This document shows positions 1 to 64,000 of a stretch of DNA of 64,000 nucleotides, in pieces (positions within the stretch are counted from its first letter, which is position 1; each line of letters begins with the position of its first letter). Position numbers and translations under genes: made by a program. The notes under the pieces were generated by a model, which had not been told where the DNA came from, did not search any database, and was given only the letters and a program-made list of their open reading frames with translations. Source of the stretch: Peribacillus frigoritolerans (lineage in GTDB: Bacteria > Bacillota > Bacilli > Bacillales > DSM-1321); the NCBI RefSeq assembly GCF_040250305.1, contig NZ_CP158190.1, forward strand, positions 2,884,001 through 2,948,000, written 5' to 3'.

Positions 1-617
1 CCTTTTGCCGTCGTTTGGGCAGCAGCGTACATTGCAGCAGCTACTTTGTTTGCTTCTATTGCACGATATGGGCGTAAAGGGCCTACAAAGACAAATTTAG
101 CAAAATTGCTTAACAGCCCAGAAATCTTTTCACCTGCCCTGAATTCCTCGCGTTCTCCAAGAAGTAAGGAAGGGCGGAATATATGTACAGTATTCAATTC
201 CAGGTGTTGTAGTGTTCCTTCCACATCTCCCTTAACACGACTGTAAAAAAACTTTGATTTGGAATTGGCGCCCATGGCCGTTATGACGAGTAATTTTTCA
301 ACATTGGATGTCTTCGCCATTTTAGCTGCTTCGATTATATAGTCATAATCAACTTTACGAAAAGCTTCCTTCGATTTAGCCTTTTTGATCGTTGTACCCA
401 AACAAATGAAAACATCGGTGACATTGAACAAATAGGCATACTGGGACAAATTATCGAAATCCACAACATGTCCTGTGCACTTGGGCTCCGCGAATTTCAT
501 TTCCCTTCTTGTCAGCAAATGAATTTCACTATATTTATTGCTGTTGCTCATTTCTTTAACCAACTGGGTGCCGACCACACCTGTAGCGCCTAAAATCAAT
601 GCCGTCTTATTAGTCAT
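1..617 (-). CDS. NAD(P)H-binding oxidoreductase, atypical SDR (partial, C-terminus off left edge)
   Basis: The first 205 residues are visible, from an ATG at 617; the 3' end lies outside the window. The N-terminus reads MTNKTALILGATGVVGTQLV, an NAD(P)-binding Rossmann motif (GATGVVG) at about residues 10-16. It continues with FICLGTTIKKAKSKEAF and a conserved HIFRPSLLLGEREEF block. This pattern is typical of the HTATIP2/NmrA-like atypical SDR proteins annotated as 'oxidoreductase' in bacilli. The FYSRVKG segment holds the usual Tyr-x3-Lys pair. The substrate cannot be predicted. It is followed on the same strand, upstream in transcription, by a damaged histidine phosphatase gene. Confidence 0.8.
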   Translation of the reverse strand, partial: MTNKTALILGATGVVGTQLVKEMSNSNKYSEIHLLTRREMKFAEPKCTGHVVDFDNLSQYAYLFNVTDVFICLGTTIKKAKSKEAFRKVDYDYIIEAAKMAKTSNVEKLLVITAMGANSKSKFFYSRVKGDVEGTLQHLELNTVHIFRPSLLLGEREEFRAGEKISGLLSNFAKFVFVGPLRPYRAIEANKVAAAMYAAAQTTAK

Positions 618-658
618 GATATCCCACTTTCCTTCATTAGCTGCTGAATAATATAGGA

Positions 659-1239
659 CTAGGATAAATGATTCACTTGATTGAAATCATCAATTATCCA
701 AGAATCGACTTCAAATCTAATCGTACTCAAACATGCATTGAACAAGCGCATTTCATTTGATACGATTGACTCGTTTGACATCAAGCGTAAAATAAAATGA
801 ATGACTGCACCATGTCCAACAAGGATAACTTTCTTCTCAGGATACTCCTTCTGAATTTCCTGAAGTCCATTCATCAGCCTGCTTCGTAAAGATTCCTGAG
901 TTTCCTGACCAGGATATTCTTTATCAATGAATGCTGACGCCCTTTCAGCTGCTGTCATTCCTTCAGCGACGCCAAAGTTCTTTTCAATGAATTCCATTTT
1001 TTCAATGACCGGGACTTCAATATAATGCGAAATGATATCTGCCGTTTCCCTTGCCCTTTTTAGGGGGCTCGAGATAATCACATCCCAAGTAGCCTCTTTT
1101 GATAAAAATTCACCACATTGCCGTGCCTGTATCCTTCCTAGTTCATTTAAAGGAATATCAGTCTGCCCCTGCAGTTTCCCTAGTGCACCCAATCTGTTTG
1201 ACCATGCCGCACTAAACAGATAGTAGTAATTGTCCTCAA
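659..1239 (-). pseudogene. Histidine phosphatase (phosphoglycerate mutase-like), frameshifted at N-terminus
   Basis: The long open frame (659-1192) encodes GALGKLQGQTDIPLNELG and a later VGHGAVIH motif (second catalytic His), typical of the histidine phosphatase superfamily. It has no RHG motif and no good start. The missing part lies just upstream in another frame: from 1239/1230 it reads TTICLVRHGQTDW, then hits a stop. The frames meet at about 1187-1189, where the expected TGG-NNN-GCA appears as TGG-GT-GCA, consistent with loss of one base. The frame that carries RHG also has ATT where ATG would be expected after a GAGG box. I infer a recently inactivated phosphatase gene, unless the indel is a sequencing error. 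Confidence 0.7.
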
Positions 1240-1257
1240 ACCCTTCTATGTAGATTG

Positions 1258-1608
1258 TTATTTTTTCACTTCTTCAATGATGGAGTGTCCTTCAGTCTGT
1301 TCTAGATCTGACCATTTCCATTTTTCATGCAAGCGTATCCTACCATCTGGCAATAGTTCAGGAGTGGAAAGACAGCTGCCTCCTCTAATTTCACCTTTTT
1401 CATTGATATGATTATACCTGAATTCTAAGGAACCATCCATATTGACAAGCCCTATTAAAGTTCCTTTAACAATCTCTCCACCATGATAACTTGCTGAAAG
1501 AATTGAGCCTTCTTGTGAATAGTGGAAGGAAGTATTTCCTGATACTTCTCCATTTTCAGAATTGACTAAAGCTTTGAAAATCCTACCATCATAATTAAAC
1601 ATCATCAT
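1258..1608 (-). CDS. Small conserved protein (often labelled N-acetylglutamate synthase-like)
   Basis: 116 residues, starting with an ATG at 1608 behind a GGGGGAAT box. The sequence alternates short beta-type segments with conserved GGE, [17 protein letters not shown] and GEIRGGSC blocks and ends [19 protein letters not shown]. Bacillus homologues are commonly auto-annotated as N-acetylglutamate synthase, but the protein lacks a recognisable GNAT acetyl-CoA loop, so I do not accept that function. No membrane or signal segment is seen. It lies just upstream of the broken phosphatase on the same strand. Confidence 0.65.
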
Positions 1609-1841
1609 TCCCCCATATGAATTAATAAGGATAATGATACCAAATTTATCAAAAAATGAATATTCAAAAATCTTTCGGGGTTTTAGTTTTGTGTCAATGG
1701 AAATGACAAAAAATACATAATATTCCCCATTGAATTCCCCTATTATGTTGTGGTTAGATTATGGAAGATGTTACTTATGGAATGAACAATTCCTTAGTTG
1801 AAACGTCTAATCAAACTGGAAGATGTTGGTGAGGTGCTCAA

Positions 1842-2363
1842 TTGAAAGAAATACTTCTGATTCTACTATTACAACTTATTTATGTTCCGATTTATACGTT
1901 GCGAACCATTTTCTTAGTAAAAAATATTACCATACTTGCCTCGATACTGGGTATCGCAGAAATGTTAATATACGTTTTTGGATTATCCCTAGTATTTGGC
2001 GGTGACCAAAGCATACTCGCCATGGTTGTATATGCAGTCGGTTTTGGAATCGGAATAATTTTTGGTACGAAAATTGAGCAAAAACTTGCCATCGGTTTTA
2101 TTAATGTAACCGTAAATACTCAAACCAAAAATGAACAGTTGGTAGATACATTGAGGAACAACGGATTTGGTGTGACTCTTTATACGGGCGAGGGCCGGGA
2201 TAGCAACCGTTATCGGATGGAAATTTTGACAAAACGCAATCGGGAACAAGAATTGATAGCAACCGTTGAAAAGTACGAACCTAAGGCTTTCATCATTTCA
2301 TATGAACCACGTTATTTTAAAGGTGGTTTTTTATTGGACCGGTTGAAAAATAAAGCAAGCTGA
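1842..2363 (+). CDS. UPF0316 / DUF2179 membrane protein (YebE-like)
   Basis: 173 residues from a TTG at 1842 behind GGTGAGGTG. The first half has three hydrophobic segments (about residues 3-22, 31-52 and 58-78). A cytosolic C-terminal DUF2179 domain follows, beginning around FINVTVNTQTKNEQLVDTLR and containing GVTLYTGEGRDS and a final EPRYFKGGFLL block. This two-part architecture is that of the UPF0316 family (B. subtilis YebE). The family has no assigned biochemical role. It converges on the HNH gene and shares the terminator at 2368-2407. Confidence 0.88.
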   Translation: MKEILLILLLQLIYVPIYTLRTIFLVKNITILASILGIAEMLIYVFGLSLVFGGDQSILAMVVYAVGFGIGIIFGTKIEQKLAIGFINVTVNTQTKNEQLVDTLRNNGFGVTLYTGEGRDSNRYRMEILTKRNREQELIATVEKYEPKAFIISYEPRYFKGGFLLDRLKNKAS

Positions 2364-2367
2364 ATGT

Positions 2368-2407
2368 AATGCAAAAGCCCATCTTTTTAAGATGGGCTTT
2401 TGCATTA
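2368..2407. terminator. Bidirectional intrinsic terminator
   Basis: Near-perfect inverted repeat: AATGCAAAAGCCCATCTT pairs with AAGATGGGCTTTTGCATT across a TTT-type loop, with A/T runs on both sides. It sits between the convergent UPF0316 gene (+) and HNH gene (-) and can end both transcripts. Confidence 0.85.
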
Positions 2408-2683
2408 TTTCGTTTTTGATTTTCTAATCTTCACTGCCCTCGTTACCGGCTGTTTTTTGATCCACTTTAAGTATTTTTTTAATGCTTCATCATCTTTTAA
2501 CAAAAGCACGGTATATAGTCGGATGGCCAGCTCTCGGTTTGAATACAGTGCGTGAATCTGTTTGTGACAAGATTTACAGAGATAGGCAATGGGTAAATGG
2601 CTGCCACCTAATTCTCTAGGTGTTAAATGATGGATGGTCAGTTCTATCTCACCCCTGTCACAAAGCTCACAAGTACCTTTCAT
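2405..2683 (-). CDS. HNH endonuclease
   Basis: 92 residues. The HNH core is visible: CELCD (Zn ligands, about residues 5-9), IHHLTPRELGG (HH plus the usual acidic/Gly loop, about 17-27), and CKSCHKQIHALYSN (second Cys pair and final His, about 36-49). A basic helical tail rich in Lys/Arg follows. Small stand-alone HNH proteins of this form (B. subtilis YisB type) are metal-dependent DNA-nicking or repair nucleases of unknown target. It follows the acidic protein gene by 15 bp and may be co-transcribed with it. Confidence 0.85.
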   Translation of the reverse strand: MKGTCELCDRGEIELTIHHLTPRELGGSHLPIAYLCKSCHKQIHALYSNRELAIRLYTVLLLKDDEALKKYLKWIKKQPVTRAVKIRKSKTK

Positions 2684-2698
2684 CTCATTAATCGACCG

Positions 2699-3103
2699 TT
2701 AAGGCTTAACGGATTTTCCTTCTTCAACAATATGAAACATCAAATGGGCAAGATGATGGATTGGTCCATACTCTTCATTGGCATCATCTTCTTCATCTTC
2801 CACTTCCACTTCATCCATGCCTTGTAAATAAAGTGCCATGAACTCATAAAAATCATTTTTAGTAAAAGAGTAACAATCACTTGGATCCTGATTATCTTCT
2901 TCATACTGTAAAACTAGATGAGATAAATCACCCTCATCATCTTCAGCATCAAAAAATACAAAATATCCGATATTTGTATCCAGTTCAAATAGTCTGCGAA
3001 AACCGCGTGATGTTGCTTTTTCAAACTCAGCCGCCGTCAATTTTTGCACTTGCATGCTGTCTACATTATCTTCTTGATGAAAGCCCACGATAAATGTGTT
3101 CAT
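2699..3103 (-). CDS. Acidic cytosolic protein of unknown function
   Basis: 134 residues. I chose the ATG at 3103 (MNTFIVGFHQED), 7 bp after AGGAGG, over the in-frame TTG six bases upstream. The protein is strongly acidic, with a DEVEVEDEEDDANEE stretch at about residues 97-111 and a second acidic patch (DAEDDEGD) at about 52-59. It ends PIHHLAHLMFHIVEEGK, which is His-rich. No catalytic motif is recognised. It precedes the HNH gene by 15 bp on the same strand. Confidence 0.7.
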   Translation of the reverse strand: MNTFIVGFHQEDNVDSMQVQKLTAAEFEKATSRGFRRLFELDTNIGYFVFFDAEDDEGDLSHLVLQYEEDNQDPSDCYSFTKNDFYEFMALYLQGMDEVEVEDEEDDANEEYGPIHHLAHLMFHIVEEGKSVKP

Positions 3104-3166
3104 AATCAAACCTCCTGTTGAATATGGATAACCATTAGTATCCCCATTTAACCGAATTTATTCCAT

Positions 3167-3922
3167 TTAGAGGTTTGTTTCCAAGACGACCGGGCAATGA
3201 TCGCTGCCCATGACATCACAGTGAATATTAGCCTTTTTTAAATATTCCGCCAGACGTTTTGAAACAATGAAATAATCGATTCTCCATCCTATATTCCGCT
3301 CCCTAACTTTTGCCATATATGACCACCAAGAGTAAGCACCTTCCTGGTCTGGATAAAAATGGCGAAATGTATCGATAAACCCTGCATCAAGTAATTCAGT
3401 CATCTTTCCACGCTCTTCATTAGTGAAACCGGAATTCCCAATATTGGATTTTGGGTTTTTCAAGTCGATTTCCTGATGTGCAACATTGAGGTCCCCACAA
3501 AAGATAACCGGCTTCACCAAGTCCAGTTCACTAAGATAATCTATCATCCCATCTTCCCATTCAAGACGATAATCAAGCCTTGATAAATCCCTTTTTGCAT
3601 TGGGGGTATAAACGTTCACCATATAGAATTTTTCGAATTCCAGTGTTATGATCCTGCCCTCCGGCTCCTCGTCCAGCTCCCCTACACCATATTTCACTGA
3701 AAGCGGTTTTTCCTTCGTGAAAATGGCTGTACCTGAATATCCTTTTTTCAGTGCATAATTCCAATATTGATGGTACCCTTCCAATTCAAGTGTAATCTGC
3801 CCTTCTTGAAGCTTAGTTTCTTGAAGGCAAAAAATATCTGCATCCACATCTTTAAAGTAATCTAAAAATCCTTTTTTAACACAAGCTCTAATTCCATTCA
3901 CATTCCAGGAAACCAATTTCAT
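3167..3922 (-). CDS. exoA: Exodeoxyribonuclease III / AP endonuclease
   Basis: 251 residues, matching B. subtilis ExoA length. All ExoIII/APE1 signatures are present: WNVNGIRA (Asn at residue 7-9), LQETK (metal-binding Glu35), GYSGTAIF, NVYTPNAK (catalytic Tyr region), CGDLNVAH (Asp/Asn pair), WRIDYF and the C-terminal SDHCPV (Asp-His). The enzyme incises abasic sites and removes blocked 3' ends in base-excision repair. Start ATG at 3922 follows AAGGAG. It is monocistronic in appearance, between the acidic protein gene and cls. Confidence 0.96.
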   Translation of the reverse strand: MKLVSWNVNGIRACVKKGFLDYFKDVDADIFCLQETKLQEGQITLELEGYHQYWNYALKKGYSGTAIFTKEKPLSVKYGVGELDEEPEGRIITLEFEKFYMVNVYTPNAKRDLSRLDYRLEWEDGMIDYLSELDLVKPVIFCGDLNVAHQEIDLKNPKSNIGNSGFTNEERGKMTELLDAGFIDTFRHFYPDQEGAYSWWSYMAKVRERNIGWRIDYFIVSKRLAEYLKKANIHCDVMGSDHCPVVLETNL

Positions 3923-3997
3923 ATTCTCTTAAATTCTCCTTATGGCCAATTAATTTCTTTACATTTCAACTATACTATTTATCTGCTGTTTTTCCCA

Positions 3998-5503
3998 TTA
4001 GAGTACATTTGAAAACAATCTGGCAAATGATTCTTTTGAACGTTCCAGCAAACCCCGATTGTTATATCTAATAGGATCTAGTTTGTCACTATCCATCATA
4101 TCCTCTTTGTAGTGAGTGATGAGATCTTCGATGGAACGGCTGCCCATTAGAAAGACATTCACTTCAAAATTCAGGTGAAAGCTCCTCATATCCATGTTTG
4201 CCGTCCCTATGGAAGCCATATCACCATCTACGATAATAAGTTTCTGATGTAGAAAACCTTTTTTATACGTGTATACCTCTACACCGAATTGAAGCAGCTC
4301 CCCGAAATAGGAGCGACTGCCGTATTGGGTTAAAAACCCATCATTTACTGCCGGAACCATAAGCCTAACTTGTATCCCCTTAATTGCGGCATGTTTAATT
4401 GCTGCTTTAATCGCTTGATTTGGTACGAAGTATGGACTTGCAATCCAGATTGATTTTGTGGCGCTTGTAATAAGTGAATAGTAAAAATCACTCATGATTC
4501 CCTGTTGTGTATCAGGTCCGCTTGCCACCACCTGGACAGCTCCATCCCCTTGTTCCACTATATTGTTGAATTCTGGACGCTCTTCTAATACATCTTCCCC
4601 ACTGACATATTCCCAATCCAAAAGGAAAACAGTATGAAGCATATATACCGCTTCACCTTTAAGGACCATATGTGTATCTCTCCAAAATCCGATCGTTTTA
4701 TTTCGCCCTAAGTATTCCTCTCCTACGTTTAAACCTCCTACAAAGCCAACTTCCCCATCAATGATGATTATTTTCCGGTGATTCCTAAAATTAAACTTTT
4801 GATTAAAAAAACCATGTTTCAATGGTGAAAATGGATAAGCCTTTATCCCTGCATTTTTCATCCGTTTAACTTCATTATTTGAAAGGCTTAAACTACCGGC
4901 AGCATCAAAAATGAATAAAACTTCAACACCATTTTTCGCTTTTTCAATAAGGATATCTATAATTTCAGTACCAAGCCTGTCGGAACGAAAAATATAATAT
5001 TCTATATGAATGAACTTTTCAGCTTTTTTTAACTGTTTAATGATTTCGGTAAACGTTTCGTTACCATTTTTCAACACTTCCGTTTGCGATGATGTACTAA
5101 TGGTGGTCTCAGATGCATTTTTGGCAAAAGCTGCGAATGATTGCTGATGATCATTCAAGAACGATAAATCTGGAGATGATACATGTGTAACAAGACTCTT
5201 CCATTCTTCGCGATCTTTTTTCCTTTTACTTTGAAATAAATACCCCTTTAAATAGAGCTGACCTGAGAATAGATAAAACACATATCCAAATACCGGAAAA
5301 AACAAAAGCACATACATCCATAAAAGTGTCTCGTGGGCAAATCTATTTTCGAGCATGAGTGAAAATAGGGTAATAAACATGACCAAAATATATAATCCAA
5401 TAAAAAATAGCTTCACGTCGAAGCTAACATGAGTGAACAGGATCATATAAACTGAAGCAATTAAAATAAATAAAAATACAATTTCCATCCTTCTTCTTTT
5501 CAT
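3998..5503 (-). CDS. cls: Cardiolipin synthase (two HKD motifs)
   Basis: 501 residues. Hydrophobic segments span about residues 8-25, 32-50 and 59-80. Two phospholipase D repeats follow: HRK..D with His242, Lys244, Asp249, and HQK..D with His419, Lys421, Asp426. This is the ClsA/YwnE-type membrane enzyme that condenses two phosphatidylglycerol molecules to cardiolipin and glycerol at the cytoplasmic membrane. Start ATG at 5503 follows AGGAG. It lies downstream of the glycogen operon, where glgP sits in B. subtilis. Confidence 0.95.
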   Translation of the reverse strand: MKRRRMEIVFLFILIASVYMILFTHVSFDVKLFFIGLYILVMFITLFSLMLENRFAHETLLWMYVLLFFPVFGYVFYLFSGQLYLKGYLFQSKRKKDREEWKSLVTHVSSPDLSFLNDHQQSFAAFAKNASETTISTSSQTEVLKNGNETFTEIIKQLKKAEKFIHIEYYIFRSDRLGTEIIDILIEKAKNGVEVLFIFDAAGSLSLSNNEVKRMKNAGIKAYPFSPLKHGFFNQKFNFRNHRKIIIIDGEVGFVGGLNVGEEYLGRNKTIGFWRDTHMVLKGEAVYMLHTVFLLDWEYVSGEDVLEERPEFNNIVEQGDGAVQVVASGPDTQQGIMSDFYYSLITSATKSIWIASPYFVPNQAIKAAIKHAAIKGIQVRLMVPAVNDGFLTQYGSRSYFGELLQFGVEVYTYKKGFLHQKLIIVDGDMASIGTANMDMRSFHLNFEVNVFLMGSRSIEDLITHYKEDMMDSDKLDPIRYNNRGLLERSKESFARLFSNVL

Positions 5504-5572
5504 CTTTTCATTCTCCTACACAGCAATATTTTATATATAAATTACATATACCCATATTTGATGGTAAAAGAA

Positions 5573-5611
5573 ACAAAACACTTACGAAAACAATGTTCGC
5601 AAGTGCTTTGT
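5573..5611 (-). terminator. Intrinsic terminator after glgA
   Basis: 15-bp arms (ACAAAACACTTACGA with TCGCAAGTGCTTTGT, two G-U pairs) around a 9-base loop. It lies 18 bp past the glgA stop and is followed on the minus strand by TTTCTTTT. It closes the glgBCDA operon before cls. Confidence 0.8.
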
Positions 5612-5629
5612 GTATTACCTATCCAATTA

Positions 5630-7066
5630 TCACTTCATGACAGGAATCAAACTTTCATACAGCTCCATATACTTTAATGAGGATGATTTCCAACTGAAGT
5701 CTAACTTCATTGCATTTTCGGCCATTTTCCTCCATCTTTTCGGCTGGAATTTGTACAGACCAACAGATTGCTCAATTGTATGGAGCATATCGTGTGCATT
5801 ATAATTCGTAAAACTGAAGCCATTGCCTTCACCAGTAAATTGGTTATACGGGATGACCGTATCACGAAGTCCGCCAGTTTCCCTCACTAAAGGCAGTGTA
5901 CCATAACGCAGTGCCAAGAGTTGGCCGATACCACATGGTTCGAATTGTGACGGCATCAGGAATAAATCAGAACCTGCATAAATCCTTCTTGCCAACCCCT
6001 CATCAAAATATGTATGGACTGAAACCTGATTTGGATATTGGTCAGCTAAATGACGAAATGCTGATTCATATTGCTCTTCACCCGTACCTAAAAGAATGAA
6101 TTGAACTCCTTGGTTCATCATTTCATGAAAAACATGAAGAATAAGATCTATTCCTTTTTGATCAACAAGCCTCGTTACCATTGATAAAACCGGTACGTCA
6201 TCATTGACAGGAAGACCCAGCGATTCCTGTAGCTGACGTTTATTCTCCATCTTACCCTCATAAGAATCGAATGGAACAGCAAGATGTTCATCTGCTGCAG
6301 GATTATATTCCTCATAATCGATTCCGTTGATAATTCCTTTAAGCTCACCTTTTCTCTTACGTAAAAATCCATCCAGATTTTCCCCGAAATAAGGAATCTG
6401 AATTTCTTCCGCATAACTTGGGCTTACAGTTGTGACTATGTTAGAAAAAGCTAGGCCGGCTTTCAAATAACTTACATTCCCATGAAATTCAAGACCATCG
6501 ATATTAAAATATAACTCACTCAAATCGAGTAATTCAGCTAATACAGCTTTAGGATAAACTCCTTGATAGCGTAAATTATGTATCGTAAATATCGTTTTAA
6601 TATCCTGATAGAACGGATGGTTATGATAATGGGCTTTCATCAAAACGCTGACAAGGCCCGTTTGCCAATCATGACAGTGTATAACATCCGGTTTTTCTTC
6701 TAAATAGGGTAAAGCCTCTAAAATTGCACGGGAAAAGAAGGCGAACCTTTCGCCATCATCGAAGAAACCATAACTACCATGCCTTTTGAAATAATATTCA
6801 TTATCCAGAAAATAATATGTAATTCCGTTAGCAACAAGTTTTTCGATGCCGCAAAATTGCTGGCGCCAACCAACAGGAACTTCAATACTCGTCATATGTT
6901 CCAATTCCTGTTTGAATCGGTTAGGAAGATCCCCGTATTTAGGAAGGATGACACTTACATGGACTCCCTGTTTTTTCAGCGCTTTCGGGAGCGCGCCTAT
7001 AACGTCTCCGAGCCCTCCCGTTTTTATAAAAGGGGCGCATTCTGAAGCAGCAAATACAATATTCAT
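5630..7066 (-). CDS. glgA: Glycogen synthase (ADP-glucose, GT5)
   Basis: 478 residues, normal for bacterial GlgA. The N-terminal domain has the ADP-glucose-binding KTGGLGDV motif (about residues 16-23) and CHDWQTGLV. The C-terminal GT-B domain has SMVTRLVDQKGIDL and PSQFEPCGIGQL with the conserved Glu, then RETGGLRDTV. It transfers glucose from ADP-glucose to the non-reducing end of alpha-1,4-glucan. RBS GGAGGTG precedes ATG 7066. It is the last gene of glgB-C-D-A and is separated from glgD by 16 bp. Confidence 0.97.
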   Translation of the reverse strand: MNIVFAASECAPFIKTGGLGDVIGALPKALKKQGVHVSVILPKYGDLPNRFKQELEHMTSIEVPVGWRQQFCGIEKLVANGITYYFLDNEYYFKRHGSYGFFDDGERFAFFSRAILEALPYLEEKPDVIHCHDWQTGLVSVLMKAHYHNHPFYQDIKTIFTIHNLRYQGVYPKAVLAELLDLSELYFNIDGLEFHGNVSYLKAGLAFSNIVTTVSPSYAEEIQIPYFGENLDGFLRKRKGELKGIINGIDYEEYNPAADEHLAVPFDSYEGKMENKRQLQESLGLPVNDDVPVLSMVTRLVDQKGIDLILHVFHEMMNQGVQFILLGTGEEQYESAFRHLADQYPNQVSVHTYFDEGLARRIYAGSDLFLMPSQFEPCGIGQLLALRYGTLPLVRETGGLRDTVIPYNQFTGEGNGFSFTNYNAHDMLHTIEQSVGLYKFQPKRWRKMAENAMKLDFSWKSSSLKYMELYESLIPVMK

Positions 7067-7082
7067 TGCCGCACCTCCTCTA

Positions 7083-8189
7083 TTAAATTACTTCCGCTTT
7101 TTTTATTACAGTAGGCTGTTTTAAACCAATAACTGATTTTTCACTAGTAATTCTCACTTCTTTATCAGTTATGATATTTTCAACGATGGCTCCTTCTTCA
7201 ATCACGCCTTTTTGCATGATGATGCTGTTTCTTATTATCGCTCCCTTTTTCACCTTTACCCCACGGAAGAGTATACTGTTTTCCACAGTCCCTTCAATAT
7301 CACAACCGTTGGCTATCAATGAATTGGTAACCTTCGAAGAACTTGAATATTTGGTCGGTGCCTCATGTTTGATTTTCGTATAAACATCCCAAGTATCCCC
7401 GAAGAAAGAACGGATTACCGAAGGGTTCAGGAAATTCATATTACTGGAATGAAAGCTTTCAATGGAATGAATGAATGGCATATCTCCAGTAAAATTGTAG
7501 CCTTTAACGGTAAAACGATGAAGATTGGCTTTCACGGCGTCTTTCAAAAAGTCATATTCCCCACTCGCAACACAGCTTTTGATCAAATTCACCAATAGCG
7601 TTTTACTTATGATGAAAGTTTCCAGACAAACATGGTCACCAGGTCTAGGGATCGTATAAAAGCTAATGTCAGTAATGTCTTCATCCGAATCTACCGAGCA
7701 GGTGTGATAGATTGGTTTTTCAATCAATTCCCCTACATAATCCTTATATACGACCGTGATATCCGCTTTATGTTTTTTGTGATAATCAAGCACTTCATTA
7801 AAATCCAATTTGCATACATGGCTGCCAGGGGAAATGATGACAGTATCTGCCTCTGCACGTTCGAAAAAGCTGAGGTGATCATAAAATTGCTTCATATCGC
7901 CTGTTACCGTTTCATCCGGGTGGATAGGGGGCAAGATGTATAAGCCTCCTGAACGCCGATCCAAGTTCCATTCTTTACCTGAGCCAAGATGATCCATAAC
8001 TGAAAGATACTTTTCTTTTGGAAAAACGGCTACTTTTGATACATCTGCATTAATGAGATTCGACATCGTAAAGTCAATCAAACGGTAGCGTCCACCAAAT
8101 GGCACGGATGCTACATTACGGTGAGCAGTCAGATCTTTTAAATGTTGTCTTTCATTGATTAAGTTAATAATACCCAACACATTTTCCAT
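7083..8189 (-). CDS. glgD: Glucose-1-phosphate adenylyltransferase, GlgD subunit
   Basis: 368 residues. It has the nucleotidyltransferase fold with PFGGRYRLIDFTMSN and a C-terminal left-handed beta-helix of hexapeptide repeats (IEGTVENSILF, KKGAIIRNSIIM, IEEGAIVENII). The N-terminal GG-x-G-x-R-L glycine loop of the catalytic GlgC is replaced by INLINERQHLKDL, as is typical of GlgD. In Bacillus and Geobacillus GlgD is a regulatory partner that raises GlgC activity. It lies between glgC and glgA in the operon with 17-bp spacings. Confidence 0.95.
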   Translation of the reverse strand: MENVLGIINLINERQHLKDLTAHRNVASVPFGGRYRLIDFTMSNLINADVSKVAVFPKEKYLSVMDHLGSGKEWNLDRRSGGLYILPPIHPDETVTGDMKQFYDHLSFFERAEADTVIISPGSHVCKLDFNEVLDYHKKHKADITVVYKDYVGELIEKPIYHTCSVDSDEDITDISFYTIPRPGDHVCLETFIISKTLLVNLIKSCVASGEYDFLKDAVKANLHRFTVKGYNFTGDMPFIHSIESFHSSNMNFLNPSVIRSFFGDTWDVYTKIKHEAPTKYSSSSKVTNSLIANGCDIEGTVENSILFRGVKVKKGAIIRNSIIMQKGVIEEGAIVENIITDKEVRITSEKSVIGLKQPTVIKKAEVI

Positions 8190-8206
8190 AGCATCTTCCC
8201 CTTTTT

Positions 8207-9373
8207 CTAGTTAAGAGTGATCTTTTTTTTGTTTGGATTGATAATGGTCTGATTTTCACCAATTAAGGTTATATCGGATGTAACCGCTGAATTGCCAACT
8301 ATGGCACCATCTTCAAGTACACAATTGCTGGCTATGATGCTTCTTTCTATATGAACGTTTTCACCAATCGTAACATTAGGCATGATGACTGAATCTTTTA
8401 TGGTTGACCCGTAGCCTACCTGTACATTATAGGATAAAACCGAATGTTCAATGTTCCCATGAATCATGCACCCTTCATTGATAAGCGACTGACTGACCTT
8501 GGCATCCGGTGATATATATTGCGGCGGGTGATTTGCATTGCGGGCAAAAATTTTCCATTGCTGATCATCCAACTGGAAATTTGGCGTATCCTCCAATAAG
8601 TCCATATGGGCCTGCCAAAGGCTTTCGACCGTTCCAACATCTTTCCAATAATCATTAAAACGATAGGCAAATAGCTTTTTTCGGTCTTCAAGCATCTTTG
8701 GAATGATGTTGCTGCCGAAATCATTGGATGAATTTTCATCTTTTTCATCATTTATTAAATACCTTCTTAAGGTTTTCCAATTGAAAAGGTAAACTCCCAT
8801 GGAAGCAAGATTACTCTTTGGATACTTTGGTTTTTCATCGAATTGAGTGACTTTATCATCATCATTGGTATTCATGATTCCGAAACGACTTGCTTCCTGC
8901 CATGGCACTTGAATGACAGCTATGGTAGCCTCGGCATTTTTTTCGATGTGATAATCCAGCATCTTACTGTAATCCATCTTGTAAATATGGTCACCAGAGA
9001 GAATCAATACATGTTCCGGATCATAGTTATCAATGTATTGGATATTTTGATAAACAGCATTTGCCGTCCCTTTATACCATTCACCGCCTTCTTTACCTTG
9101 ATAAGGAGGAAGTACGGAAACTCCGCCAACATCAAGATCAAGGTCCCAAGCTTTGCCATTACCAACATAATCATTTAGAATCAATGGCTGGTATTGGGTC
9201 AGTACCCCAACCGTATCAATACCAGAATGAGTGCAGTTACTTAATGGAAAATCGATGATTCTATATTTACCGCCAAAGGGAACAGCTGGTTTTGCCAAAC
9301 CGATTGTCAATTCACCTAACCTTGAACCCTGGCCTCCTGCCAATAACATTGCTATCCATTTTTTTGCTCCCAT
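8207..9373 (-). CDS. glgC: Glucose-1-phosphate adenylyltransferase, catalytic subunit
   Basis: 388 residues. The substrate loop [14 protein letters not shown] (about residues 10-23), [26 protein letters not shown] (metal Asp) and EKP motifs are intact, followed by hexapeptide beta-helix repeats. It makes ADP-glucose from glucose-1-phosphate and ATP, the committed step of glycogen synthesis. Its ATG overlaps the glgB stop (TAATG), which indicates translational coupling. Together with glgD it forms the hetero-oligomeric enzyme. Confidence 0.97.
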
Positions 9374-11313
9374 TATTCGTTCACTCTCCCCCGCCTTTTT
9401 TTTGTTTGCTTCATAAAAATAGAAATGCCTAATGGAGGTACAGTTATTTCCATGCTGTATGGTTGATTATGGTATGGTTCCTTTTTGACATTAATGGGTT
9501 CTTCATTGATCTGACCCGATCCACCGAAAGCTGCTGAATCACTGCTGAAAACCTCTATATATTTGCCTTGGGATGGTACACCTATTTGATATTGAGCATG
9601 AGCCTGCGCAGAAAAATTACAGACAACGATGCAATAGTCGCCTTTCCGTTTACCTTTTCTTATAAAGGTAATGACACTCTGATTACTATTGTTCGGATCT
9701 ATCCATTCAAAACCTTCCGGGTCATGATCCAATCTCCATAAAGAGGAAGTTTGCCTATAAAAATCCTGGAGAGTACGGAAGTAATAGGCCAGCGTGTCGT
9801 GTGATTCATATTCCAAAAGCAGCCAATCCAATTGTTCCTCATCTTTCCATTCTATGAATTGGCCAAATTCACTGCCCATAAATAGAAGCTTCTTTCCAGG
9901 ATGCGTCATGAAATACCCAAAGAGCAACCGTAAATTTGCAAACTTCTGCCAGTAGTCACCTGGCATCTTATTCAATAATGACTTCTTGCCATGAACCACT
10001 TCATCATGTGAAAAGGGCAAGACGAAATTTTCTGAAAAAGCATAGAAAAATGAAAATGTTAAGAGGTTATGATGATATGGCCTTTCATGTGTTTCAAGTT
10101 TCATATAACGAAGGATATCGTTAGTCCATCCCATATTCCATTTATAATTAAAGCCCAGTCCGCCTATATCGGTAGGAGAAGTAATGAGCGGCCGGTCTGT
10201 TGCTTCTTCAGCCATCATTAATGAATTGGGATATTTTTTGAAAACCACTTCGTTAAGTTTTTGCAAAAACTGTATGGCTTCAAGGTTTTCCTCACCGCCA
10301 AACTGGTTTTTCAGCTTGACCGGCAACGGATTATCATGATTAAGATAAACCATGGACGATACCGCATCGACACGGATCCCATCTATATGGTATACATCCA
10401 TCCAAAACATAACATTTGAAATAAGGAAACTGATTACTTCCGGTTTGGTAAAATCAAAATTGTATGTCCCCCATAACGGGCGATCTGCTCTAGTGTGTTC
10501 AATTGGTTCATAGAGAGGCGTACCATCGAAACGGGAAAGTCCATGTGCGTCTTTACAAAAATGGGCGGGAACCCAGTCAAGGATCACACCTATGCCCTTT
10601 TGGTGGCAAAGGTTAATTAAATATTTAAAATCTTCAGGTGAACCGTACCGACTGGTTACCGAATAATAGCCCGTGACCTGATATCCCCACGATTTATCAA
10701 ATGGGTGTTCCATTATGGCCATGATTTCAATATGTGTAAAACTATTATCAATCACATAATCAACTAATCTATCAGCCAATTCACGGTACGTATAAAATTC
10801 GCCATCTTCTTTCTGTTTCCATGTTCCTGGGTGCACTTCATAAATGGACATGGGTTTATGATAAATGTTTTCCTTTTTCCTATCGGCTATCCACTTCGAA
10901 TCTTGCCATTCAAAATTATCCAGCTTTTTAATGACCGAGGCTGTATTTGGTCTGACTTCCGAATAAAAGGCATATGGATCGGCTTTTAGGATACGTTTAT
11001 TTCCAGGTGTATGTATTTCATATTTATAGAGTTCCCCTTCTTGTAGCCCTGGTACGAACAACACCCAGATACCTGAACGCTCGATCCGTTTCATCGCATG
11101 ATCTTTTCCGTCCCAATTATTAAAATTACCGACTACTGAAACTTGCTTCGCATGGGGGGCCCAAACGGCAAACCTTACTCCTTCATTACCTAATGATGTC
11201 ACAATGTGTGCCCCAAGCATCTTATAGCTTTCATAAAGGGTGCCTTCATGAAACAAATATAAATCGAAATCGCTTGGATAATTCTCTTGCAGCTGGTCCA
11301 TAATTGTACTCAA
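9373..11313 (-). CDS. glgB: 1,4-alpha-glucan branching enzyme (GH13)
   Basis: 646 residues. An N-terminal CBM48 ([20 protein letters not shown]) is followed by a GH13 barrel with [18 protein letters not shown] (nucleophile Asp), [10 protein letters not shown] (acid/base Glu) and [10 protein letters not shown] (third Asp), and a C-terminal beta domain. It introduces alpha-1,6 branches. I keep the TTG start at 11313 because GGAGGGG lies 5 bp upstream. It is the first gene of the glgBCDA operon. No promoter could be assigned with confidence in the 246-bp upstream gap. Confidence 0.97.
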
Positions 11314-11507
11314 TAAAACCCCTCCATCAGTATTAACTCGATAGTATTTTACCCATCCTTCCCCAGTTATTATATATATTCGGTAAAAATGGTATTAATC
11401 CTTCAAATGGAGGTGAAGTTATTGTAATAAATGCCCGTTTTTTTGATAAATAAAACATTTTTTTGCGAAAAATAGTCATTTATTGTAAAAATATTATTAT
11501 ACCAATA

Positions 11508-11538
11508 AAAACTCTTCCCATTTTTCAGGAAGAGCTTT
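11508..11538 (-). terminator. Intrinsic terminator after the GH15 gene
   Basis: Arms of 11 bp (AAAACTCTTCC with GGAAGAGCTTT, one G-U pair) and a TTTTTATT tail on the minus strand. It lies 22 bp beyond the GH15 stop and separates that gene from the glg operon, so the two are probably independent transcripts. Confidence 0.8.
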
Positions 11539-11559
11539 AAGGTATCAAGTATGAATGCT

Positions 11560-12573
11560 TCATGTTATTTGTTCAGTTCGAATACTGTGAGTCTTCGTCA
11601 AGAATAAATAGGATAATGAGACTGACCATGCCAAAGGAGTATTCCTGTTTGGTACATTACTGCCTCCTATATATAACTCGGGAACTTCCCAATTTTCCGG
11701 AATGATCATTTTCGTTTTATCTATATACTCCTTAACTTTGTTCATCATGCCAAGTTCAAGGTAGCATAAGCCCAGCCATGGAAGCCCGAAACACCATTCC
11801 GCTTCTTGACCGTCATTATAATAAAGGTCATTTTCATATCTAATGCAACCTTTTGTTCTTTCTAGGCGCTCTGTGACATTCTTCAATATTTTAAGCGCTA
11901 TTTCACGGTCTACCAGACGATAAGGATAAATTAAGGATAAAAGGGCTAAATCCGTCTCTTTTGAATAACTTTCCCTTGGAAGCAGGAAACGAAGAGTTTC
12001 TTCTCCTTTTTTAATCAGTTCTTCCTTGACGTTGACCAGCATTTTGACTGAATTCAAACCAGCAACACATGCCCCTATGCTTGAAGCATGTATTTCGATA
12101 TTCTCTTCCCACATCCCGTTATCTTCCGCTTGCCAATATTGCAGGCATTCCAAGTAACTGACCAACTTTTGAACGATCTTTAAATCACGTTGGTTTCTTA
12201 TCACCTTTTTCCCATGCCTATATCCTTCACCGACACCCCATAAAAAGGCACCTATCGCATCATTTTGGGCATGGCCCCACTCATCGGGCAGTTCTTTAAG
12301 CTCAGTGGAATACCGTGCATGGATATGTTCAAATAGAAACTGGGGTTTCTGTTCCGTATGAATATCTATCTTCCACTCATAGGATTGAAATAAGTCGAAT
12401 AAAGCATGATATGCTTTCTCATAACGACTGGACGGATCATTTATAAAAGGTATTACTGTATAAACGACATCCCTTATCCAGACATAATTATAATCATCGG
12501 AAATACTTGCAGTATATGCGCCATTAGGAAGCCGCATCCGATCAAGAACCTCTAGGGCACCATTTACATTCAT
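11560..12573 (-). CDS. Glycoside hydrolase family 15-like protein (glucoamylase / glucodextranase type)
   Basis: 337 residues with an all-alpha (alpha/alpha)6 pattern. Recognisable GH15 features are YNYVWIRDVVYTV near residues 27-39, WEENIEIHASSIGACVAGL with the catalytic-acid-type Glu near 153-171, and VPELYIGG near the end with the second Glu. Family members release glucose from alpha-glucans or resemble the phosphorylase kinase regulatory chain. It is a compact, cytosolic version without a signal peptide or the N-terminal beta domain. RBS GGAGGTG precedes ATG 12573. Next to glgBCDA, which lacks glgP, it is a candidate intracellular glycogen-degrading enzyme. Confidence 0.75.
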   Translation of the reverse strand: MNVNGALEVLDRMRLPNGAYTASISDDYNYVWIRDVVYTVIPFINDPSSRYEKAYHALFDLFQSYEWKIDIHTEQKPQFLFEHIHARYSTELKELPDEWGHAQNDAIGAFLWGVGEGYRHGKKVIRNQRDLKIVQKLVSYLECLQYWQAEDNGMWEENIEIHASSIGACVAGLNSVKMLVNVKEELIKKGEETLRFLLPRESYSKETDLALLSLIYPYRLVDREIALKILKNVTERLERTKGCIRYENDLYYNDGQEAEWCFGLPWLGLCYLELGMMNKVKEYIDKTKMIIPENWEVPELYIGGSNVPNRNTPLAWSVSLSYLFLTKTHSIRTEQIT

Positions 12574-12658
12574 TAATTGAACACCTCCATAGTTATTTGC
12601 TTATTCCCATTGTTGACAGACTCCCATTTTCTAAACGTTGGTTGTTTCATTTTTCAAT

Positions 12659-12672
12659 TAAAAGCGCTTTCA
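12659..12672 (-). promoter_or_regulatory. Candidate CcpA cre site upstream of GH15 gene
   Basis: On the minus strand TGAAAGCGCTTTTA matches the cre consensus TGWAANCGNTNWCA except at one position. It lies about 86 bp upstream of the GH15 start, a plausible position for carbon catabolite control. The rest of the 12574-12828 gap shows no gene. Confidence 0.5.
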
Positions 12673-12834
12673 ATTCAGTTATCCAAAACGACTTTTTCAG
12701 AAGTTCATTCACCATAGTTTATGTAATCACTGCCCTTTTTGATAATCAAGCTTCCAATGTTCATTAAAAAAGCGTCATTTGCCTAACCGTAATGAAGTTG
12801 CCGTTATGAAATACGTTCTTTGGAAAATAAAAAC

Positions 12835-12858
12835 CCAGTAATGGCAATCCATTACTGG
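12835..12858 (-). terminator. Terminator hairpin of the azlCD remnant
   Basis: Perfect 10-bp arms (CCAGTAATGG / CCATTACTGG) with a 4-base loop. On the minus strand it is followed by GTTTTTATTTT. It sits 36 bp past the azlD remnant and indicates the operon once ended here. Confidence 0.8.
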
Positions 12859-12893
12859 TTATATCGGCCTATCATTCAAATGTTTAGTAGTTA

Positions 12894-13091
12894 TTAAAAG
12901 AATAATCGCAATATCATCAATGAAAGCACGCCAATCATTACCGTACCCAATAGACATCTCGTAAACATCGCAACCAGGAAAGCTGGTAAAAGCTGCGGCC
13001 AATTATAAAGCATTACCCTTAATTGAAAAGACCTGTTCCGCACAATTGATGCGCCAAGGATGGGGGCAAGGCTATACCCGCTTATTTCCAT
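12894..13091 (-). pseudogene. azlD: azlD remnant: branched-chain amino acid transport subunit, internally deleted
   Basis: The open frame is 65 residues, against about 105 for AzlD. It begins MEISGYSLAPILGASIV, a normal AzlD N-terminus. It then jumps to LPAFLVAMFTRCLLGTVMIG and LSLMILRLFF, a normal AzlD C-terminus. About 40 residues covering the middle membrane segments are missing. AzlD works with AzlC as a branched-chain amino acid exporter. The upstream azlC is also broken, so I call this a pseudogene although the frame is open. Confidence 0.75.
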
Positions 13092-13094
13092 CTG

Positions 13095-13765
13095 TCAATC
13101 CTCATCGCTGAAGCTATTACCTTTGCAACTATGACGCCAGTACTGCCAGGAAAGAAGAAACCTACTGCAACATCGATTAATACGCTGCTAAAATCGACTG
13201 CAAGATCTATAAAAAGTTTTTTTACTCAATATTCACAAAACTATAAAGGCCGATGAACATGGCTGTCAGGGAGAAATCCATCCCATATTTTTCTCGGGAT
13301 TTGAAACCCATTGGCGCAAAGAACCGCCGGCATATTTGGTAGTAACCAATTTAAATAGGCTCCAGATTCAGACCTAGCATCCATTTAAAATCAAGCTGTT
13401 TCCTCTGCTGTGCCGTTGTGACGGCCACTCCAAACGTTTCTTCAGATAGTAAGGCTCCAAGTTATCAGGTATTGTTTCAAACCTTGCTGCCTGAATTACG
13501 GAGCCAATGCAGCAATAGATGACGACTGTTAACAAAAAAATCGTAAAAATCATGGACGAGACTGGATGACTAGCAGCTATCATCCCTGCCGCTATGAATT
13601 GTCCAGAGCCTGCATAGAGAAAAAAGCGACATTAGTGCCGCTTCAATTATGCTTAATCCTGATGTATTTTTCGATTACCCCTGCAGCGAAACCGATACAT
13701 TACTCCTTGCTCAAAGCATTCCCCATAATTGGAAAAGCCATCGCTTTTCCAATCCACCCTTATAT
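13095..13765 (-). pseudogene. azlC: azlC remnant with several frameshifts and stops
   Basis: Reading the minus strand in all frames recovers AzlC pieces in order: MAFPIMGNALSKE then IGFAAGVIEK; GLSIIEAALMSLF; FLYAGSGQFIAAGMIAASHP followed by VSSMIFTIFL; GMDFSLTAMFIGLYSF; and VIAKVIASAMRIDRWK-like sequence just before azlD. The pieces lie in different frames and are broken by stops. Only part of the middle remains open (13374-13583). This was the pore-forming subunit of the AzlCD exporter and is clearly non-functional. Confidence 0.8.
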
Positions 13766-13777
13766 TAATAATTTCCT

Positions 13778-14314
13778 TCAATTGCTTTTCAGCTTGCCAA
13801 GCAGAAGTGGCAACTCACTATATATTTCGATGATCTCATCTATCGGCATTCTAACTAAGCCGCTGGAGGAAGGGGCAACGAATTCCATGGATTTATTCGA
13901 TGAAGGTTCTTCTTGCAGCCCCCAAGAGATTTTTCGTAATTGACGGTATTCCTGATAAACACCCTTGCCTACAAAACAGACAAGTTTTGGTTTATACTTT
14001 TCAATTTTCCTTTTTAATTGATTCCTTCCTATTGTGTACTCTTCTTTAGTGATATCTTCCGCACCTTTTGTAGGCCTGGAAACGATATTGGTAAACCCAT
14101 AACCTAACTCCAGTAATGACGAGTCTTCAGTTGGGGCATATTTCCTTGGTGTCAGCCCGGACTCGAAGAGGATTTTCCAAAAGCGGTTGTTTGGATTCGC
14201 ATAATGATGGCCAGTCTCGCCTGAACGAATGCTTGGATTGAAACCTACGAACAATATATCCAAATTTTCCTTTAAATGATCAGAAATGCCTTCCATTTTA
14301 AAACTCCTTTTCAA
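13778..14314 (-). CDS. mug: Mismatch-specific uracil/thymine-DNA glycosylase (Mug family)
   Basis: 178 residues. It has the family motif GFNPSIRSGETGHHYANPNN at about residues 24-43; the Asn of GFNP is the water-activating residue in E. coli Mug. FWKILFESGL, the LVCFVGKGVY core strand and a C-terminal VAPSSSGLVR loop (equivalent to NPSGLNR) follow. It removes U or ethenocytosine opposite G. It overlaps no neighbour. A 10-bp hairpin (13728-13753) lies downstream but belongs to the azlC remnant sequence and lacks a T-tract. Confidence 0.88.
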   Translation of the reverse strand: MKRSFKMEGISDHLKENLDILFVGFNPSIRSGETGHHYANPNNRFWKILFESGLTPRKYAPTEDSSLLELGYGFTNIVSRPTKGAEDITKEEYTIGRNQLKRKIEKYKPKLVCFVGKGVYQEYRQLRKISWGLQEEPSSNKSMEFVAPSSSGLVRMPIDEIIEIYSELPLLLGKLKSN

Positions 14315-14495
14315 ATTTCCTATTTAATCATTGTACAAAACTGAAAAATAATTGACTACCTTTTCCGCCATTTACACAACATACACGTTTCTTGGAGAAT
14401 GAGGGATGATTGTTTCATAGTGATAACCTTATTATTGATAACATATAATTCCGCTTTTAATTTACATATAAGATAACTGCCTTTTAAACAGGAAA

Positions 14496-14535
14496 AAACC
14501 AAATTCATGTCTCTGTCTTGACATGAGTTTGGTTT
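14496..14535 (-). terminator. Strong terminator hairpin with no assigned gene
   Basis: 16-bp arms (AAACCAAATTCATGTC / GACATGAGTTTGGTTT) with an 8-base loop, followed on the minus strand by TTTTTTCC. It lies about 120 bp beyond the DUF2642 terminator. The 14315-14654 gap contains no convincing coding sequence, so this may end a short untranslated RNA or be a second terminator. Confidence 0.55.
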
Positions 14536-14654
14536 AGAAGTATCAAGAATCATAGGTGATCCCGACCTTTATTAACACAGTTCCTTTTATTTACGAGTGG
14601 AATGGCTGATTATGAAATATAAAAGGTAGGGAAACGATGCATTTTACTCGTTCA

Positions 14655-14688
14655 AAAGAAACAGCCACCTTATAGATGGCTGCTTCTT
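14655..14688 (-). terminator. Intrinsic terminator after DUF2642 gene pair
   Basis: CAGCCA/TGGCTG arms extended by flanking GAA/TTC, followed on the minus strand by TTTCTTTTG. It lies directly downstream of the second DUF2642 gene. Confidence 0.7.
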
Positions 14689-14696
14689 CATATAGC

Positions 14697-14912
14697 TTAT
14701 TGTGCGTGACTTACGCGAACATAATTTATTTGATTTAGTGGAATGGTTATGATATCTAGATTGTCTTCATAACCTGGTGACGTTTCTGTTAATCGGCAAA
14801 CATCATCAGTTACTTCATGTAACACTCCCTCGAATAAATCACTGCTCGTTGCCACTGTGACCGTGTTCCCAATGTAATGTCTTAATTGTACATAAAAAAT
14901 ACTAGCTAACAA
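14697..14912 (-). CDS. DUF2642 domain protein (second of pair)
   Basis: 71 residues using the TTG at 14912, which follows an excellent AGGGGGAG box by 6 bp. Starting further upstream would overlap the preceding gene by 44 bp. The protein is one DUF2642 unit, VQLRHYIGNTVTVATSS then GVLHEVTDDVCRL and ITIPLNQINYVRV, an Sm-like small beta fold. DUF2642 proteins are frequent in spore formers and several are spore-associated, but their molecular role is not established. It forms a two- or three-gene unit with the upstream DUF2642 gene. Confidence 0.75.
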   Translation of the reverse strand: MLASIFYVQLRHYIGNTVTVATSSDLFEGVLHEVTDDVCRLTETSPGYEDNLDIITIPLNQINYVRVSHAQ

Positions 14913-14925
14913 TGCATTCTCCCCC

Positions 14926-15234
14926 TTATATAGGCTCTCTAACAGAATTGATGGCACGGAACGGAACAAATACTACAGTTCCTGCAGTTTCAGTAATTAC
15001 AATATAATCAGTTTGAATTGAACTTAATATTCCCGTTACCGGGGCTAAATCAGTTGAAATAGTTACCGTTCTTCCTAATAATCTTCCTAAAACACTTCTC
15101 AAATCATAGTACAGATCCCCTGAAGTATCAGGTGTCCTTGGTGTTGTTTGACCATTTTCAACAAGCCATTTATAGTAAAGATAGTCGCAACTATTCTTTT
15201 TACATTGCTTCTCACTTTGCTTCTCAGTGTTCAT
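14926..15234 (-). CDS. DUF2642 domain protein (first of pair)
   Basis: 102 residues. A charged N-terminus (MNTEKQSEKQCKKNSCDYLYYKW) precedes a DUF2642 domain: LGRLLGRTVTISTDLAPVTG, then ILSSIQTDYIVITE and VVFVPFRAINSVRE. It has the same fold signature as the downstream gene but only low identity to it, so the pair is an old duplication. The 13-bp gap to the next start suggests an operon. A spore-surface role is inference from family distribution. Confidence 0.78.
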   Translation of the reverse strand: MNTEKQSEKQCKKNSCDYLYYKWLVENGQTTPRTPDTSGDLYYDLRSVLGRLLGRTVTISTDLAPVTGILSSIQTDYIVITETAGTVVFVPFRAINSVREPI

Positions 15235-15257
15235 TTTTTTACCACCTTTTTTATTGT

Positions 15258-15542
15258 CTATTTTATTACCTTCGTCATGGTTCTCTTCTTATTTCCTTCA
15301 TCCCCATGCTCGCATTTCTTTCCCTTCTCTCCTTTTTGCAACGGTCCCCCCTTCCTTATCTTTACTGCAGCACTGAACTCGTTGTCGACCGAGAATGTGA
15401 AACCTTTTATGTCCAACCGAAAATGAATTTCGATTGAATTTTTGCTGAATATTTTGCCTGGATTCGATCTCCTTGAATTCCTTGATCCACTTGATTCCTT
15501 TGAGGATCTTGACAATTTGCTGCTGCTTCTATATCGCTTCAA
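15258..15542 (-). CDS. Hypothetical protein, Ser/Arg-rich N-terminus
   Basis: 94 residues from a TTG at 15542, without a clear ribosome binding site. The first 25 residues are Ser/Arg-rich. A short beta-like stretch (IEIHFRLDIKGFTFSVDNEF) follows, then a Lys-rich tail. I do not recognise the family. It lies 24 bp upstream of the DUF2642 pair in the same direction, which is the main argument that it is real. Confidence 0.45.
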   Translation of the reverse strand: MKRYRSSSKLSRSSKESSGSRNSRRSNPGKIFSKNSIEIHFRLDIKGFTFSVDNEFSAAVKIRKGGPLQKGEKGKKCEHGDEGNKKRTMTKVIK

Positions 15543-15680
15543 AAGTAGTATATTGATGACTGATGTTTTCGGCTTGGACTAATCAACCTTTTTTTAAATT
15601 CCTTTACTTTTTTTTGAAGGTTTTACGAAATCATGTCCATTTCTTTAATGAATGAATATGATACGGTTGAGGTGATAACT

Positions 15681-15968
15681 ATGACAAACAAACAAAAAAA
15701 GGATTACATAGGCATTGTAATCCCTTCATGTCACAAAGAGTCTGCATTAAAAGCAGAATGTATGGAACAATCAAAATCCCTATTTTTCAAATATTCTCTT
15801 CCTATTAATAAAGGTTTTTCTGAAGCGGACGATACTAATTGTTGCGCACTTATAAATGAGCCAGGTTCCCACATTAAATTGTTACTTTCACCATTAAAAT
15901 CAAATAAAATTAAGCTTCATTCAATTCCTGGATCGGATGAATTTTCCCAAAGAGGTAAGGCATCATGA
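15681..15968 (+). CDS. Hypothetical protein coupled to glycosyltransferase
   Basis: 95 residues from ATG 15681, 6-8 bp after GAGGTG. An upstream in-frame ATG at 15633 lacks this site. Its stop overlaps the next start (ATGA at 15965), a classical translational-coupling arrangement. The sequence (IGIVIPSCHKESALKAECME, later KLLLSPLKSNKIKLHSIPG) matches no family I know and has no membrane segment. It is probably co-expressed with the glycosyltransferase. Confidence 0.55.
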   Translation: MTNKQKKDYIGIVIPSCHKESALKAECMEQSKSLFFKYSLPINKGFSEADDTNCCALINEPGSHIKLLLSPLKSNKIKLHSIPGSDEFSQRGKAS

Positions 15969-17110
15969 AATCCATAAGAGTCCTGATGGTGTTAGATACA
16001 ATGGATGTAAGCGGAACGGAAACGCATGTATTGAGTCTTGTGAGGGAATTACAGTCTAGAGGAATATATACAGCAGTTGTTACTGGAAAAGGCAGCATGA
16101 TTAGCCGGTTACGAGAAACGGGATGTAAAGTTCACCAAATGAATTTCCCTAAAACATTAACGATTAACTCGAATGAGGAATCTCCATTATTGAACAGCTT
16201 GGTAGAATTGTTACGAAAAGAACAGATTACACTAGTGCACGGGCACCAGATTATATCCGGCTACCTCTCTGCAAAGGCAGCTAAGCTCTCCAATATTCCC
16301 TTCGTCTTCACTCTGCACGGGACATACTTCCAGAAATCGGATATAAAAAGTGTGTTACAGTTTACAGATGCTGCGGTTGCAGTTAGTGAACCGGTAAAAA
16401 AACATATTCAGCCACTTTTCCCAAAGAATATTTCAGTCATTGCAAATGGAATTGATACAGCAGATTTTTCCCCTTCCCCTTCATTAGAATTAAGAAGAAA
16501 AATGAATATTCCCCTGAATGCAAAAGTAATTCTTTACTGCAGCAGGATAACTCGGCATAAAGCAAAGATCTGCATGCTTTTAATCAAAGCTTGCAGGGAT
16601 TTAAAATTAAAGGATATCCCCAACCTTCATGTAATCATCATCGGTAACGGCAGCCAGCTCAAGGATATTAAGAATGTGGCGGCGAGCATCCAATCTTTAT
16701 ATAAAGAAGAATTCATTCATTTCACTGGGGAACAAAAGAATGTGAAAGACTTTTATGCACTTGCAGACTATGTTGTAGGTACGGGCAGGGTTGCTTTGGA
16801 AGCAATGGCATGCGAAAGACCCGTTATTTCTTGTGGAAATCTCGGATATTTTGGGGCAGTGAATAAGAAAAACTTTCAACAAGCCTGGGAATGCTACTTT
16901 GGGGATCACGCTGCAAAACAGACTTGCAGCCAAGCCATTCTTTATCGGGACTTACGCAACCTCCATCAATCAAATGCCGGTGCTCAAACAGGCAGGGATT
17001 TAAGGAAATTGGTATTGAAACAATTCGATATTAAAAAAAATATATTACCGCTTATTGAATTATATGAAAGTACAATTCAATCATTTGAACAGCAGCAGGC
17101 CATAAATTAA
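15965..17110 (+). CDS. Glycosyltransferase family 4 (GT-B)
   Basis: 381 residues. N-terminal GT4 pattern VSGTETHVLSLVRELQSRG (residues 13-31), VHGHQIISGYLSAKAA and FTLHGTYF. The inter-domain VIANGIDTADF is followed by ILYCSRITRHKAK and the donor-site GRVALEAMACERPVISCGN, with the usual E-x7-E slightly modified. The likely role is transfer of a nucleotide-sugar to an envelope or spore-surface glycan. Its resemblance to YtcC-like spore polysaccharide enzymes and the adjacent DUF2642 genes make a spore-surface role attractive but unproven. Its 3' end is built into a 15-bp hairpin. Confidence 0.82.
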   Translation: MKSIRVLMVLDTMDVSGTETHVLSLVRELQSRGIYTAVVTGKGSMISRLRETGCKVHQMNFPKTLTINSNEESPLLNSLVELLRKEQITLVHGHQIISGYLSAKAAKLSNIPFVFTLHGTYFQKSDIKSVLQFTDAAVAVSEPVKKHIQPLFPKNISVIANGIDTADFSPSPSLELRRKMNIPLNAKVILYCSRITRHKAKICMLLIKACRDLKLKDIPNLHVIIIGNGSQLKDIKNVAASIQSLYKEEFIHFTGEQKNVKDFYALADYVVGTGRVALEAMACERPVISCGNLGYFGAVNKKNFQQAWECYFGDHAAKQTCSQAILYRDLRNLHQSNAGAQTGRDLRKLVLKQFDIKKNILPLIELYESTIQSFEQQQAIN

Positions 17111-17130
17111 TGGTTCTGCTGCTGTTCAAA
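17084..17130 (+). other. 15-bp inverted repeat spanning the glycosyltransferase stop codon
   Basis: TTTGAACAGCAGCAG (17084-17098) pairs perfectly with CTGCTGCTGTTCAAA (17116-17130). The TAA stop lies in the 17-base loop. No T-tract follows, so it is not a normal terminator. It could protect the mRNA 3' end. Confidence 0.6.
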
Positions 17131-17326
17131 CTCTCACGATGGCCATCTTTAGTATAAGGGTTCTATTGATTCTTTATTAGGGGAATTAACTACATAGATA
17201 TTGGCGGCATAAATCTCTCGATTAAAAACAGCCAATAAATGGTTCTAGAAAATGAATGAATCTATTAAATAGAGTTTAGAACAATATTAAAATTTAAAGG
17301 CGGAATCCCATTTGTCAAATGGCTTT

Positions 17327-17359
17327 ACTCGTAGGTATTTATGTACCTACGAGTTTTTA
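17327..17359 (+). terminator. Intrinsic terminator, plus strand
   Basis: Perfect 11-bp arms (ACTCGTAGGTA / TACCTACGAGT), a 6-base loop and a TTTTTAT tail on the plus strand. It lies about 215 bp beyond the glycosyltransferase and is the likely end of that transcript. No gene is seen in 17131-17326. Confidence 0.8.
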
Positions 17360-17413
17360 TGTTACGTATCGCAATATACTTTTGAGTAAATTCGCTTCTA
17401 TCAAACTCGGGGT

Positions 17414-18313
17414 TCAGGAAACATTCTGCCGTTGTTCGATATGATCATGTTTTCTCGCATTGGACATCTTATTGATGGTAACAAGAATTCCAGAAAGCCA
17501 TATAATCACGATGCCTGTATAAATATATATGTGGGCTTCAATCGGAATCCATGTAGCTAATAATGTTCGTACATTGATCAAGATAATGAAACCACCGACT
17601 AAAACACCCATTAATTGAGCAGGAAGCATCCGGACTAACCAGGCTGCAATTGGTGCAGCAACCACCCCGCCAATTATCAACGCTACGACCCAAAGCCAAT
17701 TGACAGCTTCCCATCCAAGCGAAATGATAAAACCAAGACTTCCGAAGAAAGCAATGGCAAATTCACTCGTATCAACAGTCCCTACAGCTTTCCTCGCCGT
17801 CATTCCTTTTTTTGACAATAAAACAGGCGTTGCAATAGGTCCCCAACCGCCTCCGCCTGTTGCATCACAAAAGCCTGCAAAAAGGCCTAACGGAATGGAT
17901 TGTTTTGCGGTCAATGGCCTTACGGTTTCATTGTCCTTTGACGGTTTAAAAATAAATAAAAAGCGGAATAAAACGTATACACCCAGGCCAAATAAAAATA
18001 TGGCAATATACGGTTTAGCTAATTCGGCTGGCAGGTTACTCAGGAAACATGCACCTACAAATGCACCAACAGAACCTGGAATGATCAAGCGATAGACCAT
18101 ATTCTTATCCACGTTCCCAAACTTTATATGTGAAGCTCCGGATACGGCTGTGGTCACTACTTCCGATAAATGTACGGATGCTGATGCTACTGCAGGGGCA
18201 ATCCCGAATGTCAACAATAAGGAAGTGGAACTCACTCCATACCCCATTCCAAGCGAACCATCGATTAATTGGGCTAAAAACCCGATAAAGGCTAAAACGA
18301 TTAACTTTTTCAT
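17414..18313 (-). CDS. TauE/SafE family sulfite exporter
   Basis: 299 residues with about eight hydrophobic helices in two halves. Each half carries the family Gly-rich entry: GFLAQLIDGSLGMGYGVSST at residues 11-30 and LGLFAGFCDATGGGGWGP near 142-159. The tail is cytosolic and charged. Members export sulfite or other organosulfur anions across the cytoplasmic membrane. It stands just downstream of the sulfate-reduction operon, beyond a strong hairpin, so it likely has its own promoter. The context suggests sulfite detoxification or anion exchange. Confidence 0.88.
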   Translation of the reverse strand: MKKLIVLAFIGFLAQLIDGSLGMGYGVSSTSLLLTFGIAPAVASASVHLSEVVTTAVSGASHIKFGNVDKNMVYRLIIPGSVGAFVGACFLSNLPAELAKPYIAIFLFGLGVYVLFRFLFIFKPSKDNETVRPLTAKQSIPLGLFAGFCDATGGGGWGPIATPVLLSKKGMTARKAVGTVDTSEFAIAFFGSLGFIISLGWEAVNWLWVVALIIGGVVAAPIAAWLVRMLPAQLMGVLVGGFIILINVRTLLATWIPIEAHIYIYTGIVIIWLSGILVTINKMSNARKHDHIEQRQNVS

Positions 18314-18406
18314 GACATTCCCCTTTTTCCACTTAAATAGAACCTAGATAACATCGACCCGACGTTGCAGCCTGTATAGATTATTTTGATCTATAAGACA
18401 CAAAGA

Positions 18407-18446
18407 GGCACCTAACCAACATGAAATGACATGTTGGTTAGGTGCC
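18407..18446. terminator. Very strong terminator hairpin after the sulfur operon
   Basis: A perfect 17-bp stem (GGCACCTAACCAACATG / CATGTTGGTTAGGTGCC) with a 6-base loop. It lies 30 bp past the sirC stop, with TTTGT on the minus side and TTCAGTTTTT on the plus side. It closes the yezD-cysH-...-sirC operon. Confidence 0.88.
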
Positions 18447-18475
18447 TTCAGTTTTTCTGATCAGCCCATATTTTT

Positions 18476-19090
18476 TTATTCAGCTTCTACTGGCATAAGC
18501 CTAGCTAAGAAACGATATCTTTCTTTTAGGGAATATTTATAAATATCCTCTATTGAATCTTTCAATAACTTAGATTTTTCCTCTTTTGAAAAGGAACCAC
18601 TTTTAATGATCATCCTTGCTTCGAAAAGGAATTCAAGATAATCTTCATAAGATTCATCATATACTTTACCTAGGTCATTCCGAATTTTTTTTGCGAGAGT
18701 TGGACTTGCTCCATTGGTAGAAACACTAATGGAAAGCATGCCTCTATTCAATGTGGCCGGTATATGAAAGTTACCCAGCTCATGATTGCTGATTACGTTC
18801 ACCAGCTGACTTTGGGATGCATTCTCGTACACTCGTTCATTAACTTCAGTAGAATTTGTAGCAACAATGATTAAAAACGCATCTTTATAGTCAGTTTCTT
18901 CCACTTCTTTAAGTAAGACTCGAATCTTACCTTCTTTCTCCAACAGTTGAAAACCCGTGCATATCTCGGGGCTTACGACGGTCACTTCGGCACCAGCTTC
19001 CAATAAGGGGCCCGCTTTAAAGTAACCTATTTTACCACCGCCGATGATGACACACTTTCTGTTCTCAATATTAAGCGTAATTGGATACAT
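18476..19090 (-). CDS. sirC: Precorrin-2 dehydrogenase (siroheme synthesis)
   Basis: 204 residues from ATG 19090 (MYPITLNIENRKCVIIGGGK), chosen because GGGAGGG lies 5-6 bp upstream; an earlier in-frame start has no box. The NAD-binding GGGKIGYFKA motif, VVSPE, IVATNS and the CysG-like SVSTNGASPTLAKKIR segment identify it. It oxidises precorrin-2 to sirohydrochlorin. It is longer than B. subtilis YlnF (about 162) owing to a C-terminal helical extension. Its start overlaps the sirB end by 20 bp. Confidence 0.92.
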   Translation of the reverse strand: MYPITLNIENRKCVIIGGGKIGYFKAGPLLEAGAEVTVVSPEICTGFQLLEKEGKIRVLLKEVEETDYKDAFLIIVATNSTEVNERVYENASQSQLVNVISNHELGNFHIPATLNRGMLSISVSTNGASPTLAKKIRNDLGKVYDESYEDYLEFLFEARMIIKSGSFSKEEKSKLLKDSIEDIYKYSLKERYRFLARLMPVEAE

Positions 19091-19832
19091 AGGCTCCCTC
19101 CCCACTCACTTCATGAATTCGTTCCGATATTGCTTGTTCAATCTTTGGATGATAACCTAGATATCGGCAAAGTATGATTTTTTGCTTCCCCTTTTTTTGG
19201 TTCTTTTTTATACTATTTTCAATCGACTGCATTAAGAGACCGGTAAACAATAGGTAAGGAATGATAAATACTTGGTTTGATCGAGATTCCCCTGCAAATT
19301 CCAATGCTTCTCCAAAGCTTGGTGTGGCAGCTGTCAAATAACACTCTTGCACACGGATTTTAGGAAACCTGTTCCTTAGCAAATCAGCCAATCGAGACAA
19401 ATCTCTTTTCACGTCGGGATCGCTGCTGCCCCTTCCAACCAATAAAACCAAGGAATCCTCCGAAACCCTTACATTTGTTTCCTCCAACCGTTCCACTAAA
19501 ATGTCAACCATTTTATCACTGACACCAATCGGTCTCCCATATTTCAATTCAACGGCAGGGTACCGTTCTTTCATTTTGTTCAAAATGACCGGAATATCAT
19601 GTTTTGCATGTACAGCCGTTAGCAATAGAACTGGAATGGCGATGATTCTCGTCGCACCTTTTTGCACGCATCGTTCGTAGGCCTCTTCTATCGTAGGAGT
19701 TTCCAATTCCAAGAAGCATTGCTCCTGAATGGAATTTGGCTGTGCTTGCATACAAACTTTAATAAAATCAATGGCTTGGGCTGAAGCTTCTTTAACGCGG
19801 CTTCCATGGCAAATATATAAAATGGCTTCCAT
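19071..19832 (-). CDS. sirB: Sirohydrochlorin ferrochelatase
   Basis: 253 residues. The CbiX/SirB signature LYICHGSRVKEASAQ (catalytic His near residue 9) and a second repeat LLVGRGSSDPDVKRDL show the two-domain SirB architecture. PVLLLTAVHAKHDIP carries the second conserved metal-binding His pair. It inserts Fe2+ into sirohydrochlorin to give siroheme for the sulfite reductase encoded upstream. It overlaps cobA by one base and sirC by 20 bp. Confidence 0.93.
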   Translation of the reverse strand: MEAILYICHGSRVKEASAQAIDFIKVCMQAQPNSIQEQCFLELETPTIEEAYERCVQKGATRIIAIPVLLLTAVHAKHDIPVILNKMKERYPAVELKYGRPIGVSDKMVDILVERLEETNVRVSEDSLVLLVGRGSSDPDVKRDLSRLADLLRNRFPKIRVQECYLTAATPSFGEALEFAGESRSNQVFIIPYLLFTGLLMQSIENSIKKNQKKGKQKIILCRYLGYHPKIEQAISERIHEVSGEGAYVSNYA

Positions 19833-20608
19833 TAAAAGGCCTCATTCGCCAACAAATTTTCGGTTTGTTTTCCTTCAAACCATTTAATTTTTTCCCGTAA
19901 ATTAACGACATCGCCCACGACTATCATGCAAGGATTGGAAATCTGTTCGTTATTGGCGGTTTCCACTACATTAGCCAACGTACTGACAGCTGTTCTTTGC
20001 GTTGTTAATGTCCCCCAATGGATAAGGGCTACCGGAGTCTCTGGATTTTTTCCATGTTCCAAAAGTTTCCCTTGAATATATGGCAGGTTTTTAACACCCA
20101 TGTAAATGGCTAGTGTATCGATACCTTTGGCAAGGGATTCCCACTTGATATTATCCTCTTCATCCTTTTTCCGATGACCGGTAACAATTGCAAAAGATGA
20201 AGCGTGGTCCCTGTGTGTAACTGGAATTCCCGCATAAGCTGTAGCGGCGATTCCGGCCGTAATGCCTGGTACGATTTCAAAGCTCACGCCACTTTTGGCG
20301 AGGGCTTCAGCTTCCTCCCCGCCTCTGCCAAAGACGAATGGATCGCCGCCCTTCAAACGGGTGACCACTTTTCCCTTTTTTGCATATTTGACCAGGAACC
20401 GATTGATGGTATCCTGTTGCAACAAATGATAATCCGGAAGTTTACCGCAATTAATCAGCTCGACACCGTCTTTTGCATGATTCAAAAGTTCTTTATTGAC
20501 AAGTCTATCATATAAAATGACATCAGCTTCTTGAATGCATTTTAATCCTTTTAATGTAATTAAATCTGGATCTCCGGGACCGGCTCCTACTAGATATACT
20601 TTCCCCAT
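19832..20608 (-). CDS. cobA: Uroporphyrinogen-III C-methyltransferase (SUMT)
   Basis: 258 residues from ATG 20608 (MGKVYLVGAGPGDPDLITLKG). A longer frame to 20707 would overlap the upstream gene by 80 bp, and family members start at this MGKVYLVG. SUMT motifs GAGPGDPDL, RLKGGDPFVFGRGGEE, PGITAGIAA and PVTHRD are intact. It methylates uroporphyrinogen III to precorrin-2 with two SAM, the first step toward siroheme. Equivalent to B. subtilis YlnD. Confidence 0.95.
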   Translation of the reverse strand: MGKVYLVGAGPGDPDLITLKGLKCIQEADVILYDRLVNKELLNHAKDGVELINCGKLPDYHLLQQDTINRFLVKYAKKGKVVTRLKGGDPFVFGRGGEEAEALAKSGVSFEIVPGITAGIAATAYAGIPVTHRDHASSFAIVTGHRKKDEEDNIKWESLAKGIDTLAIYMGVKNLPYIQGKLLEHGKNPETPVALIHWGTLTTQRTAVSTLANVVETANNEQISNPCMIVVGDVVNLREKIKWFEGKQTENLLANEAF

Positions 20609-20627
20609 TTTTGCAACCTGCCTTCCC

Positions 20628-20843
20628 TTAGAGAATCGTTTCGAATTCCGATAAAACGAAACCTGCTCCATTTTTAATTTTCTTTTTTTCGTATAATGAG
20701 ATGTCATCCACTTCAGGCATTTTCAAATAATGCTTTTCCAACTCGATATCAACAAGTTCAAACGCCTTTTCATCTGAATCGGCAACAATGATGACATGAA
20801 TCGGTTGTTCCTTGATAGTGACTTCAAAACGGTATAGATTCAT
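20628..20843 (-). CDS. DUF3906 family protein
   Basis: 71 residues (MNLYRFEVTIKEQPIHVIIV, then ADSDEKAFELVDIELEKHYL and a C-terminal FVLSEFETIL). It is a small alpha/beta protein of the DUF3906 family that typically sits between the sulfite reductase and siroheme genes in bacilli. Its function is unknown. The fixed position suggests a role in siroheme or reductase maturation, which is inference only. It lies 20 bp from both neighbours and is clearly co-transcribed. Confidence 0.85.
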   Translation of the reverse strand: MNLYRFEVTIKEQPIHVIIVADSDEKAFELVDIELEKHYLKMPEVDDISLYEKKKIKNGAGFVLSEFETIL

Positions 20844-20863
20844 CGATTGCTTACCTTCCCCTA

Positions 20864-22489
20864 TTAAACGGCCACTTCCGTTAATATATCATCAAGCTTA
20901 CTTTGTAACTCGGATATCCCTACCCTTTCCACAAAATCAAGAAAGGTTTCCGATAGAAGTTTTGTTTCTTTGAAAAATAGAATCAGTTCTTTCAGAACAT
21001 GATAGAGCTTTTCAGCTTCCACTTTCCCTTTAAGTTTTTCATTGAATTTCCCGCCCTCATTCAGCGTTCCACCGACGTATATTTCAAAAGCCTCGACCAT
21101 CTTTTTGTCCTGGTTTTTCATTTTTATGCCTTGCAGGCCAATTTCGGCGATGGCTCTTTGACCGCAATTATTCGGACAACCGACCATATGCATCCTTACA
21201 GGAACATCGAGATCTATTTCCTTGTCCAATGATTCAGAAATGGTCCTCATTCGTTCTTTTGTTTCAACGAGTGCCAGGTTGCAATACTCGATGCCTGTAC
21301 AAGAAACGGAATAACCAATGAATTTTTTTGGGTGGTATGGAAATCTTTCAAAGATGGATTCCTGTTTTAATTCCTCAAGTTTTGCATCCGGCACATTTGG
21401 AATGATAAGATTTTGAGAATTACAGTTTCGGATTTCACCATTTCCATATTTCTTCGCAAGTTCGGCAAACTCGATCACTTCGTCTGGGTTTAGGCGACCA
21501 ACTGGTATATTGACTCCAACATAGTTCAGACCATCTTGTTTTTGTTTATGGATGCCGTAGAAATAACCTGCATTCCATCCCTCCACCGCACTTTCACCCT
21601 TTTCAGGAAGCGGACCGGTGTATTCCAGCAGCTTTTCCTTGAATTGTTCAGGACCCCAATCAGCGACAAGGAATTTCAATCGTGAGCGATGACGTTTTTC
21701 ACGGTACCCGAAGTCACGGAATATCGTCGTGATGGCTGCCGCTACTTCGACTGTTTTTTCAGGTAAAATGAATAAATCAAGTTCCTCTGCCAGCATCGGA
21801 ACGGAGGACAGCCCACCGCCTACTTTTACGTGAAAACCAACTTCCGTTACTCCATCAATTTCTTTAGTTGCTGGATTGAAAGAAACGCAGTTGATTTCAG
21901 CATTTGATGCATTATGGATATTAGCACTTATGGACATTTTATATTTCCTAGGAAGGTTCGAATAGTCTTCGTTAAGGCGGAAATACTCAAATACATCATA
22001 TAGAACCTCGCGTGTATCGAAAAGTTCGTCAGGATCGATGCCTGCCAATGCATTCCCGATGATATTGCGTGTGATATCACCACAAGCACCAGCCGTAGTC
22101 ATTCCAACCTTTTCCAAACGATTTAAGATATCCGGGACTTGTTCAATGGTCAACCAATGGAATTGAATGGCTTGACGGGTTGTAATGTCATATACACCCC
22201 TCCCGTAATCTTTAGCGATGTTTGCCAGCGTAATTTGTTGATCATAAGTCAGGATACCGCCGGGAATAACGACACGCATCATCCAATAACCAGCTTCTTT
22301 TGGCCGTTGCAGGTAGAGACCTGCCCACTTGAACATATCCCAATTTTCCTTAGGGATGGAATCAAAACCATTTGCTGCGTAATGTGGAATATCATCAAAT
22401 ATCTTCAAGCCGTCTTTTTCCAATTTCCAGACTTCCGTTTTATTTTTAGCGATTAGTGGATTTTCCGACCAAAATTTCTCGTAAACCAT
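20864..22489 (-). CDS. sir: Siroheme/[4Fe-4S] sulfite (nitrite) reductase, ferredoxin type
   Basis: 541 residues with the tandem NIR/SIR architecture. MRVVIPGGILTYDQ and TTRQAIQFHWLT form the first half-domain, with TTAGACGDITRNIIG in the siroheme pocket. The iron-sulfur ligands are CTGIEYC and CPNNC (about residues 400-450). Sulfite and nitrite reductases of this fold cannot be told apart confidently by motif, but embedding in a cysH/sat/cysC/siroheme operon makes six-electron reduction of sulfite to sulfide the best call. RBS GGAGG precedes ATG 22489. Confidence 0.9.
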   Translation of the reverse strand: MVYEKFWSENPLIAKNKTEVWKLEKDGLKIFDDIPHYAANGFDSIPKENWDMFKWAGLYLQRPKEAGYWMMRVVIPGGILTYDQQITLANIAKDYGRGVYDITTRQAIQFHWLTIEQVPDILNRLEKVGMTTAGACGDITRNIIGNALAGIDPDELFDTREVLYDVFEYFRLNEDYSNLPRKYKMSISANIHNASNAEINCVSFNPATKEIDGVTEVGFHVKVGGGLSSVPMLAEELDLFILPEKTVEVAAAITTIFRDFGYREKRHRSRLKFLVADWGPEQFKEKLLEYTGPLPEKGESAVEGWNAGYFYGIHKQKQDGLNYVGVNIPVGRLNPDEVIEFAELAKKYGNGEIRNCNSQNLIIPNVPDAKLEELKQESIFERFPYHPKKFIGYSVSCTGIEYCNLALVETKERMRTISESLDKEIDLDVPVRMHMVGCPNNCGQRAIAEIGLQGIKMKNQDKKMVEAFEIYVGGTLNEGGKFNEKLKGKVEAEKLYHVLKELILFFKETKLLSETFLDFVERVGISELQSKLDDILTEVAV

Positions 22490-22506
22490 TATATTATCCT
22501 CCTTGA

Positions 22507-23106
22507 TTAAATCGCTTTCTTTGCTGACAAATAACCGATTACCTGTTCAACGCACTCTTCAATGCTGTATTGGTCGGATTCTAAAATGATTTCCGGTTGT
22601 TCAGGTTCTTCGTAAGGAGAGTCGATTCCGGTAAAATCTTTAATGATTCCCTTACGCGCCTTGTCATAAAGACCTTTAGGATCACGCACTTCGCACTCTT
22701 CGATTGGACACTTTATGTATACTTCAATAAACTCCCCTTCTTCAAGTAAATCACGTACAATCTGCCGATCTGCCCTGAAAGGTGATATGAAGGCGGTCAA
22801 TACGAACTGCCCACTATCCACGAATAACTTGGAAACCTCACCGATTCGCCTAATATTCTCGGTTCTGTCCTCTTCAGAAAAACCTAAATCTTTATTCAAA
22901 CCATGACGGATATTATCACCATCCAAAACATAACTTCGAATATTCCGATTATATAACTCTTTAGCGACTGCATTCGCAATCGTCGATTTTCCGGAGCCCG
23001 AGAGACCAGTGAACCATAGAACTGTGCTTTCATGGCCGTTCTGCTTCCGGCGGAGCTCCTTGGTCAATGACGTTTCATGCCAAGTGACATTCGTACTTTT
23101 ACTCAT
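22507..23106 (-). CDS. cysC: Adenylylsulfate kinase
   Basis: 199 residues. P-loop GLSGSGKST at about residues 35-43, [20 protein letters not shown], and FISPFRADR are diagnostic for APS kinase. It phosphorylates APS to PAPS. It lies between sat and sir with short spacings. Because the CysH here carries the Fe-S cysteines of the APS-using type, CysC may supply PAPS for other uses or for dual-substrate CysH. Confidence 0.96.
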
Positions 23107-23148
23107 TAAAAATCCCCCTCTTCATGTGATCCTTCAATTTATGTCCGA

Positions 23149-24297
23149 TCAGTTATAAACTTCATTCTTTTTTAGACCTTCAATCAACACCTCGATGACT
23201 TCTTTACGGCTAAAGGTAGCTGGAGGAATTTCTCCGTTACGCAGCATTTCCCTTACCTTCGTTCCAGACAGGATGACATGGTCTTCCTTGCCATGCGGAC
23301 AAGTTTTAGCGGAAGCCATATTGCCACATGCTTTACAGTAAAAGCTATGTTCAAAGAATAATAGCGTGATCCCTAACTCATCTGCGTTGAAATTCCCAAA
23401 GATTTTTTGAGCATCATATGTTCCATAATAATCGCCCACACCCGCATGATCACGTCCGACGATAAAATGTGTGCAACCATAATTTTTACGGACCATCGCA
23501 TGGAAAATGGCTTCCCTAGGTCCTGCATAACGCATGGCAGCAGGGAAAACTGCAAGGGAGACGCGATCCTTAGGATAATATTTTTCAAGCAGCACTTTAT
23601 AGCTTTCCATTCTTACATCTGCCGGAATGTCATCTGATTTGGTGGCACCTACAAGAGGGTTTAAGAATAAGCCGTCGACTATCTCCAATGCTGTCTTTTG
23701 AATGTATTCATGTGCACGGTGAACAGGGTTCCTCGTTTGGAAGCCGACAACCGTTTCCCAGCCTTTTTCAGCAAAAGCTTTCCTTGTCTCGACTGGGTCC
23801 AAATAGTGAGCTTGAAACTGCGGACGCTCTATTCTCTTGATCAACTTTATTTCCCCACCGACATATACATCACCGCGGTTATATAAATTTTTCACTCCAG
23901 GATGCTTCTCATCATCCGTTTGATATACTAATGTCGCTTCCAATTGCTTATCTGGCGTGTAAATATCGGAAACGGAGAGAACCCCGTATGTTTCACCTTC
24001 ATGAGTCAACGTTACTTCTTCACCTATAGTAAGGGTTTCTGCAGTTTCTTCGGTCAAAGGAAGCGTAATTGGGATGCTCCATACATGACCGCTGCTAAGC
24101 CTCAAATCCTTGACCACTGTCTCGTAGTCACTTTTTGTAAAGAATCCTTTAATTGGACTGTAGGCACCAGTGCCTATCAATTCAAGATCACTTAAAGCAA
24201 TTTGATCGATTTCGATTGACTTTGTTATTTTACTAATATCATAATTTGGTTCCCAAAGATCGATTAATGTTCCTCCGTGCGGTAAACTGATTGTCAT
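23149..24297 (-). CDS. sat: Sulfate adenylyltransferase (ATP sulfurylase)
   Basis: 382 residues. It has the homo-oligomeric ATP sulfurylase motifs [12 protein letters not shown] (HxxH), [14 protein letters not shown] and [12 protein letters not shown], plus a CPHGKEDH segment with nearby CxxC ([19 protein letters not shown]). It activates sulfate with ATP to APS. ATG 24297 follows GGGGG. A 69-bp triplicated repeat separates it from cysH. No CysP-type permease lies between cysH and sat, unlike B. subtilis. Confidence 0.97.
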
Positions 24298-24308
24298 GCT
24301 AATTTCCC

Positions 24309-24377
24309 CCTATGGTTTCTATTTATTTAAGCCTATGGTTTTTATTTATTTAAGCCTATGGTTTTTATTTATTTAAG
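24309..24377. repeat. Three tandem 23-bp repeats between cysH and sat
   Basis: Units at 24309-24331, 24332-24354 and 24355-24377 are identical except for one C in the first. Each plus-strand unit reads CCTATGGTTT, then TTATTTATTTAAG. The third unit contains the cysH stop codon, and the others fill the intercistronic gap up to the sat RBS. Confidence 0.95.
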
Positions 24378-25089
24378 ATAAATGCAATCCGCATTCCGTT
24401 TTTTGAGCTCCTTGCCAACGGCCAGAGCGTAAATCATCTGCATTGAAGGCTGGTGCTGTACATGTTTTACATCCAATGCTCGGATATCCATTATCATGCA
24501 GGATATTATATGGAAGTCCGTTTTTGTGGGCGTAGCGCCAAACATCTTTCCATGTCCAATGTATGAGTGGACATATTTTAACTGACTTGAACTTATTATC
24601 CTTATTGATATACTCGGTTAAAGCCCTTGTTTCGGATTGCTCCCTCCGCAGTCCCGAAAGCCATGCTGTTGCCGTTGAAAGCACATCGGTAAGCGGAATG
24701 ATTTTACGGATATTACAGCACTTATTTGAATCTCTAACCCATAATTCATCCCCATATTCCGCTGCTTGTTCCTCTAGCGTCAAGGCAGGTTTCTTCATTT
24801 CGATCGAAAGCTTTGGATATCGCTTTTTCACTTGCTCGATCAATTGATAAGTTTCCTCAAAATGAACATCTGTATCAAGGAAAACTATTTTGGCAGAAGG
24901 ATTGACCTTCGCCAATAAATCCGTAAGCACGATGCCTTCTATGCCAAAACTGCAAGCATAAATCAGTTCGTTTCCATAATGGTCATTCGCCCATTGCAGA
25001 ACTTCCAAAGCACCTTTTGTCTCACTGTCTTCGGGAAATACAGGGAAATCCCCAGTGTTGAAATTTTCATAGTTTATTAATGCAGCCAA
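24373..25089 (-). CDS. cysH: Phosphoadenylyl-/adenylyl-sulfate reductase
   Basis: 238 residues from TTG 25089, 8 bp after AGAGGGGG. PAPS reductase motifs include IYACSFGIEGIVLTDL, the SGLRREQS loop and the C-terminal ECGLH with the catalytic Cys. The CC pair (NKCCNIRK) and GCKTC motif are the [4Fe-4S] ligands of the APS-reductase subtype. It reduces APS/PAPS to sulfite with thioredoxin. It belongs to the operon behind the SAM riboswitch and yezD. Confidence 0.96.
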   Translation of the reverse strand: MAALINYENFNTGDFPVFPEDSETKGALEVLQWANDHYGNELIYACSFGIEGIVLTDLLAKVNPSAKIVFLDTDVHFEETYQLIEQVKKRYPKLSIEMKKPALTLEEQAAEYGDELWVRDSNKCCNIRKIIPLTDVLSTATAWLSGLRREQSETRALTEYINKDNKFKSVKICPLIHWTWKDVWRYAHKNGLPYNILHDNGYPSIGCKTCTAPAFNADDLRSGRWQGAQKTECGLHLS

Positions 25090-25248
25090 CTTTGTAGCCC
25101 CCTCTAAAAACTTGCTGTATCAGGTTAGAGTAACTGTTGATCAATGCCCGTTGTAATTGTTTGACTCTAGGAAAAAAGAGACGAATCTAACCAATACTCT
25201 CTTTATATCAGTTAAACCCGCCTCTAGTTTTTCTAGTCAGCAGATACC

Positions 25249-25392
25249 TTATTTAATTCTTAATTTTTCATTTCTTTCCATTTGAATGATTTTACCATCC
25301 TGGACAATAAGTGTAATGGATCCATATTTCATAGAATTAAGCATTTCTTGAAGTCGTTCAAATATTTCTTCAAGCTGATTCTCTTTATCCAA
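25249..25392 (-). CDS. yezD: YezD-family (DUF2292) small protein
   Basis: 47 residues from TTG 25392, 8 bp after an AAAGGAGG box. The sequence MDKENQLEEIFERLQEMLNS and then MKYGSITLIVQDGKIIQMER is a DUF2292 signature (GSITLIVQDGKIIQ). Such proteins are encoded at the head of sulfur-assimilation operons in bacilli and belong to sulfur regulons, with no known activity. It follows the SAM riboswitch directly and is therefore its first target gene. Confidence 0.85.
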   Translation of the reverse strand: MDKENQLEEIFERLQEMLNSMKYGSITLIVQDGKIIQMERNEKLRIK

Positions 25393-25512
25393 GCCTGTTC
25401 CTCCTTTAAGAAAATCCGCGAATTTCTTATTTTCACCGCTGATTCAATGAATTTCTTAGATTTATATAATTCCAAACAACCTTACATTGTTATGGTTTGC
25501 CTACAACTTTCC

Positions 25513-25670
25513 CAAAAAACAAAAATCTTTCCATGATGGAAAGATCCCAAGGTAAATATCTTTACCTTATCTTCCAAAATGATCAACATTTTGTTGGAGG
25601 TAGCACCTTGCATCGATCATGCAGGTTGCTGGACTTCAAAGGGCCAATTCCCTCCGTCGCTCTGGATAAG
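25513..25670 (-). promoter_or_regulatory. SAM-I (S-box) riboswitch with expression-platform terminator
   Basis: Reading down from 25670, the minus strand shows the S-box core in order: CTTATCCAGAG, GGAGGGAATTGGCCC, TTTGAA and CCAGCAACC. A closing GATAAG at 25566-25571 pairs with the 5' CTTATC (P1). A terminator follows: ATCTTTCC / GGAAAGAT with a 5-base loop (25525-25545) and a TTTTTGTTTTTT tail. SAM binding should favour the terminator and switch off yezD-cysH-sat-cysC-sir-sirCB/cobA when SAM is abundant. Confidence 0.95.
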
Positions 25671-25684
25671 TTTTATTATTTTAA

Positions 25685-25712
25685 ATATTAACATATATTT
25701 AATCCTTGTCAA
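25685..25712 (-). promoter_or_regulatory. Sigma-A promoter of the sulfur operon
   Basis: TTGACA (25707-25712, minus strand), a 16-bp spacer and TAATAT (25685-25690), placing the transcription start a few bases before the S-box P1 stem at 25670. The flanks are very AT-rich. Confidence 0.85.
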
Positions 25713-25810
25713 TGGAGTTTTCTTATAAAATAACTTGGTTTAATATTATGGATGAACTGTTATTTTTATACACACTATTCCGATTATGATTTTATGTTCA
25801 TGTAAATACG

Positions 25811-25861
25811 AAAATAGACTCGTCTTTTTAGATAAAGCATCCAAAAAAATGAGTCTATTTT
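25811..25861. terminator. Long hairpin between FMN reductase gene and sulfur operon
   Basis: Perfect 11-bp arms (AAAATAGACTC / GAGTCTATTTT) about 29 bases apart, with A/T runs on both sides. It can end the FMN reductase transcript on the minus strand before the S-box promoter. Confidence 0.6.
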
Positions 25862-25953
25862 CATTAACAAACCTATTATTGGCGCCTGTCATTCTTTGAA
25901 AAAATAATTTCTCGAATTCCAGTCCTTTTTATAGAAGGAATTACTCGAATTCA

Positions 25954-26487
25954 TTAATTTCTTAACTGTATCGCTTCTACAAATTCTTGAACTTGACTCT
26001 GGACGCGATCAATTAAATGCAAATCATTTATCGGGTTTTCTGAATTCTGTTTATCTATTTCTTTATCAACGAAATAAATCCCCTGCAGCGGCTCGCCTTT
26101 TAATATTGAAATTAATGGTTTAAGTGCATAGTCAATCGCCAATAGATGCCTGTTACTTCCGCCAATCATGATTGGCAGTACTGGCTTACCCTTAAAAGCA
26201 CCTTCTGGCAGCAAATCGATCAAGGCCTTCAATACACCTGTATAAGAAGCCTTATAAACCGGTGAACCAATAATGACACCTCTAGCTGCTTGAATTTTCT
26301 CTGAAAGCTTTAAGATATCTTCGCTATTATATTTTCCTTGGAATAAATCATCTGCTGAGAAATCCGTAATTGAGAAATAAGCTGTGGTAAAACCTTCGTT
26401 TTCGACTAATGATTGAATATGTTTTAGTGAAATGTCCGTTCTGGACGGAATAGCCGGACTTCCTGATAAAATTACGATATCGGTCAT
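25954..26487 (-). CDS. NADPH-dependent FMN reductase (SsuE-like)
   Basis: 177 residues, flavodoxin-like. VILSGSPAIPSRTDISL at residues 4-20 is the FMN phosphate loop. IIGSPVYKASYTGVLKALIDLLP contains the Tyr-Thr segment typical of the SsuE/MsuE group, and PIMIGGSNRHLLAIDYALKPL the dimer region. It supplies reduced FMN to two-component flavin monooxygenases such as alkanesulfonate monooxygenase. No SsuD is adjacent, but two LLM-class monooxygenases lie 9-11 kb away. Confidence 0.85.
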   Translation of the reverse strand: MTDIVILSGSPAIPSRTDISLKHIQSLVENEGFTTAYFSITDFSADDLFQGKYNSEDILKLSEKIQAARGVIIGSPVYKASYTGVLKALIDLLPEGAFKGKPVLPIMIGGSNRHLLAIDYALKPLISILKGEPLQGIYFVDKEIDKQNSENPINDLHLIDRVQSQVQEFVEAIQLRN

Positions 26488-26646
26488 TTAATCTCCCCCT
26501 CCAATATTACATGATTTCAAGATAAAATCTTCGTAAGCATTTCGTACAGCATGCATTTATCGTAATAGTCTGAAAAATATAAGTCAAATCTTACACTCTG
26601 GTTTAAAAAATTTTCAAGTTTACTCCATCGGATCTTAAGGAAAATA

Positions 26647-26695
26647 AAACGGTCATATTGAAGGGCTTGAGCATCAAGCCGCAAATATGACCGTT
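26647..26695 (-). terminator. Terminator of the TetR gene, nested hairpin
   Basis: Outer arms AAACGGTCATATT and AATATGACCGTTT (13 bp, perfect) enclose an inner hairpin GGCTTGA-GCA-TCAAGCC. The minus-strand tail is TTTTATTTT. It lies immediately after the TetR stop, so the small open frame over it is not a gene. Confidence 0.85.
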
Positions 26696-26698
26696 TCA

Positions 26699-27286
26699 TT
26701 ATGTATGTTTTTGTTTGCCATGAATACCATATACCAAAAGTTGAGCAATGCTCTTAATTCGTTCAGAAGTAAAATATGGCTCCTTTTTCTGCTGATGGAT
26801 CTCATAATGTGTAGATAATGCCAATGTGAAAGAAATGATCCCTACATTAAATAGGATAATATCAGAGATATACTGTATCTCACCACTATCTATTCTCTTC
26901 TGTATTTCAATATGCCTGGCATTCGGCTTGAAAATCTGATCTACATATTGCTTAGAAATATCTTGATCAAATTGTGTTTCCCTGAATAGTATCGAAAACT
27001 GTTCTTTATTATCAAGAATTTTATTTATCATGGTGCAAACATGATTCTCCACTAGATCATCCGTAGATAGATGGCTAGTCCCATCTTCAGATTCCTCTTT
27101 CTCATCAGGGGTAATGGTAGCCAATAGCAAATCTTTTTTGCTGTCAAAGTATTTGTAAATAGTAGCTTCGGAAACATTGCAAGCAGAGGCAATTTCATTC
27201 GTTCTTGTCATGTCAAAACCTTTAGTGGCAAAAAGAGTCCGGGCTACATTTATGATTCGTTCTTTCGTTTGCTGCCCTTTTTTCAA
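26699..27286 (-). CDS. TetR/AcrR family transcriptional regulator
   Basis: 195 residues from TTG 27286 (MKKGQQTKERI), 8 bp after GAAGG; a start three codons earlier has no spacing from the box. The N-terminal HTH is clear: ARTLFATKGFDMTRTNEIA then ACNVSEATIYKYFDSKKDLL (about residues 16-54). The ligand domain is variable. It neighbours the SDR gene on the same strand, and a palindrome in the SDR promoter is a candidate operator. The effector is unknown. Confidence 0.88.
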   Translation of the reverse strand: MKKGQQTKERIINVARTLFATKGFDMTRTNEIASACNVSEATIYKYFDSKKDLLLATITPDEKEESEDGTSHLSTDDLVENHVCTMINKILDNKEQFSILFRETQFDQDISKQYVDQIFKPNARHIEIQKRIDSGEIQYISDIILFNVGIISFTLALSTHYEIHQQKKEPYFTSERIKSIAQLLVYGIHGKQKHT

Positions 27287-27416
27287 AAATATCAACCTTC
27301 TTTTATAATGATAAGACCGGTTTCACCAATCTATTTTCCATGATATCCCGATGGTATCAATCGGTCAATATTACCTTTGATTCATTAGAATTCAATATTC
27401 CCATATATCATAAATA

Positions 27417-27447
27417 GAAAACATCGTCTGATTGGGACGATGTTTTC
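27417..27447. terminator. Terminator of the SDR gene
   Basis: Perfect 12-bp arms (GAAAACATCGTC / GACGATGTTTTC) and a 7-base loop, with TTTTCTATTT following on the minus strand. It separates the SDR gene from the TetR gene. Confidence 0.85.
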
Positions 27448-27459
27448 TTATAGAGAAAA

Positions 27460-28206
27460 TCACTTAAAGGATGCATAGCCATCATCGACCATGACTACAC
27501 TTCCATTGATCGCATCCGCTTCCTCTAAAGATAATAGATAGACGGCATTTGCAACGGCTTCTGGCTTAATTAATTTACCGCGCATTTGACTTGCATTCAA
27601 TTTATCGATGATTCCCATATCTTTATAGCCTTGAATGATAGGAGTGTCAACCCCGCCTGGCGCAATGCCCACTACCCGTATGCCATAAGCACCTAATTCC
27701 AAAGCAGCTGTCTGTGTCATCATTCTTACAGCTCCTTTAGTCGCCTGATAGGCAAAGGTTCCGTGGGAAGCTAAGTAACCAAACACAGAAGCCGTATTAA
27801 TAATGACACCCTTGTTACCTAGCTCCTTCATTTTCCGTCCTGCTGCCATGATTCCAAAGGCAACTCCGTGCTGATTCACTCCAATCGTTTTGAAGTAACC
27901 CTCCATATCTTGATCGAGGATCATACCGCCTGCACCGATGCCGGCATTATTAAACATGATATCGATCCTTCCGAATGTTTCCACTGCTTTATTGATTAAG
28001 GATTCAACATCTTCCTGCTTAGAAACATCCGTTTTTACAAAAATGGCCTCTCCGCCATACGCTGTAATCTGTTCAACGGTTTCCTGTCCCATTCCTTCAT
28101 TAAAATCCGCAACAACGACCTTGTCCCCTTTTGCTGCAAATTTCAAGCATGTGGCCCGGCCAATACCGCTTGCTCCTCCTGTAATAACTGCAACTCTTGC
28201 TGTCAT
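27460..28206 (-). CDS. SDR family oxidoreductase (classical short-chain dehydrogenase)
   Basis: 248 residues. I chose the ATG at 28206 because GGGGA is 6-7 bp upstream; the ATG at 28212 sits right on that box. The Rossmann TGGASGIG (residues 9-16), NNAG (86-89), catalytic Ser140 and Tyr153-x3-Lys157 are all present. The C-terminal MVDDGYASF is typical of 3-hydroxybutyrate/glucose-dehydrogenase-like SDRs. The substrate is unknown. It is likely controlled by the nearby TetR protein. Confidence 0.9.
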   Translation of the reverse strand: MTARVAVITGGASGIGRATCLKFAAKGDKVVVADFNEGMGQETVEQITAYGGEAIFVKTDVSKQEDVESLINKAVETFGRIDIMFNNAGIGAGGMILDQDMEGYFKTIGVNQHGVAFGIMAAGRKMKELGNKGVIINTASVFGYLASHGTFAYQATKGAVRMMTQTAALELGAYGIRVVGIAPGGVDTPIIQGYKDMGIIDKLNASQMRGKLIKPEAVANAVYLLSLEEADAINGSVVMVDDGYASFK

Positions 28207-28236
28207 GTACATTCCCCTTTCAACACTAAAAATATA

Positions 28237-28252
28237 GTAAGTGTTTACTTAC
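28237..28252. promoter_or_regulatory. Candidate TetR operator in SDR promoter
   Basis: Perfect palindrome GTAAGTGTTTACTTAC (6-bp arms, 4-base spacer), 31 bp upstream of the SDR start and overlapping AT-rich promoter-like sequence. Size and symmetry fit a TetR-family operator. Its link to the adjacent regulator is inference. Confidence 0.45.
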
Positions 28253-28330
28253 TTTTTTTTATTATAAAAGTAAGGAATATTTAATTCAAGCAATATGTAT
28301 TTATATAGGGTTTTGAGCTTTCATAAGTAA

Positions 28331-28354
28331 AGCTGTCCTATTACTAGGACAGCT
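28331..28354. terminator. Intrinsic terminator after pdxT
   Basis: Perfect 10-bp arms (AGCTGTCCTA / TAGGACAGCT) around a 4-base loop, immediately downstream of the pdxT stop. The minus-strand tail is TTTACTTAT; the plus-strand side has TTTTTTT. Confidence 0.85.
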
Positions 28355-28362
28355 TCATTTTT

Positions 28363-28962
28363 TTAACAGGTTTTCAATTCGGCCTTACTTATGGATGTCT
28401 TCACCATTTCAATGAAAAGCTGCATAAAACGATCATCACCTGTTAATTCTGGATGAAACGCACTAACGAGGACATGGTCTTGTCTCGCAGCCACTACATT
28501 CTCTTCATAAACAGCCAATACTTCTACACCTTCTCCAATTCCATCAGCAAATGGCGCCCGGATGAAAACTGCCTTATAAGGGGTTTCCATTCCTTTGATT
28601 GATAGTTCAGCCTCGAAACTATCCTTTTGACGTCCAAATCCGTTCCTTTTCACGGAAATGTCCATTAGTCCAAGATAGGCCTTCTCATCGCCAGTCAATT
28701 CATTGGCCGCTAATACCATCCCTGCACATGTACCGAAAATTGGTTTTTTATCTTCGAAGAAAGTTTTGACCGGTTCCATAAATCCATAGCGATCCATTAG
28801 TTTCCTCATCGTCGTGCTTTCTCCGCCTGGAATGATCAAGCCATCGATTTCTAGCAACTGCTCCGGCTTTTTTACTATAACTGCTTGTTCGCCGGCAGCT
28901 TTGATTTGATTCAAGTGTTCTTCAACTGCTCCCTGTAAACCCAAAACACCGATAGTTATCAT
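28363..28962 (-). CDS. pdxT: Pyridoxal 5'-phosphate synthase, glutaminase subunit
   Basis: 199 residues from ATG 28962, one base after the pdxS stop; an in-frame GTG at 28974 would overlap pdxS. The class-I glutaminase triad is complete: Cys79 in FGTCAGM, His170 and Glu172 in AFHPEL. IIPGGEST at 43-50 is the oxyanion strand. It releases ammonia from glutamine for PdxS. The tight spacing gives equimolar co-translation with pdxS. Confidence 0.97.
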   Translation of the reverse strand: MITIGVLGLQGAVEEHLNQIKAAGEQAVIVKKPEQLLEIDGLIIPGGESTTMRKLMDRYGFMEPVKTFFEDKKPIFGTCAGMVLAANELTGDEKAYLGLMDISVKRNGFGRQKDSFEAELSIKGMETPYKAVFIRAPFADGIGEGVEVLAVYEENVVAARQDHVLVSAFHPELTGDDRFMQLFIEMVKTSISKAELKTC

Positions 28963-28963
28963 A

Positions 28964-29851
28964 TTACCATCCACGTTCCTGCATCCGTTCTGCCGGAGCT
29001 AGTTTGGAAATATCAATTCCTTTCATTGCACTGCCTAACTCTTTGGACAACTTGCCAATCAATTCATAATCAGTGAAATATGTAGTCGCTTGAACGATTG
29101 CCGATGCGAATTTTTCTGGAGTTTCAGATTTAAAAATACCAGATCCAACGAAAACGCCATCTGCTCCCAATTCCATCATCAATGCTGCATCTGCTGGAGT
29201 CGCAATTCCACCGGCTGCAAAATTAACTACAGGCAATTTACCTGTGCGTTTGATTTCTCTTAAAATTTCATAAGGGGCTCCAAGATTTTTTGCCTCTGTC
29301 ATTAATTCATCATCACTCATGATGCTCACTTTACGAATTTGTGACTGTACCTTTCTCATATGACGCACAGCTTCCACAATATTACCCGTTCCTGGTTCTC
29401 CTTTTGTACGAAGCATTGATGCTCCTTCACCAATACGGCGTGCAGCTTCACCTAAATCACGGCAGCCACAAACGAAAGGTACGGTGAAATCACTTTTTAG
29501 AATATGGTATTCTTCATCAGCAGGAGTCAGCACTTCACTTTCATCGATATAATCCACTCCCATGGATTCCAGGACCCTTGATTCAACGATATGACCAATC
29601 CTTGCTTTAGCCATGACCGGGATGGACACTGCATTCATTACTTCCTCTACAATTCGCGGATCTGCCATTCTTGCTACGCCGCCAGCCGCACGGATGTCGG
29701 AAGGAACCCTTTCCAATGCCATGACAGCCACAGCACCTGATGCTTCTGCGATTTTTGCTTGTTCTGCGTTAATGACGTCCATGATTACGCCACCCTTTTG
29801 CATTTGTGCCATTCCTCTTTTTACTGTGTCAGTTCCTAATAATTTTTCCAT
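28964..29851 (-). CDS. pdxS: Pyridoxal 5'-phosphate synthase, lyase subunit
   Basis: 295 residues, the normal PdxS length. GGVIMDV (Asp near residue 26), [12 protein letters not shown] (Schiff-base Lys near 80-83), [25 protein letters not shown] (phosphate loop) and [16 protein letters not shown] are all present. It condenses ribose-5-phosphate, glyceraldehyde-3-phosphate and ammonia to PLP. It is transcribed divergently from the MocR-type regulator gene. Confidence 0.98.
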
Positions 29852-29897
29852 TTTTCTCTTCCCCCTAATATTTGCATTTTTTAGATTTGTTAGACTT

Positions 29898-29958
29898 AGT
29901 ATAAAAAAGAGTTGACCGCATTGAAAGTGTCAGTTTTAATAAATTTAATAGGGTCAGT
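29898..29958. promoter_or_regulatory. pdxS/pdxR divergent control region
   Basis: On the minus strand TATACT (29898-29903) is a good -10 for pdxS but has no good -35 (TTCAAT at 17 bp), as expected for an activated promoter. Two direct GTCAGT repeats, at 29929-29934 and 29953-29958, are 24 bp apart and both followed by AT-rich TTTAAT/AAATTT. They are candidate binding sites for the MocR-type regulator. Confidence 0.5.
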
Positions 29959-29985
29959 AAATTTATAAAAAAAGGTGGAAACAAA

Positions 29986-31380
29986 ATGAATATGCTTTCT
30001 TGCGATTTAAATCGGTTAAGTGAAGTACCTTTGTACGAACAATTATATTCATATATTAAAAAAGAAATCATTGATGGCCGTCTTCTTTACGGCACAAAAC
30101 TGCCTTCCAAACGGAAATTGGCAGAGTTCCTGCAAATAAGTCAAAATACTGTCGAGACTGCATATGAACAATTGACTGCTGAAGGATACGTTGAAGTCAT
30201 ACCAAGAAAAGGGTACTATATTCAAACATTCGAGGATTTAGAGTATACACAAACTAACCAAGTATCAGTGGAACAAATCAATCATAAAGAAGGGGAATTG
30301 CTATATCATTTTCATCCCAGCCAAATTGACACAGAACACTTCCCATTTGAAAAATGGAGAAAATACATGAAAAGCAAAATCGATGAATCACATCAAGATC
30401 TTCTTTTACTTGGGGATTCTCAAGGGGAATATGAATTACGATGTGAAATTGCCCATTATTTGTATCATGCACGTGGTGTACGCTGTGTTCCCGAACAGAT
30501 TATCATTGGTGCAGGAATGGAAATTTTATTGCAGCAGCTTGTCCTTCTATTCGATAAAAATGCCATCTATGGTGTTGAAGATCCTGGGTATCACTTGATT
30601 CACCGGATTTTACGAAGCTACCCAAATGAAGTCCATCCACTGCAAATTGATGAAGAAGGCGTAAAGGTGAACCAAATTGAAGATTCAAACATCGACGTCG
30701 TGTATGTCACTCCCTCACATCACTTCCCCAATGGGACAATCCTATCCGTTAACAGACGGACGCGATTGTTGAACTGGGCTCAAGGGGCTGCAAACCGCTA
30801 TATTATCGAAGACGATTATGATAGTGAATTTCGTTATAGTGGAAAAACAATCCCTTCCTTACAAAGTATGGATGCTAGTGATAAGGTGATTTATTTAGGG
30901 TCATTTTCAAAATCATTGATGCCATCAATTCGAATCAGTTATATGGTTCTTCCCGCTCCATTGTTACAAATGCATCAACAGGAATTATCTTTTTACCATT
31001 CAACCGTTTCTCGGATTGATCAGCATGTATTGACACAGTTCATGAAGGAAGGGGATTTTGAAAAGCATTTGAATCGGATGAGGAAAGTGTACCGTCGCAA
31101 GTTGGATAAAGTGATCGAGCTGTTTAAACCCCATCAACAAATAAAAATCATTGGAGAGCGTTCAGGATTGCATATCGTCCTCATCGTTAAGAACGGCATG
31201 GATGAACAGACACTTATTCAAAAGGCAAATGAAGACCATATTAAAATTTATGGCTTATCGACATATTCGATCGAAAAAATTGACGAACATCCTCCAAAAA
31301 TCATATTGGGCTTTGCAGGGATCCCTGAATCCGAATTGGAAAAAGCCATTCACCTTTTATTGAACTCATGGGGTTTATAA
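29986..31380 (+). CDS. pdxR: MocR/GntR family regulator with aminotransferase domain, PdxR-like
   Basis: 464 residues. The N-terminal GntR winged helix is VPLYEQLYSYIKKEIIDGRL followed by LPSKRKLAEFLQISQNTVET (about residues 14-60). A fold-type I aminotransferase-like domain follows, with EDDYDSEFRY and LGSFSKSLMPSIR (PLP Lys in SFSKS). Divergent placement next to pdxST is the classic arrangement for PdxR, which activates pdxST when PLP is low. RBS AAAGGTGG precedes ATG 29986. Confidence 0.9.
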   Translation: MNMLSCDLNRLSEVPLYEQLYSYIKKEIIDGRLLYGTKLPSKRKLAEFLQISQNTVETAYEQLTAEGYVEVIPRKGYYIQTFEDLEYTQTNQVSVEQINHKEGELLYHFHPSQIDTEHFPFEKWRKYMKSKIDESHQDLLLLGDSQGEYELRCEIAHYLYHARGVRCVPEQIIIGAGMEILLQQLVLLFDKNAIYGVEDPGYHLIHRILRSYPNEVHPLQIDEEGVKVNQIEDSNIDVVYVTPSHHFPNGTILSVNRRTRLLNWAQGAANRYIIEDDYDSEFRYSGKTIPSLQSMDASDKVIYLGSFSKSLMPSIRISYMVLPAPLLQMHQQELSFYHSTVSRIDQHVLTQFMKEGDFEKHLNRMRKVYRRKLDKVIELFKPHQQIKIIGERSGLHIVLIVKNGMDEQTLIQKANEDHIKIYGLSTYSIEKIDEHPPKIILGFAGIPESELEKAIHLLLNSWGL

Positions 31381-31385
31381 AGAAA

Positions 31386-31413
31386 AAAGAAGTTCACTTT
31401 CGTGAACTTCTTT
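31386..31413 (+). terminator. Intrinsic terminator after pdxR
   Basis: Perfect 12-bp arms (AAAGAAGTTCAC / GTGAACTTCTTT) with loop TTTC, six bases past the pdxR stop. The right end of a repeat element starts at the very next base. Confidence 0.85.
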
Positions 31414-31855
31414 AAGTTTGTCGACAAAATGGGGTTCGGAATGGTCTTTTCCTAATTCCCTTTCATGATTTTAACCAATACTTTTATTTGGAATGAAACC
31501 ACAACAGATTGAACCTACACTCTTGCCGAATGCTGGCTAGCCGAGACCCGCCTAAATGCTTGCTTTGATGAGGCGAGGCAGGAAGTTGGCGGAAGGGAAC
31601 GGTTTCAATATATGACCGCAAAATGAATGCACGGGGTCCGAATAATACGGTGAACGGTCGAATAATGTGCGGTGTGGATCGGATAAAATGGGTGAACAGT
31701 CGAATAAAGCACGGTGTGGGTCGAATAAACTGCGTGAACGGTCGAATGATGTGTGGTCAAGGTCGAAAAACTGCTTTGGCTGAAACAACTGAGACGTTTT
31801 TTCAATAAAAAACTGCAGGCAAACTCGCTTTTCTTCGAGTTTGTCTACAGTCTGA
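31414..31855 (-). mobile_element. MITE-like element D, IS1182-like ends
   Basis: At 31414 the sequence AGTTTGTCGACAAAATGGGG then TTCGGAA matches the right end of the IS relic at 37.5 kb (AGTTTGTAGACAAAAGGAG then TTCGGAA). At 31855 the minus strand starts TCAGACTGTAGACAAACTCG followed by a hairpin (CAAACTCG / CGAGTTTG), matching that relic's left end. Between the ends there is no transposase, but there is a 21-bp repeat array. The element abuts the pdxR terminator and may end the dsdA transcript through its left-end hairpin. Confidence 0.65.
31631..31775 (-). repeat. 21-bp (heptad-coding) tandem repeat array
   Basis: About seven degenerate copies of a 21-bp unit containing GTCGAATAA. The minus strand stays open across 31552-31788 and would encode heptads such as SFDRSRSL, FDPHRAL, FDCSPIL, SDPHRTL, FDRSPYY and SDPVHSF. 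No ribosome binding site is seen. It lies inside element D. Confidence 0.75.
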
Positions 31856-31879
31856 TAAATTAACTCTAGTGAACATTTT

Positions 31880-33217
31880 TTACCTTTTAGATAAATACTG
31901 GTCCATCATATCCTTTGGCACCATGCTCCCGCCGGTCGCCCAGATGATATGCGTGGACTGGTTCATTTTATCCACCAGTTTTTGGTCCATGAGATATTTC
32001 TTTCCTTCTGGAGCTTTAAAAAGTTGTACCGGACCCAATGCTCCTGCGAGGGCAGATGGCTCTAAATAATGACCTTCCGTCTCTGCCATTCCCCTGAGCA
32101 GATCGAATAACCTTTTATCCTCTATGGTATAGCTGCCGCTTAACATGGTCGTCATCATACGGGAAACCAATTCTGAAGGCCTTCCGACAGCAAGACCATC
32201 AGCTTCCGTCTTATTATCGATGCCAAAGTCCTGCACCGAGATTTTGTCATGAAGGCCTGTCATCAATCCGAGCGTCATGCATGGTGAATGTGTCGGCTCT
32301 GCAAAAAAACAATGTACATCATCTTCAAAGGCTAACTTGAGCCCATATGTAATACCACCGGGCCCGCCGCCGACTCCGCATGGCAGGTACACAAACAAAG
32401 GGTGATCTTCGTCTACTGGTATGGACATATCTTTCAGTTGTTTCTTCAGGCGCGTTGCAGCTGTCGCATAACCTAGCAGTAGATCCATTGAATTTTCATC
32501 ATCAATAAAATGGCAATCGGGATCAAGTGATGCTTCATTACGGCCTTCTTCTACAGCTTTACTATAATCATCATCATATTCCTTTACAATGACTCCAAGA
32601 CTTGTTAATTTATCCTTTTTCCACTGTTTGGCATCTGCCGACATATGGACCGTTACTTTGAATCCCAGCTTAGCGCTTATTATTCCAATACTCATTCCTA
32701 AATTGCCGGTTGAACCGACTGCAATCGAATATTTTGAAAAAAGCTCTTTGTATTCATCGCTCGCAAGTATCCCATAATTATCAGTCCGTTTTAAACCACC
32801 ATGCTTCATTGCTATTTCCTCAGCACGTTTTAAGACCTCATAAATACCTCCGCGAGCCTTGATGGAACCTGATATTGGTAAATGACTGTCACATTTCAGC
32901 AAAAGTTTCCCAGCCATTTTAGTTCCATAGGATTTTTCCAAGTTTTTTTGCATGGAAGGAATCTCGACTAGTGGTGATTCAATGATCCCCTCCATTGGTT
33001 CGGTTTCTGGAAAGGCTTTAATTATATAATTGGCAAATCTATTTAATCTTTCTTCAGCAGATTTAACTTGTTCAGCTTGGACGATTGGGTTTTCTTGCTT
33101 GTTACCGTAATCTGGATTCGTCCAGAAGACTTCGTTCATCTTTATCACATTATTAAGTATAGGATCTTTCGCTTTCCAATCCATGATCGATAAACCTGCG
33201 ATTTTATGCATCTCCAC
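31880..33217 (-). CDS. dsdA: D-serine ammonia-lyase (dehydratase)
   Basis: 445 residues from GTG 33217, chosen because GGGAGGGAC lies 7 bp upstream; the longer frame to 33247 lacks a box. Fold-type II PLP enzyme with PLP Lys120 in [21 protein letters not shown] and CGVGGGPGG are the phosphate-binding loops, and ATGGSMVP lies at the C-terminus. It converts D-serine to pyruvate and ammonia, a detoxifying reaction. No D-serine transporter or regulator is next to it. Confidence 0.95.
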
Positions 33218-33312
33218 AGCAGTCCCTCCCGGAAATGTAGTTTTCATCTTCTACTATAACTCAACAAACTGCGATAAAGATTACAATTTTCACTTTTTTA
33301 CGAATAATCAGC

Positions 33313-35061
33313 TTAGAAAGTCAAATTCACTTTTAATTTCCCTCGCACACTATTAATAAACCAAATTTCCTCAGCGTTATTAAGGTCAGCCTTTGAAATG
33401 GGTTTTTCCATGATTTCCTTCTTCCTGATCAAGTCTTGACGAAATGTTCCAGCAAGCAGACCTGCTTCCACCGGAGGGGTATAGAGTTCACCATTTATCT
33501 TCACCACCACATTTCCGTTCGTGAATTCCGTGATGAATCCTTCTTCATTCCAAAGCAAAACATCATGGAAGTCAGGATTATTCATTTGAAAGCCTTCATA
33601 TACATCACGATTGGTGGTCTTATGAAATAGAAATGGATTTGCACTTGATATTGGAGTTTCAGCCAAGATAGCCGTAAATTCTGATTCAATGGGCTTGATT
33701 GCTTGTCCAGAGACTTCAATTTCACCATTTTCATGAAGTAATACCCTTACCTTTTGTAACGTCCCTTGATTCATATCCGCATACTTTTGGAGTTGATCTC
33801 TAAGATTCAATTCAGGGAACCGGTAATCGAAGTAATCAGCGGATTGTTTCATCCGATCGATATGATCAGTCAACAAATAATATTCGCCATCGCTGAGCTT
33901 CATCGATTCCAATAGTTTGTAAGCAGGCCTTTCCACCGTCAATAATTTGGCTTTTAAAAACGCTTCGTCATATTCTTCAGATAGCTCGGAATCCCAAGTG
34001 ATTCCACCTCCTACCCCATACTCGGCTTTCCCGGTTTCGTTATCGATCACGACCGTACGAATCGGCACATTAAAAACGGCTTCGGATTCAGGGGTGATGA
34101 ACCCGATTGCACCGCAATAAACTTCCCGTGGTGAATTCTCGATATCAGCGATGATTTCCATCGTTTTAATTTTAGGTGCCCCTGTTATCGATCCACAAGG
34201 AAAAAGAGCCCTGAATATATCAATGATTGTTGTTCCTGGATTCGTATCGGCCGTAATCGTGGATGTCATTTGCCAAACGGTCGGATATTTTTCAATTGCC
34301 TTAAGCTGTGGAACCTTGACGCTTCCTGGTTCTGCAATCATTCCCAAATCATTTCTGAGCAGGTCCACAATCATGTAGTTTTCTGCTTGATTCTTTTCCG
34401 AGGCTGCTAACCAGTCTGCATTAAGCTGATCCATTTTCAGTGTCGTTCCCCGCTTTACCGTTCCTTTCATTGGCCGAGTAATCAGCTGACCATCTTCCCA
34501 ACGGAAAAACAACTCGGGTGATGCAGATAGGATTCGATGTGTCCCCACATTCAAATATGCACTATAGTTCGAGCGTTGAGCTCTCTTCAAGCGATCAAAG
34601 AAAGCGAAGTCATCTCCTTCGAACCTGGATTGCAAACGCATCGTGTAATTGACTTGATACGTATTGCCTTTCTCGATTTCCGATTTTATCATTTGAAACC
34701 CGGAATGATAGTTATGTGAATTCGTTTCTGATTGCCATTCAGCTAAATTAAAAGCCCCTGTCATTTTTTCAGGTAATTCTTCTTCCGGTTTATCGAAAAT
34801 CCCGAACCATAATAATGGCATTTTGGCTCCATCTTTTACTTTAAAAGATTTTTCAAAAGCAGGTGCCGCTTCATAGGAAACGTATCCCGCTGCATAATGC
34901 CCCTGTTCTATCGCTTCCTGGACTTTTTGGAATTGGGGAATGACATCCTCAATTGAATGGGCGGTGAACACTTTTTTCGGGTTCGTAAAATATAGAGGCC
35001 TGCTGTCACCTTGTTTATCTGTGAAGTGAAATATTAATGATAAAGGATCTTCTCGTTTCAT
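33313..35061 (-). CDS. pabB: Fused aminodeoxychorismate synthase component I / 4-amino-4-deoxychorismate lyase
   Basis: 582 residues. Residues 1 to about 360 are the chorismate-binding domain (YQVNYTMRLQSRF, RPMKGTVKRG, ENYMIVDLLRNDLGMIA, FPCGSITGAPKIKTMEII, YCGAIGFI). From about 390 a class-IV aminotransferase-like lyase domain follows (TTNRDVYEG, LLWNEEGFITEFTNGNVVV, GLLAGTFRQ, IWFINSVRG). The fusion turns chorismate and ammonia into ADC and then p-aminobenzoate, for folate. No pabA is adjacent, so the glutaminase must come from elsewhere. ATG 35061 follows AGGAG. Confidence 0.93.
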   Translation of the reverse strand: MKREDPLSLIFHFTDKQGDSRPLYFTNPKKVFTAHSIEDVIPQFQKVQEAIEQGHYAAGYVSYEAAPAFEKSFKVKDGAKMPLLWFGIFDKPEEELPEKMTGAFNLAEWQSETNSHNYHSGFQMIKSEIEKGNTYQVNYTMRLQSRFEGDDFAFFDRLKRAQRSNYSAYLNVGTHRILSASPELFFRWEDGQLITRPMKGTVKRGTTLKMDQLNADWLAASEKNQAENYMIVDLLRNDLGMIAEPGSVKVPQLKAIEKYPTVWQMTSTITADTNPGTTIIDIFRALFPCGSITGAPKIKTMEIIADIENSPREVYCGAIGFITPESEAVFNVPIRTVVIDNETGKAEYGVGGGITWDSELSEEYDEAFLKAKLLTVERPAYKLLESMKLSDGEYYLLTDHIDRMKQSADYFDYRFPELNLRDQLQKYADMNQGTLQKVRVLLHENGEIEVSGQAIKPIESEFTAILAETPISSANPFLFHKTTNRDVYEGFQMNNPDFHDVLLWNEEGFITEFTNGNVVVKINGELYTPPVEAGLLAGTFRQDLIRKKEIMEKPISKADLNNAEEIWFINSVRGKLKVNLTF

Positions 35062-35113
35062 TCTTGTCTCCTAACTTTGTTTATGAAGTAAATCGGTATG
35101 TATTTTATAAAAA

Positions 35114-35140
35114 AGCTTGCAGACACGGAATCTGCAAGCT
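35114..35140 (-). terminator. Intrinsic terminator after first LLM monooxygenase gene
   Basis: Perfect 10-bp arms (AGCTTGCAGA / TCTGCAAGCT), 7-base loop, TTTTTTATAAAA tail on the minus strand, 14 bp past the stop. Confidence 0.88.
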
Positions 35141-35153
35141 CATTCTTTGACAC

Positions 35154-36176
35154 TTATTTCATTCCAGTAACCTCTGCAATGATTTCATAAGAACGAAGTC
35201 GTGCAACCTGATCATAAATGGCAGAGTTTATAATCATTTCGTCCGCCTGCGTTTCATTTAAAAATGCCTGCAACTGCTCTTTAACCTCTTTTGGATTTCC
35301 TATGATGGAAGCGTTCAGCTGCTTCATGACAATGGCCTTTTCATATTCTGTCCAAAGGCCTTCCATTGTATCAACTGGAGGAGCAAGTTGACCGGGCGTG
35401 TTCCGTATCAAATTCAAGAACTGCTGTTGATAAGATGTAGCAATCCTTTGCGCTTCTTCTGTAGTATCAGCTGCAAAAACATTGACACCAACCATGACAT
35501 AAGGTTTATCGAGAACGTCGGATGGTTGGAAATTATTGCGGTAACGGGCTAAAGCTGGTTGAGTATTTTCAGGGGAAAAATGACTTGCAAATGAAAATGG
35601 CAATCCCAGCTGTGCTGATAATGCTGCACTGAAGCCGCTTGAACCAAGCAGCCAAATCGGGATATCCTGTCCTTCGCCAGGGATGGCGCGAACACGATTA
35701 TGTTTGGAATTCGCATCTAAATAACTGCGGAGCTGCGCCAATTGTTCAGGAAAATCCTGACCGTTATTACGTACGTCACCCCTGAGTGCCATGGCTGTAT
35801 ATTGGTCGCTTCCCGGAGCTCGCCCAAGCCCTAAATCTATTCTACCAGGATACATTGCTTCCAATGTCCCAAATTGTTCTGCGATAACAAGCGGTGCATG
35901 ATTCGGCAGCATTATGCCGCCAGAACCGACGCGAATTCTTTCCGTCTTTCCCGCAACATGGCCTATAAGCACGGACGTTGCAGAGCTTGCGATCCCTGGC
36001 ATGCTATGGTGTTCTGCAACCCAGAAACGGTTATAATTCCATTGCTCCACATGCTTGGCTAAATCTACTGTATTTTTAAAAGCTCCCGAAACTGTACCAC
36101 CCTCAACGATTGAAGCCAGGTCCAGAACGGAAAAAGAAATGTCGCTAAGTTTTTTTGCATGTTGATCAGCATTCAT
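35154..36176 (-). CDS. LLM class flavin-dependent oxidoreductase (MsnO8/YhbW group)
   Basis: 340 residues, luciferase-like TIM barrel. The diagnostic string is [20 protein letters not shown] at about residues 51-70, then [21 protein letters not shown] and [16 protein letters not shown]. Proteins of this group use reduced FMN and oxygen on unknown small substrates. It is related to, but clearly diverged from, the next upstream gene. Physiological flavin supply could come from the FMN reductase at 26 kb (inference). Confidence 0.88.
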
Positions 36177-36269
36177 ATCTTCATCTTCTTTCTTTCAATT
36201 ATGATAAATTGGACGCAAAGCCATCATATAGAAAATGCACACAAAATGCACACAAAATGCTCGAACGGA

Positions 36270-37268
36270 TTAACTGTTAAGAATTTCCCTGGCAATCAAA
36301 CGAAATGAATTAAGCCTATCCTCCAACTTATGAGTGATGGTTATCAGCATGATTTCATCTGCTTGATATTTCTCCTGAATCTCGTATAGCCGATACTTCA
36401 CTTGTGAAGGAGTACCAAAAATCAGTTTTTCATGCATCGTTTCCATCAGTGCTTTTTCTTTTTCAGTCCAATCATGGCTCCTTACCTCTTCTATGCTTGG
36501 AACCTGCTTTCTTCCACCTTGTCCACTTTGAATTTTCCATAGAATGTTGCTAAGGGCAATTTCTTTCGCATGTTCCTCCGTTTCTGAGCAAATGGCCGAA
36601 ACCGTAACGATCGTTTTAGGTTCTTTAAGCAACCCTTTTGTTTGAAAGTGTTCACGGTACTGATGAAAGCTCTGCACTCCATCATTTTCACTCATGAATT
36701 CACCAAACGCGTATGCAGTCCCATTCTCAGCGGCAAGATTTGCACTTTTCCCGCTTGTTCCCAATATCCATGGTTCAGGCGGCACCTTTGGGATAGGAGC
36801 AGCAGAGACATTTGAAAATGGATGTTCATTCGGAAATTCATCTCTTAGAAAATTCAACAGTTCTTGAACTAGTTCAGGCATTTTATAAACATTCTGAAGA
36901 AAATTATCGGATAATGCCATCGTTGCTTCGGCAGATCCACCAGGAGCACGCCCGATTCCCATATCAATCCGGCCAGGAAAAAGTGTAGCTAGCATATTAT
37001 AAGTCTCTGCTATCCTGTATGGCTTATAATGTGGAAGCAGCACTGCCCCTGAACCAATTCGGATATTTTTTGTTTGTGCACCAATATAGCTTATCAAAAC
37101 CTCTGGAACGGAACAGGCCAATCCTGGGAGATCATGATGTTCAGTTAACCAGATTCTGCTATAACCAAGTCTATCTCCTTCTTGTGCGAGTTGCAGTGAA
37201 GCCTGTAAGGCTTCTTGTGCTGATTGTCCTGATGCAATTGGTGATTGATCCAAAATGCTAAGTTTCAT
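36270..37268 (-). CDS. LLM class flavin-dependent oxidoreductase (second copy)
   Basis: 332 residues with the same family block as its neighbour: IWLTEHHDLPGLACSVPEVL at about residues 40-59, RIGSGAVLLPHYKPYRIAE and FPGRIDMGIGRAPGG. It has PEPWILGTSGKSANLAAENG where the downstream protein has [20 protein letters not shown]. The two genes are tandem paralogues in one direction, 93 bp apart. That gap contains a short AAAATGCACAC tandem repeat. RBS GGAGGTAAC precedes ATG 37268. Confidence 0.88.
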   Translation of the reverse strand: MKLSILDQSPIASGQSAQEALQASLQLAQEGDRLGYSRIWLTEHHDLPGLACSVPEVLISYIGAQTKNIRIGSGAVLLPHYKPYRIAETYNMLATLFPGRIDMGIGRAPGGSAEATMALSDNFLQNVYKMPELVQELLNFLRDEFPNEHPFSNVSAAPIPKVPPEPWILGTSGKSANLAAENGTAYAFGEFMSENDGVQSFHQYREHFQTKGLLKEPKTIVTVSAICSETEEHAKEIALSNILWKIQSGQGGRKQVPSIEEVRSHDWTEKEKALMETMHEKLIFGTPSQVKYRLYEIQEKYQADEIMLITITHKLEDRLNSFRLIAREILNS

Positions 37269-37520
37269 TTTGTTACCTCCTTTCTAGTCTTTCGTAATTT
37301 AATGGTAAATCATAACTAGTCGAAAGTCGCCTGAAACGCTTGCTTTGTTATTTTAGTTTGCGGCCTTTAGCAAAAAATATAAGGAGCTGAATTCAAATTT
37401 GGGAGTATGAGTAAATGGTATATTCTAGCGAGGTTTTTGATTTAATACATCAAGAAGGCAAGTGACATAAATGGTCGTCACTTATTCTATCGAGGTCTTT
37501 TTAGGGATATATGTAAAAAA
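37269..37520. other. Intergenic region without a gene
   Basis: No supported coding sequence. Two related strings, ATTCTAGCGAGGTTTTT near 37422 and ATTCTATCGAGGTCTTTTT near 37484, are about 62 bp apart, and the sequence looks like eroded repeat DNA next to the IS relic. Confidence 0.5.
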
Positions 37521-37544
37521 GAAAAGCCCTTTTAAGGGGCTTTC
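37521..37544. repeat. Copy 1 of a 24-bp direct repeat made of a terminator hairpin
   Basis: Identical over 24 bases to 38171-38194. The unit is itself a hairpin (AAAGCCC / GGGCTTT with a TTTTAAG loop). The two copies flank the IS relic exactly. Confidence 0.9.
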
Positions 37545-38171
37545 TAGTTTGTAGACAAAAGGAGTTCGGAATTAAAAAATTTTGAACCCCTTTTGAAATT
37601 CCCTCTGAATTTCGCCTAAAGTTAAGAGATTGGGGGCTCTACGAGCCCACTATCTTATGCCATTTTTGGTCCTCGCCATGTCCAATTGGTCATCTTCTTT
37701 AAATTAATGGCAGCGAAAGTAAGCATCGCCTGCATCGACAATTTTTTAAGTCCCCTTAAAGTAGTCCAACGCATACCATGCTTTTCTTTTGCATCTGCGA
37801 ATACACGCTCATTCGTTTCTTTACGCTTCGCATATATAGGTTTTACATTTTGATGATGACGCAGATGATCTGCTTCTTCCACATGTGTTTGCCAGATATG
37901 CCGTGTCACCAGGTTTTAATACTTCTATTTTAAAACAAAAATAACTCTAGGCAAAAGTGTTCTATCTAAAAGGTAAGACAAAGTTGATTGGAACGGAAGG
38001 TACGAGACTCCTGCGGGAAAAGCGAGTCTAGGGGAGACCCCGCAGGCGAAAGCCGAGGAGGCTCCCGGACCGCCCGCGGAAAGCGAGTGCCTGTAGTGGA
38101 AATCAACGTCCAAATTGTACAAGCCATAAAAATAGACAAACTCGATTTTCATCGAGTTTGTCTACAGTCTG
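37545..38171 (-). mobile_element. IS1182-like relic (element A) flanked by a 24-bp direct repeat
   Basis: On the minus strand the left end (from 38171) reads TCAGACTGTAGACAAACTCG with a CAAACTCGATGAAAATCGAG-type hairpin. A GC-rich block bounded by GTTGATT and AATCAAC (37983-38107), an AT-rich stretch, a transposase C-terminal fragment and a right end (CTCCTTTTGTCTACAAACTA at about 37545) follow. Left and right ends share TGTAGACAAA in inverted orientation. Only about 630 bp remain of an element that would be about 1.5-2 kb when intact. Confidence 0.75.
37655..37909 (-). pseudogene. IS1182-family transposase, C-terminal fragment
   Basis: 84 codons: HVEEADHLRHHQNVKPIYAK, KRKETNERVFADAKEKHGMR, WTTLRGLKKLSMQAMLTFAA and NLKKMTNWTW. 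The ERVFADAKEKHGMRW motif with its conserved Glu and TTLRGL is the C-terminal DDE block of IS1182-group transposases. The N-terminal catalytic domain is missing and there is no start or RBS. It is non-functional. Confidence 0.85.
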
Positions 38172-38194
38172 AAAAGCCCTTTTAAGGGGCTTTC
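38171..38194 (-). terminator. Terminator of the helicase gene; copy 2 of the 24-bp direct repeat
   Basis: AAAGCCC / GGGCTTT hairpin 6 bp past the helicase stop, with a TTTTCAG tail on the minus strand. The whole hairpin is duplicated at 37521-37544 on the far side of the IS relic. Confidence 0.8.
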
Positions 38195-38199
38195 CAAAG

Positions 38200-40446
38200 C
38201 TATTCACTTTTTTTGAATTGAGATAGTAATTCATCCGCCATTATTTCCGAATCCAAACGAGCCGCTATATATGGAGGCTGGACCCGATTATTGGACTCTA
38301 CGGGCAAACCTAGCCAGACAACTCGTTTATCCAAGATGATAAACGAAAAGGAAACAGGTGAACAAATAAATTGATCAGAGTGGATATCAGGGTTTCTTTT
38401 TGCTGAAATGATCGTCAATTTCACTGCAGGGTTTCGTTTCATTAAATATTGCTGCCATTCTTCTGACAAACTGTTCAAATCCGGAACAGCAAAAACCATC
38501 TCTTGTTTTGTTGAGTCTATATCTTCCTGAAGGTCCCCCAATTTACGGGCATGCATCCATTGTAATCTCGGATGCTGATGTTTAACCCATTTTCCAATGT
38601 CTTTCTTTGATACAATCTGATCATTTTGAATTTGATGATCGACAAGCTGACGAAGTGTTTTGCTGCGATAAACGTGTTTGTTAACAAATGAAGTGTCACA
38701 TACATGTACGAACTTTCCCTTTGTCCTTGTTATGGCCACGTTAATGAGCCTTTCACTTTCTCTCCCTGTCAATAACATTCCAGCCCTGTTTTGCGGATAA
38801 CTATCAACTGTGTCAAAAATCATCATCTCCCGTTCACTTCCCTGGAACCGATGTACAGTTGCAGCGATGATATCCGCCGTTTGCCGTTCTTTGTCATATA
38901 AGTCATCCAATAGTTTTTCCATCAAATCCGCCTGGGCACGATATGGGGCGACATAACCGATTGATCTTGCCCCGCCCACATAAGCTTCATGAATCAGTTG
39001 AAAAGATAAAAGCAATTGCCATATATTCATTCTCGAGTGGGATGTGCGTTCAGTGATGCAATATTCCCCTGCTAAGCTAGTATCGAGCAGTGCCGCTGCC
39101 TTATTGGCAAATGGTTCCGCCAGCATTATTCCCTCCCTGCTGGTCGCAACACTTTTATGATCGCCAACATAATTGTTATAGACGACACGATTAGTGAATG
39201 CTGAAATATCCGGATGCATGCGGCGCTGTTCCTTTAATAGGAATAAATGGGGATGAAGTTCTCCTTCTTCAACAGACTGGGCGACACCAGCCCGATGAAA
39301 AATGTCTTCCTTCAGCCAAAGTTTCACTAGGGAATCTCGAGCCGAAGCAATAGGCGGCAATTGTTTGAAATCACCACAAACGATAATATGCTTGGCTAAC
39401 GCTGCAGCAAAAGCCACCTGAGGTACGTATGCCATACTCGCTTCGTCCAAAATGACCAGATCATATTCCTTTTGATAAACCGTTTCATCATTTGCGGCTT
39501 TAGCCAAGGTCGTTCCGATGACTTTTGCTTCTTTTACGAATTGAATCTCTTTTTGGCGGATTTTCTCCAAGACTTTGGCCAGCTTTTTCTCTATCTCAAT
39601 TAATTGATCTGTATCCCTTTTACTGAAGGACCCTGCCAAGTCATGCTTTAACAGACGTTTCTCTTCGCCAAGCTCTTCTTTTTCTTTAATTAATGTCGGT
39701 TCATGTTTACCTAATAATTGCCCTGTAACAATATCATCATGAATGGCTAGTGATTCACCGATTTGAGATCCATAGCGAAGCACATCGCCTTCTTTGAAAC
39801 GATCTTTCTTTTTAATGAATGACGAAATTTCAGCCATCAAAACATCGACAGCCTGGTTGCTATGGGACAAAACCAGAACTTTTTTATCCTGTAAATAATG
39901 ATTGGCTACTGTACGAGCCAATGTATAGGTTTTTCCTGTTCCAGGGGGTCCCCAAACAAAAGTGACAGGGTTGAATTTCGAGCGCGCATATAATTCTTTC
40001 ACGCTGCTTTGTTTTTCAATTAAAGGATGTTTTTGCGGCATGGACGGATCCATCAGGCGCTTGATCCGAAGCCTTTTCCTTTTGCTTCTCTTGGTTTCAT
40101 CCAAGCGGATGATCAATTGCTCAAGCAATTCCCAGGGGTCGTGGTATAAAAAGGCTTCATCGATCATATCACCTAGCGAGCGATCAAAAACAATGATTAT
40201 ACTTTTCCCTTCAGATGAGAGGATTCTTCCCTCCTGCTTAATCCCTCCCCATTCCAGTCGAACGAGGGAACCGACAGGGATTTTTATCGATGAACCTGTT
40301 TCGAAATAATAGTTGAAAGAATCGTCACCTGTAAGCAGATGGCCGTTCGAAACCAGGTATTTTGTACTGCCATATTTTTTTAAATGCAGGATTTCAAGTT
40401 GAAGCGCCTGCTGCCATTCTTTTATATAATTAACTGTCGAATTCAT
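38200..40446 (-). CDS. Superfamily 1 (UPF1-like) AAA helicase
   Basis: 748 residues. The helicase motifs appear in order: Walker A GPPGTGKT at 166-173; motif Ia LSHSNQAVDVL; Walker B LVILDEAS; motif III GDFKQLPPIA; motif IV-like EQRRMHPDIS; motif V ATVHRFQGSEREMMIFDTV; motif VI NVAITRTKGKFVHV. The N-terminal 130 residues form an OB/1B-type accessory region, and the last 130 residues are a PLD-like or unknown domain (FSFIILDKRVVWLGLP). Family members unwind DNA or RNA 5'-3' or aid repair. The exact role is unknown. Confidence 0.9.
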   Translation of the reverse strand: MNSTVNYIKEWQQALQLEILHLKKYGSTKYLVSNGHLLTGDDSFNYYFETGSSIKIPVGSLVRLEWGGIKQEGRILSSEGKSIIIVFDRSLGDMIDEAFLYHDPWELLEQLIIRLDETKRSKRKRLRIKRLMDPSMPQKHPLIEKQSSVKELYARSKFNPVTFVWGPPGTGKTYTLARTVANHYLQDKKVLVLSHSNQAVDVLMAEISSFIKKKDRFKEGDVLRYGSQIGESLAIHDDIVTGQLLGKHEPTLIKEKEELGEEKRLLKHDLAGSFSKRDTDQLIEIEKKLAKVLEKIRQKEIQFVKEAKVIGTTLAKAANDETVYQKEYDLVILDEASMAYVPQVAFAAALAKHIIVCGDFKQLPPIASARDSLVKLWLKEDIFHRAGVAQSVEEGELHPHLFLLKEQRRMHPDISAFTNRVVYNNYVGDHKSVATSREGIMLAEPFANKAAALLDTSLAGEYCITERTSHSRMNIWQLLLSFQLIHEAYVGGARSIGYVAPYRAQADLMEKLLDDLYDKERQTADIIAATVHRFQGSEREMMIFDTVDSYPQNRAGMLLTGRESERLINVAITRTKGKFVHVCDTSFVNKHVYRSKTLRQLVDHQIQNDQIVSKKDIGKWVKHQHPRLQWMHARKLGDLQEDIDSTKQEMVFAVPDLNSLSEEWQQYLMKRNPAVKLTIISAKRNPDIHSDQFICSPVSFSFIILDKRVVWLGLPVESNNRVQPPYIAARLDSEIMADELLSQFKKSE

Positions 40447-40575
40447 TTTTCACTTTCCTCACAAAATATGCCATTGAACAAAGAAACTGGCCCATTGGCT
40501 AGGCTCCGAAGTAGAAAGTAACGCTGTTACCCAGACTTTTTTTGCGCATTACCTGTTTCATAAGCATATAAAATA

Positions 40576-40599
40576 AGGCCCAATCAATAGATTGGGCCT
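40576..40599 (-). terminator. Intrinsic terminator after pepF
   Basis: Perfect 10-bp arms (AGGCCCAATC / GATTGGGCCT), 4-base loop, TTATTTTATA tail on the minus strand. It lies 77 bp past the pepF stop. Confidence 0.85.
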
Positions 40600-40675
40600 C
40601 TCCTACGCCAATGTTTTAACTATAGCATTTTTTAAACATACATACCATGGGCTCTTTTGGAAGAAATGGTTTAGA

Positions 40676-42472
40676 TTAGCCTTCTGTCAACTCAGTGAAT
40701 TGGTCGACAAGATCGCTGAAAATCTTCATTGCGTTTTCGATTGGATCAGGTTTAGTTAAATCTACGCCTGTTTTCTTAAGCAGCTCCAATGGGAAATCGG
40801 AACTCCCGCTTTTCAAGAAGGTCAAATAACTTTCAAGTGTTTTTTGGTCCCCAGAGAGGATCTTATCAGCGATAGTGATGGCTGAAACGTAACCAGTAGC
40901 ATATTTGTAGACATAAAATGGACGATAAAAGTGTGGGATTCGTGACCAGCCATACTTCACTTCTTCATCGAAAATCATTTCATCTCCATTATAAGCCCGA
41001 AATATCGATTCATAGGCTGTATTAAAAACCTCGGCATTTAGAGGTTCATCATTTTCAGCTTTTTCATGTACGATCTTTTCGAACTCCGCAAACATCACCT
41101 GTGTGAAGAATGTTCCTTTAAAACTATCTATGAAATGGTTAAGTAAGTGTTTTTTCTTCTGCACGTCTTTTGTAGTCTTGATTAAATGGCGAATCAAAAG
41201 GATTTCATTCACAGTGGAAGCAACTTCAGCGACAAAAATGGAATACCCGGCACTTATTTGCGGTTGATATTTTGAACTATAGTATGAATGCATACCATGT
41301 CCAGATTCATGTGCAAGTGTAAAGACACTGTCTAAATCATCACGGTGATTTAATAAAATGAAAGGATGAACACCATAAAGTCCTAAATTGTAAGCACCTG
41401 ACCGTTTTCCAGGTGTTTCCCTGACGTCGATATATCTTTTTTCCTTAAAGGTTTTCAAGATTGTGATATACTCTTCGCCAAGAGGCTTCAGTGCTTCAAC
41501 CATCAAAGAAAAACCATCATCGTAAGAAATCTCCTCTTTAGCGCCTTCGACTAATGGCACACTTAAATCATAGGCACGCAATTCTTCTACACCCAGCAAT
41601 TTTTTTCTTAAATGAATGTATTTATGCATGGGTCCGATATTTTGCTTAGTAGACATAATCAAATTATCATAAACCTCTTTTGGAACTTGATCCCCAAATA
41701 AGGATTTTTCCAAGGCTGATGGATAATTTCTTAGTTTTGAAAGATTCACATTATTTTTGATTGCCGTGGCAAGTGTGGAAGCGATTGTATTCTTCAACTG
41801 TACATATGGCTGATAATAGGCGAAATAAGCCTCTTTTCTTTTATCGCGATCATCGTCTTCAATCAATTTGGAATACATTCCCCGCGTCAGCTCTACCCTC
41901 TCGCCGTCTTCATTCGTAACTTCCCCAAATTTTATATCCGCATTGTTGATCATCCCGAACGTTTTTTGGGGTGCTGAAAAGGCTTCGCCTATTTGGGAAA
42001 GCACCTCTTCTTGTTCTTTCGTTAACACATGGGCTTTATAGCGGAAGGAATCCAGTAAATCCTCTTCAAAATATTTCAAACCCTCGACTTCTTTTATGTA
42101 CCCTTTTAATGTTTGTTCTTCCAGGCTTAGAAGAAACGGCATGAAGAATGCAGAAGCATTACTTATTTTCTGCCCTAACTTACCAGCTCGATCCAGCAAT
42201 GCTTGTGATGAGGTGACCCGTGTATCCAAATCGGCTTGAAGCATGGCAAATACATATAGCTTGTTATAAATGTACCCAACTTCCTCACTTAACCGTAAAT
42301 ACTCAAATAAATCTTGAGCGGACTGAATATGCCCATCGTAAGTTTTTAATTTTTCTGTCATCTTAAGGACTTCTTGATAATCTTTTTCCCAATTAGCCTG
42401 ATCTTCGTAAATATCCTTTAAATTCCAAGTTTCTTCTATCTTTAATTCGTCACGTGATTTAAACGTTTGCAT
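40676..42472 (-). CDS. pepF: Oligoendopeptidase F (M3B metallopeptidase)
   Basis: 598 residues from ATG 42472 (MQTFKSRDELKIEETWNLKD), with GGAAG about 10 bp upstream; an in-frame ATG 21 bases earlier is an alternative. The zinc site is FTLAHESGHGMHSYYS (HESGH) with the downstream Glu in FVAEVASTVNE. RIPHFYRPFYVYKYATGY is the substrate loop. It is a cytosolic enzyme degrading 7-17-residue peptides. The length matches the family. It is a single-gene transcript by context. Confidence 0.95.
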   Translation of the reverse strand: MQTFKSRDELKIEETWNLKDIYEDQANWEKDYQEVLKMTEKLKTYDGHIQSAQDLFEYLRLSEEVGYIYNKLYVFAMLQADLDTRVTSSQALLDRAGKLGQKISNASAFFMPFLLSLEEQTLKGYIKEVEGLKYFEEDLLDSFRYKAHVLTKEQEEVLSQIGEAFSAPQKTFGMINNADIKFGEVTNEDGERVELTRGMYSKLIEDDDRDKRKEAYFAYYQPYVQLKNTIASTLATAIKNNVNLSKLRNYPSALEKSLFGDQVPKEVYDNLIMSTKQNIGPMHKYIHLRKKLLGVEELRAYDLSVPLVEGAKEEISYDDGFSLMVEALKPLGEEYITILKTFKEKRYIDVRETPGKRSGAYNLGLYGVHPFILLNHRDDLDSVFTLAHESGHGMHSYYSSKYQPQISAGYSIFVAEVASTVNEILLIRHLIKTTKDVQKKKHLLNHFIDSFKGTFFTQVMFAEFEKIVHEKAENDEPLNAEVFNTAYESIFRAYNGDEMIFDEEVKYGWSRIPHFYRPFYVYKYATGYVSAITIADKILSGDQKTLESYLTFLKSGSSDFPLELLKKTGVDLTKPDPIENAMKIFSDLVDQFTELTEG

Positions 42473-42545
42473 ATCGTCTGCACTTCCTTTCATGCTTATA
42501 GCTTACCCTTTATTATAATCGACTTTCAGAAAAATCTGCATAGAA

Positions 42546-42576
42546 AAACCAGTATGCTAAAAATACATACTGGTTT
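42546..42576 (-). terminator. Intrinsic terminator after azoR
   Basis: Perfect 11-bp arms (AAACCAGTATG / CATACTGGTTT), 9-base loop, TTTCTATG tail on the minus strand. Confidence 0.85.
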
Positions 42577-42589
42577 CCCCTTTAAAGAA

Positions 42590-43216
42590 TTAGAATTTTG
42601 CTGCAGTTTCAGCAACTTTCGCCAATCCTTCTGCAACGATATCCTGTGAGCGATCTGGGTATTGATTATGTCCCTCGATTACGACCGTTTCTGGGTTTTT
42701 AATGCCCCATAAGTTTAAATTCATCGTTACGTATTTCTCAGCCATTTCGCCAGCATCCATTCCAGGCAATGCATAATCGGATCCGCGTGCATTAAGTAAA
42801 GCCACTTTTTTATCTCCAGCTAAGCCGACTGGGCCTTCCGCTGTATATTTGAATGTTGTTCCCGCTTGGGCAAGATAGGAAATATAAGTTACCAATGGTG
42901 CTGGAACCGTTGCGTTCCATAGCGGGAAGGCAAATACCACTTTGTCTGCAGCAAGAAATTGATTCAAGTATTGTTGCACGATATCGGCAATCTCCACTTC
43001 TTCTTCTGTCAATTCCATGCCTTGGTTGCGTTTATATAAGGCAGTGATTGCAGTATTTCCGTAGTAAGGCAAGTTCAGTTCAAATAAATCCAATTCAGTT
43101 ATTTCATCGCTACTATTTGCTTCCTTATATGTGTTCAAAAACGTTTCATACATTTTGACACTGATTGCTTGATCCGCTGGACGGTCATTTGATTTAACAA
43201 ATAATACTTTAGACAT
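42590..43216 (-). CDS. azoR: FMN-dependent NADH-azoreductase
   Basis: 208 residues, flavodoxin-like. VLFVKSNDRPADQAISVKMY carries the FMN phosphate-binding N-terminus. FAFPLWNATVPAPLVTYISY is the conserved PxWN(F)xxP-type loop, and LLNARGSDY the third FMN contact. It resembles AzoR/YvaB enzymes that reduce quinones and azo compounds with NADH. RBS GGGGGAAC precedes ATG 43216. It lies upstream of pepF, with separate terminators. Confidence 0.93.
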   Translation of the reverse strand: MSKVLFVKSNDRPADQAISVKMYETFLNTYKEANSSDEITELDLFELNLPYYGNTAITALYKRNQGMELTEEEVEIADIVQQYLNQFLAADKVVFAFPLWNATVPAPLVTYISYLAQAGTTFKYTAEGPVGLAGDKKVALLNARGSDYALPGMDAGEMAEKYVTMNLNLWGIKNPETVVIEGHNQYPDRSQDIVAEGLAKVAETAAKF

Positions 43217-43423
43217 TTTTGTTCCCCCAATTGTTAATTTTGTATGTTTTTTTTAAAATAGCATTTAATCCGTATATCTCGAATTAACTGCAATTACTAC
43301 TTTCACATTATAAAACTGAAAATCTCATAAGGCAAGAAATATGTTTTTTATTTTCATTTTACATTTCATGAATTTGCGCGCCTGTATTATTTTATCCCGA
43401 CGCCCTCTAAGTAGCGCGAAAAA

Positions 43424-43447
43424 AACCGAGAGCATTTGCCCTCGGTT
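43424..43447 (-). terminator. Short terminator hairpin at the YqcI/YcgG gene end
   Basis: AACCGAG / CTCGGTT arms with a 10-base loop and a TTTTTTTCGCG tail on the minus strand. The right arm overlaps the stop codon. Confidence 0.65.
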
Positions 43448-44183
43448 AAGTTAACTCTTTATGATGGAAGGGGCACTTACCTTTTATCGGTTCTATATCA
43501 TCCCCTATGAAAAATTGTTTCCATTCATTATGATTTACATCTCCAAAGTGACTTATATCCGGATGTTTAGGAAGGTTATCCCATTTCTCCACTCGTTCAC
43601 GAACCTTTTCACGAGACATGATTCCGCCTTTTTCCGTTCCTTCCAAGCCTTCAAATATCATCCGGGGTTGGAATCCAAGTACAAGGCTATTTCCTAAATC
43701 ACGGGTTTTACGCTGTTTATAAGCAGGTGCATTACCAAAGACAAAGATTGGCTCCCCTGCAAAATGATAGTCCCATAAATAATGCTCAGGGTCTTTCGGC
43801 TTTTCAATTGGCCAAGGTTTTTCATCCGCTTTATGCAAGTATTGCAGGATATCCCAAAACCTTTTACGGTAAAATTCTATATCACCCTCTATTGATTCAG
43901 GCTCCATAAAGACGAAAAGGCCGTGCCTGATATATGGCGGTTCCTGAAATAAATCAAGAAAGCTTTCCACTGCTTTTGGGAGATTGGACCAATCTTTCTG
44001 TGTTATATAAGCATAACGAAGTTCCCCTTTATTTTCAGCTTTCATACCAAAATAACAAGGAAAGGTTTTATCGGTCACTGTATTATGGAATGTTTGATAT
44101 TCCTTAATTAGCCATTGCGGCACTCGATCGGGATTTGTCATATCTTCTTTTGTTAACAAACTTGAATTAGCAGTCAGCATCAT
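43446..44183 (-). CDS. YqcI/YcgG family protein
   Basis: 245 residues. Typical family strings are FPCYFGMKAENKGELRYAYI (residues 41-60), HGLFVFMEPES, WDYHFAGEPIFVFGNAPAYK, RKTRDLGNSLVLGFQPRMIF and a C-terminal IKGKCPFHH with Cys and two His. The family includes haem-dependent N-oxygenases such as GntA. The conserved RxRxLG and CPFHH pieces agree, but the substrate is unknown. ATG 44183 follows AGGAG by 4-7 bp, and an ATG one codon later is equally possible. Confidence 0.82.
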   Translation of the reverse strand: MMLTANSSLLTKEDMTNPDRVPQWLIKEYQTFHNTVTDKTFPCYFGMKAENKGELRYAYITQKDWSNLPKAVESFLDLFQEPPYIRHGLFVFMEPESIEGDIEFYRKRFWDILQYLHKADEKPWPIEKPKDPEHYLWDYHFAGEPIFVFGNAPAYKQRKTRDLGNSLVLGFQPRMIFEGLEGTEKGGIMSREKVRERVEKWDNLPKHPDISHFGDVNHNEWKQFFIGDDIEPIKGKCPFHHKELT

Positions 44184-44405
44184 TTTTCTCCTTAAATCGT
44201 TTTATTATATGTTACCCGCTTTAAATAAACTAAAACTTCTTCGGAGCGCAAAGCAGCTCAATCAGGTGCCCCTATATAATTACTTCTTTATTAAAGAGTT
44301 TATGACTTCCTCAAGGTTCATCGTAATTCAATTAAAAAACATTCATTCTGCATGTTAATCATTTTTTTTTAGGATAACCTAAGAAAAAAATAGGAGTGAT
44401 TTTTT

Positions 44406-44660
44406 ATGGCAAGGAGAAGGAAAATTCTAGTATCTGAAGCGAGAAAAGGACTCGATGATTTAAAAACCAAAGTTGCTGGTACAAAGAATCCCGAAGAAGC
44501 AAAGTTTGAAGTGGCAAAGGAAATTGGCGTACCGCTGAAAAAAGACTATAACGGTGAGCTGACATCCAAGCAGAATGGAAAAATAGGCGGAAAATTAGGC
44601 GGAGGCATGGTCAAGGAACTTATAAAGATGGCACAGGAAAACTTAGGAAAAAAACATTAA
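44406..44660 (+). CDS. Small acid-soluble spore protein, alpha/beta type
   Basis: 84 residues. KFEVAKEIGVPLKKDYNGEL contains the GPR protease site region (EVAKEIG). The C-terminal NGKIGGKLGGGMVKELIKMA is the DNA-binding second helix motif of alpha/beta SASPs. The N-terminus is basic (MARRRKIL). It coats spore DNA and protects it from UV and heat. It should be a forespore sigma-G target, but I could not assign a convincing sigma-G promoter. It shows directly that the host sporulates. Confidence 0.93.
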   Translation: MARRRKILVSEARKGLDDLKTKVAGTKNPEEAKFEVAKEIGVPLKKDYNGELTSKQNGKIGGKLGGGMVKELIKMAQENLGKKH

Positions 44661-44773
44661 CAAGAGTCGATCCCAGGTGGTAGTGCTCCACCTCAAAAGC
44701 TCATATATAGAAACGAACAGACTTAACGAAAAAAAATTTGGGACTTAACACTTTGGATGGCATTAAACTGTAA

Positions 44774-44803
44774 AAAAAGCCAACCTTTACGGGCTGGCTT
44801 TTT
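44774..44803. terminator. Bidirectional terminator between SASP and alcohol dehydrogenase genes
   Basis: AAAAAGCCA pairs with TGGCTTTTT around an imperfect centre. A run of seven A lies on one side and five T on the other, so it can serve both converging genes. Confidence 0.7.
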
Positions 44804-44807
44804 AATA

Positions 44808-46019
44808 TTAACTAATTCTCACGGGTGAAACTCTTGAAACTACTGACATTATTAATTCCTCCGACATCGGGTAATTAGTGGCAGCTGGATCCGTCCTTAC
44901 TGCTTTAAGAATTCTTTCCATATCGGATTGGTTAATTCCATAGGCGCTGAAGTCGGAGGGCAGCCCAAGATCGGATAGGAAAACACGGAGCTTTTCCACC
45001 ACTTTCGCTAAGGTCCCTTTTGAATCTTCATCATGGATTTTCACATTAAAGGCTTCGGCTATCAAATGGGCCTTTGGAAGATATAAATCCGGGGTTGATT
45101 CCATGACGACCGGTAATAACACAGCATTTGCCAATCCATGAGGAATACGGAATAACGCCCCATATGCGTGGGCAAAGTTATGAACCGGGATCGCATTCAA
45201 TGCACTACAAAATGCAGTGATTCCCATCATGCTTCCATGAAGCATTTCCATTCTGGCCTCAATATTCGTTCCGTCCTTTACGGCCCTTGGTAAATTTCTT
45301 TCAATAACTCGAATGGCCTGAAATCCATAAGCATCGGTTATTGATGTCGCCGCAGGTGAAACGATCGCTTCCATTGCATGTGTCAATGCATCTGCACCAG
45401 TAAACGCCGTAATGTCAGACGGCAGTCCGACTGTTAACTCGGGATCTAGAATGGCAACATCCGAACTTAAAAAAACATTGTATATATTCATTTTCACTTT
45501 TTTATGTTCATTATATATGACTGCGATCGGGGATACTTCAGAACCGGTTCCTGCTGTTGTGGGTACGGAAATATGCGGGATACTCATGGATTGGGCTTTT
45601 GGAAAACCCTCAAACAGATAACCGCTTGGAATCGCATCTTTAATTTCCGTAATTCCTTTGTATAATCCGAATTTCAATGCCTTTGCGGTATCAATGACAC
45701 TCCCTCCACCGATGGCCAGTATGGCATCGGCATTCACTTCGCGTGCATATTTCAATGCTTCATTTACACATACACTCGCTGCGTCTTGTGTAACACCCAG
45801 AAACTGTCCAACTATTTCAGCTTTGGCACCTAATTTCTGCTGATCAAAAGTTTCGGCAACTTTCTTAACTACACCTGCATTTTCCAAGCCCGCATCACTT
45901 ACGAGTAGAATCCTTTTGGCCCCGAGACCATTGAAAAGGTTTGGAATGAGTGATCGAGTGTTAGTGCCACTGTAAACCGAAGTCCTTAGCCAAAAATTCG
46001 AATGAGCGTTTACGTTCAT
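44808..46019 (-). CDS. Iron-containing alcohol dehydrogenase
   Basis: 403 residues from ATG 46019 (MNVNAHSNFWL), 6 bp after GAGGTG; a start three codons upstream overlaps the box. It is a type III ADH: NAD site AILAIGGGSVIDTAKAL, SVPTTAGTGSEVSPIAVI, and metal ligands in DALTHAMEA and the HNFAHAYGA and IPHGLANAVLLP segments. It oxidises or reduces an unidentified alcohol/aldehyde in the cytosol. It is followed by a terminator and preceded by a 125-bp gap to the R2-like oxidase gene. Confidence 0.93.
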   Translation of the reverse strand: MNVNAHSNFWLRTSVYSGTNTRSLIPNLFNGLGAKRILLVSDAGLENAGVVKKVAETFDQQKLGAKAEIVGQFLGVTQDAASVCVNEALKYAREVNADAILAIGGGSVIDTAKALKFGLYKGITEIKDAIPSGYLFEGFPKAQSMSIPHISVPTTAGTGSEVSPIAVIYNEHKKVKMNIYNVFLSSDVAILDPELTVGLPSDITAFTGADALTHAMEAIVSPAATSITDAYGFQAIRVIERNLPRAVKDGTNIEARMEMLHGSMMGITAFCSALNAIPVHNFAHAYGALFRIPHGLANAVLLPVVMESTPDLYLPKAHLIAEAFNVKIHDEDSKGTLAKVVEKLRVFLSDLGLPSDFSAYGINQSDMERILKAVRTDPAATNYPMSEELIMSVVSRVSPVRIS

Positions 46020-46144
46020 ACAGATCACCTCAGATATATTAGTCTATATTCACAGTTAAGGATTGTTCATACCCTGCCTCAAAGTTCCTGATGGCCACAC
46101 ATTAACAAATATACTAAATAGTAAGCTTGTATCTTGTATCGGCT

Positions 46145-47032
46145 TTACAAAACCCCATATTCCTTTTCGTTACTTTGATAGATCTCTTCAATCCCCTTCC
46201 CTTTTGCCCTGGCTAAAATCTCCATCCGCACCGTTAATTGTTTCATGGTAAAATTCAATATAGCTTGTTGGTCATTGCCAAATGGATTTCCTAACCGATC
46301 ATATCCCTCCGTATTTAACGCAATGGCCAGAGGTGAAAGTTCCTCCATTCTCTTTTCAACCTGTTTAAAGATATGTGGATGTTCACTGATGATTCGCTGC
46401 AGCAGGAAGGTCCCATAAGCAATATGACGTGATTCATCCTTCTTCAAAAGACCCACGCCTTTTAATAAACCAGGCATCATTTTATTAGCTTCGAGAGTCT
46501 GATAAAACCCGAAATATCCAGTTTCTGCAAGAACACCCTCGGTAAACATATTATAAACAGTGGCTGCTTCTGCCAAAGCTTCAGGGGATTGGTCGGATAA
46601 AAGTTTCTCCATCGCTTCAGGCAATATTTCATAAAAAATCGATTTATAAGTGTCTGAGTGATAAACCGTCAAATCACCCGTTTCACCAATCTGATCTAAT
46701 GTATAACGAAAGAACTCCATATGCTTCGCTTCCTCGAACAGAAATGTCGTTAAATACATTTCTTCTTCGATCCTGCCTTCTTTGGCTATCGTCATAATGA
46801 GGGGCAGCAAATCCAAGGTCACCGCTTCTTCTCCGCCCTGAAAAAGGGATATGATCCTTAATAACACTTGCCTTTCAATATCAGTAAATGACTTCCAATC
46901 TTCTTTATCCTGGCTGAAATCAATGTCACGAGGATTCCATATACCGAATTTCTTTGCCTTTTGATAAAGTTTAAATGGCAGGGTATCTTCTCTAAAACTC
47001 CGGCTGGTGGTCGTTAAAGTCTTTCTTTTCAT
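46145..47032 (-). CDS. R2-like ligand-binding oxidase (R2lox)
   Basis: 295 residues, ferritin-like. It is close in plan to Geobacillus kaustophilus R2lox and shorter than a ribonucleotide reductase R2. Metal ligands are visible: Glu68 (GGEEAV), Glu101 and His104 (EEAKHMEF), Glu165 (FTEGVLAETGY), Glu200 and His203 (KKDESRHIA). Val71 and Tyr160 are at the positions of the Val-Tyr ether cross-link characteristic of R2lox. Such proteins bind a Mn/Fe cofactor and a fatty-acid-like ligand and are two-electron oxidases of unknown substrate. It is divergent from a LuxR-type regulator. Confidence 0.92.
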   Translation of the reverse strand: MKRKTLTTTSRSFREDTLPFKLYQKAKKFGIWNPRDIDFSQDKEDWKSFTDIERQVLLRIISLFQGGEEAVTLDLLPLIMTIAKEGRIEEEMYLTTFLFEEAKHMEFFRYTLDQIGETGDLTVYHSDTYKSIFYEILPEAMEKLLSDQSPEALAEAATVYNMFTEGVLAETGYFGFYQTLEANKMMPGLLKGVGLLKKDESRHIAYGTFLLQRIISEHPHIFKQVEKRMEELSPLAIALNTEGYDRLGNPFGNDQQAILNFTMKQLTVRMEILARAKGKGIEEIYQSNEKEYGVL

Positions 47033-47163
47033 GGTAATGCCTCCTTGAAATTATGAACTTTGATTCTCTAAGGATTTTTTTGATTTGTAAGAGTTTTCAT
47101 TATATTGTAAGATATTAGTAGCATTTATCCTAGCACTGAAAATGTAGGGAGGAATAAAGTCGA

Positions 47164-47850
47164 ATGCTTGAGGAAACTCTGATGAATCATGTAAAAAAGA
47201 TTTCCCATCAAAAAGATATGGCAAATAAATCACAAATGATCGTAAAGGGCTGTGTGGATTTTTTTTCATTTCAACGCGCTTCTTTATTCAGTTACTCATG
47301 TTTAACAGGAATGGGTGAAGGAATATGTGCATGTACAAGTGAAGATACCTTTTCATTACATAATGTTAAAGAAAATATTCATGATATATACCCCATCCAC
47401 CAAGCAGTCATCCATAACAAACCCATATACTTAACCATCCAACATGCGAAATCCTCCATCCCTGCAAAATACGTTAAAAGATTTTCCATCTCTTCATTGG
47501 CTATCATTCCGATAAATGTGAATGACATGGCCATCGGTTTAGTGTTGGTTGATCCCATTCACGCCAACGAGCCTGTTACCAAGAATGATTTAATGAAGCT
47601 TTCCCATTATTTAAAACTGGCTGTCGGTTCGACATTGGATTCCGCCCCTCCAACTTACCTTCTAAGCAAACGTGAAGTGGAGGTCCTTCAATATTTAGCC
47701 AATGGGTTGGGTTTAAAGCAAATGGCACCAAAAATGAGCGTTAGTGAATTTACAGTCAGAGATCATATTTCTTCTGCTATCAGGAAATTGGGAGTGAATC
47801 ACCGGACCGAGGCCGTCGCTGTTGCCATAAGACACAAAATGATTATGTGA
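47164..47850 (+). CDS. LuxR-type HTH transcriptional regulator with GAF-like sensor
   Basis: 228 residues. Residues 1 to about 150 look like a GAF-type sensor (VDFFSFQRASLFSYSCLTGM, SISSLAIIPINVNDMAIGLV). Residues 160-228 form a GerE/LuxR HTH (LLSKREVEVLQYLANGLGLK, APKMSVSEFTVRDHISSAIR, KLGVNHRTEAVAVAIR). It is likely a ligand-controlled activator. It is divergent from R2lox across 131 bp, so R2lox is its most obvious target (inference). A terminator follows at once. Confidence 0.85.
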   Translation: MLEETLMNHVKKISHQKDMANKSQMIVKGCVDFFSFQRASLFSYSCLTGMGEGICACTSEDTFSLHNVKENIHDIYPIHQAVIHNKPIYLTIQHAKSSIPAKYVKRFSISSLAIIPINVNDMAIGLVLVDPIHANEPVTKNDLMKLSHYLKLAVGSTLDSAPPTYLLSKREVEVLQYLANGLGLKQMAPKMSVSEFTVRDHISSAIRKLGVNHRTEAVAVAIRHKMIM

Positions 47851-47857
47851 AACAAAA

Positions 47858-47876
47858 AAACCTTCAAAGAAGGTTT
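47858..47876 (+). terminator. Intrinsic terminator after LuxR-type gene
   Basis: 8-bp arms (AAACCTTC / GAAGGTTT) with a 3-base loop, 7 bp past the stop. The left end of repeat element B starts at the next base, replacing any T-tract. Confidence 0.75.
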
Positions 47877-48216
47877 CGGACTGTAAACAAACTCTATGAA
47901 AATCGAGTTTTTTACGGTTTGTACAATTTGAACGTTGATTTCCTCTCCAGGCACTCGCTTTCCCGCGGGCTCCCCTGGACTCATTTTTCCCGCAAGAGTC
48001 TCGTACCCTCCGTTCCAATCAACTTTGTTTTAACTTTTAGATGAACCCTTTTGCCTATAGTCTTGATTTTAAGGTGATGAGGATGCTTTCTAAACCAGGA
48101 TTTTATTCAGCGAAGACACGTAGGTCTCGTTGAGCCCCAATACTTAAATTTAGGCCAAAATTCAAAGGGAGTTTCAAAAGGGGTTCGGAATTTTTTAATT
48201 CCGAACCCCTTTTTTT
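47877..48216 (+). mobile_element. MITE-like element B, deletion derivative of the IS1182-like element
   Basis: Left end GGACTGTAAACAAACTC with the ATGAAAATCGAGTTT hairpin. The GC-rich block is bounded by GTTGATT (47934) and AATCAAC (48023). A short frame resembling a transposase start (MRMLSKPGFYSAKTRRSR then stop) follows near 48080, and then sequence matching the right end of the relic at 37.5 kb (TTTAGGC, AAATTCA, AGGGA, TTTCAAAAGGGGTTC). The transposase body is deleted. Its right end forms the ilvE terminator. Confidence 0.7.
48176..48213. terminator. Terminator of ilvE, formed by the end of element B
   Basis: Perfect 17-bp arms (AAAAGGGGTTCGGAATT / AATTCCGAACCCCTTTT) with a 4-base loop, 9 bp past the ilvE stop. 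The same sequence is an element end at the 37.5-kb copy. Confidence 0.85.
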
Positions 48217-48222
48217 TAAGTC

Positions 48223-49311
48223 TCATTGAGTCACTTTTTCTTCAACTTTCGTAGTCCAATTCAACTCGTCTGCGACTTTACCTGTTTGGACACCTGTCAG
48301 TGTATCATACAGCTTTCTGGAAAGTTCGCCAGTTTCCCCGCTTTGAACAATCATTTCTTCACCATTCCACAAAAATTCACCAATTGGTGATATGACCGCG
48401 GCTGTTCCCGTTCCAAAGGCCTCTTCCAAGTGACCTAATTTATGGGCTTCATGGACTTCCTCCATCGAAATGCGTCTTTCCGACACGGGAAGACCCCAAT
48501 GTTTCAGCAATTCTATAATGGAATCACGAGTAATGCCCGGAAGGATGCTTCCATTTAAAGCAGGGGTGATGATTTCACCATTAATTTTGAAGAACACATT
48601 CATGCTTCCAACTTCTTCGATATACTTTTTCTCCACTCCGTCTAACCAAAGAACTTGGGCATAACCCATCTTTTCGGATACTTCCTGGGCTTTTAGGCTC
48701 GATGCATAATTACCGCCCGTTTTGGCTTCACCTGTACCTCCATTAACTGCACGTGTAAAAGCTGACTCCACTGCAATTTTAACTGGATGAATGCCTTCTT
48801 TATAATACGAACCTACTGGTGACATGATGATGATGAATTGATACTTATTCGATGGAGATACTCCAAGATAAGGCTCAGTAGCTATAATGAATGGCCTGAT
48901 ATATAAAGATGTCCCTTCTACCTGGGGAACCCAATCCTTATCAACGCTAATTAAAGTCTTTAAGGCCTTCAACGCAAAATCAACGTCGATATCCGGTATG
49001 CATAATCGGCTATTTGAACTATTTAAGCGTTGGAAATTCTTTTCCGGACGGAATAAGATAATTTCATCCTCTGGTGATGCATATGCCTTCAATCCTTCAA
49101 AAACGGATTGACCATAGTGAAAAATCATAGCTGACGGCTCTAATGAGAGCGGTTGATAAGGAACAATTCTTGGATCATGCCACCCTTGCCCTTGTGTGTA
49201 ATCCATAATAAACATATGATCGGTAAACTGCTTACCGAACTCAAGCTGGTCCGCTTGTGGTTTTTCTTTCTTTGTTGTACTAAGCGTGATTTGCATGTCA
49301 TGTTCCTTCAT
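48223..49311 (-). CDS. ilvE: Branched-chain amino acid aminotransferase
   Basis: 362 residues from ATG 49311 (MKEHDMQITLSTTKK), 8 bp after AAGGGG; the longer frame to 49356 has no box. It is a fold-type IV PLP enzyme. HYGQSVFEGLKAY, YIRPFIIATEP, TGGNYASSLKAQ (PLP Lys in GGNYASSLKA), EEVGSMNVFF and EAFGTGTAAVISPIG match IlvE/YwaA. It makes valine, leucine and isoleucine from their keto acids or degrades them. Its leader contains a CodY-like box within a large inverted repeat. Confidence 0.96.
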   Translation of the reverse strand: MKEHDMQITLSTTKKEKPQADQLEFGKQFTDHMFIMDYTQGQGWHDPRIVPYQPLSLEPSAMIFHYGQSVFEGLKAYASPEDEIILFRPEKNFQRLNSSNSRLCIPDIDVDFALKALKTLISVDKDWVPQVEGTSLYIRPFIIATEPYLGVSPSNKYQFIIIMSPVGSYYKEGIHPVKIAVESAFTRAVNGGTGEAKTGGNYASSLKAQEVSEKMGYAQVLWLDGVEKKYIEEVGSMNVFFKINGEIITPALNGSILPGITRDSIIELLKHWGLPVSERRISMEEVHEAHKLGHLEEAFGTGTAAVISPIGEFLWNGEEMIVQSGETGELSRKLYDTLTGVQTGKVADELNWTTKVEEKVTQ

Positions 49312-49387
49312 TACCAAAACCCCTTGTTGATTAAATTTACAAGATTTCACTTCCATAAAATCTATCTTTAATTAGTTTACTCCTATA

Positions 49388-49476
49388 AGGAATCATAGTT
49401 CAAGTCTTTAAGACGAAATTTTCGGAATTTTTTTAAAATAAATGGGTTTTTCTTTGATTTCCAGACTATGATTCCT
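49388..49476 (-). promoter_or_regulatory. ilvE leader: long-range inverted repeat enclosing a CodY-like box
   Basis: 12-bp perfect arms AGGAATCATAGT (49388-49399) and ACTATGATTCCT (49465-49476) are separated by 65 bases. Inside lies AAAATTCCGAAAATT (minus strand, 49417-49431), three mismatches from the CodY consensus AATTTTCWGAAAATT. CodY control of ilvE is known in B. subtilis. Whether the inverted repeat acts as RNA or as DNA is open. The remaining gap up to 49894 shows no gene. Confidence 0.5.
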
Positions 49477-49894
49477 GAAAAAAGAACCAATTATCCTGAA
49501 ACCTCTAAAAATATCAATTCCGATTGTACGCTAAGATGTCTTGAATATTAGATTAATTTTATCAAAATAATCACATTAAAGCCAATGAGAATAATTCTGG
49601 TTCATGGCACCTCAAGAGTAAATTCAATCGTTTCCCCTTTTTGTAACCAGGAAAATCGATAAATGAAAAGACTTTTAGCAGATTCGTGAATAAAACACTA
49701 AAGCAAATACCTGCAAACCTTATATGTATAATAAAAAACCTAAGAATATATAACATTTTTAACCCGAATCCCTAAAGTGTTTTTTTCGTACCATTCCCAT
49801 TTTTAAGCCAATGGAATATAGAGGGAATTTTTTCATGAATTGCAAATTAGTAGTTTACTACTAATTAATATTCTTATATACTTATTCCACAAGA

Positions 49895-49942
49895 TAGATA
49901 AAACGCATGCAAAACGTTATATTATAGATAAAACGCATGCAA
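49895..49942. repeat. Pair of 18-bp direct repeats upstream of MFS gene
   Basis: TAGATAAAACGCATGCAA occurs identically at 49895-49912 and 49925-49942 (30-bp period) and contains the palindrome GCATGC. It ends about 32 bp before the MFS start codon, so it could be an operator. Confidence 0.8.
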
Positions 49943-49974
49943 CTTTCTTATTTTTGACGAAAAGGGGTAACAAT

Positions 49975-51243
49975 ATGACAAAAAACAGATGGTTAATCGC
50001 TTTATCCGCTATCGCCATTCACCTTTCAATTGGTGGGGCATATGCATATAGCGTTTACAAAAAACCATTAGTTGAGACTATGGGATGGTCAGAAACTGAA
50101 GTAACGTTAGCATTCACAATAATGATGGCGCTTGCAGGAACTTCAGCTGCTTTCTTTGGCAAATTCGTAGAAAAAAATGGTCCAAGGAAGTCAGCCATGG
50201 TCGCTGCTGTATTATTCGGTTTAGGACAAGCTGGTTCCGGTTTAGCAGTAATGGTCGATTCACTTCCGCTTTACCTATTGACATATGGGGTTTTAAGTGG
50301 ACTTGGTATGGGGATCGGGTACATTTCACCAGTATCCACTTTAGTCAAATGGTTCCCAGATCGCAGGGGATTGGCAACAGGAATGGCAGTATTAGGTTTC
50401 GGGGCCGGAGCACTCATTACAGCGCCAGTAGCTGCAAGCCTAATGGAATCCGTTGGCATTTATTCTACATATTATATTTTAGGCGCAGGCTATTTCATAC
50501 TGATGTTCTTAGGGGCATCCTATATTGCCCCTCCAAAGGCCAACTGGCTACCTGAAGGAATGAAGAAAGATATTGAGTCAGGTAAGAAAGAACTGAAGAA
50601 AGACCTAAGGCAATTAACTGCAAAAGAAGCGGTTAAAACTAAACACTTCTGGATGTTATGGTCCATGAAATTGATAAATACAAGTGCAGGTATCATGATG
50701 ATTTCGGTAGCTTCACCAATGGCTCAAGACGTTGTTGGTCTGTCTGTAGCAGGTGCAGCAACATTAGTCGGAATTATGGGAATCTTTAATGGCGGAGGAA
50801 GACTTGGCTGGGCAGCAGCATCAGATTATATTGGACGTCCAAATGTTTTCGTCATTTTCTTCATCATTCAAATCGGAGCGTTCCTTTTACTTCCAACGAC
50901 TACAAATACACTATTGTTCCAAGGACTCATCTTGTTGGTCGTTAGTTGTTATGGAGGAGGATTTTCAAATCTCCCTGCATTTGCCGGGGATTTATTTGGA
51001 ACTAAGGAAATTGGTGCCATCCACGGTTACCTTTTAACTACATGGTCTCTAGGCGGGGTTTGCGGACCTATGTTAGTTACCGCAATCAGGGAAAGTACGA
51101 ACAGTTATATCCCGGTTTTCTACGTTTTCGCAGCATTAATTGCAATAGCATTTGCCATCTCCATCTGGTTGCGTCTGGACATTAAAAAAATGCAAAAAGC
51201 ACAGAAACAAGGAGTAACGAACACATTCAGTAAAATATCCTAA
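49975..51243 (+). CDS. OFA (oxalate/formate antiporter-like) MFS transporter
   Basis: 422 residues from ATG 49975 (MTKNRWLIALSAIAIHLSIG), behind AAAGGGG; the upstream frame is the direct-repeat region. Twelve hydrophobic segments are evident. The family strings are GGAYAYSVYKKPLVETMGWS, FFGKFVEKNGPRKS (loop 2-3 MFS motif), GLGMGIGYISPVSTLVKWFP, DRRGLATGMAVLGFGAGAL and NGGGRLGWAAASDYIGR. OFA proteins exchange oxalate/formate or carry lactate and pyruvate; the substrate here is undetermined. Strong terminator at 51257. Confidence 0.9.
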   Translation: MTKNRWLIALSAIAIHLSIGGAYAYSVYKKPLVETMGWSETEVTLAFTIMMALAGTSAAFFGKFVEKNGPRKSAMVAAVLFGLGQAGSGLAVMVDSLPLYLLTYGVLSGLGMGIGYISPVSTLVKWFPDRRGLATGMAVLGFGAGALITAPVAASLMESVGIYSTYYILGAGYFILMFLGASYIAPPKANWLPEGMKKDIESGKKELKKDLRQLTAKEAVKTKHFWMLWSMKLINTSAGIMMISVASPMAQDVVGLSVAGAATLVGIMGIFNGGGRLGWAAASDYIGRPNVFVIFFIIQIGAFLLLPTTTNTLLFQGLILLVVSCYGGGFSNLPAFAGDLFGTKEIGAIHGYLLTTWSLGGVCGPMLVTAIRESTNSYIPVFYVFAALIAIAFAISIWLRLDIKKMQKAQKQGVTNTFSKIS

Positions 51244-51256
51244 TTTAAATCCTTGC

Positions 51257-51316
51257 AAAAAGGCATTATCAAGTAAAGTTCCATAACCGGAATTTACCTT
51301 TGATGATGCCTTTTTT
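51257..51316 (+). terminator. Long terminator after MFS gene
   Basis: AAAAAGGCATTATCAAGTAAA pairs, with few mismatches, with TTTACCTTTGATGATGCCTT followed by a T run; the inner GTTCC/GGAA also pairs. T-rich tail on the plus strand. Confidence 0.85.
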
Positions 51317-51725
51317 GTTTATGACCTTAACGGTGGCTGCTCTTAAAAAGCCTTCGTATACCTTCCGAGATTGAGATAATTCGAAATCTTTTTGGAACTT
51401 TTTATGATTTATCATCCCAGCAGGATTCTTTGCTGGTGCAATTTTCAGCATTGCTTAAACTAAATCGCAATAGTCTAGGGAAATGCAGTTATTGGGATTA
51501 TCGACTTATGAACGTGAGGACAGGTAAAAGTCATAGTGACCAAATATTTTTTTATGTTGACCTTCATTTTGCAATGAAAGTCTTGTTTTCGTTTGCTTGC
51601 CACTATTTTAACAGGCTGTATTCCCATTTCCTTCTGGTCAGCCCAAACAATTTGAACAAGTTATTTAGTTTAACATTAAGCTAAATCAGGGAATCAAGTA
51701 AGAGATGGAATTAGGGGGGATTGTC
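51317..51725. other. Intergenic region without a supported gene
   Basis: About 400 bp with only short spurious frames. Near the AI-2E gene, TTTAGTTTAA and TTAAGCTAAA form a 10-bp hairpin around CA (about 51664-51685), which may be part of that gene's leader. Confidence 0.5.
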
Positions 51726-52793
51726 TTGTGGATCAATAAACCGTTTTTCAAATATGCATGCGCGATCATTTTGATCATTTTAATTATTTTTTTACTAGGT
51801 AAAATTGATTATGTTCTGCAGCCGCTACAAAAAATCATTGCTGCCATGTTTTTCCCTATTATTGTGGCTGGGCTTTTATACTATATATTACGGCCGGTCG
51901 TTAACTTTTTAACTGAATTTATCCCGAGGTCAGCTAGCATCTTCATCGTTTTTTTAATTATATTTAGTATGGTTGGGATGGTAGGTTACTTTGGCAGTCC
52001 TGTAATCGTGGACCAATTTCAAAAATTATCTGAAAACCTACCCAGCAAAGTGAAGGAATTCTCTAAAGAATCTGAAGTCATGATTGAAAAAAATGATTTT
52101 GGCATGGTTAATATGGAAGAATGGAAAGAAAAAGCGGTCACACATTTGAAAGATTACTCTGAAAAACTCATAGTGAATGTCAATACGATTTTTTCCACGA
52201 TCACTAGTGTATTAACAGTATTGGTCATTACACCATTCATTTTATTCTATTTCTTGAAGGATGGAGATAAATTAAGACCATTTCTATTAAAATATATTCC
52301 GACCGATGTAGAATCAGAGGGAAACACGATTTTAAAAGACGTCGATAAAACCCTTTCAACTTATATTATCGGTCAATTCATCATATCAATCGTCATTGGG
52401 ACTTTAATGTATATTGGCTACCTTATTATCGGTCTCGATTATGCACTTGTATTAGCCCTATTCGCCATGATTTTTACCGTTGTACCATTCCTTGGTCCAT
52501 TAATAAGCATCATCCCTGCCCTCTTCATTGCCTTACAGCAAGACATTGGGTTGGCAGTAAAAGTACTCATTGTCCTTACCGTTGTTCAACAAGTCGAAGG
52601 GCACTTGGTTACACCGAATATTATGGGAAAACGTCTTAACATTCACCCACTTACCATTATCTTATTGCTGCTTGCTGCAGGATCAATATACGGTTTCATT
52701 GGCATTTTAATCGCTATCCCCACTTATTCCGTAGTAAAAACGATTATAGGAAATTTCAGGAAGTTTTATAACTTACGGAAAAGGGTTGCATAA
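51726..52793 (+). CDS. AI-2E family transporter (UPF0118)
   Basis: 355 residues from TTG 51726 (LWINKPFFKYACAIILIILI), 6 bp after AGGGGGG; the ATG at 51705 has no box. Two N-terminal helices, a soluble segment (about residues 95-145) and five or more C-terminal helices are seen. The family block is GTLMYIGYLIIGLDYALVLA, VPFLGPLISIIPALFIALQQ and QVEGHLVTPNIMGKRLNIHP. Despite the family name, many members are Na+/H+ antiporters or general efflux proteins, so no substrate is claimed. Confidence 0.9.
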   Translation: MWINKPFFKYACAIILIILIIFLLGKIDYVLQPLQKIIAAMFFPIIVAGLLYYILRPVVNFLTEFIPRSASIFIVFLIIFSMVGMVGYFGSPVIVDQFQKLSENLPSKVKEFSKESEVMIEKNDFGMVNMEEWKEKAVTHLKDYSEKLIVNVNTIFSTITSVLTVLVITPFILFYFLKDGDKLRPFLLKYIPTDVESEGNTILKDVDKTLSTYIIGQFIISIVIGTLMYIGYLIIGLDYALVLALFAMIFTVVPFLGPLISIIPALFIALQQDIGLAVKVLIVLTVVQQVEGHLVTPNIMGKRLNIHPLTIILLLLAAGSIYGFIGILIAIPTYSVVKTIIGNFRKFYNLRKRVA

Positions 52794-52865
52794 TCAGGAA
52801 TGGTTGTCTACACAATTAATTAAAGACGCTATAAAAAATAAAAACAAAAATCATTCATCAACTTT

Positions 52866-53005
52866 TCAGACGTAGACAAACTTTAGGATAGGTGAGTTTG
52901 CCTGCAGTTTTTTGATTTTAAAAACGTTCCAGTTGGTTCATCCACATAAAACAGTAAAAAACAAGAAGGATAACCTTCTTCCGTGCCTCCTTTTGTAGAC
53001 AAACT
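52866..53005 (+). mobile_element. Minimal MITE-like element E (about 140 bp)
   Basis: Left end TCAGACGTAGACAAACTTTA with the GTTTGCCTGCAGTTTTTT continuation seen in element D. Right end CCTCCTTTTGTAGACAAACTA matches the right end of element A. No coding capacity. It abuts the yueI terminator hairpin at 53007. The left flank ATCATTCATCAACTTT resembles an eroded copy of that hairpin. Confidence 0.6.
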
Positions 53006-53006
53006 A

Positions 53007-53034
53007 AAAACGTTGATAATTCTATCAACGTTTT
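53007..53034 (-). terminator. Terminator of yueI overlapping its stop codon
   Basis: Perfect 12-bp arms (AAAACGTTGATA / TATCAACGTTTT) with a 4-base loop. The stop codon lies in the right arm. Confidence 0.85.
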
Positions 53035-53474
53035 AATAATTTTTTAACAAAGCGTTTGAAAAACGCTTTGAAGCTTTTCTTTTTGATAACTTGCTGGGCA
53101 TGAAATTTCTTCTCGATATGAATTTCCTCTTTGTTTATGGCATTATTTTCTGCTAATACCAAACCCAAATCGGAGTTGTGATCTTTGTTTAGGACAATTT
53201 TATAAGGAATATTATGACTCATTGCCAATTTAATATATTTCCCTAAATATTGATAGTCCATCTGACCATTTAAAAACAAATTGGAACGGGGATACTGCTT
53301 CATCATTTGCTCTATCTCGGGATATACATTCGTTTCAAAGACTTGGCTTTTTTTTAGTACGATGACGACGCGCTCCCGTAATGTGCCCAGAAATTCCCTT
53401 CGTTCGCCTGGCTTTATTTCTTTTGGACCATGGATTCCTTGTTCTAGATAGTCCTCCACATTTAGGCGTGACAA
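53025..53474 (-). CDS. yueI: YueI family protein (DUF1694)
   Basis: 149 residues. The DUF1694 pattern is IHGPKEIKPGERREFLGTLR, ERVVIVLKKSQV, MKQYPRSNLFLNGQMDYQYL, GKYIKLAMSHNIPYKIVLNK and LGLVLAENNAIN. A Lys/Phe-rich basic tail (KKKSFKAFFKRFVKKLLKR) follows. It is a small cytosolic protein of unknown function, conserved through Bacillales. It is divergent from the L,D-transpeptidase gene. Confidence 0.85.
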   Translation of the reverse strand: MSRLNVEDYLEQGIHGPKEIKPGERREFLGTLRERVVIVLKKSQVFETNVYPEIEQMMKQYPRSNLFLNGQMDYQYLGKYIKLAMSHNIPYKIVLNKDHNSDLGLVLAENNAINKEEIHIEKKFHAQQVIKKKSFKAFFKRFVKKLLKR

Positions 53475-53699
53475 TTCTTTTCCTCCTCCGCTTTCACTTC
53501 AATAATGTATGTAATATGGCCAAAAATAGTGCCCATCATTCTTTAAGTATGCATAAAAGTGAAATTTGGTCTAAGTTTGACTTTTCCCATAGTTAATTAG
53601 TCTACTCTTATTTTAAAAAAATGTCACTTTAGCCTTACTTCATGCATAGGATAGTATATGTGTAAATTTAGGTTGCTTAAATGAGGGACGGGGAAAAAC

Positions 53700-54443
53700 A
53701 TGAAAAAATTAATTGTATTTGTATTGATATTCGCCTTTAGTTTTTTGGGGTTCAGTAATACTTCAGGTGCGGCAGCAAGACAACTGATTATCATCAATAA
53801 AACCAATAATCAGCTTGCCTATTACGAAAATGATAAATTGGTGAGGGTATTTATCGTGGCGACTGGTAAGAAAGCCTCCTACACTCCTGAAGGAAAGTTC
53901 AAGGTAGTGACAAAGATTGTGAATCGTCCCTATTATAAAGGCAACATTAGAGGCGGAGACCCAAAAAACCCTCTAGGTAAAAGATGGCTGGGGATCAATG
54001 CAAGGAATACACCAGGAAATACGTACGCAATACACGGCAATAATGATTCTACAACCATTGGGAAATATATAAGTGCCGGTTGTATTCGTATGTATAACAA
54101 TGATGTTCAATGGCTTTACGATAGGGTGAGAATGAACACTGTAGTCTTGATAGCCAGTTCGAATAAATCATTTGCCAACATAGCTGCAACGAATGGATAT
54201 AAAGTGAGCGGATCTGTGAGCCTACCTGTAAATACCAACTCTACCCTAAAAAAAGGAAGCAGTGGCCCCCAAGTAATTGAACTGCAAAAAAGATTAACTA
54301 AACTTGGATTCAGCACTAAAGGAGTAGATGGGTCATTTGGAAAAAACACAGAAACAGCTGTAAAAAAATTCCAAAGTTCTAAAAAGCTTACTTCTGATGG
54401 GATCGTCGGACCAAAAACGAAAAAAGCGCTTGGACTTAAATAA
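53700..54443 (+). CDS. L,D-transpeptidase with C-terminal peptidoglycan-binding domain
   Basis: 247 residues. A signal peptide spans about residues 1-24 (MKKLIVFVLIFAFSFLGFSN). The YkuD domain has the catalytic signature His112 (IHGNN) and Cys128 (SAGCIRM). A PG_binding_1 domain covers residues 184-247 (SSGPQVIELQKRLTKLGF, DGIVGPKTKKAL). The secreted enzyme makes 3-3 cross-links in peptidoglycan and resembles spore-cortex/wall YkuD-type enzymes. It ends in a clear terminator. Confidence 0.95.
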   Translation: MKKLIVFVLIFAFSFLGFSNTSGAAARQLIIINKTNNQLAYYENDKLVRVFIVATGKKASYTPEGKFKVVTKIVNRPYYKGNIRGGDPKNPLGKRWLGINARNTPGNTYAIHGNNDSTTIGKYISAGCIRMYNNDVQWLYDRVRMNTVVLIASSNKSFANIAATNGYKVSGSVSLPVNTNSTLKKGSSGPQVIELQKRLTKLGFSTKGVDGSFGKNTETAVKKFQSSKKLTSDGIVGPKTKKALGLK

Positions 54444-54454
54444 TTTTCATTGCC

Positions 54455-54483
54455 GATATCCACTTTTAGAGGATATCTTTTTT
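54455..54483 (+). terminator. Intrinsic terminator after L,D-transpeptidase gene
   Basis: GATATCC / GGATATC arms, 9-base loop, TTTTTT tail, 11 bp past the stop. Confidence 0.85.
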
Positions 54484-54623
54484 GTGTTTTAACTTTCCGG
54501 CCTATACATTATTACCCATATCGTCTTTAATTTTCCACCATCAGTTATTGACTTTATGTTATAATTTATACATCAACAGCTAATCATAATCGCACTGTCA
54601 TTACATACAAGGAGGTAATACAA

Positions 54624-54725
54624 ATGTACGATGAAATTCTCGTAAATTCCATTAAAGCAATTTTTGTTATTGGCACCATCTCGATGTTCGTGATATTAGG
54701 ATTCGTAAAAGGACGACGGTTTTAA
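54624..54725 (+). CDS. Very small membrane protein (33 aa)
   Basis: ATG 54624 follows a strong AAGGAGG box by 7 bp. The protein is MYDEILVNSIKAIFVIGTIS then MFVILGFVKGRRF. That is one hydrophobic helix (about residues 9-28) with an acidic N-terminus and a basic GRRF tail, so N-out/C-in topology is predicted. It has its own terminator at 54758. I do not recognise a family. It is too short for usual gene callers. Confidence 0.7.
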   Translation: MYDEILVNSIKAIFVIGTISMFVILGFVKGRRF

Positions 54726-54757
54726 CTTTATCCAATTCTTTAAAATATCCTCACTTG

Positions 54758-54794
54758 CCTGATTACTTGTATTTTTTTCATACCGGTAATCAGG
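54758..54794 (+). terminator. Terminator after the 33-aa gene
   Basis: Perfect 9-bp arms (CCTGATTAC / GTAATCAGG) with a 19-base loop and a TTATTTT tail on the plus strand. Confidence 0.7.
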
Positions 54795-54811
54795 TTATTT
54801 TCAGTCAGAAA

Positions 54812-54838
54812 AAAAGCATATCCTCTCTGGGCATGCTT
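54812..54838 (-). terminator. Terminator after the 40-aa gene
   Basis: GCATGCCC and GGATATGC pair around AGAGA (one G-U and one mismatch), followed on the minus strand by TTTTTTTC, five bases past the stop codon. Confidence 0.7.
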
Positions 54839-54842
54839 TTCC

Positions 54843-54965
54843 TTACCAATTATCCGTTTTATCTAAAAGTTGATCGATGTCAAATGTATCAAGATGGAAT
54901 GGAACTGACTCTTCTGCAATCGCTTCAGTGGCTAACAATAATTGGTCGATATCGATAATGGCCAA
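54843..54965 (-). CDS. Very small acidic protein (40 aa)
   Basis: TTG 54965 follows AGGGAGAGG. The translation is MAIIDIDQLLLATEAIAEES then VPFHLDTFDIDQLLDKTDNW. It contains two D(I)DQLL motifs (residues 6-10 and 29-33), is strongly acidic and has no membrane segment. A terminator lies immediately downstream. No family is recognised. The paired (D)IDQLL motifs suggest a short linear binding motif or an internal duplication. Confidence 0.65.
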   Translation of the reverse strand: MAIIDIDQLLLATEAIAEESVPFHLDTFDIDQLLDKTDNW

Positions 54966-55074
54966 AACAGTCCTCTCCCTTTTTTAATGGTTTTACCCTC
55001 ATTTTTAATACACTAAACAATTCGTTCAAAAGATATATTATTAGAGGGTATCCTTTAAATTTTACATTTGACAA

Positions 55075-55497
55075 TTATTTTAGATGCAGAGAATCCTTTT
55101 CAGATCCTTCCGGAGAAAGCGTATGTATCAATTTAACCAGCTTATAAAAGGTCCCGCTGCATATTGTTACCTCGGGAAGATTATGAAATATTGATTTTTT
55201 ATTAATATGATAATTGTCTTTCTCAGGTGAATACACAATAATTTTCTTATTTAAAGACAAAGCATATCCAAGCTCATATAGATTACCTTTTCCTGCTGTT
55301 AGGAAGATCAGCATGAAATCGGCTTCCTCAATCCCCTTTTTCTCATATTCTCCAATGCCGTCCGTTATTTGGTTTTTCTCATCATTCGTAATTAAATTCA
55401 AGTCATTCACACATGTAAACCCTTTTGAAGTCAATTTCTTGATCAATGATTTGACTTGCTTTAAATTTTTTTCATCTGATGCTATATAATATTTCAC
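55075..55497 (-). CDS. Nucleoside 2-deoxyribosyltransferase-like protein
   Basis: 140 residues. It opens MKYYIASDEKNLKQVKSLIK. The core is EADFMLIFLTAGKGNLYELG then YALSLNKKIIVY at about residues 58-90, the pattern of the nucleoside deoxyribosyltransferase/TIR-like fold with the catalytic-type Glu in LYELGYA. Family members cleave N-glycosidic bonds of nucleosides or related nucleotides. The degree of divergence leaves the activity open. It stands alone, with an RBS-like GGAGGTG before ATG 55497. Confidence 0.65.
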   Translation of the reverse strand: MKYYIASDEKNLKQVKSLIKKLTSKGFTCVNDLNLITNDEKNQITDGIGEYEKKGIEEADFMLIFLTAGKGNLYELGYALSLNKKIIVYSPEKDNYHINKKSIFHNLPEVTICSGTFYKLVKLIHTLSPEGSEKDSLHLK

Positions 55498-55633
55498 ACA
55501 TACACCTCCAAAAAATATAACTATTGATACTTTTTACCTACGTTACCTATACTATACATATTCGTTATAAAGAACGCAATATCCTTTCCCAAAAATTAAA
55601 AAATAATTAATTGGAAATTTTAAGCGAAATAAA

Positions 55634-55666
55634 AAACCATCATTCCTTTACAGGTCATGATGGTTT
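55634..55666 (-). terminator. Orphan terminator next to element C
   Basis: Perfect 10-bp arms (AAACCATCAT / ATGATGGTTT), with a TTTTTTATTTCG tail on the minus strand. No minus-strand gene ends here now. Confidence 0.7.
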
Positions 55667-55926
55667 CAGACTGTAGACATACTCAATGAAAATCGAGTTT
55701 GCCTGTTTTTTTAGGGGTTTGTACAATTAGACTGTTAATTTCCTCTCCAGGCACTCGCTTTCCGCGGGCTCCCCAGGACTCGTTTTTCCCGCAGGAGTCT
55801 CGCACACCCGCTCCAATCAACTTTGTTTAACTTTTAGATAGAACCCTTTTTTCCAAAAGTCTTCATTGTTTTAAATAGAATGATTAAAACTTGAGGTGAT
55901 GATGGTGCTTTCTCCTGGATAAATAC
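55667..55926 (+). mobile_element. MITE-like element C (IS1182-like left half)
   Basis: Left end CAGACTGTAGACATACTC with an ATGAAAATCGAGTTTGCC hairpin, and the GC-rich block bounded by GTTAATT (55734) and AATCAAC (55821). An AT-rich stretch and AGGTGATGATGGTGCTTTCT follow, as at the transposase start of element B. No right end is visible. The sequence to 56110 is non-coding and unassigned. Confidence 0.65.
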
Positions 55927-56110
55927 TTGGGCGTCCTACTCTGAAAACATATCTTTCACCAAATCATAAATGAAAGTGAAGTCGATCCGGGGTATTTTAT
56001 ACAGGGAATCAAGATCACCGTCGAGTTCTCATTACTACAAAAAATAATACTATGTACGTATTGACATTCCGAGTTACAAAATTTCCATAGAATTTCAAGA
56101 AATACAAAAT

Positions 56111-56142
56111 AAAAACCTTGTCCTTTAACCGGCAAGGTTTTT
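56111..56142. terminator. Terminator after the HicB-like gene
   Basis: Perfect 10-bp arms (AAAAACCTTG / CAAGGTTTTT), 12-base loop and T/A runs on both strands. Confidence 0.85.
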
Positions 56143-56462
56143 TATTTTTCATATGTGATATTTTCTATTTCAATCCTGAAGGGTGCAGCCTCACAAATAT
56201 TGATTCCCCTATCCAGATTTACCTTTTCCATTTCACTTGCATCCGGAATTGTTTTTTTATCGTGAATAAAATGTTCGACCATGGATTCCAGCAATTCTTG
56301 AGCACAAGCTAAGGCATCTACCCGATTCCTACCGCTAACGGAAGAAATAATTCCTTCTCGCCTAAAATCCGGGAAACAAACCTGAACGGAAAAAGAGTCG
56401 ATAATTAACGGGTGTTTTTCATAATAGAATACGGCTGGGTACTCAAAGATTTGAATGGTCAA
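56142..56462 (-). CDS. HicB-like antitoxin family protein (solitary)
   Basis: 106 residues. The HicB partial RNase-H-like fold is suggested by YPAVFYYEKH, SFSVQVCFPDF and the Gly-Asn-x-x-x-Ala-Leu-x-x-Ala-x-Glu-x-Leu helix (GRNRVDALACAQELLE), followed by KKTIPDAS. HicB proteins neutralise the HicA mRNA interferase, but no HicA (about 60 aa, double-stranded RNA-binding fold) is found on either side. It may be an orphan antitoxin or a repurposed regulator. Confidence 0.65.
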   Translation of the reverse strand: MTIQIFEYPAVFYYEKHPLIIDSFSVQVCFPDFRREGIISSVSGRNRVDALACAQELLESMVEHFIHDKKTIPDASEMEKVNLDRGINICEAAPFRIEIENITYEK

Positions 56463-56573
56463 AATATCATCCCTTCATACAAAATTTAGGCTTTTATATT
56501 AATTATAACATGAATTTCCATTTTATATAGGTTTAATTTACTTTTCTTTGTTTTGTCAAGTTAATTTTAGCAC

Positions 56574-56855
56574 TCAATAGGTTGTTATGTCCGTATTTAC
56601 TGTGAAATAAAAAAACACCAGGAAAATCAGAATCACGAGAACATTCAAGATTATACCTACAATGCTGCACACTTTTCCGGCTGTCACCAATCCATCTCCA
56701 GATTCACCAGTAAGCTTAATTTCTTGTTTACTCTTCGATGCAAATATTAAACCGAGAATACCTAATATGATGCCTACGAATGGAATAAACAGGGATAATA
56801 CCCCCATGATCAATGATACAATTGCTTTGCTATTGCTTCTTTTAATTTCCGACAT
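56574..56855 (-). CDS. DUF4190 domain membrane protein
   Basis: 93 residues from ATG 56855 (MSEIKRSNSKAIVSLIMGVL), 5 bp after AAGGTGG; the frame upstream to 57071 lacks a box. The DUF4190 pattern is SLIMGVLSLFIPFVGIILGI, LGLIFASKSKQEI and GLVTAGKVCSIVGIILNVLV. It has three hydrophobic helices in all. The function is unknown. Related proteins are common single-gene units in Bacillaceae. Confidence 0.8.
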   Translation of the reverse strand: MSEIKRSNSKAIVSLIMGVLSLFIPFVGIILGILGLIFASKSKQEIKLTGESGDGLVTAGKVCSIVGIILNVLVILIFLVFFYFTVNTDITTY

Positions 56856-57055
56856 GCATTCCACCTTCTTTCTTCCATTATATATACGGTTATTAAAAGC
56901 AAAAGATTCATTTTTTGTGTACTCATTCATCACTAATATTCCAGTTGATTCCAGAAGTCCGCTCCCTTTCCGCCGACTGTATGGATCATGGAGTATAATC
57001 GAGTCTTCTTTTAAAACAAGGTTGAGGGTGAGACACTTCCGAACCTCGTAGACAA

Positions 57056-57089
57056 GTAAAAAACGACTCATTTCTGAGCCGTTTTTTTA
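57056..57089 (-). terminator. Terminator of the glnQHMP operon
   Basis: 10-bp arms AAACGACTCA and TGAGCCGTTT (one A-C mismatch), extended by A/T runs, overlapping the glnP stop region. Confidence 0.75.
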
Positions 57090-57737
57090 GGTTCGTTTCA
57101 ATTCAAGTCTCTGGGCTACCAAAGAAAGACTATAATTCACAATGAAGTACATGAGAGCCACCAGGATCAAAATCGGTATTAAATACTTTTGACTTTGTCC
57201 ATATATGATTTGACCATGATGGGTCAGCTCCGGCAAAGAGATGACAACAGCTAAAGAGGTATCCTTTAATAAAGAAATGAATTGGCTGACAATGGGAGGA
57301 ACCATACGGCGCAGCGCTTGGGGCAGAATAATATGTATCAATGCCTGTGTATAGCTCAATCCTGATGAACGGGCAGCTTCCATTTGGCCTTTATCAATGG
57401 ATTTTAGCCCACTTCGAATGACTTCAGAAAGCATGGCTGACTCAAAAATTGTCAAGGCAACTATGGCTGCTGGAATGATTTCCAGTTTAATCCGTATCTC
57501 CGGCAAAGCAAAATAGGTAAAAAATATTATTAATAACAGAGGCAAATTACGAACCGTTTCTACAATCAGAGCTAATATTTGTGATAACACCGGCACTTTT
57601 GCGTATCGGATTATACCTACAAGGCCGCCAATAATGAAACTTAGAATAATGGATATAAAAGCTACCTGGAGCGTTACCCAAAATCCTTCTAATAAAAACT
57701 TAAGATTATCTGGTGTATAGGCACCTGCAAAATCCAT
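57087..57737 (-). CDS. glnP: Amino acid ABC transporter permease (second)
   Basis: 216 residues with about five hydrophobic helices. The HisMQ-type domain has ETVRNLPLLLIIFFTYFALP and the EAA loop EAARSSGLSYTQALIHIILP, the contact site for the ATPase. It pairs with the upstream permease to form the membrane channel. Gene order ATPase, binding protein, permease, permease matches glnQHMP. Glutamine is the likely substrate by synteny, but glutamate or another polar amino acid cannot be excluded. RBS GGAGGT. Confidence 0.9.
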   Translation of the reverse strand: MDFAGAYTPDNLKFLLEGFWVTLQVAFISIILSFIIGGLVGIIRYAKVPVLSQILALIVETVRNLPLLLIIFFTYFALPEIRIKLEIIPAAIVALTIFESAMLSEVIRSGLKSIDKGQMEAARSSGLSYTQALIHIILPQALRRMVPPIVSQFISLLKDTSLAVVISLPELTHHGQIIYGQSQKYLIPILILVALMYFIVNYSLSLVAQRLELKRT

Positions 57738-57751
57738 ATCTTATACCTCCC

Positions 57752-58390
57752 TCAATTACTCTTAGCCAGACGTTTTTCCAAATAACCAACGCCAAAACTT
57801 AAAGGAATGGTAAGAATTAAGTAAAACGCTGCAACGAAAATGTACACATCAAACACGACAAATGTCCTTGAAGAAATCAAATCCCCGTGGTACATAAGAT
57901 CGAGTCCTGCAACAACGGCTAAAATGGAAGAATTCTTTACTAGATTGATAAATTGGTTTCCTAAAGGAGGAATGACTATTTTAACGGCCTGCGGCAGAAT
58001 GACGAACCTCATTGCCTGTCCATATGTCAGGCCTGAAGAACGGGCAGCTTCCATTTGACCCTTTGGCACAGAAAGTATACCTGCTCGAATTGCCTCAGCT
58101 ATGAAAGATGATGTGTAAATGGTCAAGGCTAATGTCCCGGCGTATAGACCGCTTAGTTTAAGACCGAGAAAGAAGAAAAAGGTAATGATCAATAACGGTA
58201 TGTTCCGAATGAACTCGACATAGGCGGTACCCAGCCAGTTTAGTAGCTTTATTGGCGCAATCCGCATGATGGCAATTAGCACACCAAGAATCAAACTCGC
58301 TATCAACGCGACCAAGCTCGACATGATCGTATTTTTAAAGCCTAATAAATACATATCCAGATTCTCTGTTAAAATGGAGAAATCAAGCAC
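57752..58390 (-). CDS. glnM: Amino acid ABC transporter permease (first)
   Basis: 212 residues from GTG 58390 (MLDFSILTENLDMYLLGFKN), 8 bp after AAGGAG; an ATG nine bases earlier is only 3 bp from the box. The HisMQ-type pattern is EFIRNIPLLIITFFFFLGLK, and the EAA loop EAARSSGLTYGQAMRFVILP is almost identical to that of the partner permease. The final helix ends LEKRLAKSN. Its start is preceded by an intercistronic hairpin, and a 14-bp gap separates it from glnP. Confidence 0.9.
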   Translation of the reverse strand: MLDFSILTENLDMYLLGFKNTIMSSLVALIASLILGVLIAIMRIAPIKLLNWLGTAYVEFIRNIPLLIITFFFFLGLKLSGLYAGTLALTIYTSSFIAEAIRAGILSVPKGQMEAARSSGLTYGQAMRFVILPQAVKIVIPPLGNQFINLVKNSSILAVVAGLDLMYHGDLISSRTFVVFDVYIFVAAFYLILTIPLSFGVGYLEKRLAKSN

Positions 58391-58413
58391 GGCATACACT
58401 CCTTTAACTAGTA

Positions 58414-58436
58414 AGGATGAGCAAAGCGCTCATCCT
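58414..58436 (-). promoter_or_regulatory. Intercistronic hairpin between glnH and glnM
   Basis: Perfect 9-bp arms (AGGATGAGC / GCTCATCCT) with a 5-base loop and no T-tract. Its position after the binding-protein gene fits an mRNA-stabilising or processing hairpin that raises binding-protein expression over permease (inference). Confidence 0.6.
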
Positions 58437-58495
58437 CACAGACAAATGTTCAAATGTTATTTTAGGTCAGCTTTCCTTATCAATTGCTAAAATGT

Positions 58496-59323
58496 TTAAT
58501 GTTTAATCCATTTATCATGGATTTCATCGTACTTGCCTGAATCTTTAAGTGACTTAAGGGCTTTATTCAACTCTTCAACAAATTCGGCATTTCCTTTTTT
58601 CACGGCAATTCCATAAGGTTCTTCCGTAAATGTACCGCCAACAAGCTCATAACTTGGATCTTCATCTGCCATTCCATAAAGGATGGAATCATCCGTGGTC
58701 AATGCATCTCCTTGTCCGGATTTAAGTGCAGCGAACGCTTCGGAATAGTTTTCAAATTCAAGCACTTGTGCCTCAGGAGCTTTTTCACGGATATTTATGG
58801 AAGAAGTAGAGCCCTTGACAGCCAATACCTTTTTACCTTTTAAACTATCAATACCCTTGATATCGCTGCCCTTTTTGACTAACAAAGATTGTCCGGCGTC
58901 GAAATAAACATCAGTGAAGTCTACTTCTTTTTTACGATCTTCCGTGATTGTCATGGTCGCTACAATCGCATCAATATCACCATTATTCAATAATGCCATC
59001 CTGGTTTTAGATGTCACTTCTTTAAATTCAACTTTATTCTCATCACCAAGGATTTCTGCTGCAAGAGCTTTGGCAATATCGATATCAAAGCCTTCAACCT
59101 CTCCTGTACTAGGATTCTTCAATCCGAATAGCCTTGTATCATTTTTCACCCCAAAAACGATCTTATCCTTTTCCTTCACTTGTGCGAGAACATCTTTTTC
59201 TTTGTCTTTGCCTCCACCCTCTTCAGCTTTGTCTGAATCGTTCCCCCCGCCGCATCCAGCTAATAAAATGACAGCCAGTAAGGATAGCAAAGATAATTTT
59301 AACCATTTCTTTTTCTTCAACAT
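58496..59323 (-). CDS. glnH: Amino acid ABC transporter substrate-binding lipoprotein
   Basis: 275 residues from ATG 59323, 8 bp after AGGGG. The lipoprotein signal MLKKKKWLKLSLLSLLAVIL ends in LAGC with the modified Cys24, followed by a Gly/Asp/Glu linker. The type II periplasmic fold shows FGVKNDTRLFG, VEGFDIDIAKALAAEILG, RMALLNNGDIDAIVATMTIT and the KKVLAVKGSTSSINI hinge. It delivers a polar amino acid, likely glutamine or glutamate, to GlnMP. It lies 19 bp behind glnQ. Confidence 0.92.
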   Translation of the reverse strand: MLKKKKWLKLSLLSLLAVILLAGCGGGNDSDKAEEGGGKDKEKDVLAQVKEKDKIVFGVKNDTRLFGLKNPSTGEVEGFDIDIAKALAAEILGDENKVEFKEVTSKTRMALLNNGDIDAIVATMTITEDRKKEVDFTDVYFDAGQSLLVKKGSDIKGIDSLKGKKVLAVKGSTSSINIREKAPEAQVLEFENYSEAFAALKSGQGDALTTDDSILYGMADEDPSYELVGGTFTEEPYGIAVKKGNAEFVEELNKALKSLKDSGKYDEIHDKWIKH

Positions 59324-59342
59324 GTAATTCACCCCTGTTTTT

Positions 59343-60071
59343 TTAATGATTTAATATACGGCTAAGGAATAAACGAGCCCTCTCTTCACGAGGATTGGCG
59401 TAAAACTCAGCCGGTGATGCCTCTTCTAAAACCCTGCCTTCGTCCATGAATACAATTCGATCCGCTACTTCACGGGCAAATCCCATTTCGTGCGTGACCA
59501 CGACCATCGTCATTCCTTCATGGGCAAGTGCTTTCATTACATCCAGTACCTCGCCAATCATTTCTGGATCCAAGGCTGAGGTAGGTTCATCAAATAGCAT
59601 GATTTCGGGGCCCATTGCCAAACCTCTGGCAATCGCTACCCGTTGCTGCTGTCCACCTGAAAGCTGAGAAGGAAATGAATTCGCTTTATCTCCAATCCCC
59701 ACTTTGTCCAGATACTTCAGTGCAATCTTTTTCGCTTCCTCTTCAGATTGTCCTAGAACCTTCCTGGGAGCAAGCATGATATTCTCGAGCACTGTTTTAT
59801 GGGGATACAAGTGAAAATGCTGGAAAACCATACCGATATTCCGACGAAGTTTGTTTATGTCCGTTTTTTTATCCGCTACATTTAGACCATTTATGGAAAG
59901 GGAACCTTGCGAAATGGTCTCTAGACGATTAATGCATCGAAGCAGTGTACTTTTCCCTGAACCGGAAGGACCGATGACCACTACCACCTCCCCCTTCTTA
60001 ATTGTAAGATTAATTTCTTTCAATACATGGAAATCACCATAATACTTATTCACTCGGTCAAAAACTATCAT
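59343..60071 (-). CDS. glnQ: Amino acid ABC transporter ATP-binding protein
   Basis: 242 residues from ATG 60071 ([12 protein letters not shown]), 6 bp after AGGGGG; an upstream in-frame start overlaps that box. Walker [10 protein letters not shown] at about 31-39, Q-loop [13 protein letters not shown], signature LSGGQQQR, Walker [13 protein letters not shown] and the H-loop VVTHEM are complete. It energises the GlnHMP importer. It is the first gene of the operon. The 422-bp upstream gap holds its promoter, which I could not place. Confidence 0.94.
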
Positions 60072-60465
60072 AATTAGCCCCCTGCCCAAAACTGAAAATT
60101 TATAATAATCAGAATTCTAAAAGCGTAATATAGCACTCTCTTAACTCGAAACAAATCTTATGTATAATCCTTTCTTCAAATATTATTTCCCAATATTTCA
60201 TAATTCAAAGTGAATAGTCCATTTTTATTGTTATTTTAAACTAGTAATTTAAATAATATATTCAATATTCACATTTTTTATTATATATAATATTTCTTAA
60301 AATTACCATATAAACTTTAAATTGTTAAAAACGATATTATATTTCATGATATTATTGCTATATTTCATAAAACTGATAAATTTAAACTGATATCCTATTA
60401 AAAAATTCCCTCTTTTTGTAAAAAAATATTTATTTCCCGAGGGCTTAATCAGCTCTTAAAAATAC
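60072..60465. other. AT-rich intergenic region upstream of glnQ
   Basis: No supported gene. About 200 bp (60230-60420) is extremely AT-rich, with a loose direct repeat (GATATTATATTTCAT near 60333, then GATATTATTGCTATATTTCAT). TATAAT-like and TATATT-like hexamers lie at about 60130-60170 on the minus strand, but no complete promoter is convincing. Confidence 0.5.
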
Positions 60466-60491
60466 AAAAAGACAGCAATCGCTGTCTTTTT
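60466..60491 (-). terminator. Terminator after the 136-aa acidic protein gene
   Basis: Perfect 11-bp arms (AAAAAGACAGC / GCTGTCTTTTT) with a 4-base loop, 3 bp past the stop. Confidence 0.88.
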
Positions 60492-60493
60492 CA

Positions 60494-60904
60494 TCATTCC
60501 TTTATCGCGTCTTCAAATGGCGCTGAATATAAACCCCTCGGCGCCAGCATATCCGTATCAGATTCACGGATTTCCCCGCCGTGAGTATATGGACCTGCTG
60601 GAAAAAAATCAAACAAATCACTTTCCTTATGTATGATCAAGAAATAATCGTATAAATCATCCATAAGTTCCTGATGTTCATCTATGTTCATGATTTCACC
60701 ACATTCATCAATTTCAAAGTTTTCATTTATCGCATCCTGAAGTTCCTCATTATTTGAATACGCGATATAAAAATCGACATCACCGCACTCCATACATAGC
60801 AAGAGTTTTTCTTCTAGTGACTCTTCATAGGTTTTCAGAACGATTCCCTTTAAAATGGTATCAATCTTTCCAGTATTAGTCAGTTCAATTTTAGTCTGGA
60901 ACAT
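60494..60904 (-). CDS. Acidic hypothetical protein
   Basis: 136 residues from ATG 60904 (MFQTKIELTNTGKIDTILKG), just after GGAGGGG; the longer frame to 60958 covers the box. It is very acidic, with ECGDVDFYIAYSNNEELQDA, DECGEIMNIDEHQELMDDLY and FFPAGPYTHGGEIRESDTDM. Two Cys (LLCMECGDVD) could bind metal. No membrane segment and no recognised family. Single gene with its own terminator. Confidence 0.7.
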   Translation of the reverse strand: MFQTKIELTNTGKIDTILKGIVLKTYEESLEEKLLLCMECGDVDFYIAYSNNEELQDAINENFEIDECGEIMNIDEHQELMDDLYDYFLIIHKESDLFDFFPAGPYTHGGEIRESDTDMLAPRGLYSAPFEDAIKE

Positions 60905-61139
60905 AAAACCCCTCCAATCAAATACAGGCATTAAAAAAGTAAACGCCATGTTTAACAAGCTTGCCCTTTAAATTTAAATGAAAATTTTTGGACACCTAAA
61001 TCCAGTCGCCAAGTCCGTTCACTAACCGCGAGTTCAAGGGTTATTCATATAATCTTTCCGGATCCCACTTTTAATTAGGCAGGATTCCTCCGCTTCTTGT
61101 ATATAATAAGTTTGCCCACATAATTAGAATGATAATCTC

Positions 61140-62042
61140 CTATAATACAAAGAAAAAGATGATTGGCAGAGTAATCAGGCTTAATGATGTACTTATGAAC
61201 GTAGCACTTGATACGAATTCAGGCTCCGTGTTGAATTGGAGCGCATACATCGTAGTGTTGGCCGCCGTTGGCATGGCAGCTACGATGATCATGATATGCC
61301 TGACCATTTCACCCACTGGCAAGGCGAGAGATAACAGGAAGGCAATGGCCGGTGACACGGCAAGTTTAAGGACCAGCGAAACTGATAGCTTCCGATAGGC
61401 TATTTTTTTCAGCGAAATGTTGGCCAGCTGCATTCCCAGTGTAATCATTATTGTGGGGATCGCTGCATTTGCAACAAGGTTAATAGCTTCCATAACCGAA
61501 TTGCTTAAAGGTATGTTAACGAACTGAAATACTGTACCGGCAATAGCTCCATAAACAATTGGCATTCGACATACTGCTTTAATCGCCGTTTGAACTCCGT
61601 TACCTTCCGGGCTGCCCTTTGCTGCGAAATAAATGCCGATCGTGCACATCACTAACTGCTGTCCCACCATAAGGATGATTGCATAATCGAGTCCTGCGGC
61701 TCCGAATAACAGGAAAATGACGGGTGTTCCGTAATTTCCGTTATTCATGAATGCCGATGCCAATATCATGCCGCTCGTCTCAGTGACTGTATAATTGCGA
61801 AAATAAGATATGATGTAGACCACCAGTATAAGAGAAAGACAAAGTACTATCGTGAATAAGAACAGGTAGAAATAATTAATCGTAAATTCTGCGGAATAAA
61901 AAGTCCTGAACACAAGAAAAGGTGACATTAAATATAATGCCATCGTGGAAATCGATTTTGTATCAAGTTTGAACTTTTTCTGACCGATGAACCCTAAAAC
62001 AAAAATACCGAATATCGGTAAAAGAACTCCCAAAAACCCCAT
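61140..62042 (-). CDS. AEC (auxin efflux carrier) family transporter
   Basis: 300 residues from ATG 62042 (MGFLGVLLPIFGIFVLGFIG), 6 bp after GAAGGTG. Ten hydrophobic helices in two inverted halves, with family motifs LSTMALYLMSPFLVFRTF-like near residue 40, SAFMNNGNYGTPVIFLLFG, NAAIPTIMITLGMQLA and MPTAANTTMYALQF. Bacterial members export dicarboxylates or other metabolites (MdcF/YfdV type). It is divergent from guaD-ade, which hints at transport of a purine-related metabolite, but this is weak. Confidence 0.88.
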   Translation of the reverse strand: MGFLGVLLPIFGIFVLGFIGQKKFKLDTKSISTMALYLMSPFLVFRTFYSAEFTINYFYLFLFTIVLCLSLILVVYIISYFRNYTVTETSGMILASAFMNNGNYGTPVIFLLFGAAGLDYAIILMVGQQLVMCTIGIYFAAKGSPEGNGVQTAIKAVCRMPIVYGAIAGTVFQFVNIPLSNSVMEAINLVANAAIPTIMITLGMQLANISLKKIAYRKLSVSLVLKLAVSPAIAFLLSLALPVGEMVRHIMIIVAAMPTAANTTMYALQFNTEPEFVSSATFISTSLSLITLPIIFFFVL

Positions 62043-62223
62043 GCACATCACCTTCATAATCCCAATGATTTTCTTCTAACAATATCAGTTTTATTATTAT
62101 TTGTAAAAAATCTTTTAAACCATTTTGCTTGCACGTCATATATTCTAACACAAACTGATTTTTCTTTATTTTCAGAAAATAATATTCCATTTTCCCATGC
62201 ATATGGTATATTGTTTATTATAT

Positions 62224-62241
62224 TTACGTTATTAAACGTAA
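62224..62241. promoter_or_regulatory. Palindrome in the AEC/guaD divergent promoter region
   Basis: TTACGTTATTAAACGTAA: perfect 7-bp arms with a 4-base centre, 45 bp upstream of the guaD start. It is a candidate operator for a dimeric regulator. The regulator is not encoded in the window. Confidence 0.45.
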
Positions 62242-62285
62242 CATCAGTACTTTGGGTTATAAATATATATGAAGGGGTGTTTTTA

Positions 62286-62753
62286 TTGGATGTAAAATTC
62301 ATGGAGATGGCTGTTCAGCTTGCAAATGAAAATGTATTGGCGAAGAACGGAGGTCCTTTCGGTGCTATAATCGTAAAAGATGGCAATGTCGTAGGCAGAG
62401 GATGTAATAATGTGACAACGGCCAACGATCCTACTGCTCACGCCGAAGTACAGGCGATTCGTGACGCATGCAGGAACCTCGACAGCTTCCAGCTTACAGA
62501 TTGTGAAATATACACTAGCTGCGAACCTTGCCCCATGTGCATCGGTGCTATTTATTGGGCACGTCCAAAAGCCATTTATTACGCATGCACTAAAGAAGAC
62601 GCTGCAATTATTGGTTTTGATGATCACTTTATATACCAAGAACTTGCCCTGCCAATGGAAAATCGCAGAATTAAAATGAAACAATTGTCTTTTAATGATC
62701 ATGATTTACCATTCCGAACATGGGAAACCAATACTGAAAAAGTGAAGTATTAA
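62286..62753 (+). CDS. guaD: Guanine deaminase (cytidine/deoxycytidylate deaminase fold)
   Basis: 155 residues from TTG 62286 (MDVKFMEMAVQLANENVLAK), behind GAAGGGG; the B. subtilis enzyme has 156. The zinc site is His52-Ala-Glu54 (TAHAEVQAI) with Cys82 and Cys85 (SCEPCPMC). GGPFGAIIVKDG and DPTAHAEV match GuaD closely, and the C-terminus FRTWETNTEKVKY corresponds to the domain-swapped tail. It converts guanine to xanthine and ammonia. It is followed by ade 31 bp later, forming a purine deaminase pair. Confidence 0.93.
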   Translation: MDVKFMEMAVQLANENVLAKNGGPFGAIIVKDGNVVGRGCNNVTTANDPTAHAEVQAIRDACRNLDSFQLTDCEIYTSCEPCPMCIGAIYWARPKAIYYACTKEDAAIIGFDDHFIYQELALPMENRRIKMKQLSFNDHDLPFRTWETNTEKVKY

Positions 62754-62784
62754 CCGGATATATTTTGCCAAAGGGGTTACGAAT

Positions 62785-64000
62785 ATGAAAAAAAACTTGC
62801 TTAAAAGGAGAATTGACGTTGCAGCAGGAAGAACTCCAGCAGATAGCGTCATTAAAAACGGGCAAATCATAGATGTTTTCAATGGGGATATCTATACAGG
62901 CGACATTGCGATCGTCGATGGTTACTTTGCTGGAATTGGGCGTTATGAGGGTATTTCGGAAATCGATGCTGCAGGAAAATTCCTATGCCCTTCATTCATT
63001 GATGGCCATGTCCATATTGAATCATCGATGGTCAGGCCTTCTGAACTCGCAAAAATCCTACTTTTACATGGTGTGACCTGCATCGTTGCAGATCCTCATG
63101 AAATTGCCAATGTTTCTGGCAAAAAGGGCATGGAATATATGATTGAACAATCCGATGAACTTCCTTTTGACTTTTACTTCATGATGCCCTCTTGCGTACC
63201 TGCTACGGAGTTTGAGCATTCTGGTGCTGTCTTAAGAAGTGAAGATTTAAAATCATTTTATCAAAACCCGAGGGTGCTCGGTTTAGCCGAAGTCATGAAT
63301 TTCCCTGCTGTTTCACATACGGAGGAGGATATGCTGCAAAAAATATACGATGCAAATAGACTAGGCAAAAGCATCGATGGCCATGCAGCCGGATTATCCG
63401 GACAACAGCTCGATGTTTATATGAGTGCAGGCATAAAAACGGATCATGAATGCACTACTGCGGAAGAGGCAAAAGAAAGACTGCGTAAAGGAATGTATCT
63501 TATGATCAGGGAAGGCACGGTTGCCAAAGACTTAATAAACCTGATTCCGGTTATTAACGAGAAGAACTCCCGCCGTTGTTTATTCGTCACCGATGACCGG
63601 CACCTAGATGATATTGCATCTGAAGGAAGTATCGATCACAACGTTCGACTTTCCATAGAAACAGGTGTCCCGCCAATTACCGCCATTCAAATGGCGACCA
63701 TTAATGCAGCAGAATGCTTTGGTTTAAAGGAACATGGTGCAATTGCACCTGGATACAAGGCAGACTTCCTTCTATTGGATGATCTTGATTCTATCAACAT
63801 CCACTCGGTCTTTAAAGATGGAAAGCTAATGGTTCATAATAATCATTTACTTAACTTTCCAGATGATAGGAAACAGGTTGTTGACGACGGGTTGAAGCAC
63901 TCCGTTCATTTTCATGAAATAACCAAAGATGATTTGGCGATACCTTTTAAAAATGAGTTAGCTAATATTATTGAAATAACTCCAAACAGCTTGATTACAA
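62785..64000 (+). CDS. ade: Adenine deaminase (partial, C-terminus off right edge)
   Basis: 405 codons are visible from ATG 62785 (MKKNLLKRRIDVAAGRTPAD), behind AAAGGGG. The metal-dependent amidohydrolase motif PSFIDGHVHIESSM (His-x-His), VADPHEIANVSG, GLAEVMNFP (metal Glu), DGHAAGLSG and FVTDDRHLDD (Asp-Asp) all match bacterial Ade. It deaminates adenine to hypoxanthine for salvage. About 170 residues lie beyond the window. It is likely co-transcribed with guaD. Confidence 0.94.
   Translation, partial: MKKNLLKRRIDVAAGRTPADSVIKNGQIIDVFNGDIYTGDIAIVDGYFAGIGRYEGISEIDAAGKFLCPSFIDGHVHIESSMVRPSELAKILLLHGVTCIVADPHEIANVSGKKGMEYMIEQSDELPFDFYFMMPSCVPATEFEHSGAVLRSEDLKSFYQNPRVLGLAEVMNFPAVSHTEEDMLQKIYDANRLGKSIDGHAAGLSGQQLDVYMSAGIKTDHECTTAEEAKERLRKGMYLMIREGTVAKDLINLIPVINEKNSRRCLFVTDDRHLDDIASEGSIDHNVRLSIETGVPPITAIQMATINAAECFGLKEHGAIAPGYKADFLLLDDLDSINIHSVFKDGKLMVHNNHLLNFPDDRKQVVDDGLKHSVHFHEITKDDLAIPFKNELANIIEITPNSLIT

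What the first reader, a model, noticed from the sequence alone, without database searches (positions are those of the whole stretch)
31414..55926. Five related elements, each next to an intrinsic terminator
Elements at 31414-31855, 37545-38171, 47877-48216, 52866-53005 and 55667-55926 share ends with TGTAGACAAA (left TCAGACTGTAGACAAACTC, right CTCCTTTTGTAGACAAACT). Each begins within a base or two of a terminator stem: pdxR, the helicase gene, the LuxR-type gene, yueI and an orphan. Five of five is hard to explain by chance. It suggests a MITE family, mobilised by an IS1182-like transposase, that targets transcription terminators and so avoids damaging genes.
Basis: partly seen in the sequence, partly recalled or inferred. 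Interest (0 to 1): 0.75.

Follow-up and report, generated by a model that had tools for sequence, protein, structure and literature searches.

The report
Transposons that duplicate whole transcription terminators
A family of bacterial jumping elements lands at the DNA hairpins that end gene transcripts and copies the whole hairpin to both of its sides, which probably lets it spread with little harm to the genes.

Summary
All five elements abut a terminator stem, and so do 57 of 88 left ends collected genome-wide, against 64 of 1760 shifted and 198 of 4000 intergenic positions.

They are decayed copies and internal-deletion derivatives (MITEs) of one IS1182-family insertion sequence, 5'-CAGACTG...CAAACTG-3'. 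The window's genome shows only relics of its transposase. Same-genus genomes carry copies with long open frames and the same ends.

In two relatives, 48 of 51 copies with both ends are flanked by a 16-35 bp repeat, and in 46 of 48 its axis is the hairpin axis. In named genomes 59 of 68 copies have a flanking repeat. Of the 54 repeats of 18 bp or more, 43 are end-to-end palindromes, against 68 of 10,800 random windows. Window element 2 has both hairpin copies; 14 of 19 relatives examined there have one hairpin and no element.

Best model: the transposase attacks both 5' feet of the hairpin, drawn as a hypothetical pathway for IS1272 (PMC5678879), whose own insertions replace the stem-loop. The strand chemistry and the silent effect on host genes are inferred. 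New variant of a known kind.

The parts
31386..31413 (+). host terminator hairpin of the PdxR-like gene, touching element 1's right end
   Evidence: orthologous hairpin empty in 3 and occupied in several of the 19 relatives examined
31414..31854 (-). element 1: about 440-bp MITE (type B) sharing only its tips with the IS (nt 1-38 and 1713-1739)
31864..31881 (+). probable decayed second copy of the pdxR hairpin beyond element 1 (AGTGAAC plus T-tract)
   Evidence: weak, read by eye
37521..37544 (-). copy 1 of the duplicated helicase-gene terminator
   Evidence: exact 24-base repeat of 38171-38194
37545..38171 (-). element 2: 626-627 bp internal-deletion derivative of the IS (nt 1-261 and 1366-1739) with a C-terminal transposase relic
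   Evidence: PF13751 relic on the minus strand
38171..38194 (-). copy 2 of the duplicated helicase-gene terminator (shares base 38171 with the element end)
   Evidence: 14 of 19 relatives examined have a single hairpin and no element
47855..47876 (+). host terminator hairpin of the LuxR-type gene
47877..48213 (+). element 3: deletion derivative of the IS; left tip and right-tip hairpin kept, last bases and second terminator copy not found
48176..48213 (+). right-tip hairpin of element 3
   Evidence: a hairpin of this class in 48 of 53 relatives
52852..52866 (.). probable decayed second terminator copy left of element 4
   Evidence: weak, read by eye
52867..53005 (+). element 4: about 139-bp MITE with left and right ends
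53006..53034 (-). host terminator hairpin of the DUF1694 (YueI) gene, touching element 4's right end
55634..55666 (.). host hairpin touching element 5's left end
55667..55926 (+). element 5: truncated left part of the IS, running into the transposase start region

Best explanation
The elements are an IS1182-family insertion sequence (about 1740 bp in close relatives; ends CAGACTG...CAAACTG) and its non-autonomous derivatives. SHOWN: copies sit at hairpins of the intrinsic-terminator type. The direct repeat flanking a copy is the whole hairpin, stem feet included; its length varies (16-35 bp in two relatives) and its centre is the hairpin axis. Sites without the element have one hairpin, and window element 2 has two. 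Both orientations occur, also at one and the same terminator. INFERRED: the palindrome is recognised as a structure (extruded cruciform or hairpin), not as a sequence. The transposase joins the element's 3' ends to the 5' foot of the hairpin on each strand, so the stagger equals the hairpin and repair copies all of it. Because the terminator is regenerated, and the element adds hairpins at its own tips, insertion should be nearly silent for flanking genes and should leave a fresh target for the next insertion. Derivatives were moved in trans while an intact transposase was present.
For: 48 of 51 copies with both ends (of 53 fetched) in G026 and G038 have a flanking repeat with at most 2 mismatches, 16-35 bp; axis offset 0 in 46 of 48; at least 7 of the 8 outermost positions pair in 46 of 48 repeats. 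Repeat length fits its own hairpin in 36 of 48 sites; permuted mean 18.7, maximum 29 in 10,000 trials. A repeat search that does not use hairpins, in 68 of the 80 loci, found a repeat of 13 bases or more in 59 and of 18 or more in 54. Of these 54, 43 pair at 7 or more of 8 outer positions untrimmed (control 68 of 10,800) and 53 after trimming up to 4 bases (control 979 of 10,800); 23 organism labels. A full-length relic in the window's genome has an identical 27-base hairpin repeat. Single-hairpin empty alleles, among the 19 relatives examined per site: 14 at element 2, 8 at element 3, 3 at element 1; opposite orientations at the same hairpin. 46 of 48 sites lie beside the end of an open frame (crude, no null). 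The ~235-bp MITE is IS nt 1-222 fused to 1718-1740 in repeated copies, some with hairpin repeats. Enrichment. IS1182 membership.
Against: Simple length-to-hairpin correlations are only weak to moderate, because A- and T-tracts pair beyond the repeat: r 0.24, P 0.10; r 0.30, rho 0.47; r 0.37, rho 0.49. The axis test looked only at 17 axes around the repeat centre. In the window's genome many copies have only one recognisable hairpin, and 31 of 88 left ends fall below the score of 14. Three of 51 copies have no repeat; two of these (L280, L288) are flanked by two different hairpins. Nine of 68 named-genome loci gave no repeat. The T-tract right of the second copy (5 of 8 bases T) is present in 38 of 48. 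Another family member, ISPse1, is tabulated with a value of 4 that I read as its repeat length (PMC3281130, passages), so the family is not uniform. Hairpin choice cannot be separated from terminator choice, nor rarity of insertions in genes from purifying selection. A long left-tip hairpin (10 bp or more) is seen in 15 of 53. Extrusion and strand-joining points are not observed.
Confidence: 0.87

Rival explanations
1. Insertion is random or only weakly AT- or intergenic-biased; selection removes copies that harm genes, leaving those at terminators.
For: Purifying selection must act; 46 of 48 sites lie beside the end of an open frame.
Against: Selection cannot place junctions at the stem foot, nor make the flanking repeat equal the hairpin with axis offset 0 in 46 of 48. 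Other intergenic positions score 198 of 4000 against 57 of 88.
Confidence: 0.04
2. The transposase works like IS1272: it replaces the stem-loop without a target duplication, and the two hairpins are pre-existing neighbours or brought by recombination.
For: Same family; IS1272 is reported to remove the stem-loop (PMC5678879, PMC4923244). Two of 51 copies carry two different hairpins (L280, L288).
Against: 48 of 51 copies carry the same hairpin on both sides, and the empty alleles at the element 2 site have one.
Confidence: 0.03
3. Fixed-stagger transposase that merely prefers AT-rich gene ends; terminators have a narrow size range, so repeats look hairpin-sized by accident.
For: Mean repeat 25.4 bp with SD 3.8 resembles a typical terminator; correlations are only weak to moderate.
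Against: The repeat centre equals the hairpin axis in 46 of 48; the shortest (16, AGACCCATTCGGGTCT) and longest (35) both pair end to end; permuting lengths lowers the fit from 36 to a mean of 18.7 of 48.
Confidence: 0.05

Closest known systems
IS1272 / TnSha1 (IS1182 family, staphylococci; PMC5678879, PMC4923244)
   Same: IS1182 family; targets stem-loops without sequence consensus, several of them terminators; either orientation seen at one target
   Different: IS1272 replaces or partly deletes the stem-loop and makes no target duplication; here the entire stem-loop is duplicated. That outcome is drawn there as pathway b of Fig. 13, without an example in the part of the discussion I read
IS1182 family in general (Siguier et al. 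2015, as cited in PMC5678879)
   Same: 'Some members target palindromic sequences'; transposase profile NF033551 met
   Different: PMC5678879 says that review gives no detailed data; I did not see the review or ISfinder. ISPse1 is tabulated with a value of 4, read by me as repeat length (PMC3281130, passages)
Pneumococcal RUP, BOX and SPRITE repeats (PMC10969869, passages)
   Same: Small non-autonomous repeats; SPRITE is terminator-like
   Different: No hairpin duplication is mentioned in the passages seen
Group IIC introns (recalled, no call)
   Same: Insert next to terminator hairpins
   Different: Retrotransposing RNA elements; no DDE transposase

Membership tests
IS1182 family insertion sequence | IS1182-type transposase profile above curated cut-off | tested here: met
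   NF033551 458.6, 475.3 and 460 bits, cut-off 270, in 3 of 3 proteins; DUF772 + DDE_Tnp_1_6 in 2 of 2
IS1182 family insertion sequence | terminal inverted repeats on an element of about 1.5-1.8 kb with one ORF | tested here: met
   CAGACTGTAGACAAA / CAGTTTGTAGACAAA on a 1740-bp element with one long ORF; 1510-1831 bp between repeats in 52 of 53 palindromic-repeat loci, one 2047 bp
IS1272-type stem-loop replacement | insertion at a stem-loop | tested here: met
IS1272-type stem-loop replacement | loss of the target stem-loop and no target duplication | tested here: not met
   48 of 51 copies carry the hairpin on both sides; empty alleles have one
MITE (window elements) | short, no transposase gene, ends of a related IS, several copies with the same structure | tested here: met
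   About 235-bp class: left match to IS nt 222 plus right match from 1718/1719 in 6 copies, a slightly shorter two-part match in one more, left match only in two. Elements 1 and 4 fit the short form; elements 2, 3 and 5 are rather IS remnants
MITE (window elements) | mobilised in trans by the IS transposase | not testable with these tools
   inferred from shared ends and hairpin repeats

The most novel reading that the evidence does not exclude
A DDE transposase whose target stagger is not fixed by the enzyme but read off the target's own secondary structure: it cuts at both 5' feet of an extruded hairpin and so copies complete transcription terminators. Terminators across Bacillaceae and neighbours thereby serve as self-renewing safe havens, hit repeatedly in both orientations and open to tandem re-insertion.
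Probability: 0.6. Interest if true: 0.75.

Novelty: new variant of a known kind. Interest (0 to 1): 0.63.

Why it matters
Transposases are normally taken to have a characteristic, nearly fixed stagger. Here the stagger appears to be set by the target's structure, which turns a pathway drawn as hypothetical for IS1272 into something testable with dozens of natural insertions. It would explain how a family reaches tens to about a hundred motif places in many genomes of a genus (inner arms included) with little harm. It supplies natural evidence that terminator palindromes may act as structured DNA in cells, and warns that some terminators and repeats in these genomes come from transposition.

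Tried and rejected
Chance adjacency, selection only, stem-loop replacement and fixed stagger were considered and rejected as set out above. First attempts to correlate repeat length with folded hairpin length were weak because A- and T-tracts pair beyond the repeat; other hairpin definitions improved this only in part, so I rest on the axis test, the end-to-end pairing and the permutation. I expected a strong left-tip hairpin in all relatives; a stem of 10 bp or more is there in 15 of 53, while the right-tip hairpin is in 48 of 53 (in at least four of the 53 loci the repeat search had misplaced the left boundary, so the left count is a lower bound). I expected tandem arrays at 1551942 and 1035577 to be repeated re-insertions; they look like internal tandem duplications, whereas L258 does look like two elements at one terminator. 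Literature: eight searches showed no title or abstract start about whole stem-loop duplication, and of the five papers opened (passages, and one discussion section in part) one draws it as a hypothesis; the library holds open-licence papers only, and ISfinder and TnPedia were not seen. The catalytic-site check found N instead of the first D in 2 of 37 G026 copies, not pursued.

Full report
OBSERVATION. The window is positions 2884001-2948000 of a single-contig 5,596,670-base genome. The closest transposase relatives by name are in Peribacillus, followed by other Bacillaceae and neighbours, so the host is probably a Peribacillus; this is inference.

GENOME-WIDE SURVEY. The left-end motif with up to 3 mismatches occurs at 122 places (control 1) and the right-end motif at 108 (control 36, so less specific). 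Of the 122, 100 places were listed and copied; after removing inner arms of the tip palindrome 88 left ends remained. At 57 of 88 a strong stem ends within 3 bases of the junction, against 64 of 1760 shifted and 198 of 4000 random intergenic positions; at the strictest score the counts are 33 of 88, 4 of 1760 and 68 of 4000. Across the genus the motif (up to 2 mismatches, inner arms included) is found in 33 of 36 genomes, from 1 to 130 places.

THE PARTNER. In this genome the transposase family PF13751 has three hits, all relics. One copy, 3090809-3092476, is full length but has stops in all three forward frames; it is flanked on both sides by the same terminator hairpin. A 209-residue open piece of it found relatives in 32 of 43 genomes of the family, among them G026 (49 matches) and G038 (17). 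By the listing, 49 of the 53 copies I fetched from these two lie in open frames of 473-474 codons. The protein passes the IS1182 model with 458.6 bits (cut-off 270).

THE TARGET DUPLICATION. I fetched 37 of the 49 matches in G026 and 16 of the 17 in G038. Both ends were found in 51 of 53; L262, which lacks the right tip, still has the same hairpin on both sides, and L276 lacks the left end. In 48 of the 51 a direct repeat of 16-35 bp with at most 2 mismatches abuts the two ends. At least 7 of the 8 outermost positions of the repeat pair with each other in 46 of 48, and all six outermost in 41 of 48. The best hairpin axis, chosen among 17 axes around the repeat centre, coincides with the repeat's axis in 46 of 48. 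By the fold-based measure the repeat reaches 1-3 bp beyond the outermost G-C pair on the 5' side in 41 of 48. With lengths permuted among sites, agreement with the local hairpin falls from 36 to a mean of 18.7 of 48, maximum 29 in 10,000 trials. Plain correlations are weak to moderate. Of the three without a repeat, two carry two different hairpins, and one (L271) involves another element's left-tip hairpin.

GENERALITY. Of the 80 loci I set 12 aside because the contig ends too near. In 68 I searched for the longest flanking repeat with no reference to hairpins: 59 have one of 13 bases or more and 54 one of 18 or more. Of these 54, 43 pair end to end at 7 or more of 8 positions without trimming, against 68 of 10,800 random windows of equal length from the same loci; with up to 4 bases trimmed at either end the figures are 53 of 54 and 979 of 10,800. 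The 53 are 19-36 bp long and come from 23 organism labels, among them Cytobacillus, Lysinibacillus, Metabacillus, Mesobacillus, Ureibacillus, Priestia and Saccharibacillus. Some named genomes may be the same as unnamed relatives.

EMPTY SITES. I looked at three window sites in 20 genomes each, the window's own included, so 19 relatives; these are the best-matching 20 of 29, 32 and 23 genomes with a match (tallied by eye). Element 2: the window's genome is filled; 14 relatives have a single hairpin followed directly by the downstream sequence; one contig ends at the hairpin; four differ, three with right-tip-like and one with left-tip-like relics. Element 3: five left-first (own and same-species genome included), two right-first, eight empty, one contig end, four not comparable. 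Element 1: four left-first, five right-first (own and same-species included), six relic-like, three empty, two not comparable. So the same terminators carry elements in both orientations, which requires more than one insertion.

GENE CONTEXT AND TIPS. Of the 48 sites, 46 have an open frame of 60 codons or more ending towards the hairpin on one side or both, median distance 21 bp; where only one side was assigned the orientations are 12 and 10. This is a crude frame test without a null. 47 have an A- or T-rich tract (5 of 8 bases) on at least one side, 38 have the T-rich tract right of the second copy. The right tip carries a stem of 10 bp or more in 48 of 53 relatives, by eye with different sequences that keep pairing; the left tip in 15 of 53; a shuffled control in 0 of 53. 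In many copies of the window's genome the left tip is a long hairpin followed by a T-tract, as in G026, so it could stop transcription where the host stem has lost its own T-tract. That is inference.

DERIVATIVES. A class of about 235 bp equals IS bases 1-222 joined to 1718-1740 (6 copies clearly, one slightly shorter, two with a left match only); other classes keep only the tips (1-38 and about 1713-1740) with foreign interiors, such as window element 1. Several of these carry hairpin repeats, so they probably moved as units.

MECHANISM AND NOVELTY. The published model for IS1272 (PMC5678879, part 1 of 2 of the discussion read, plus passages) has the element's 3' ends attack the 3' feet of an extruded stem-loop, which is lost. 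It also draws a pathway b in which attack on the 5' feet duplicates the whole stem-loop. PMC4923244 (passages) reports stem-loop deletion and no duplication for TnSha1. The elements here fit pathway b. PMC12056078 (passages) notes that IS1182 relatives act with or without target duplication, and PMC3281130 (passages) tabulates a value of 4 for ISPse1, which I read as its repeat length. I found no paper describing whole stem-loop duplication as observed, in eight searches of an open-licence library, mostly seen as listings; ISfinder and TnPedia were not available, and I recall, from no call, that ISfinder lists widely varying repeat lengths for this family. Hence 'new variant of a known kind'.

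LIMITS. No transposition was observed. Hairpin and terminator preference cannot be separated from these data, and neutrality for host genes is inferred from anatomy.

Noticed in passing
31634-31774 (inside element 1): About 42-bp tandem repeat (GTCGAATAA...CGGTGT) in the interior of the type B MITE; by eye the inverse motif recurs in the array at genome position 1035577.
   Followed up: no
genome 1551942-1552822 and 1035577-1036653 (L010, L026): Tandem arrays of element interior, apparently internal duplications of derivatives and not repeated insertions.
   Followed up: partly
L258: An older element's right end touches the hairpin used by a second copy: two elements in tandem at one regenerated terminator.
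   Followed up: partly
L271: Insertion into the left-tip hairpin of an older element, with the incoming left tip apparently merged with the target hairpin.
   Followed up: partly
L280, L288: Copies flanked by two different terminator hairpins, as expected after recombination between two copies.
   Followed up: no
L259 and one other G026 copy: N in place of the usual first D of the VF(I/V)DSTH motif in 2 of 37 G026 copies.
   Followed up: partly
residues 321-359 of the transposase (A1): Invariant cysteines C321, C324, C350, C353, C359 in 22 aligned sequences, zinc-ribbon-like, close to or inside the DDE domain.
   Followed up: no
window 24309-24377: Three copies of a 23-bp tandem repeat.
   Followed up: no
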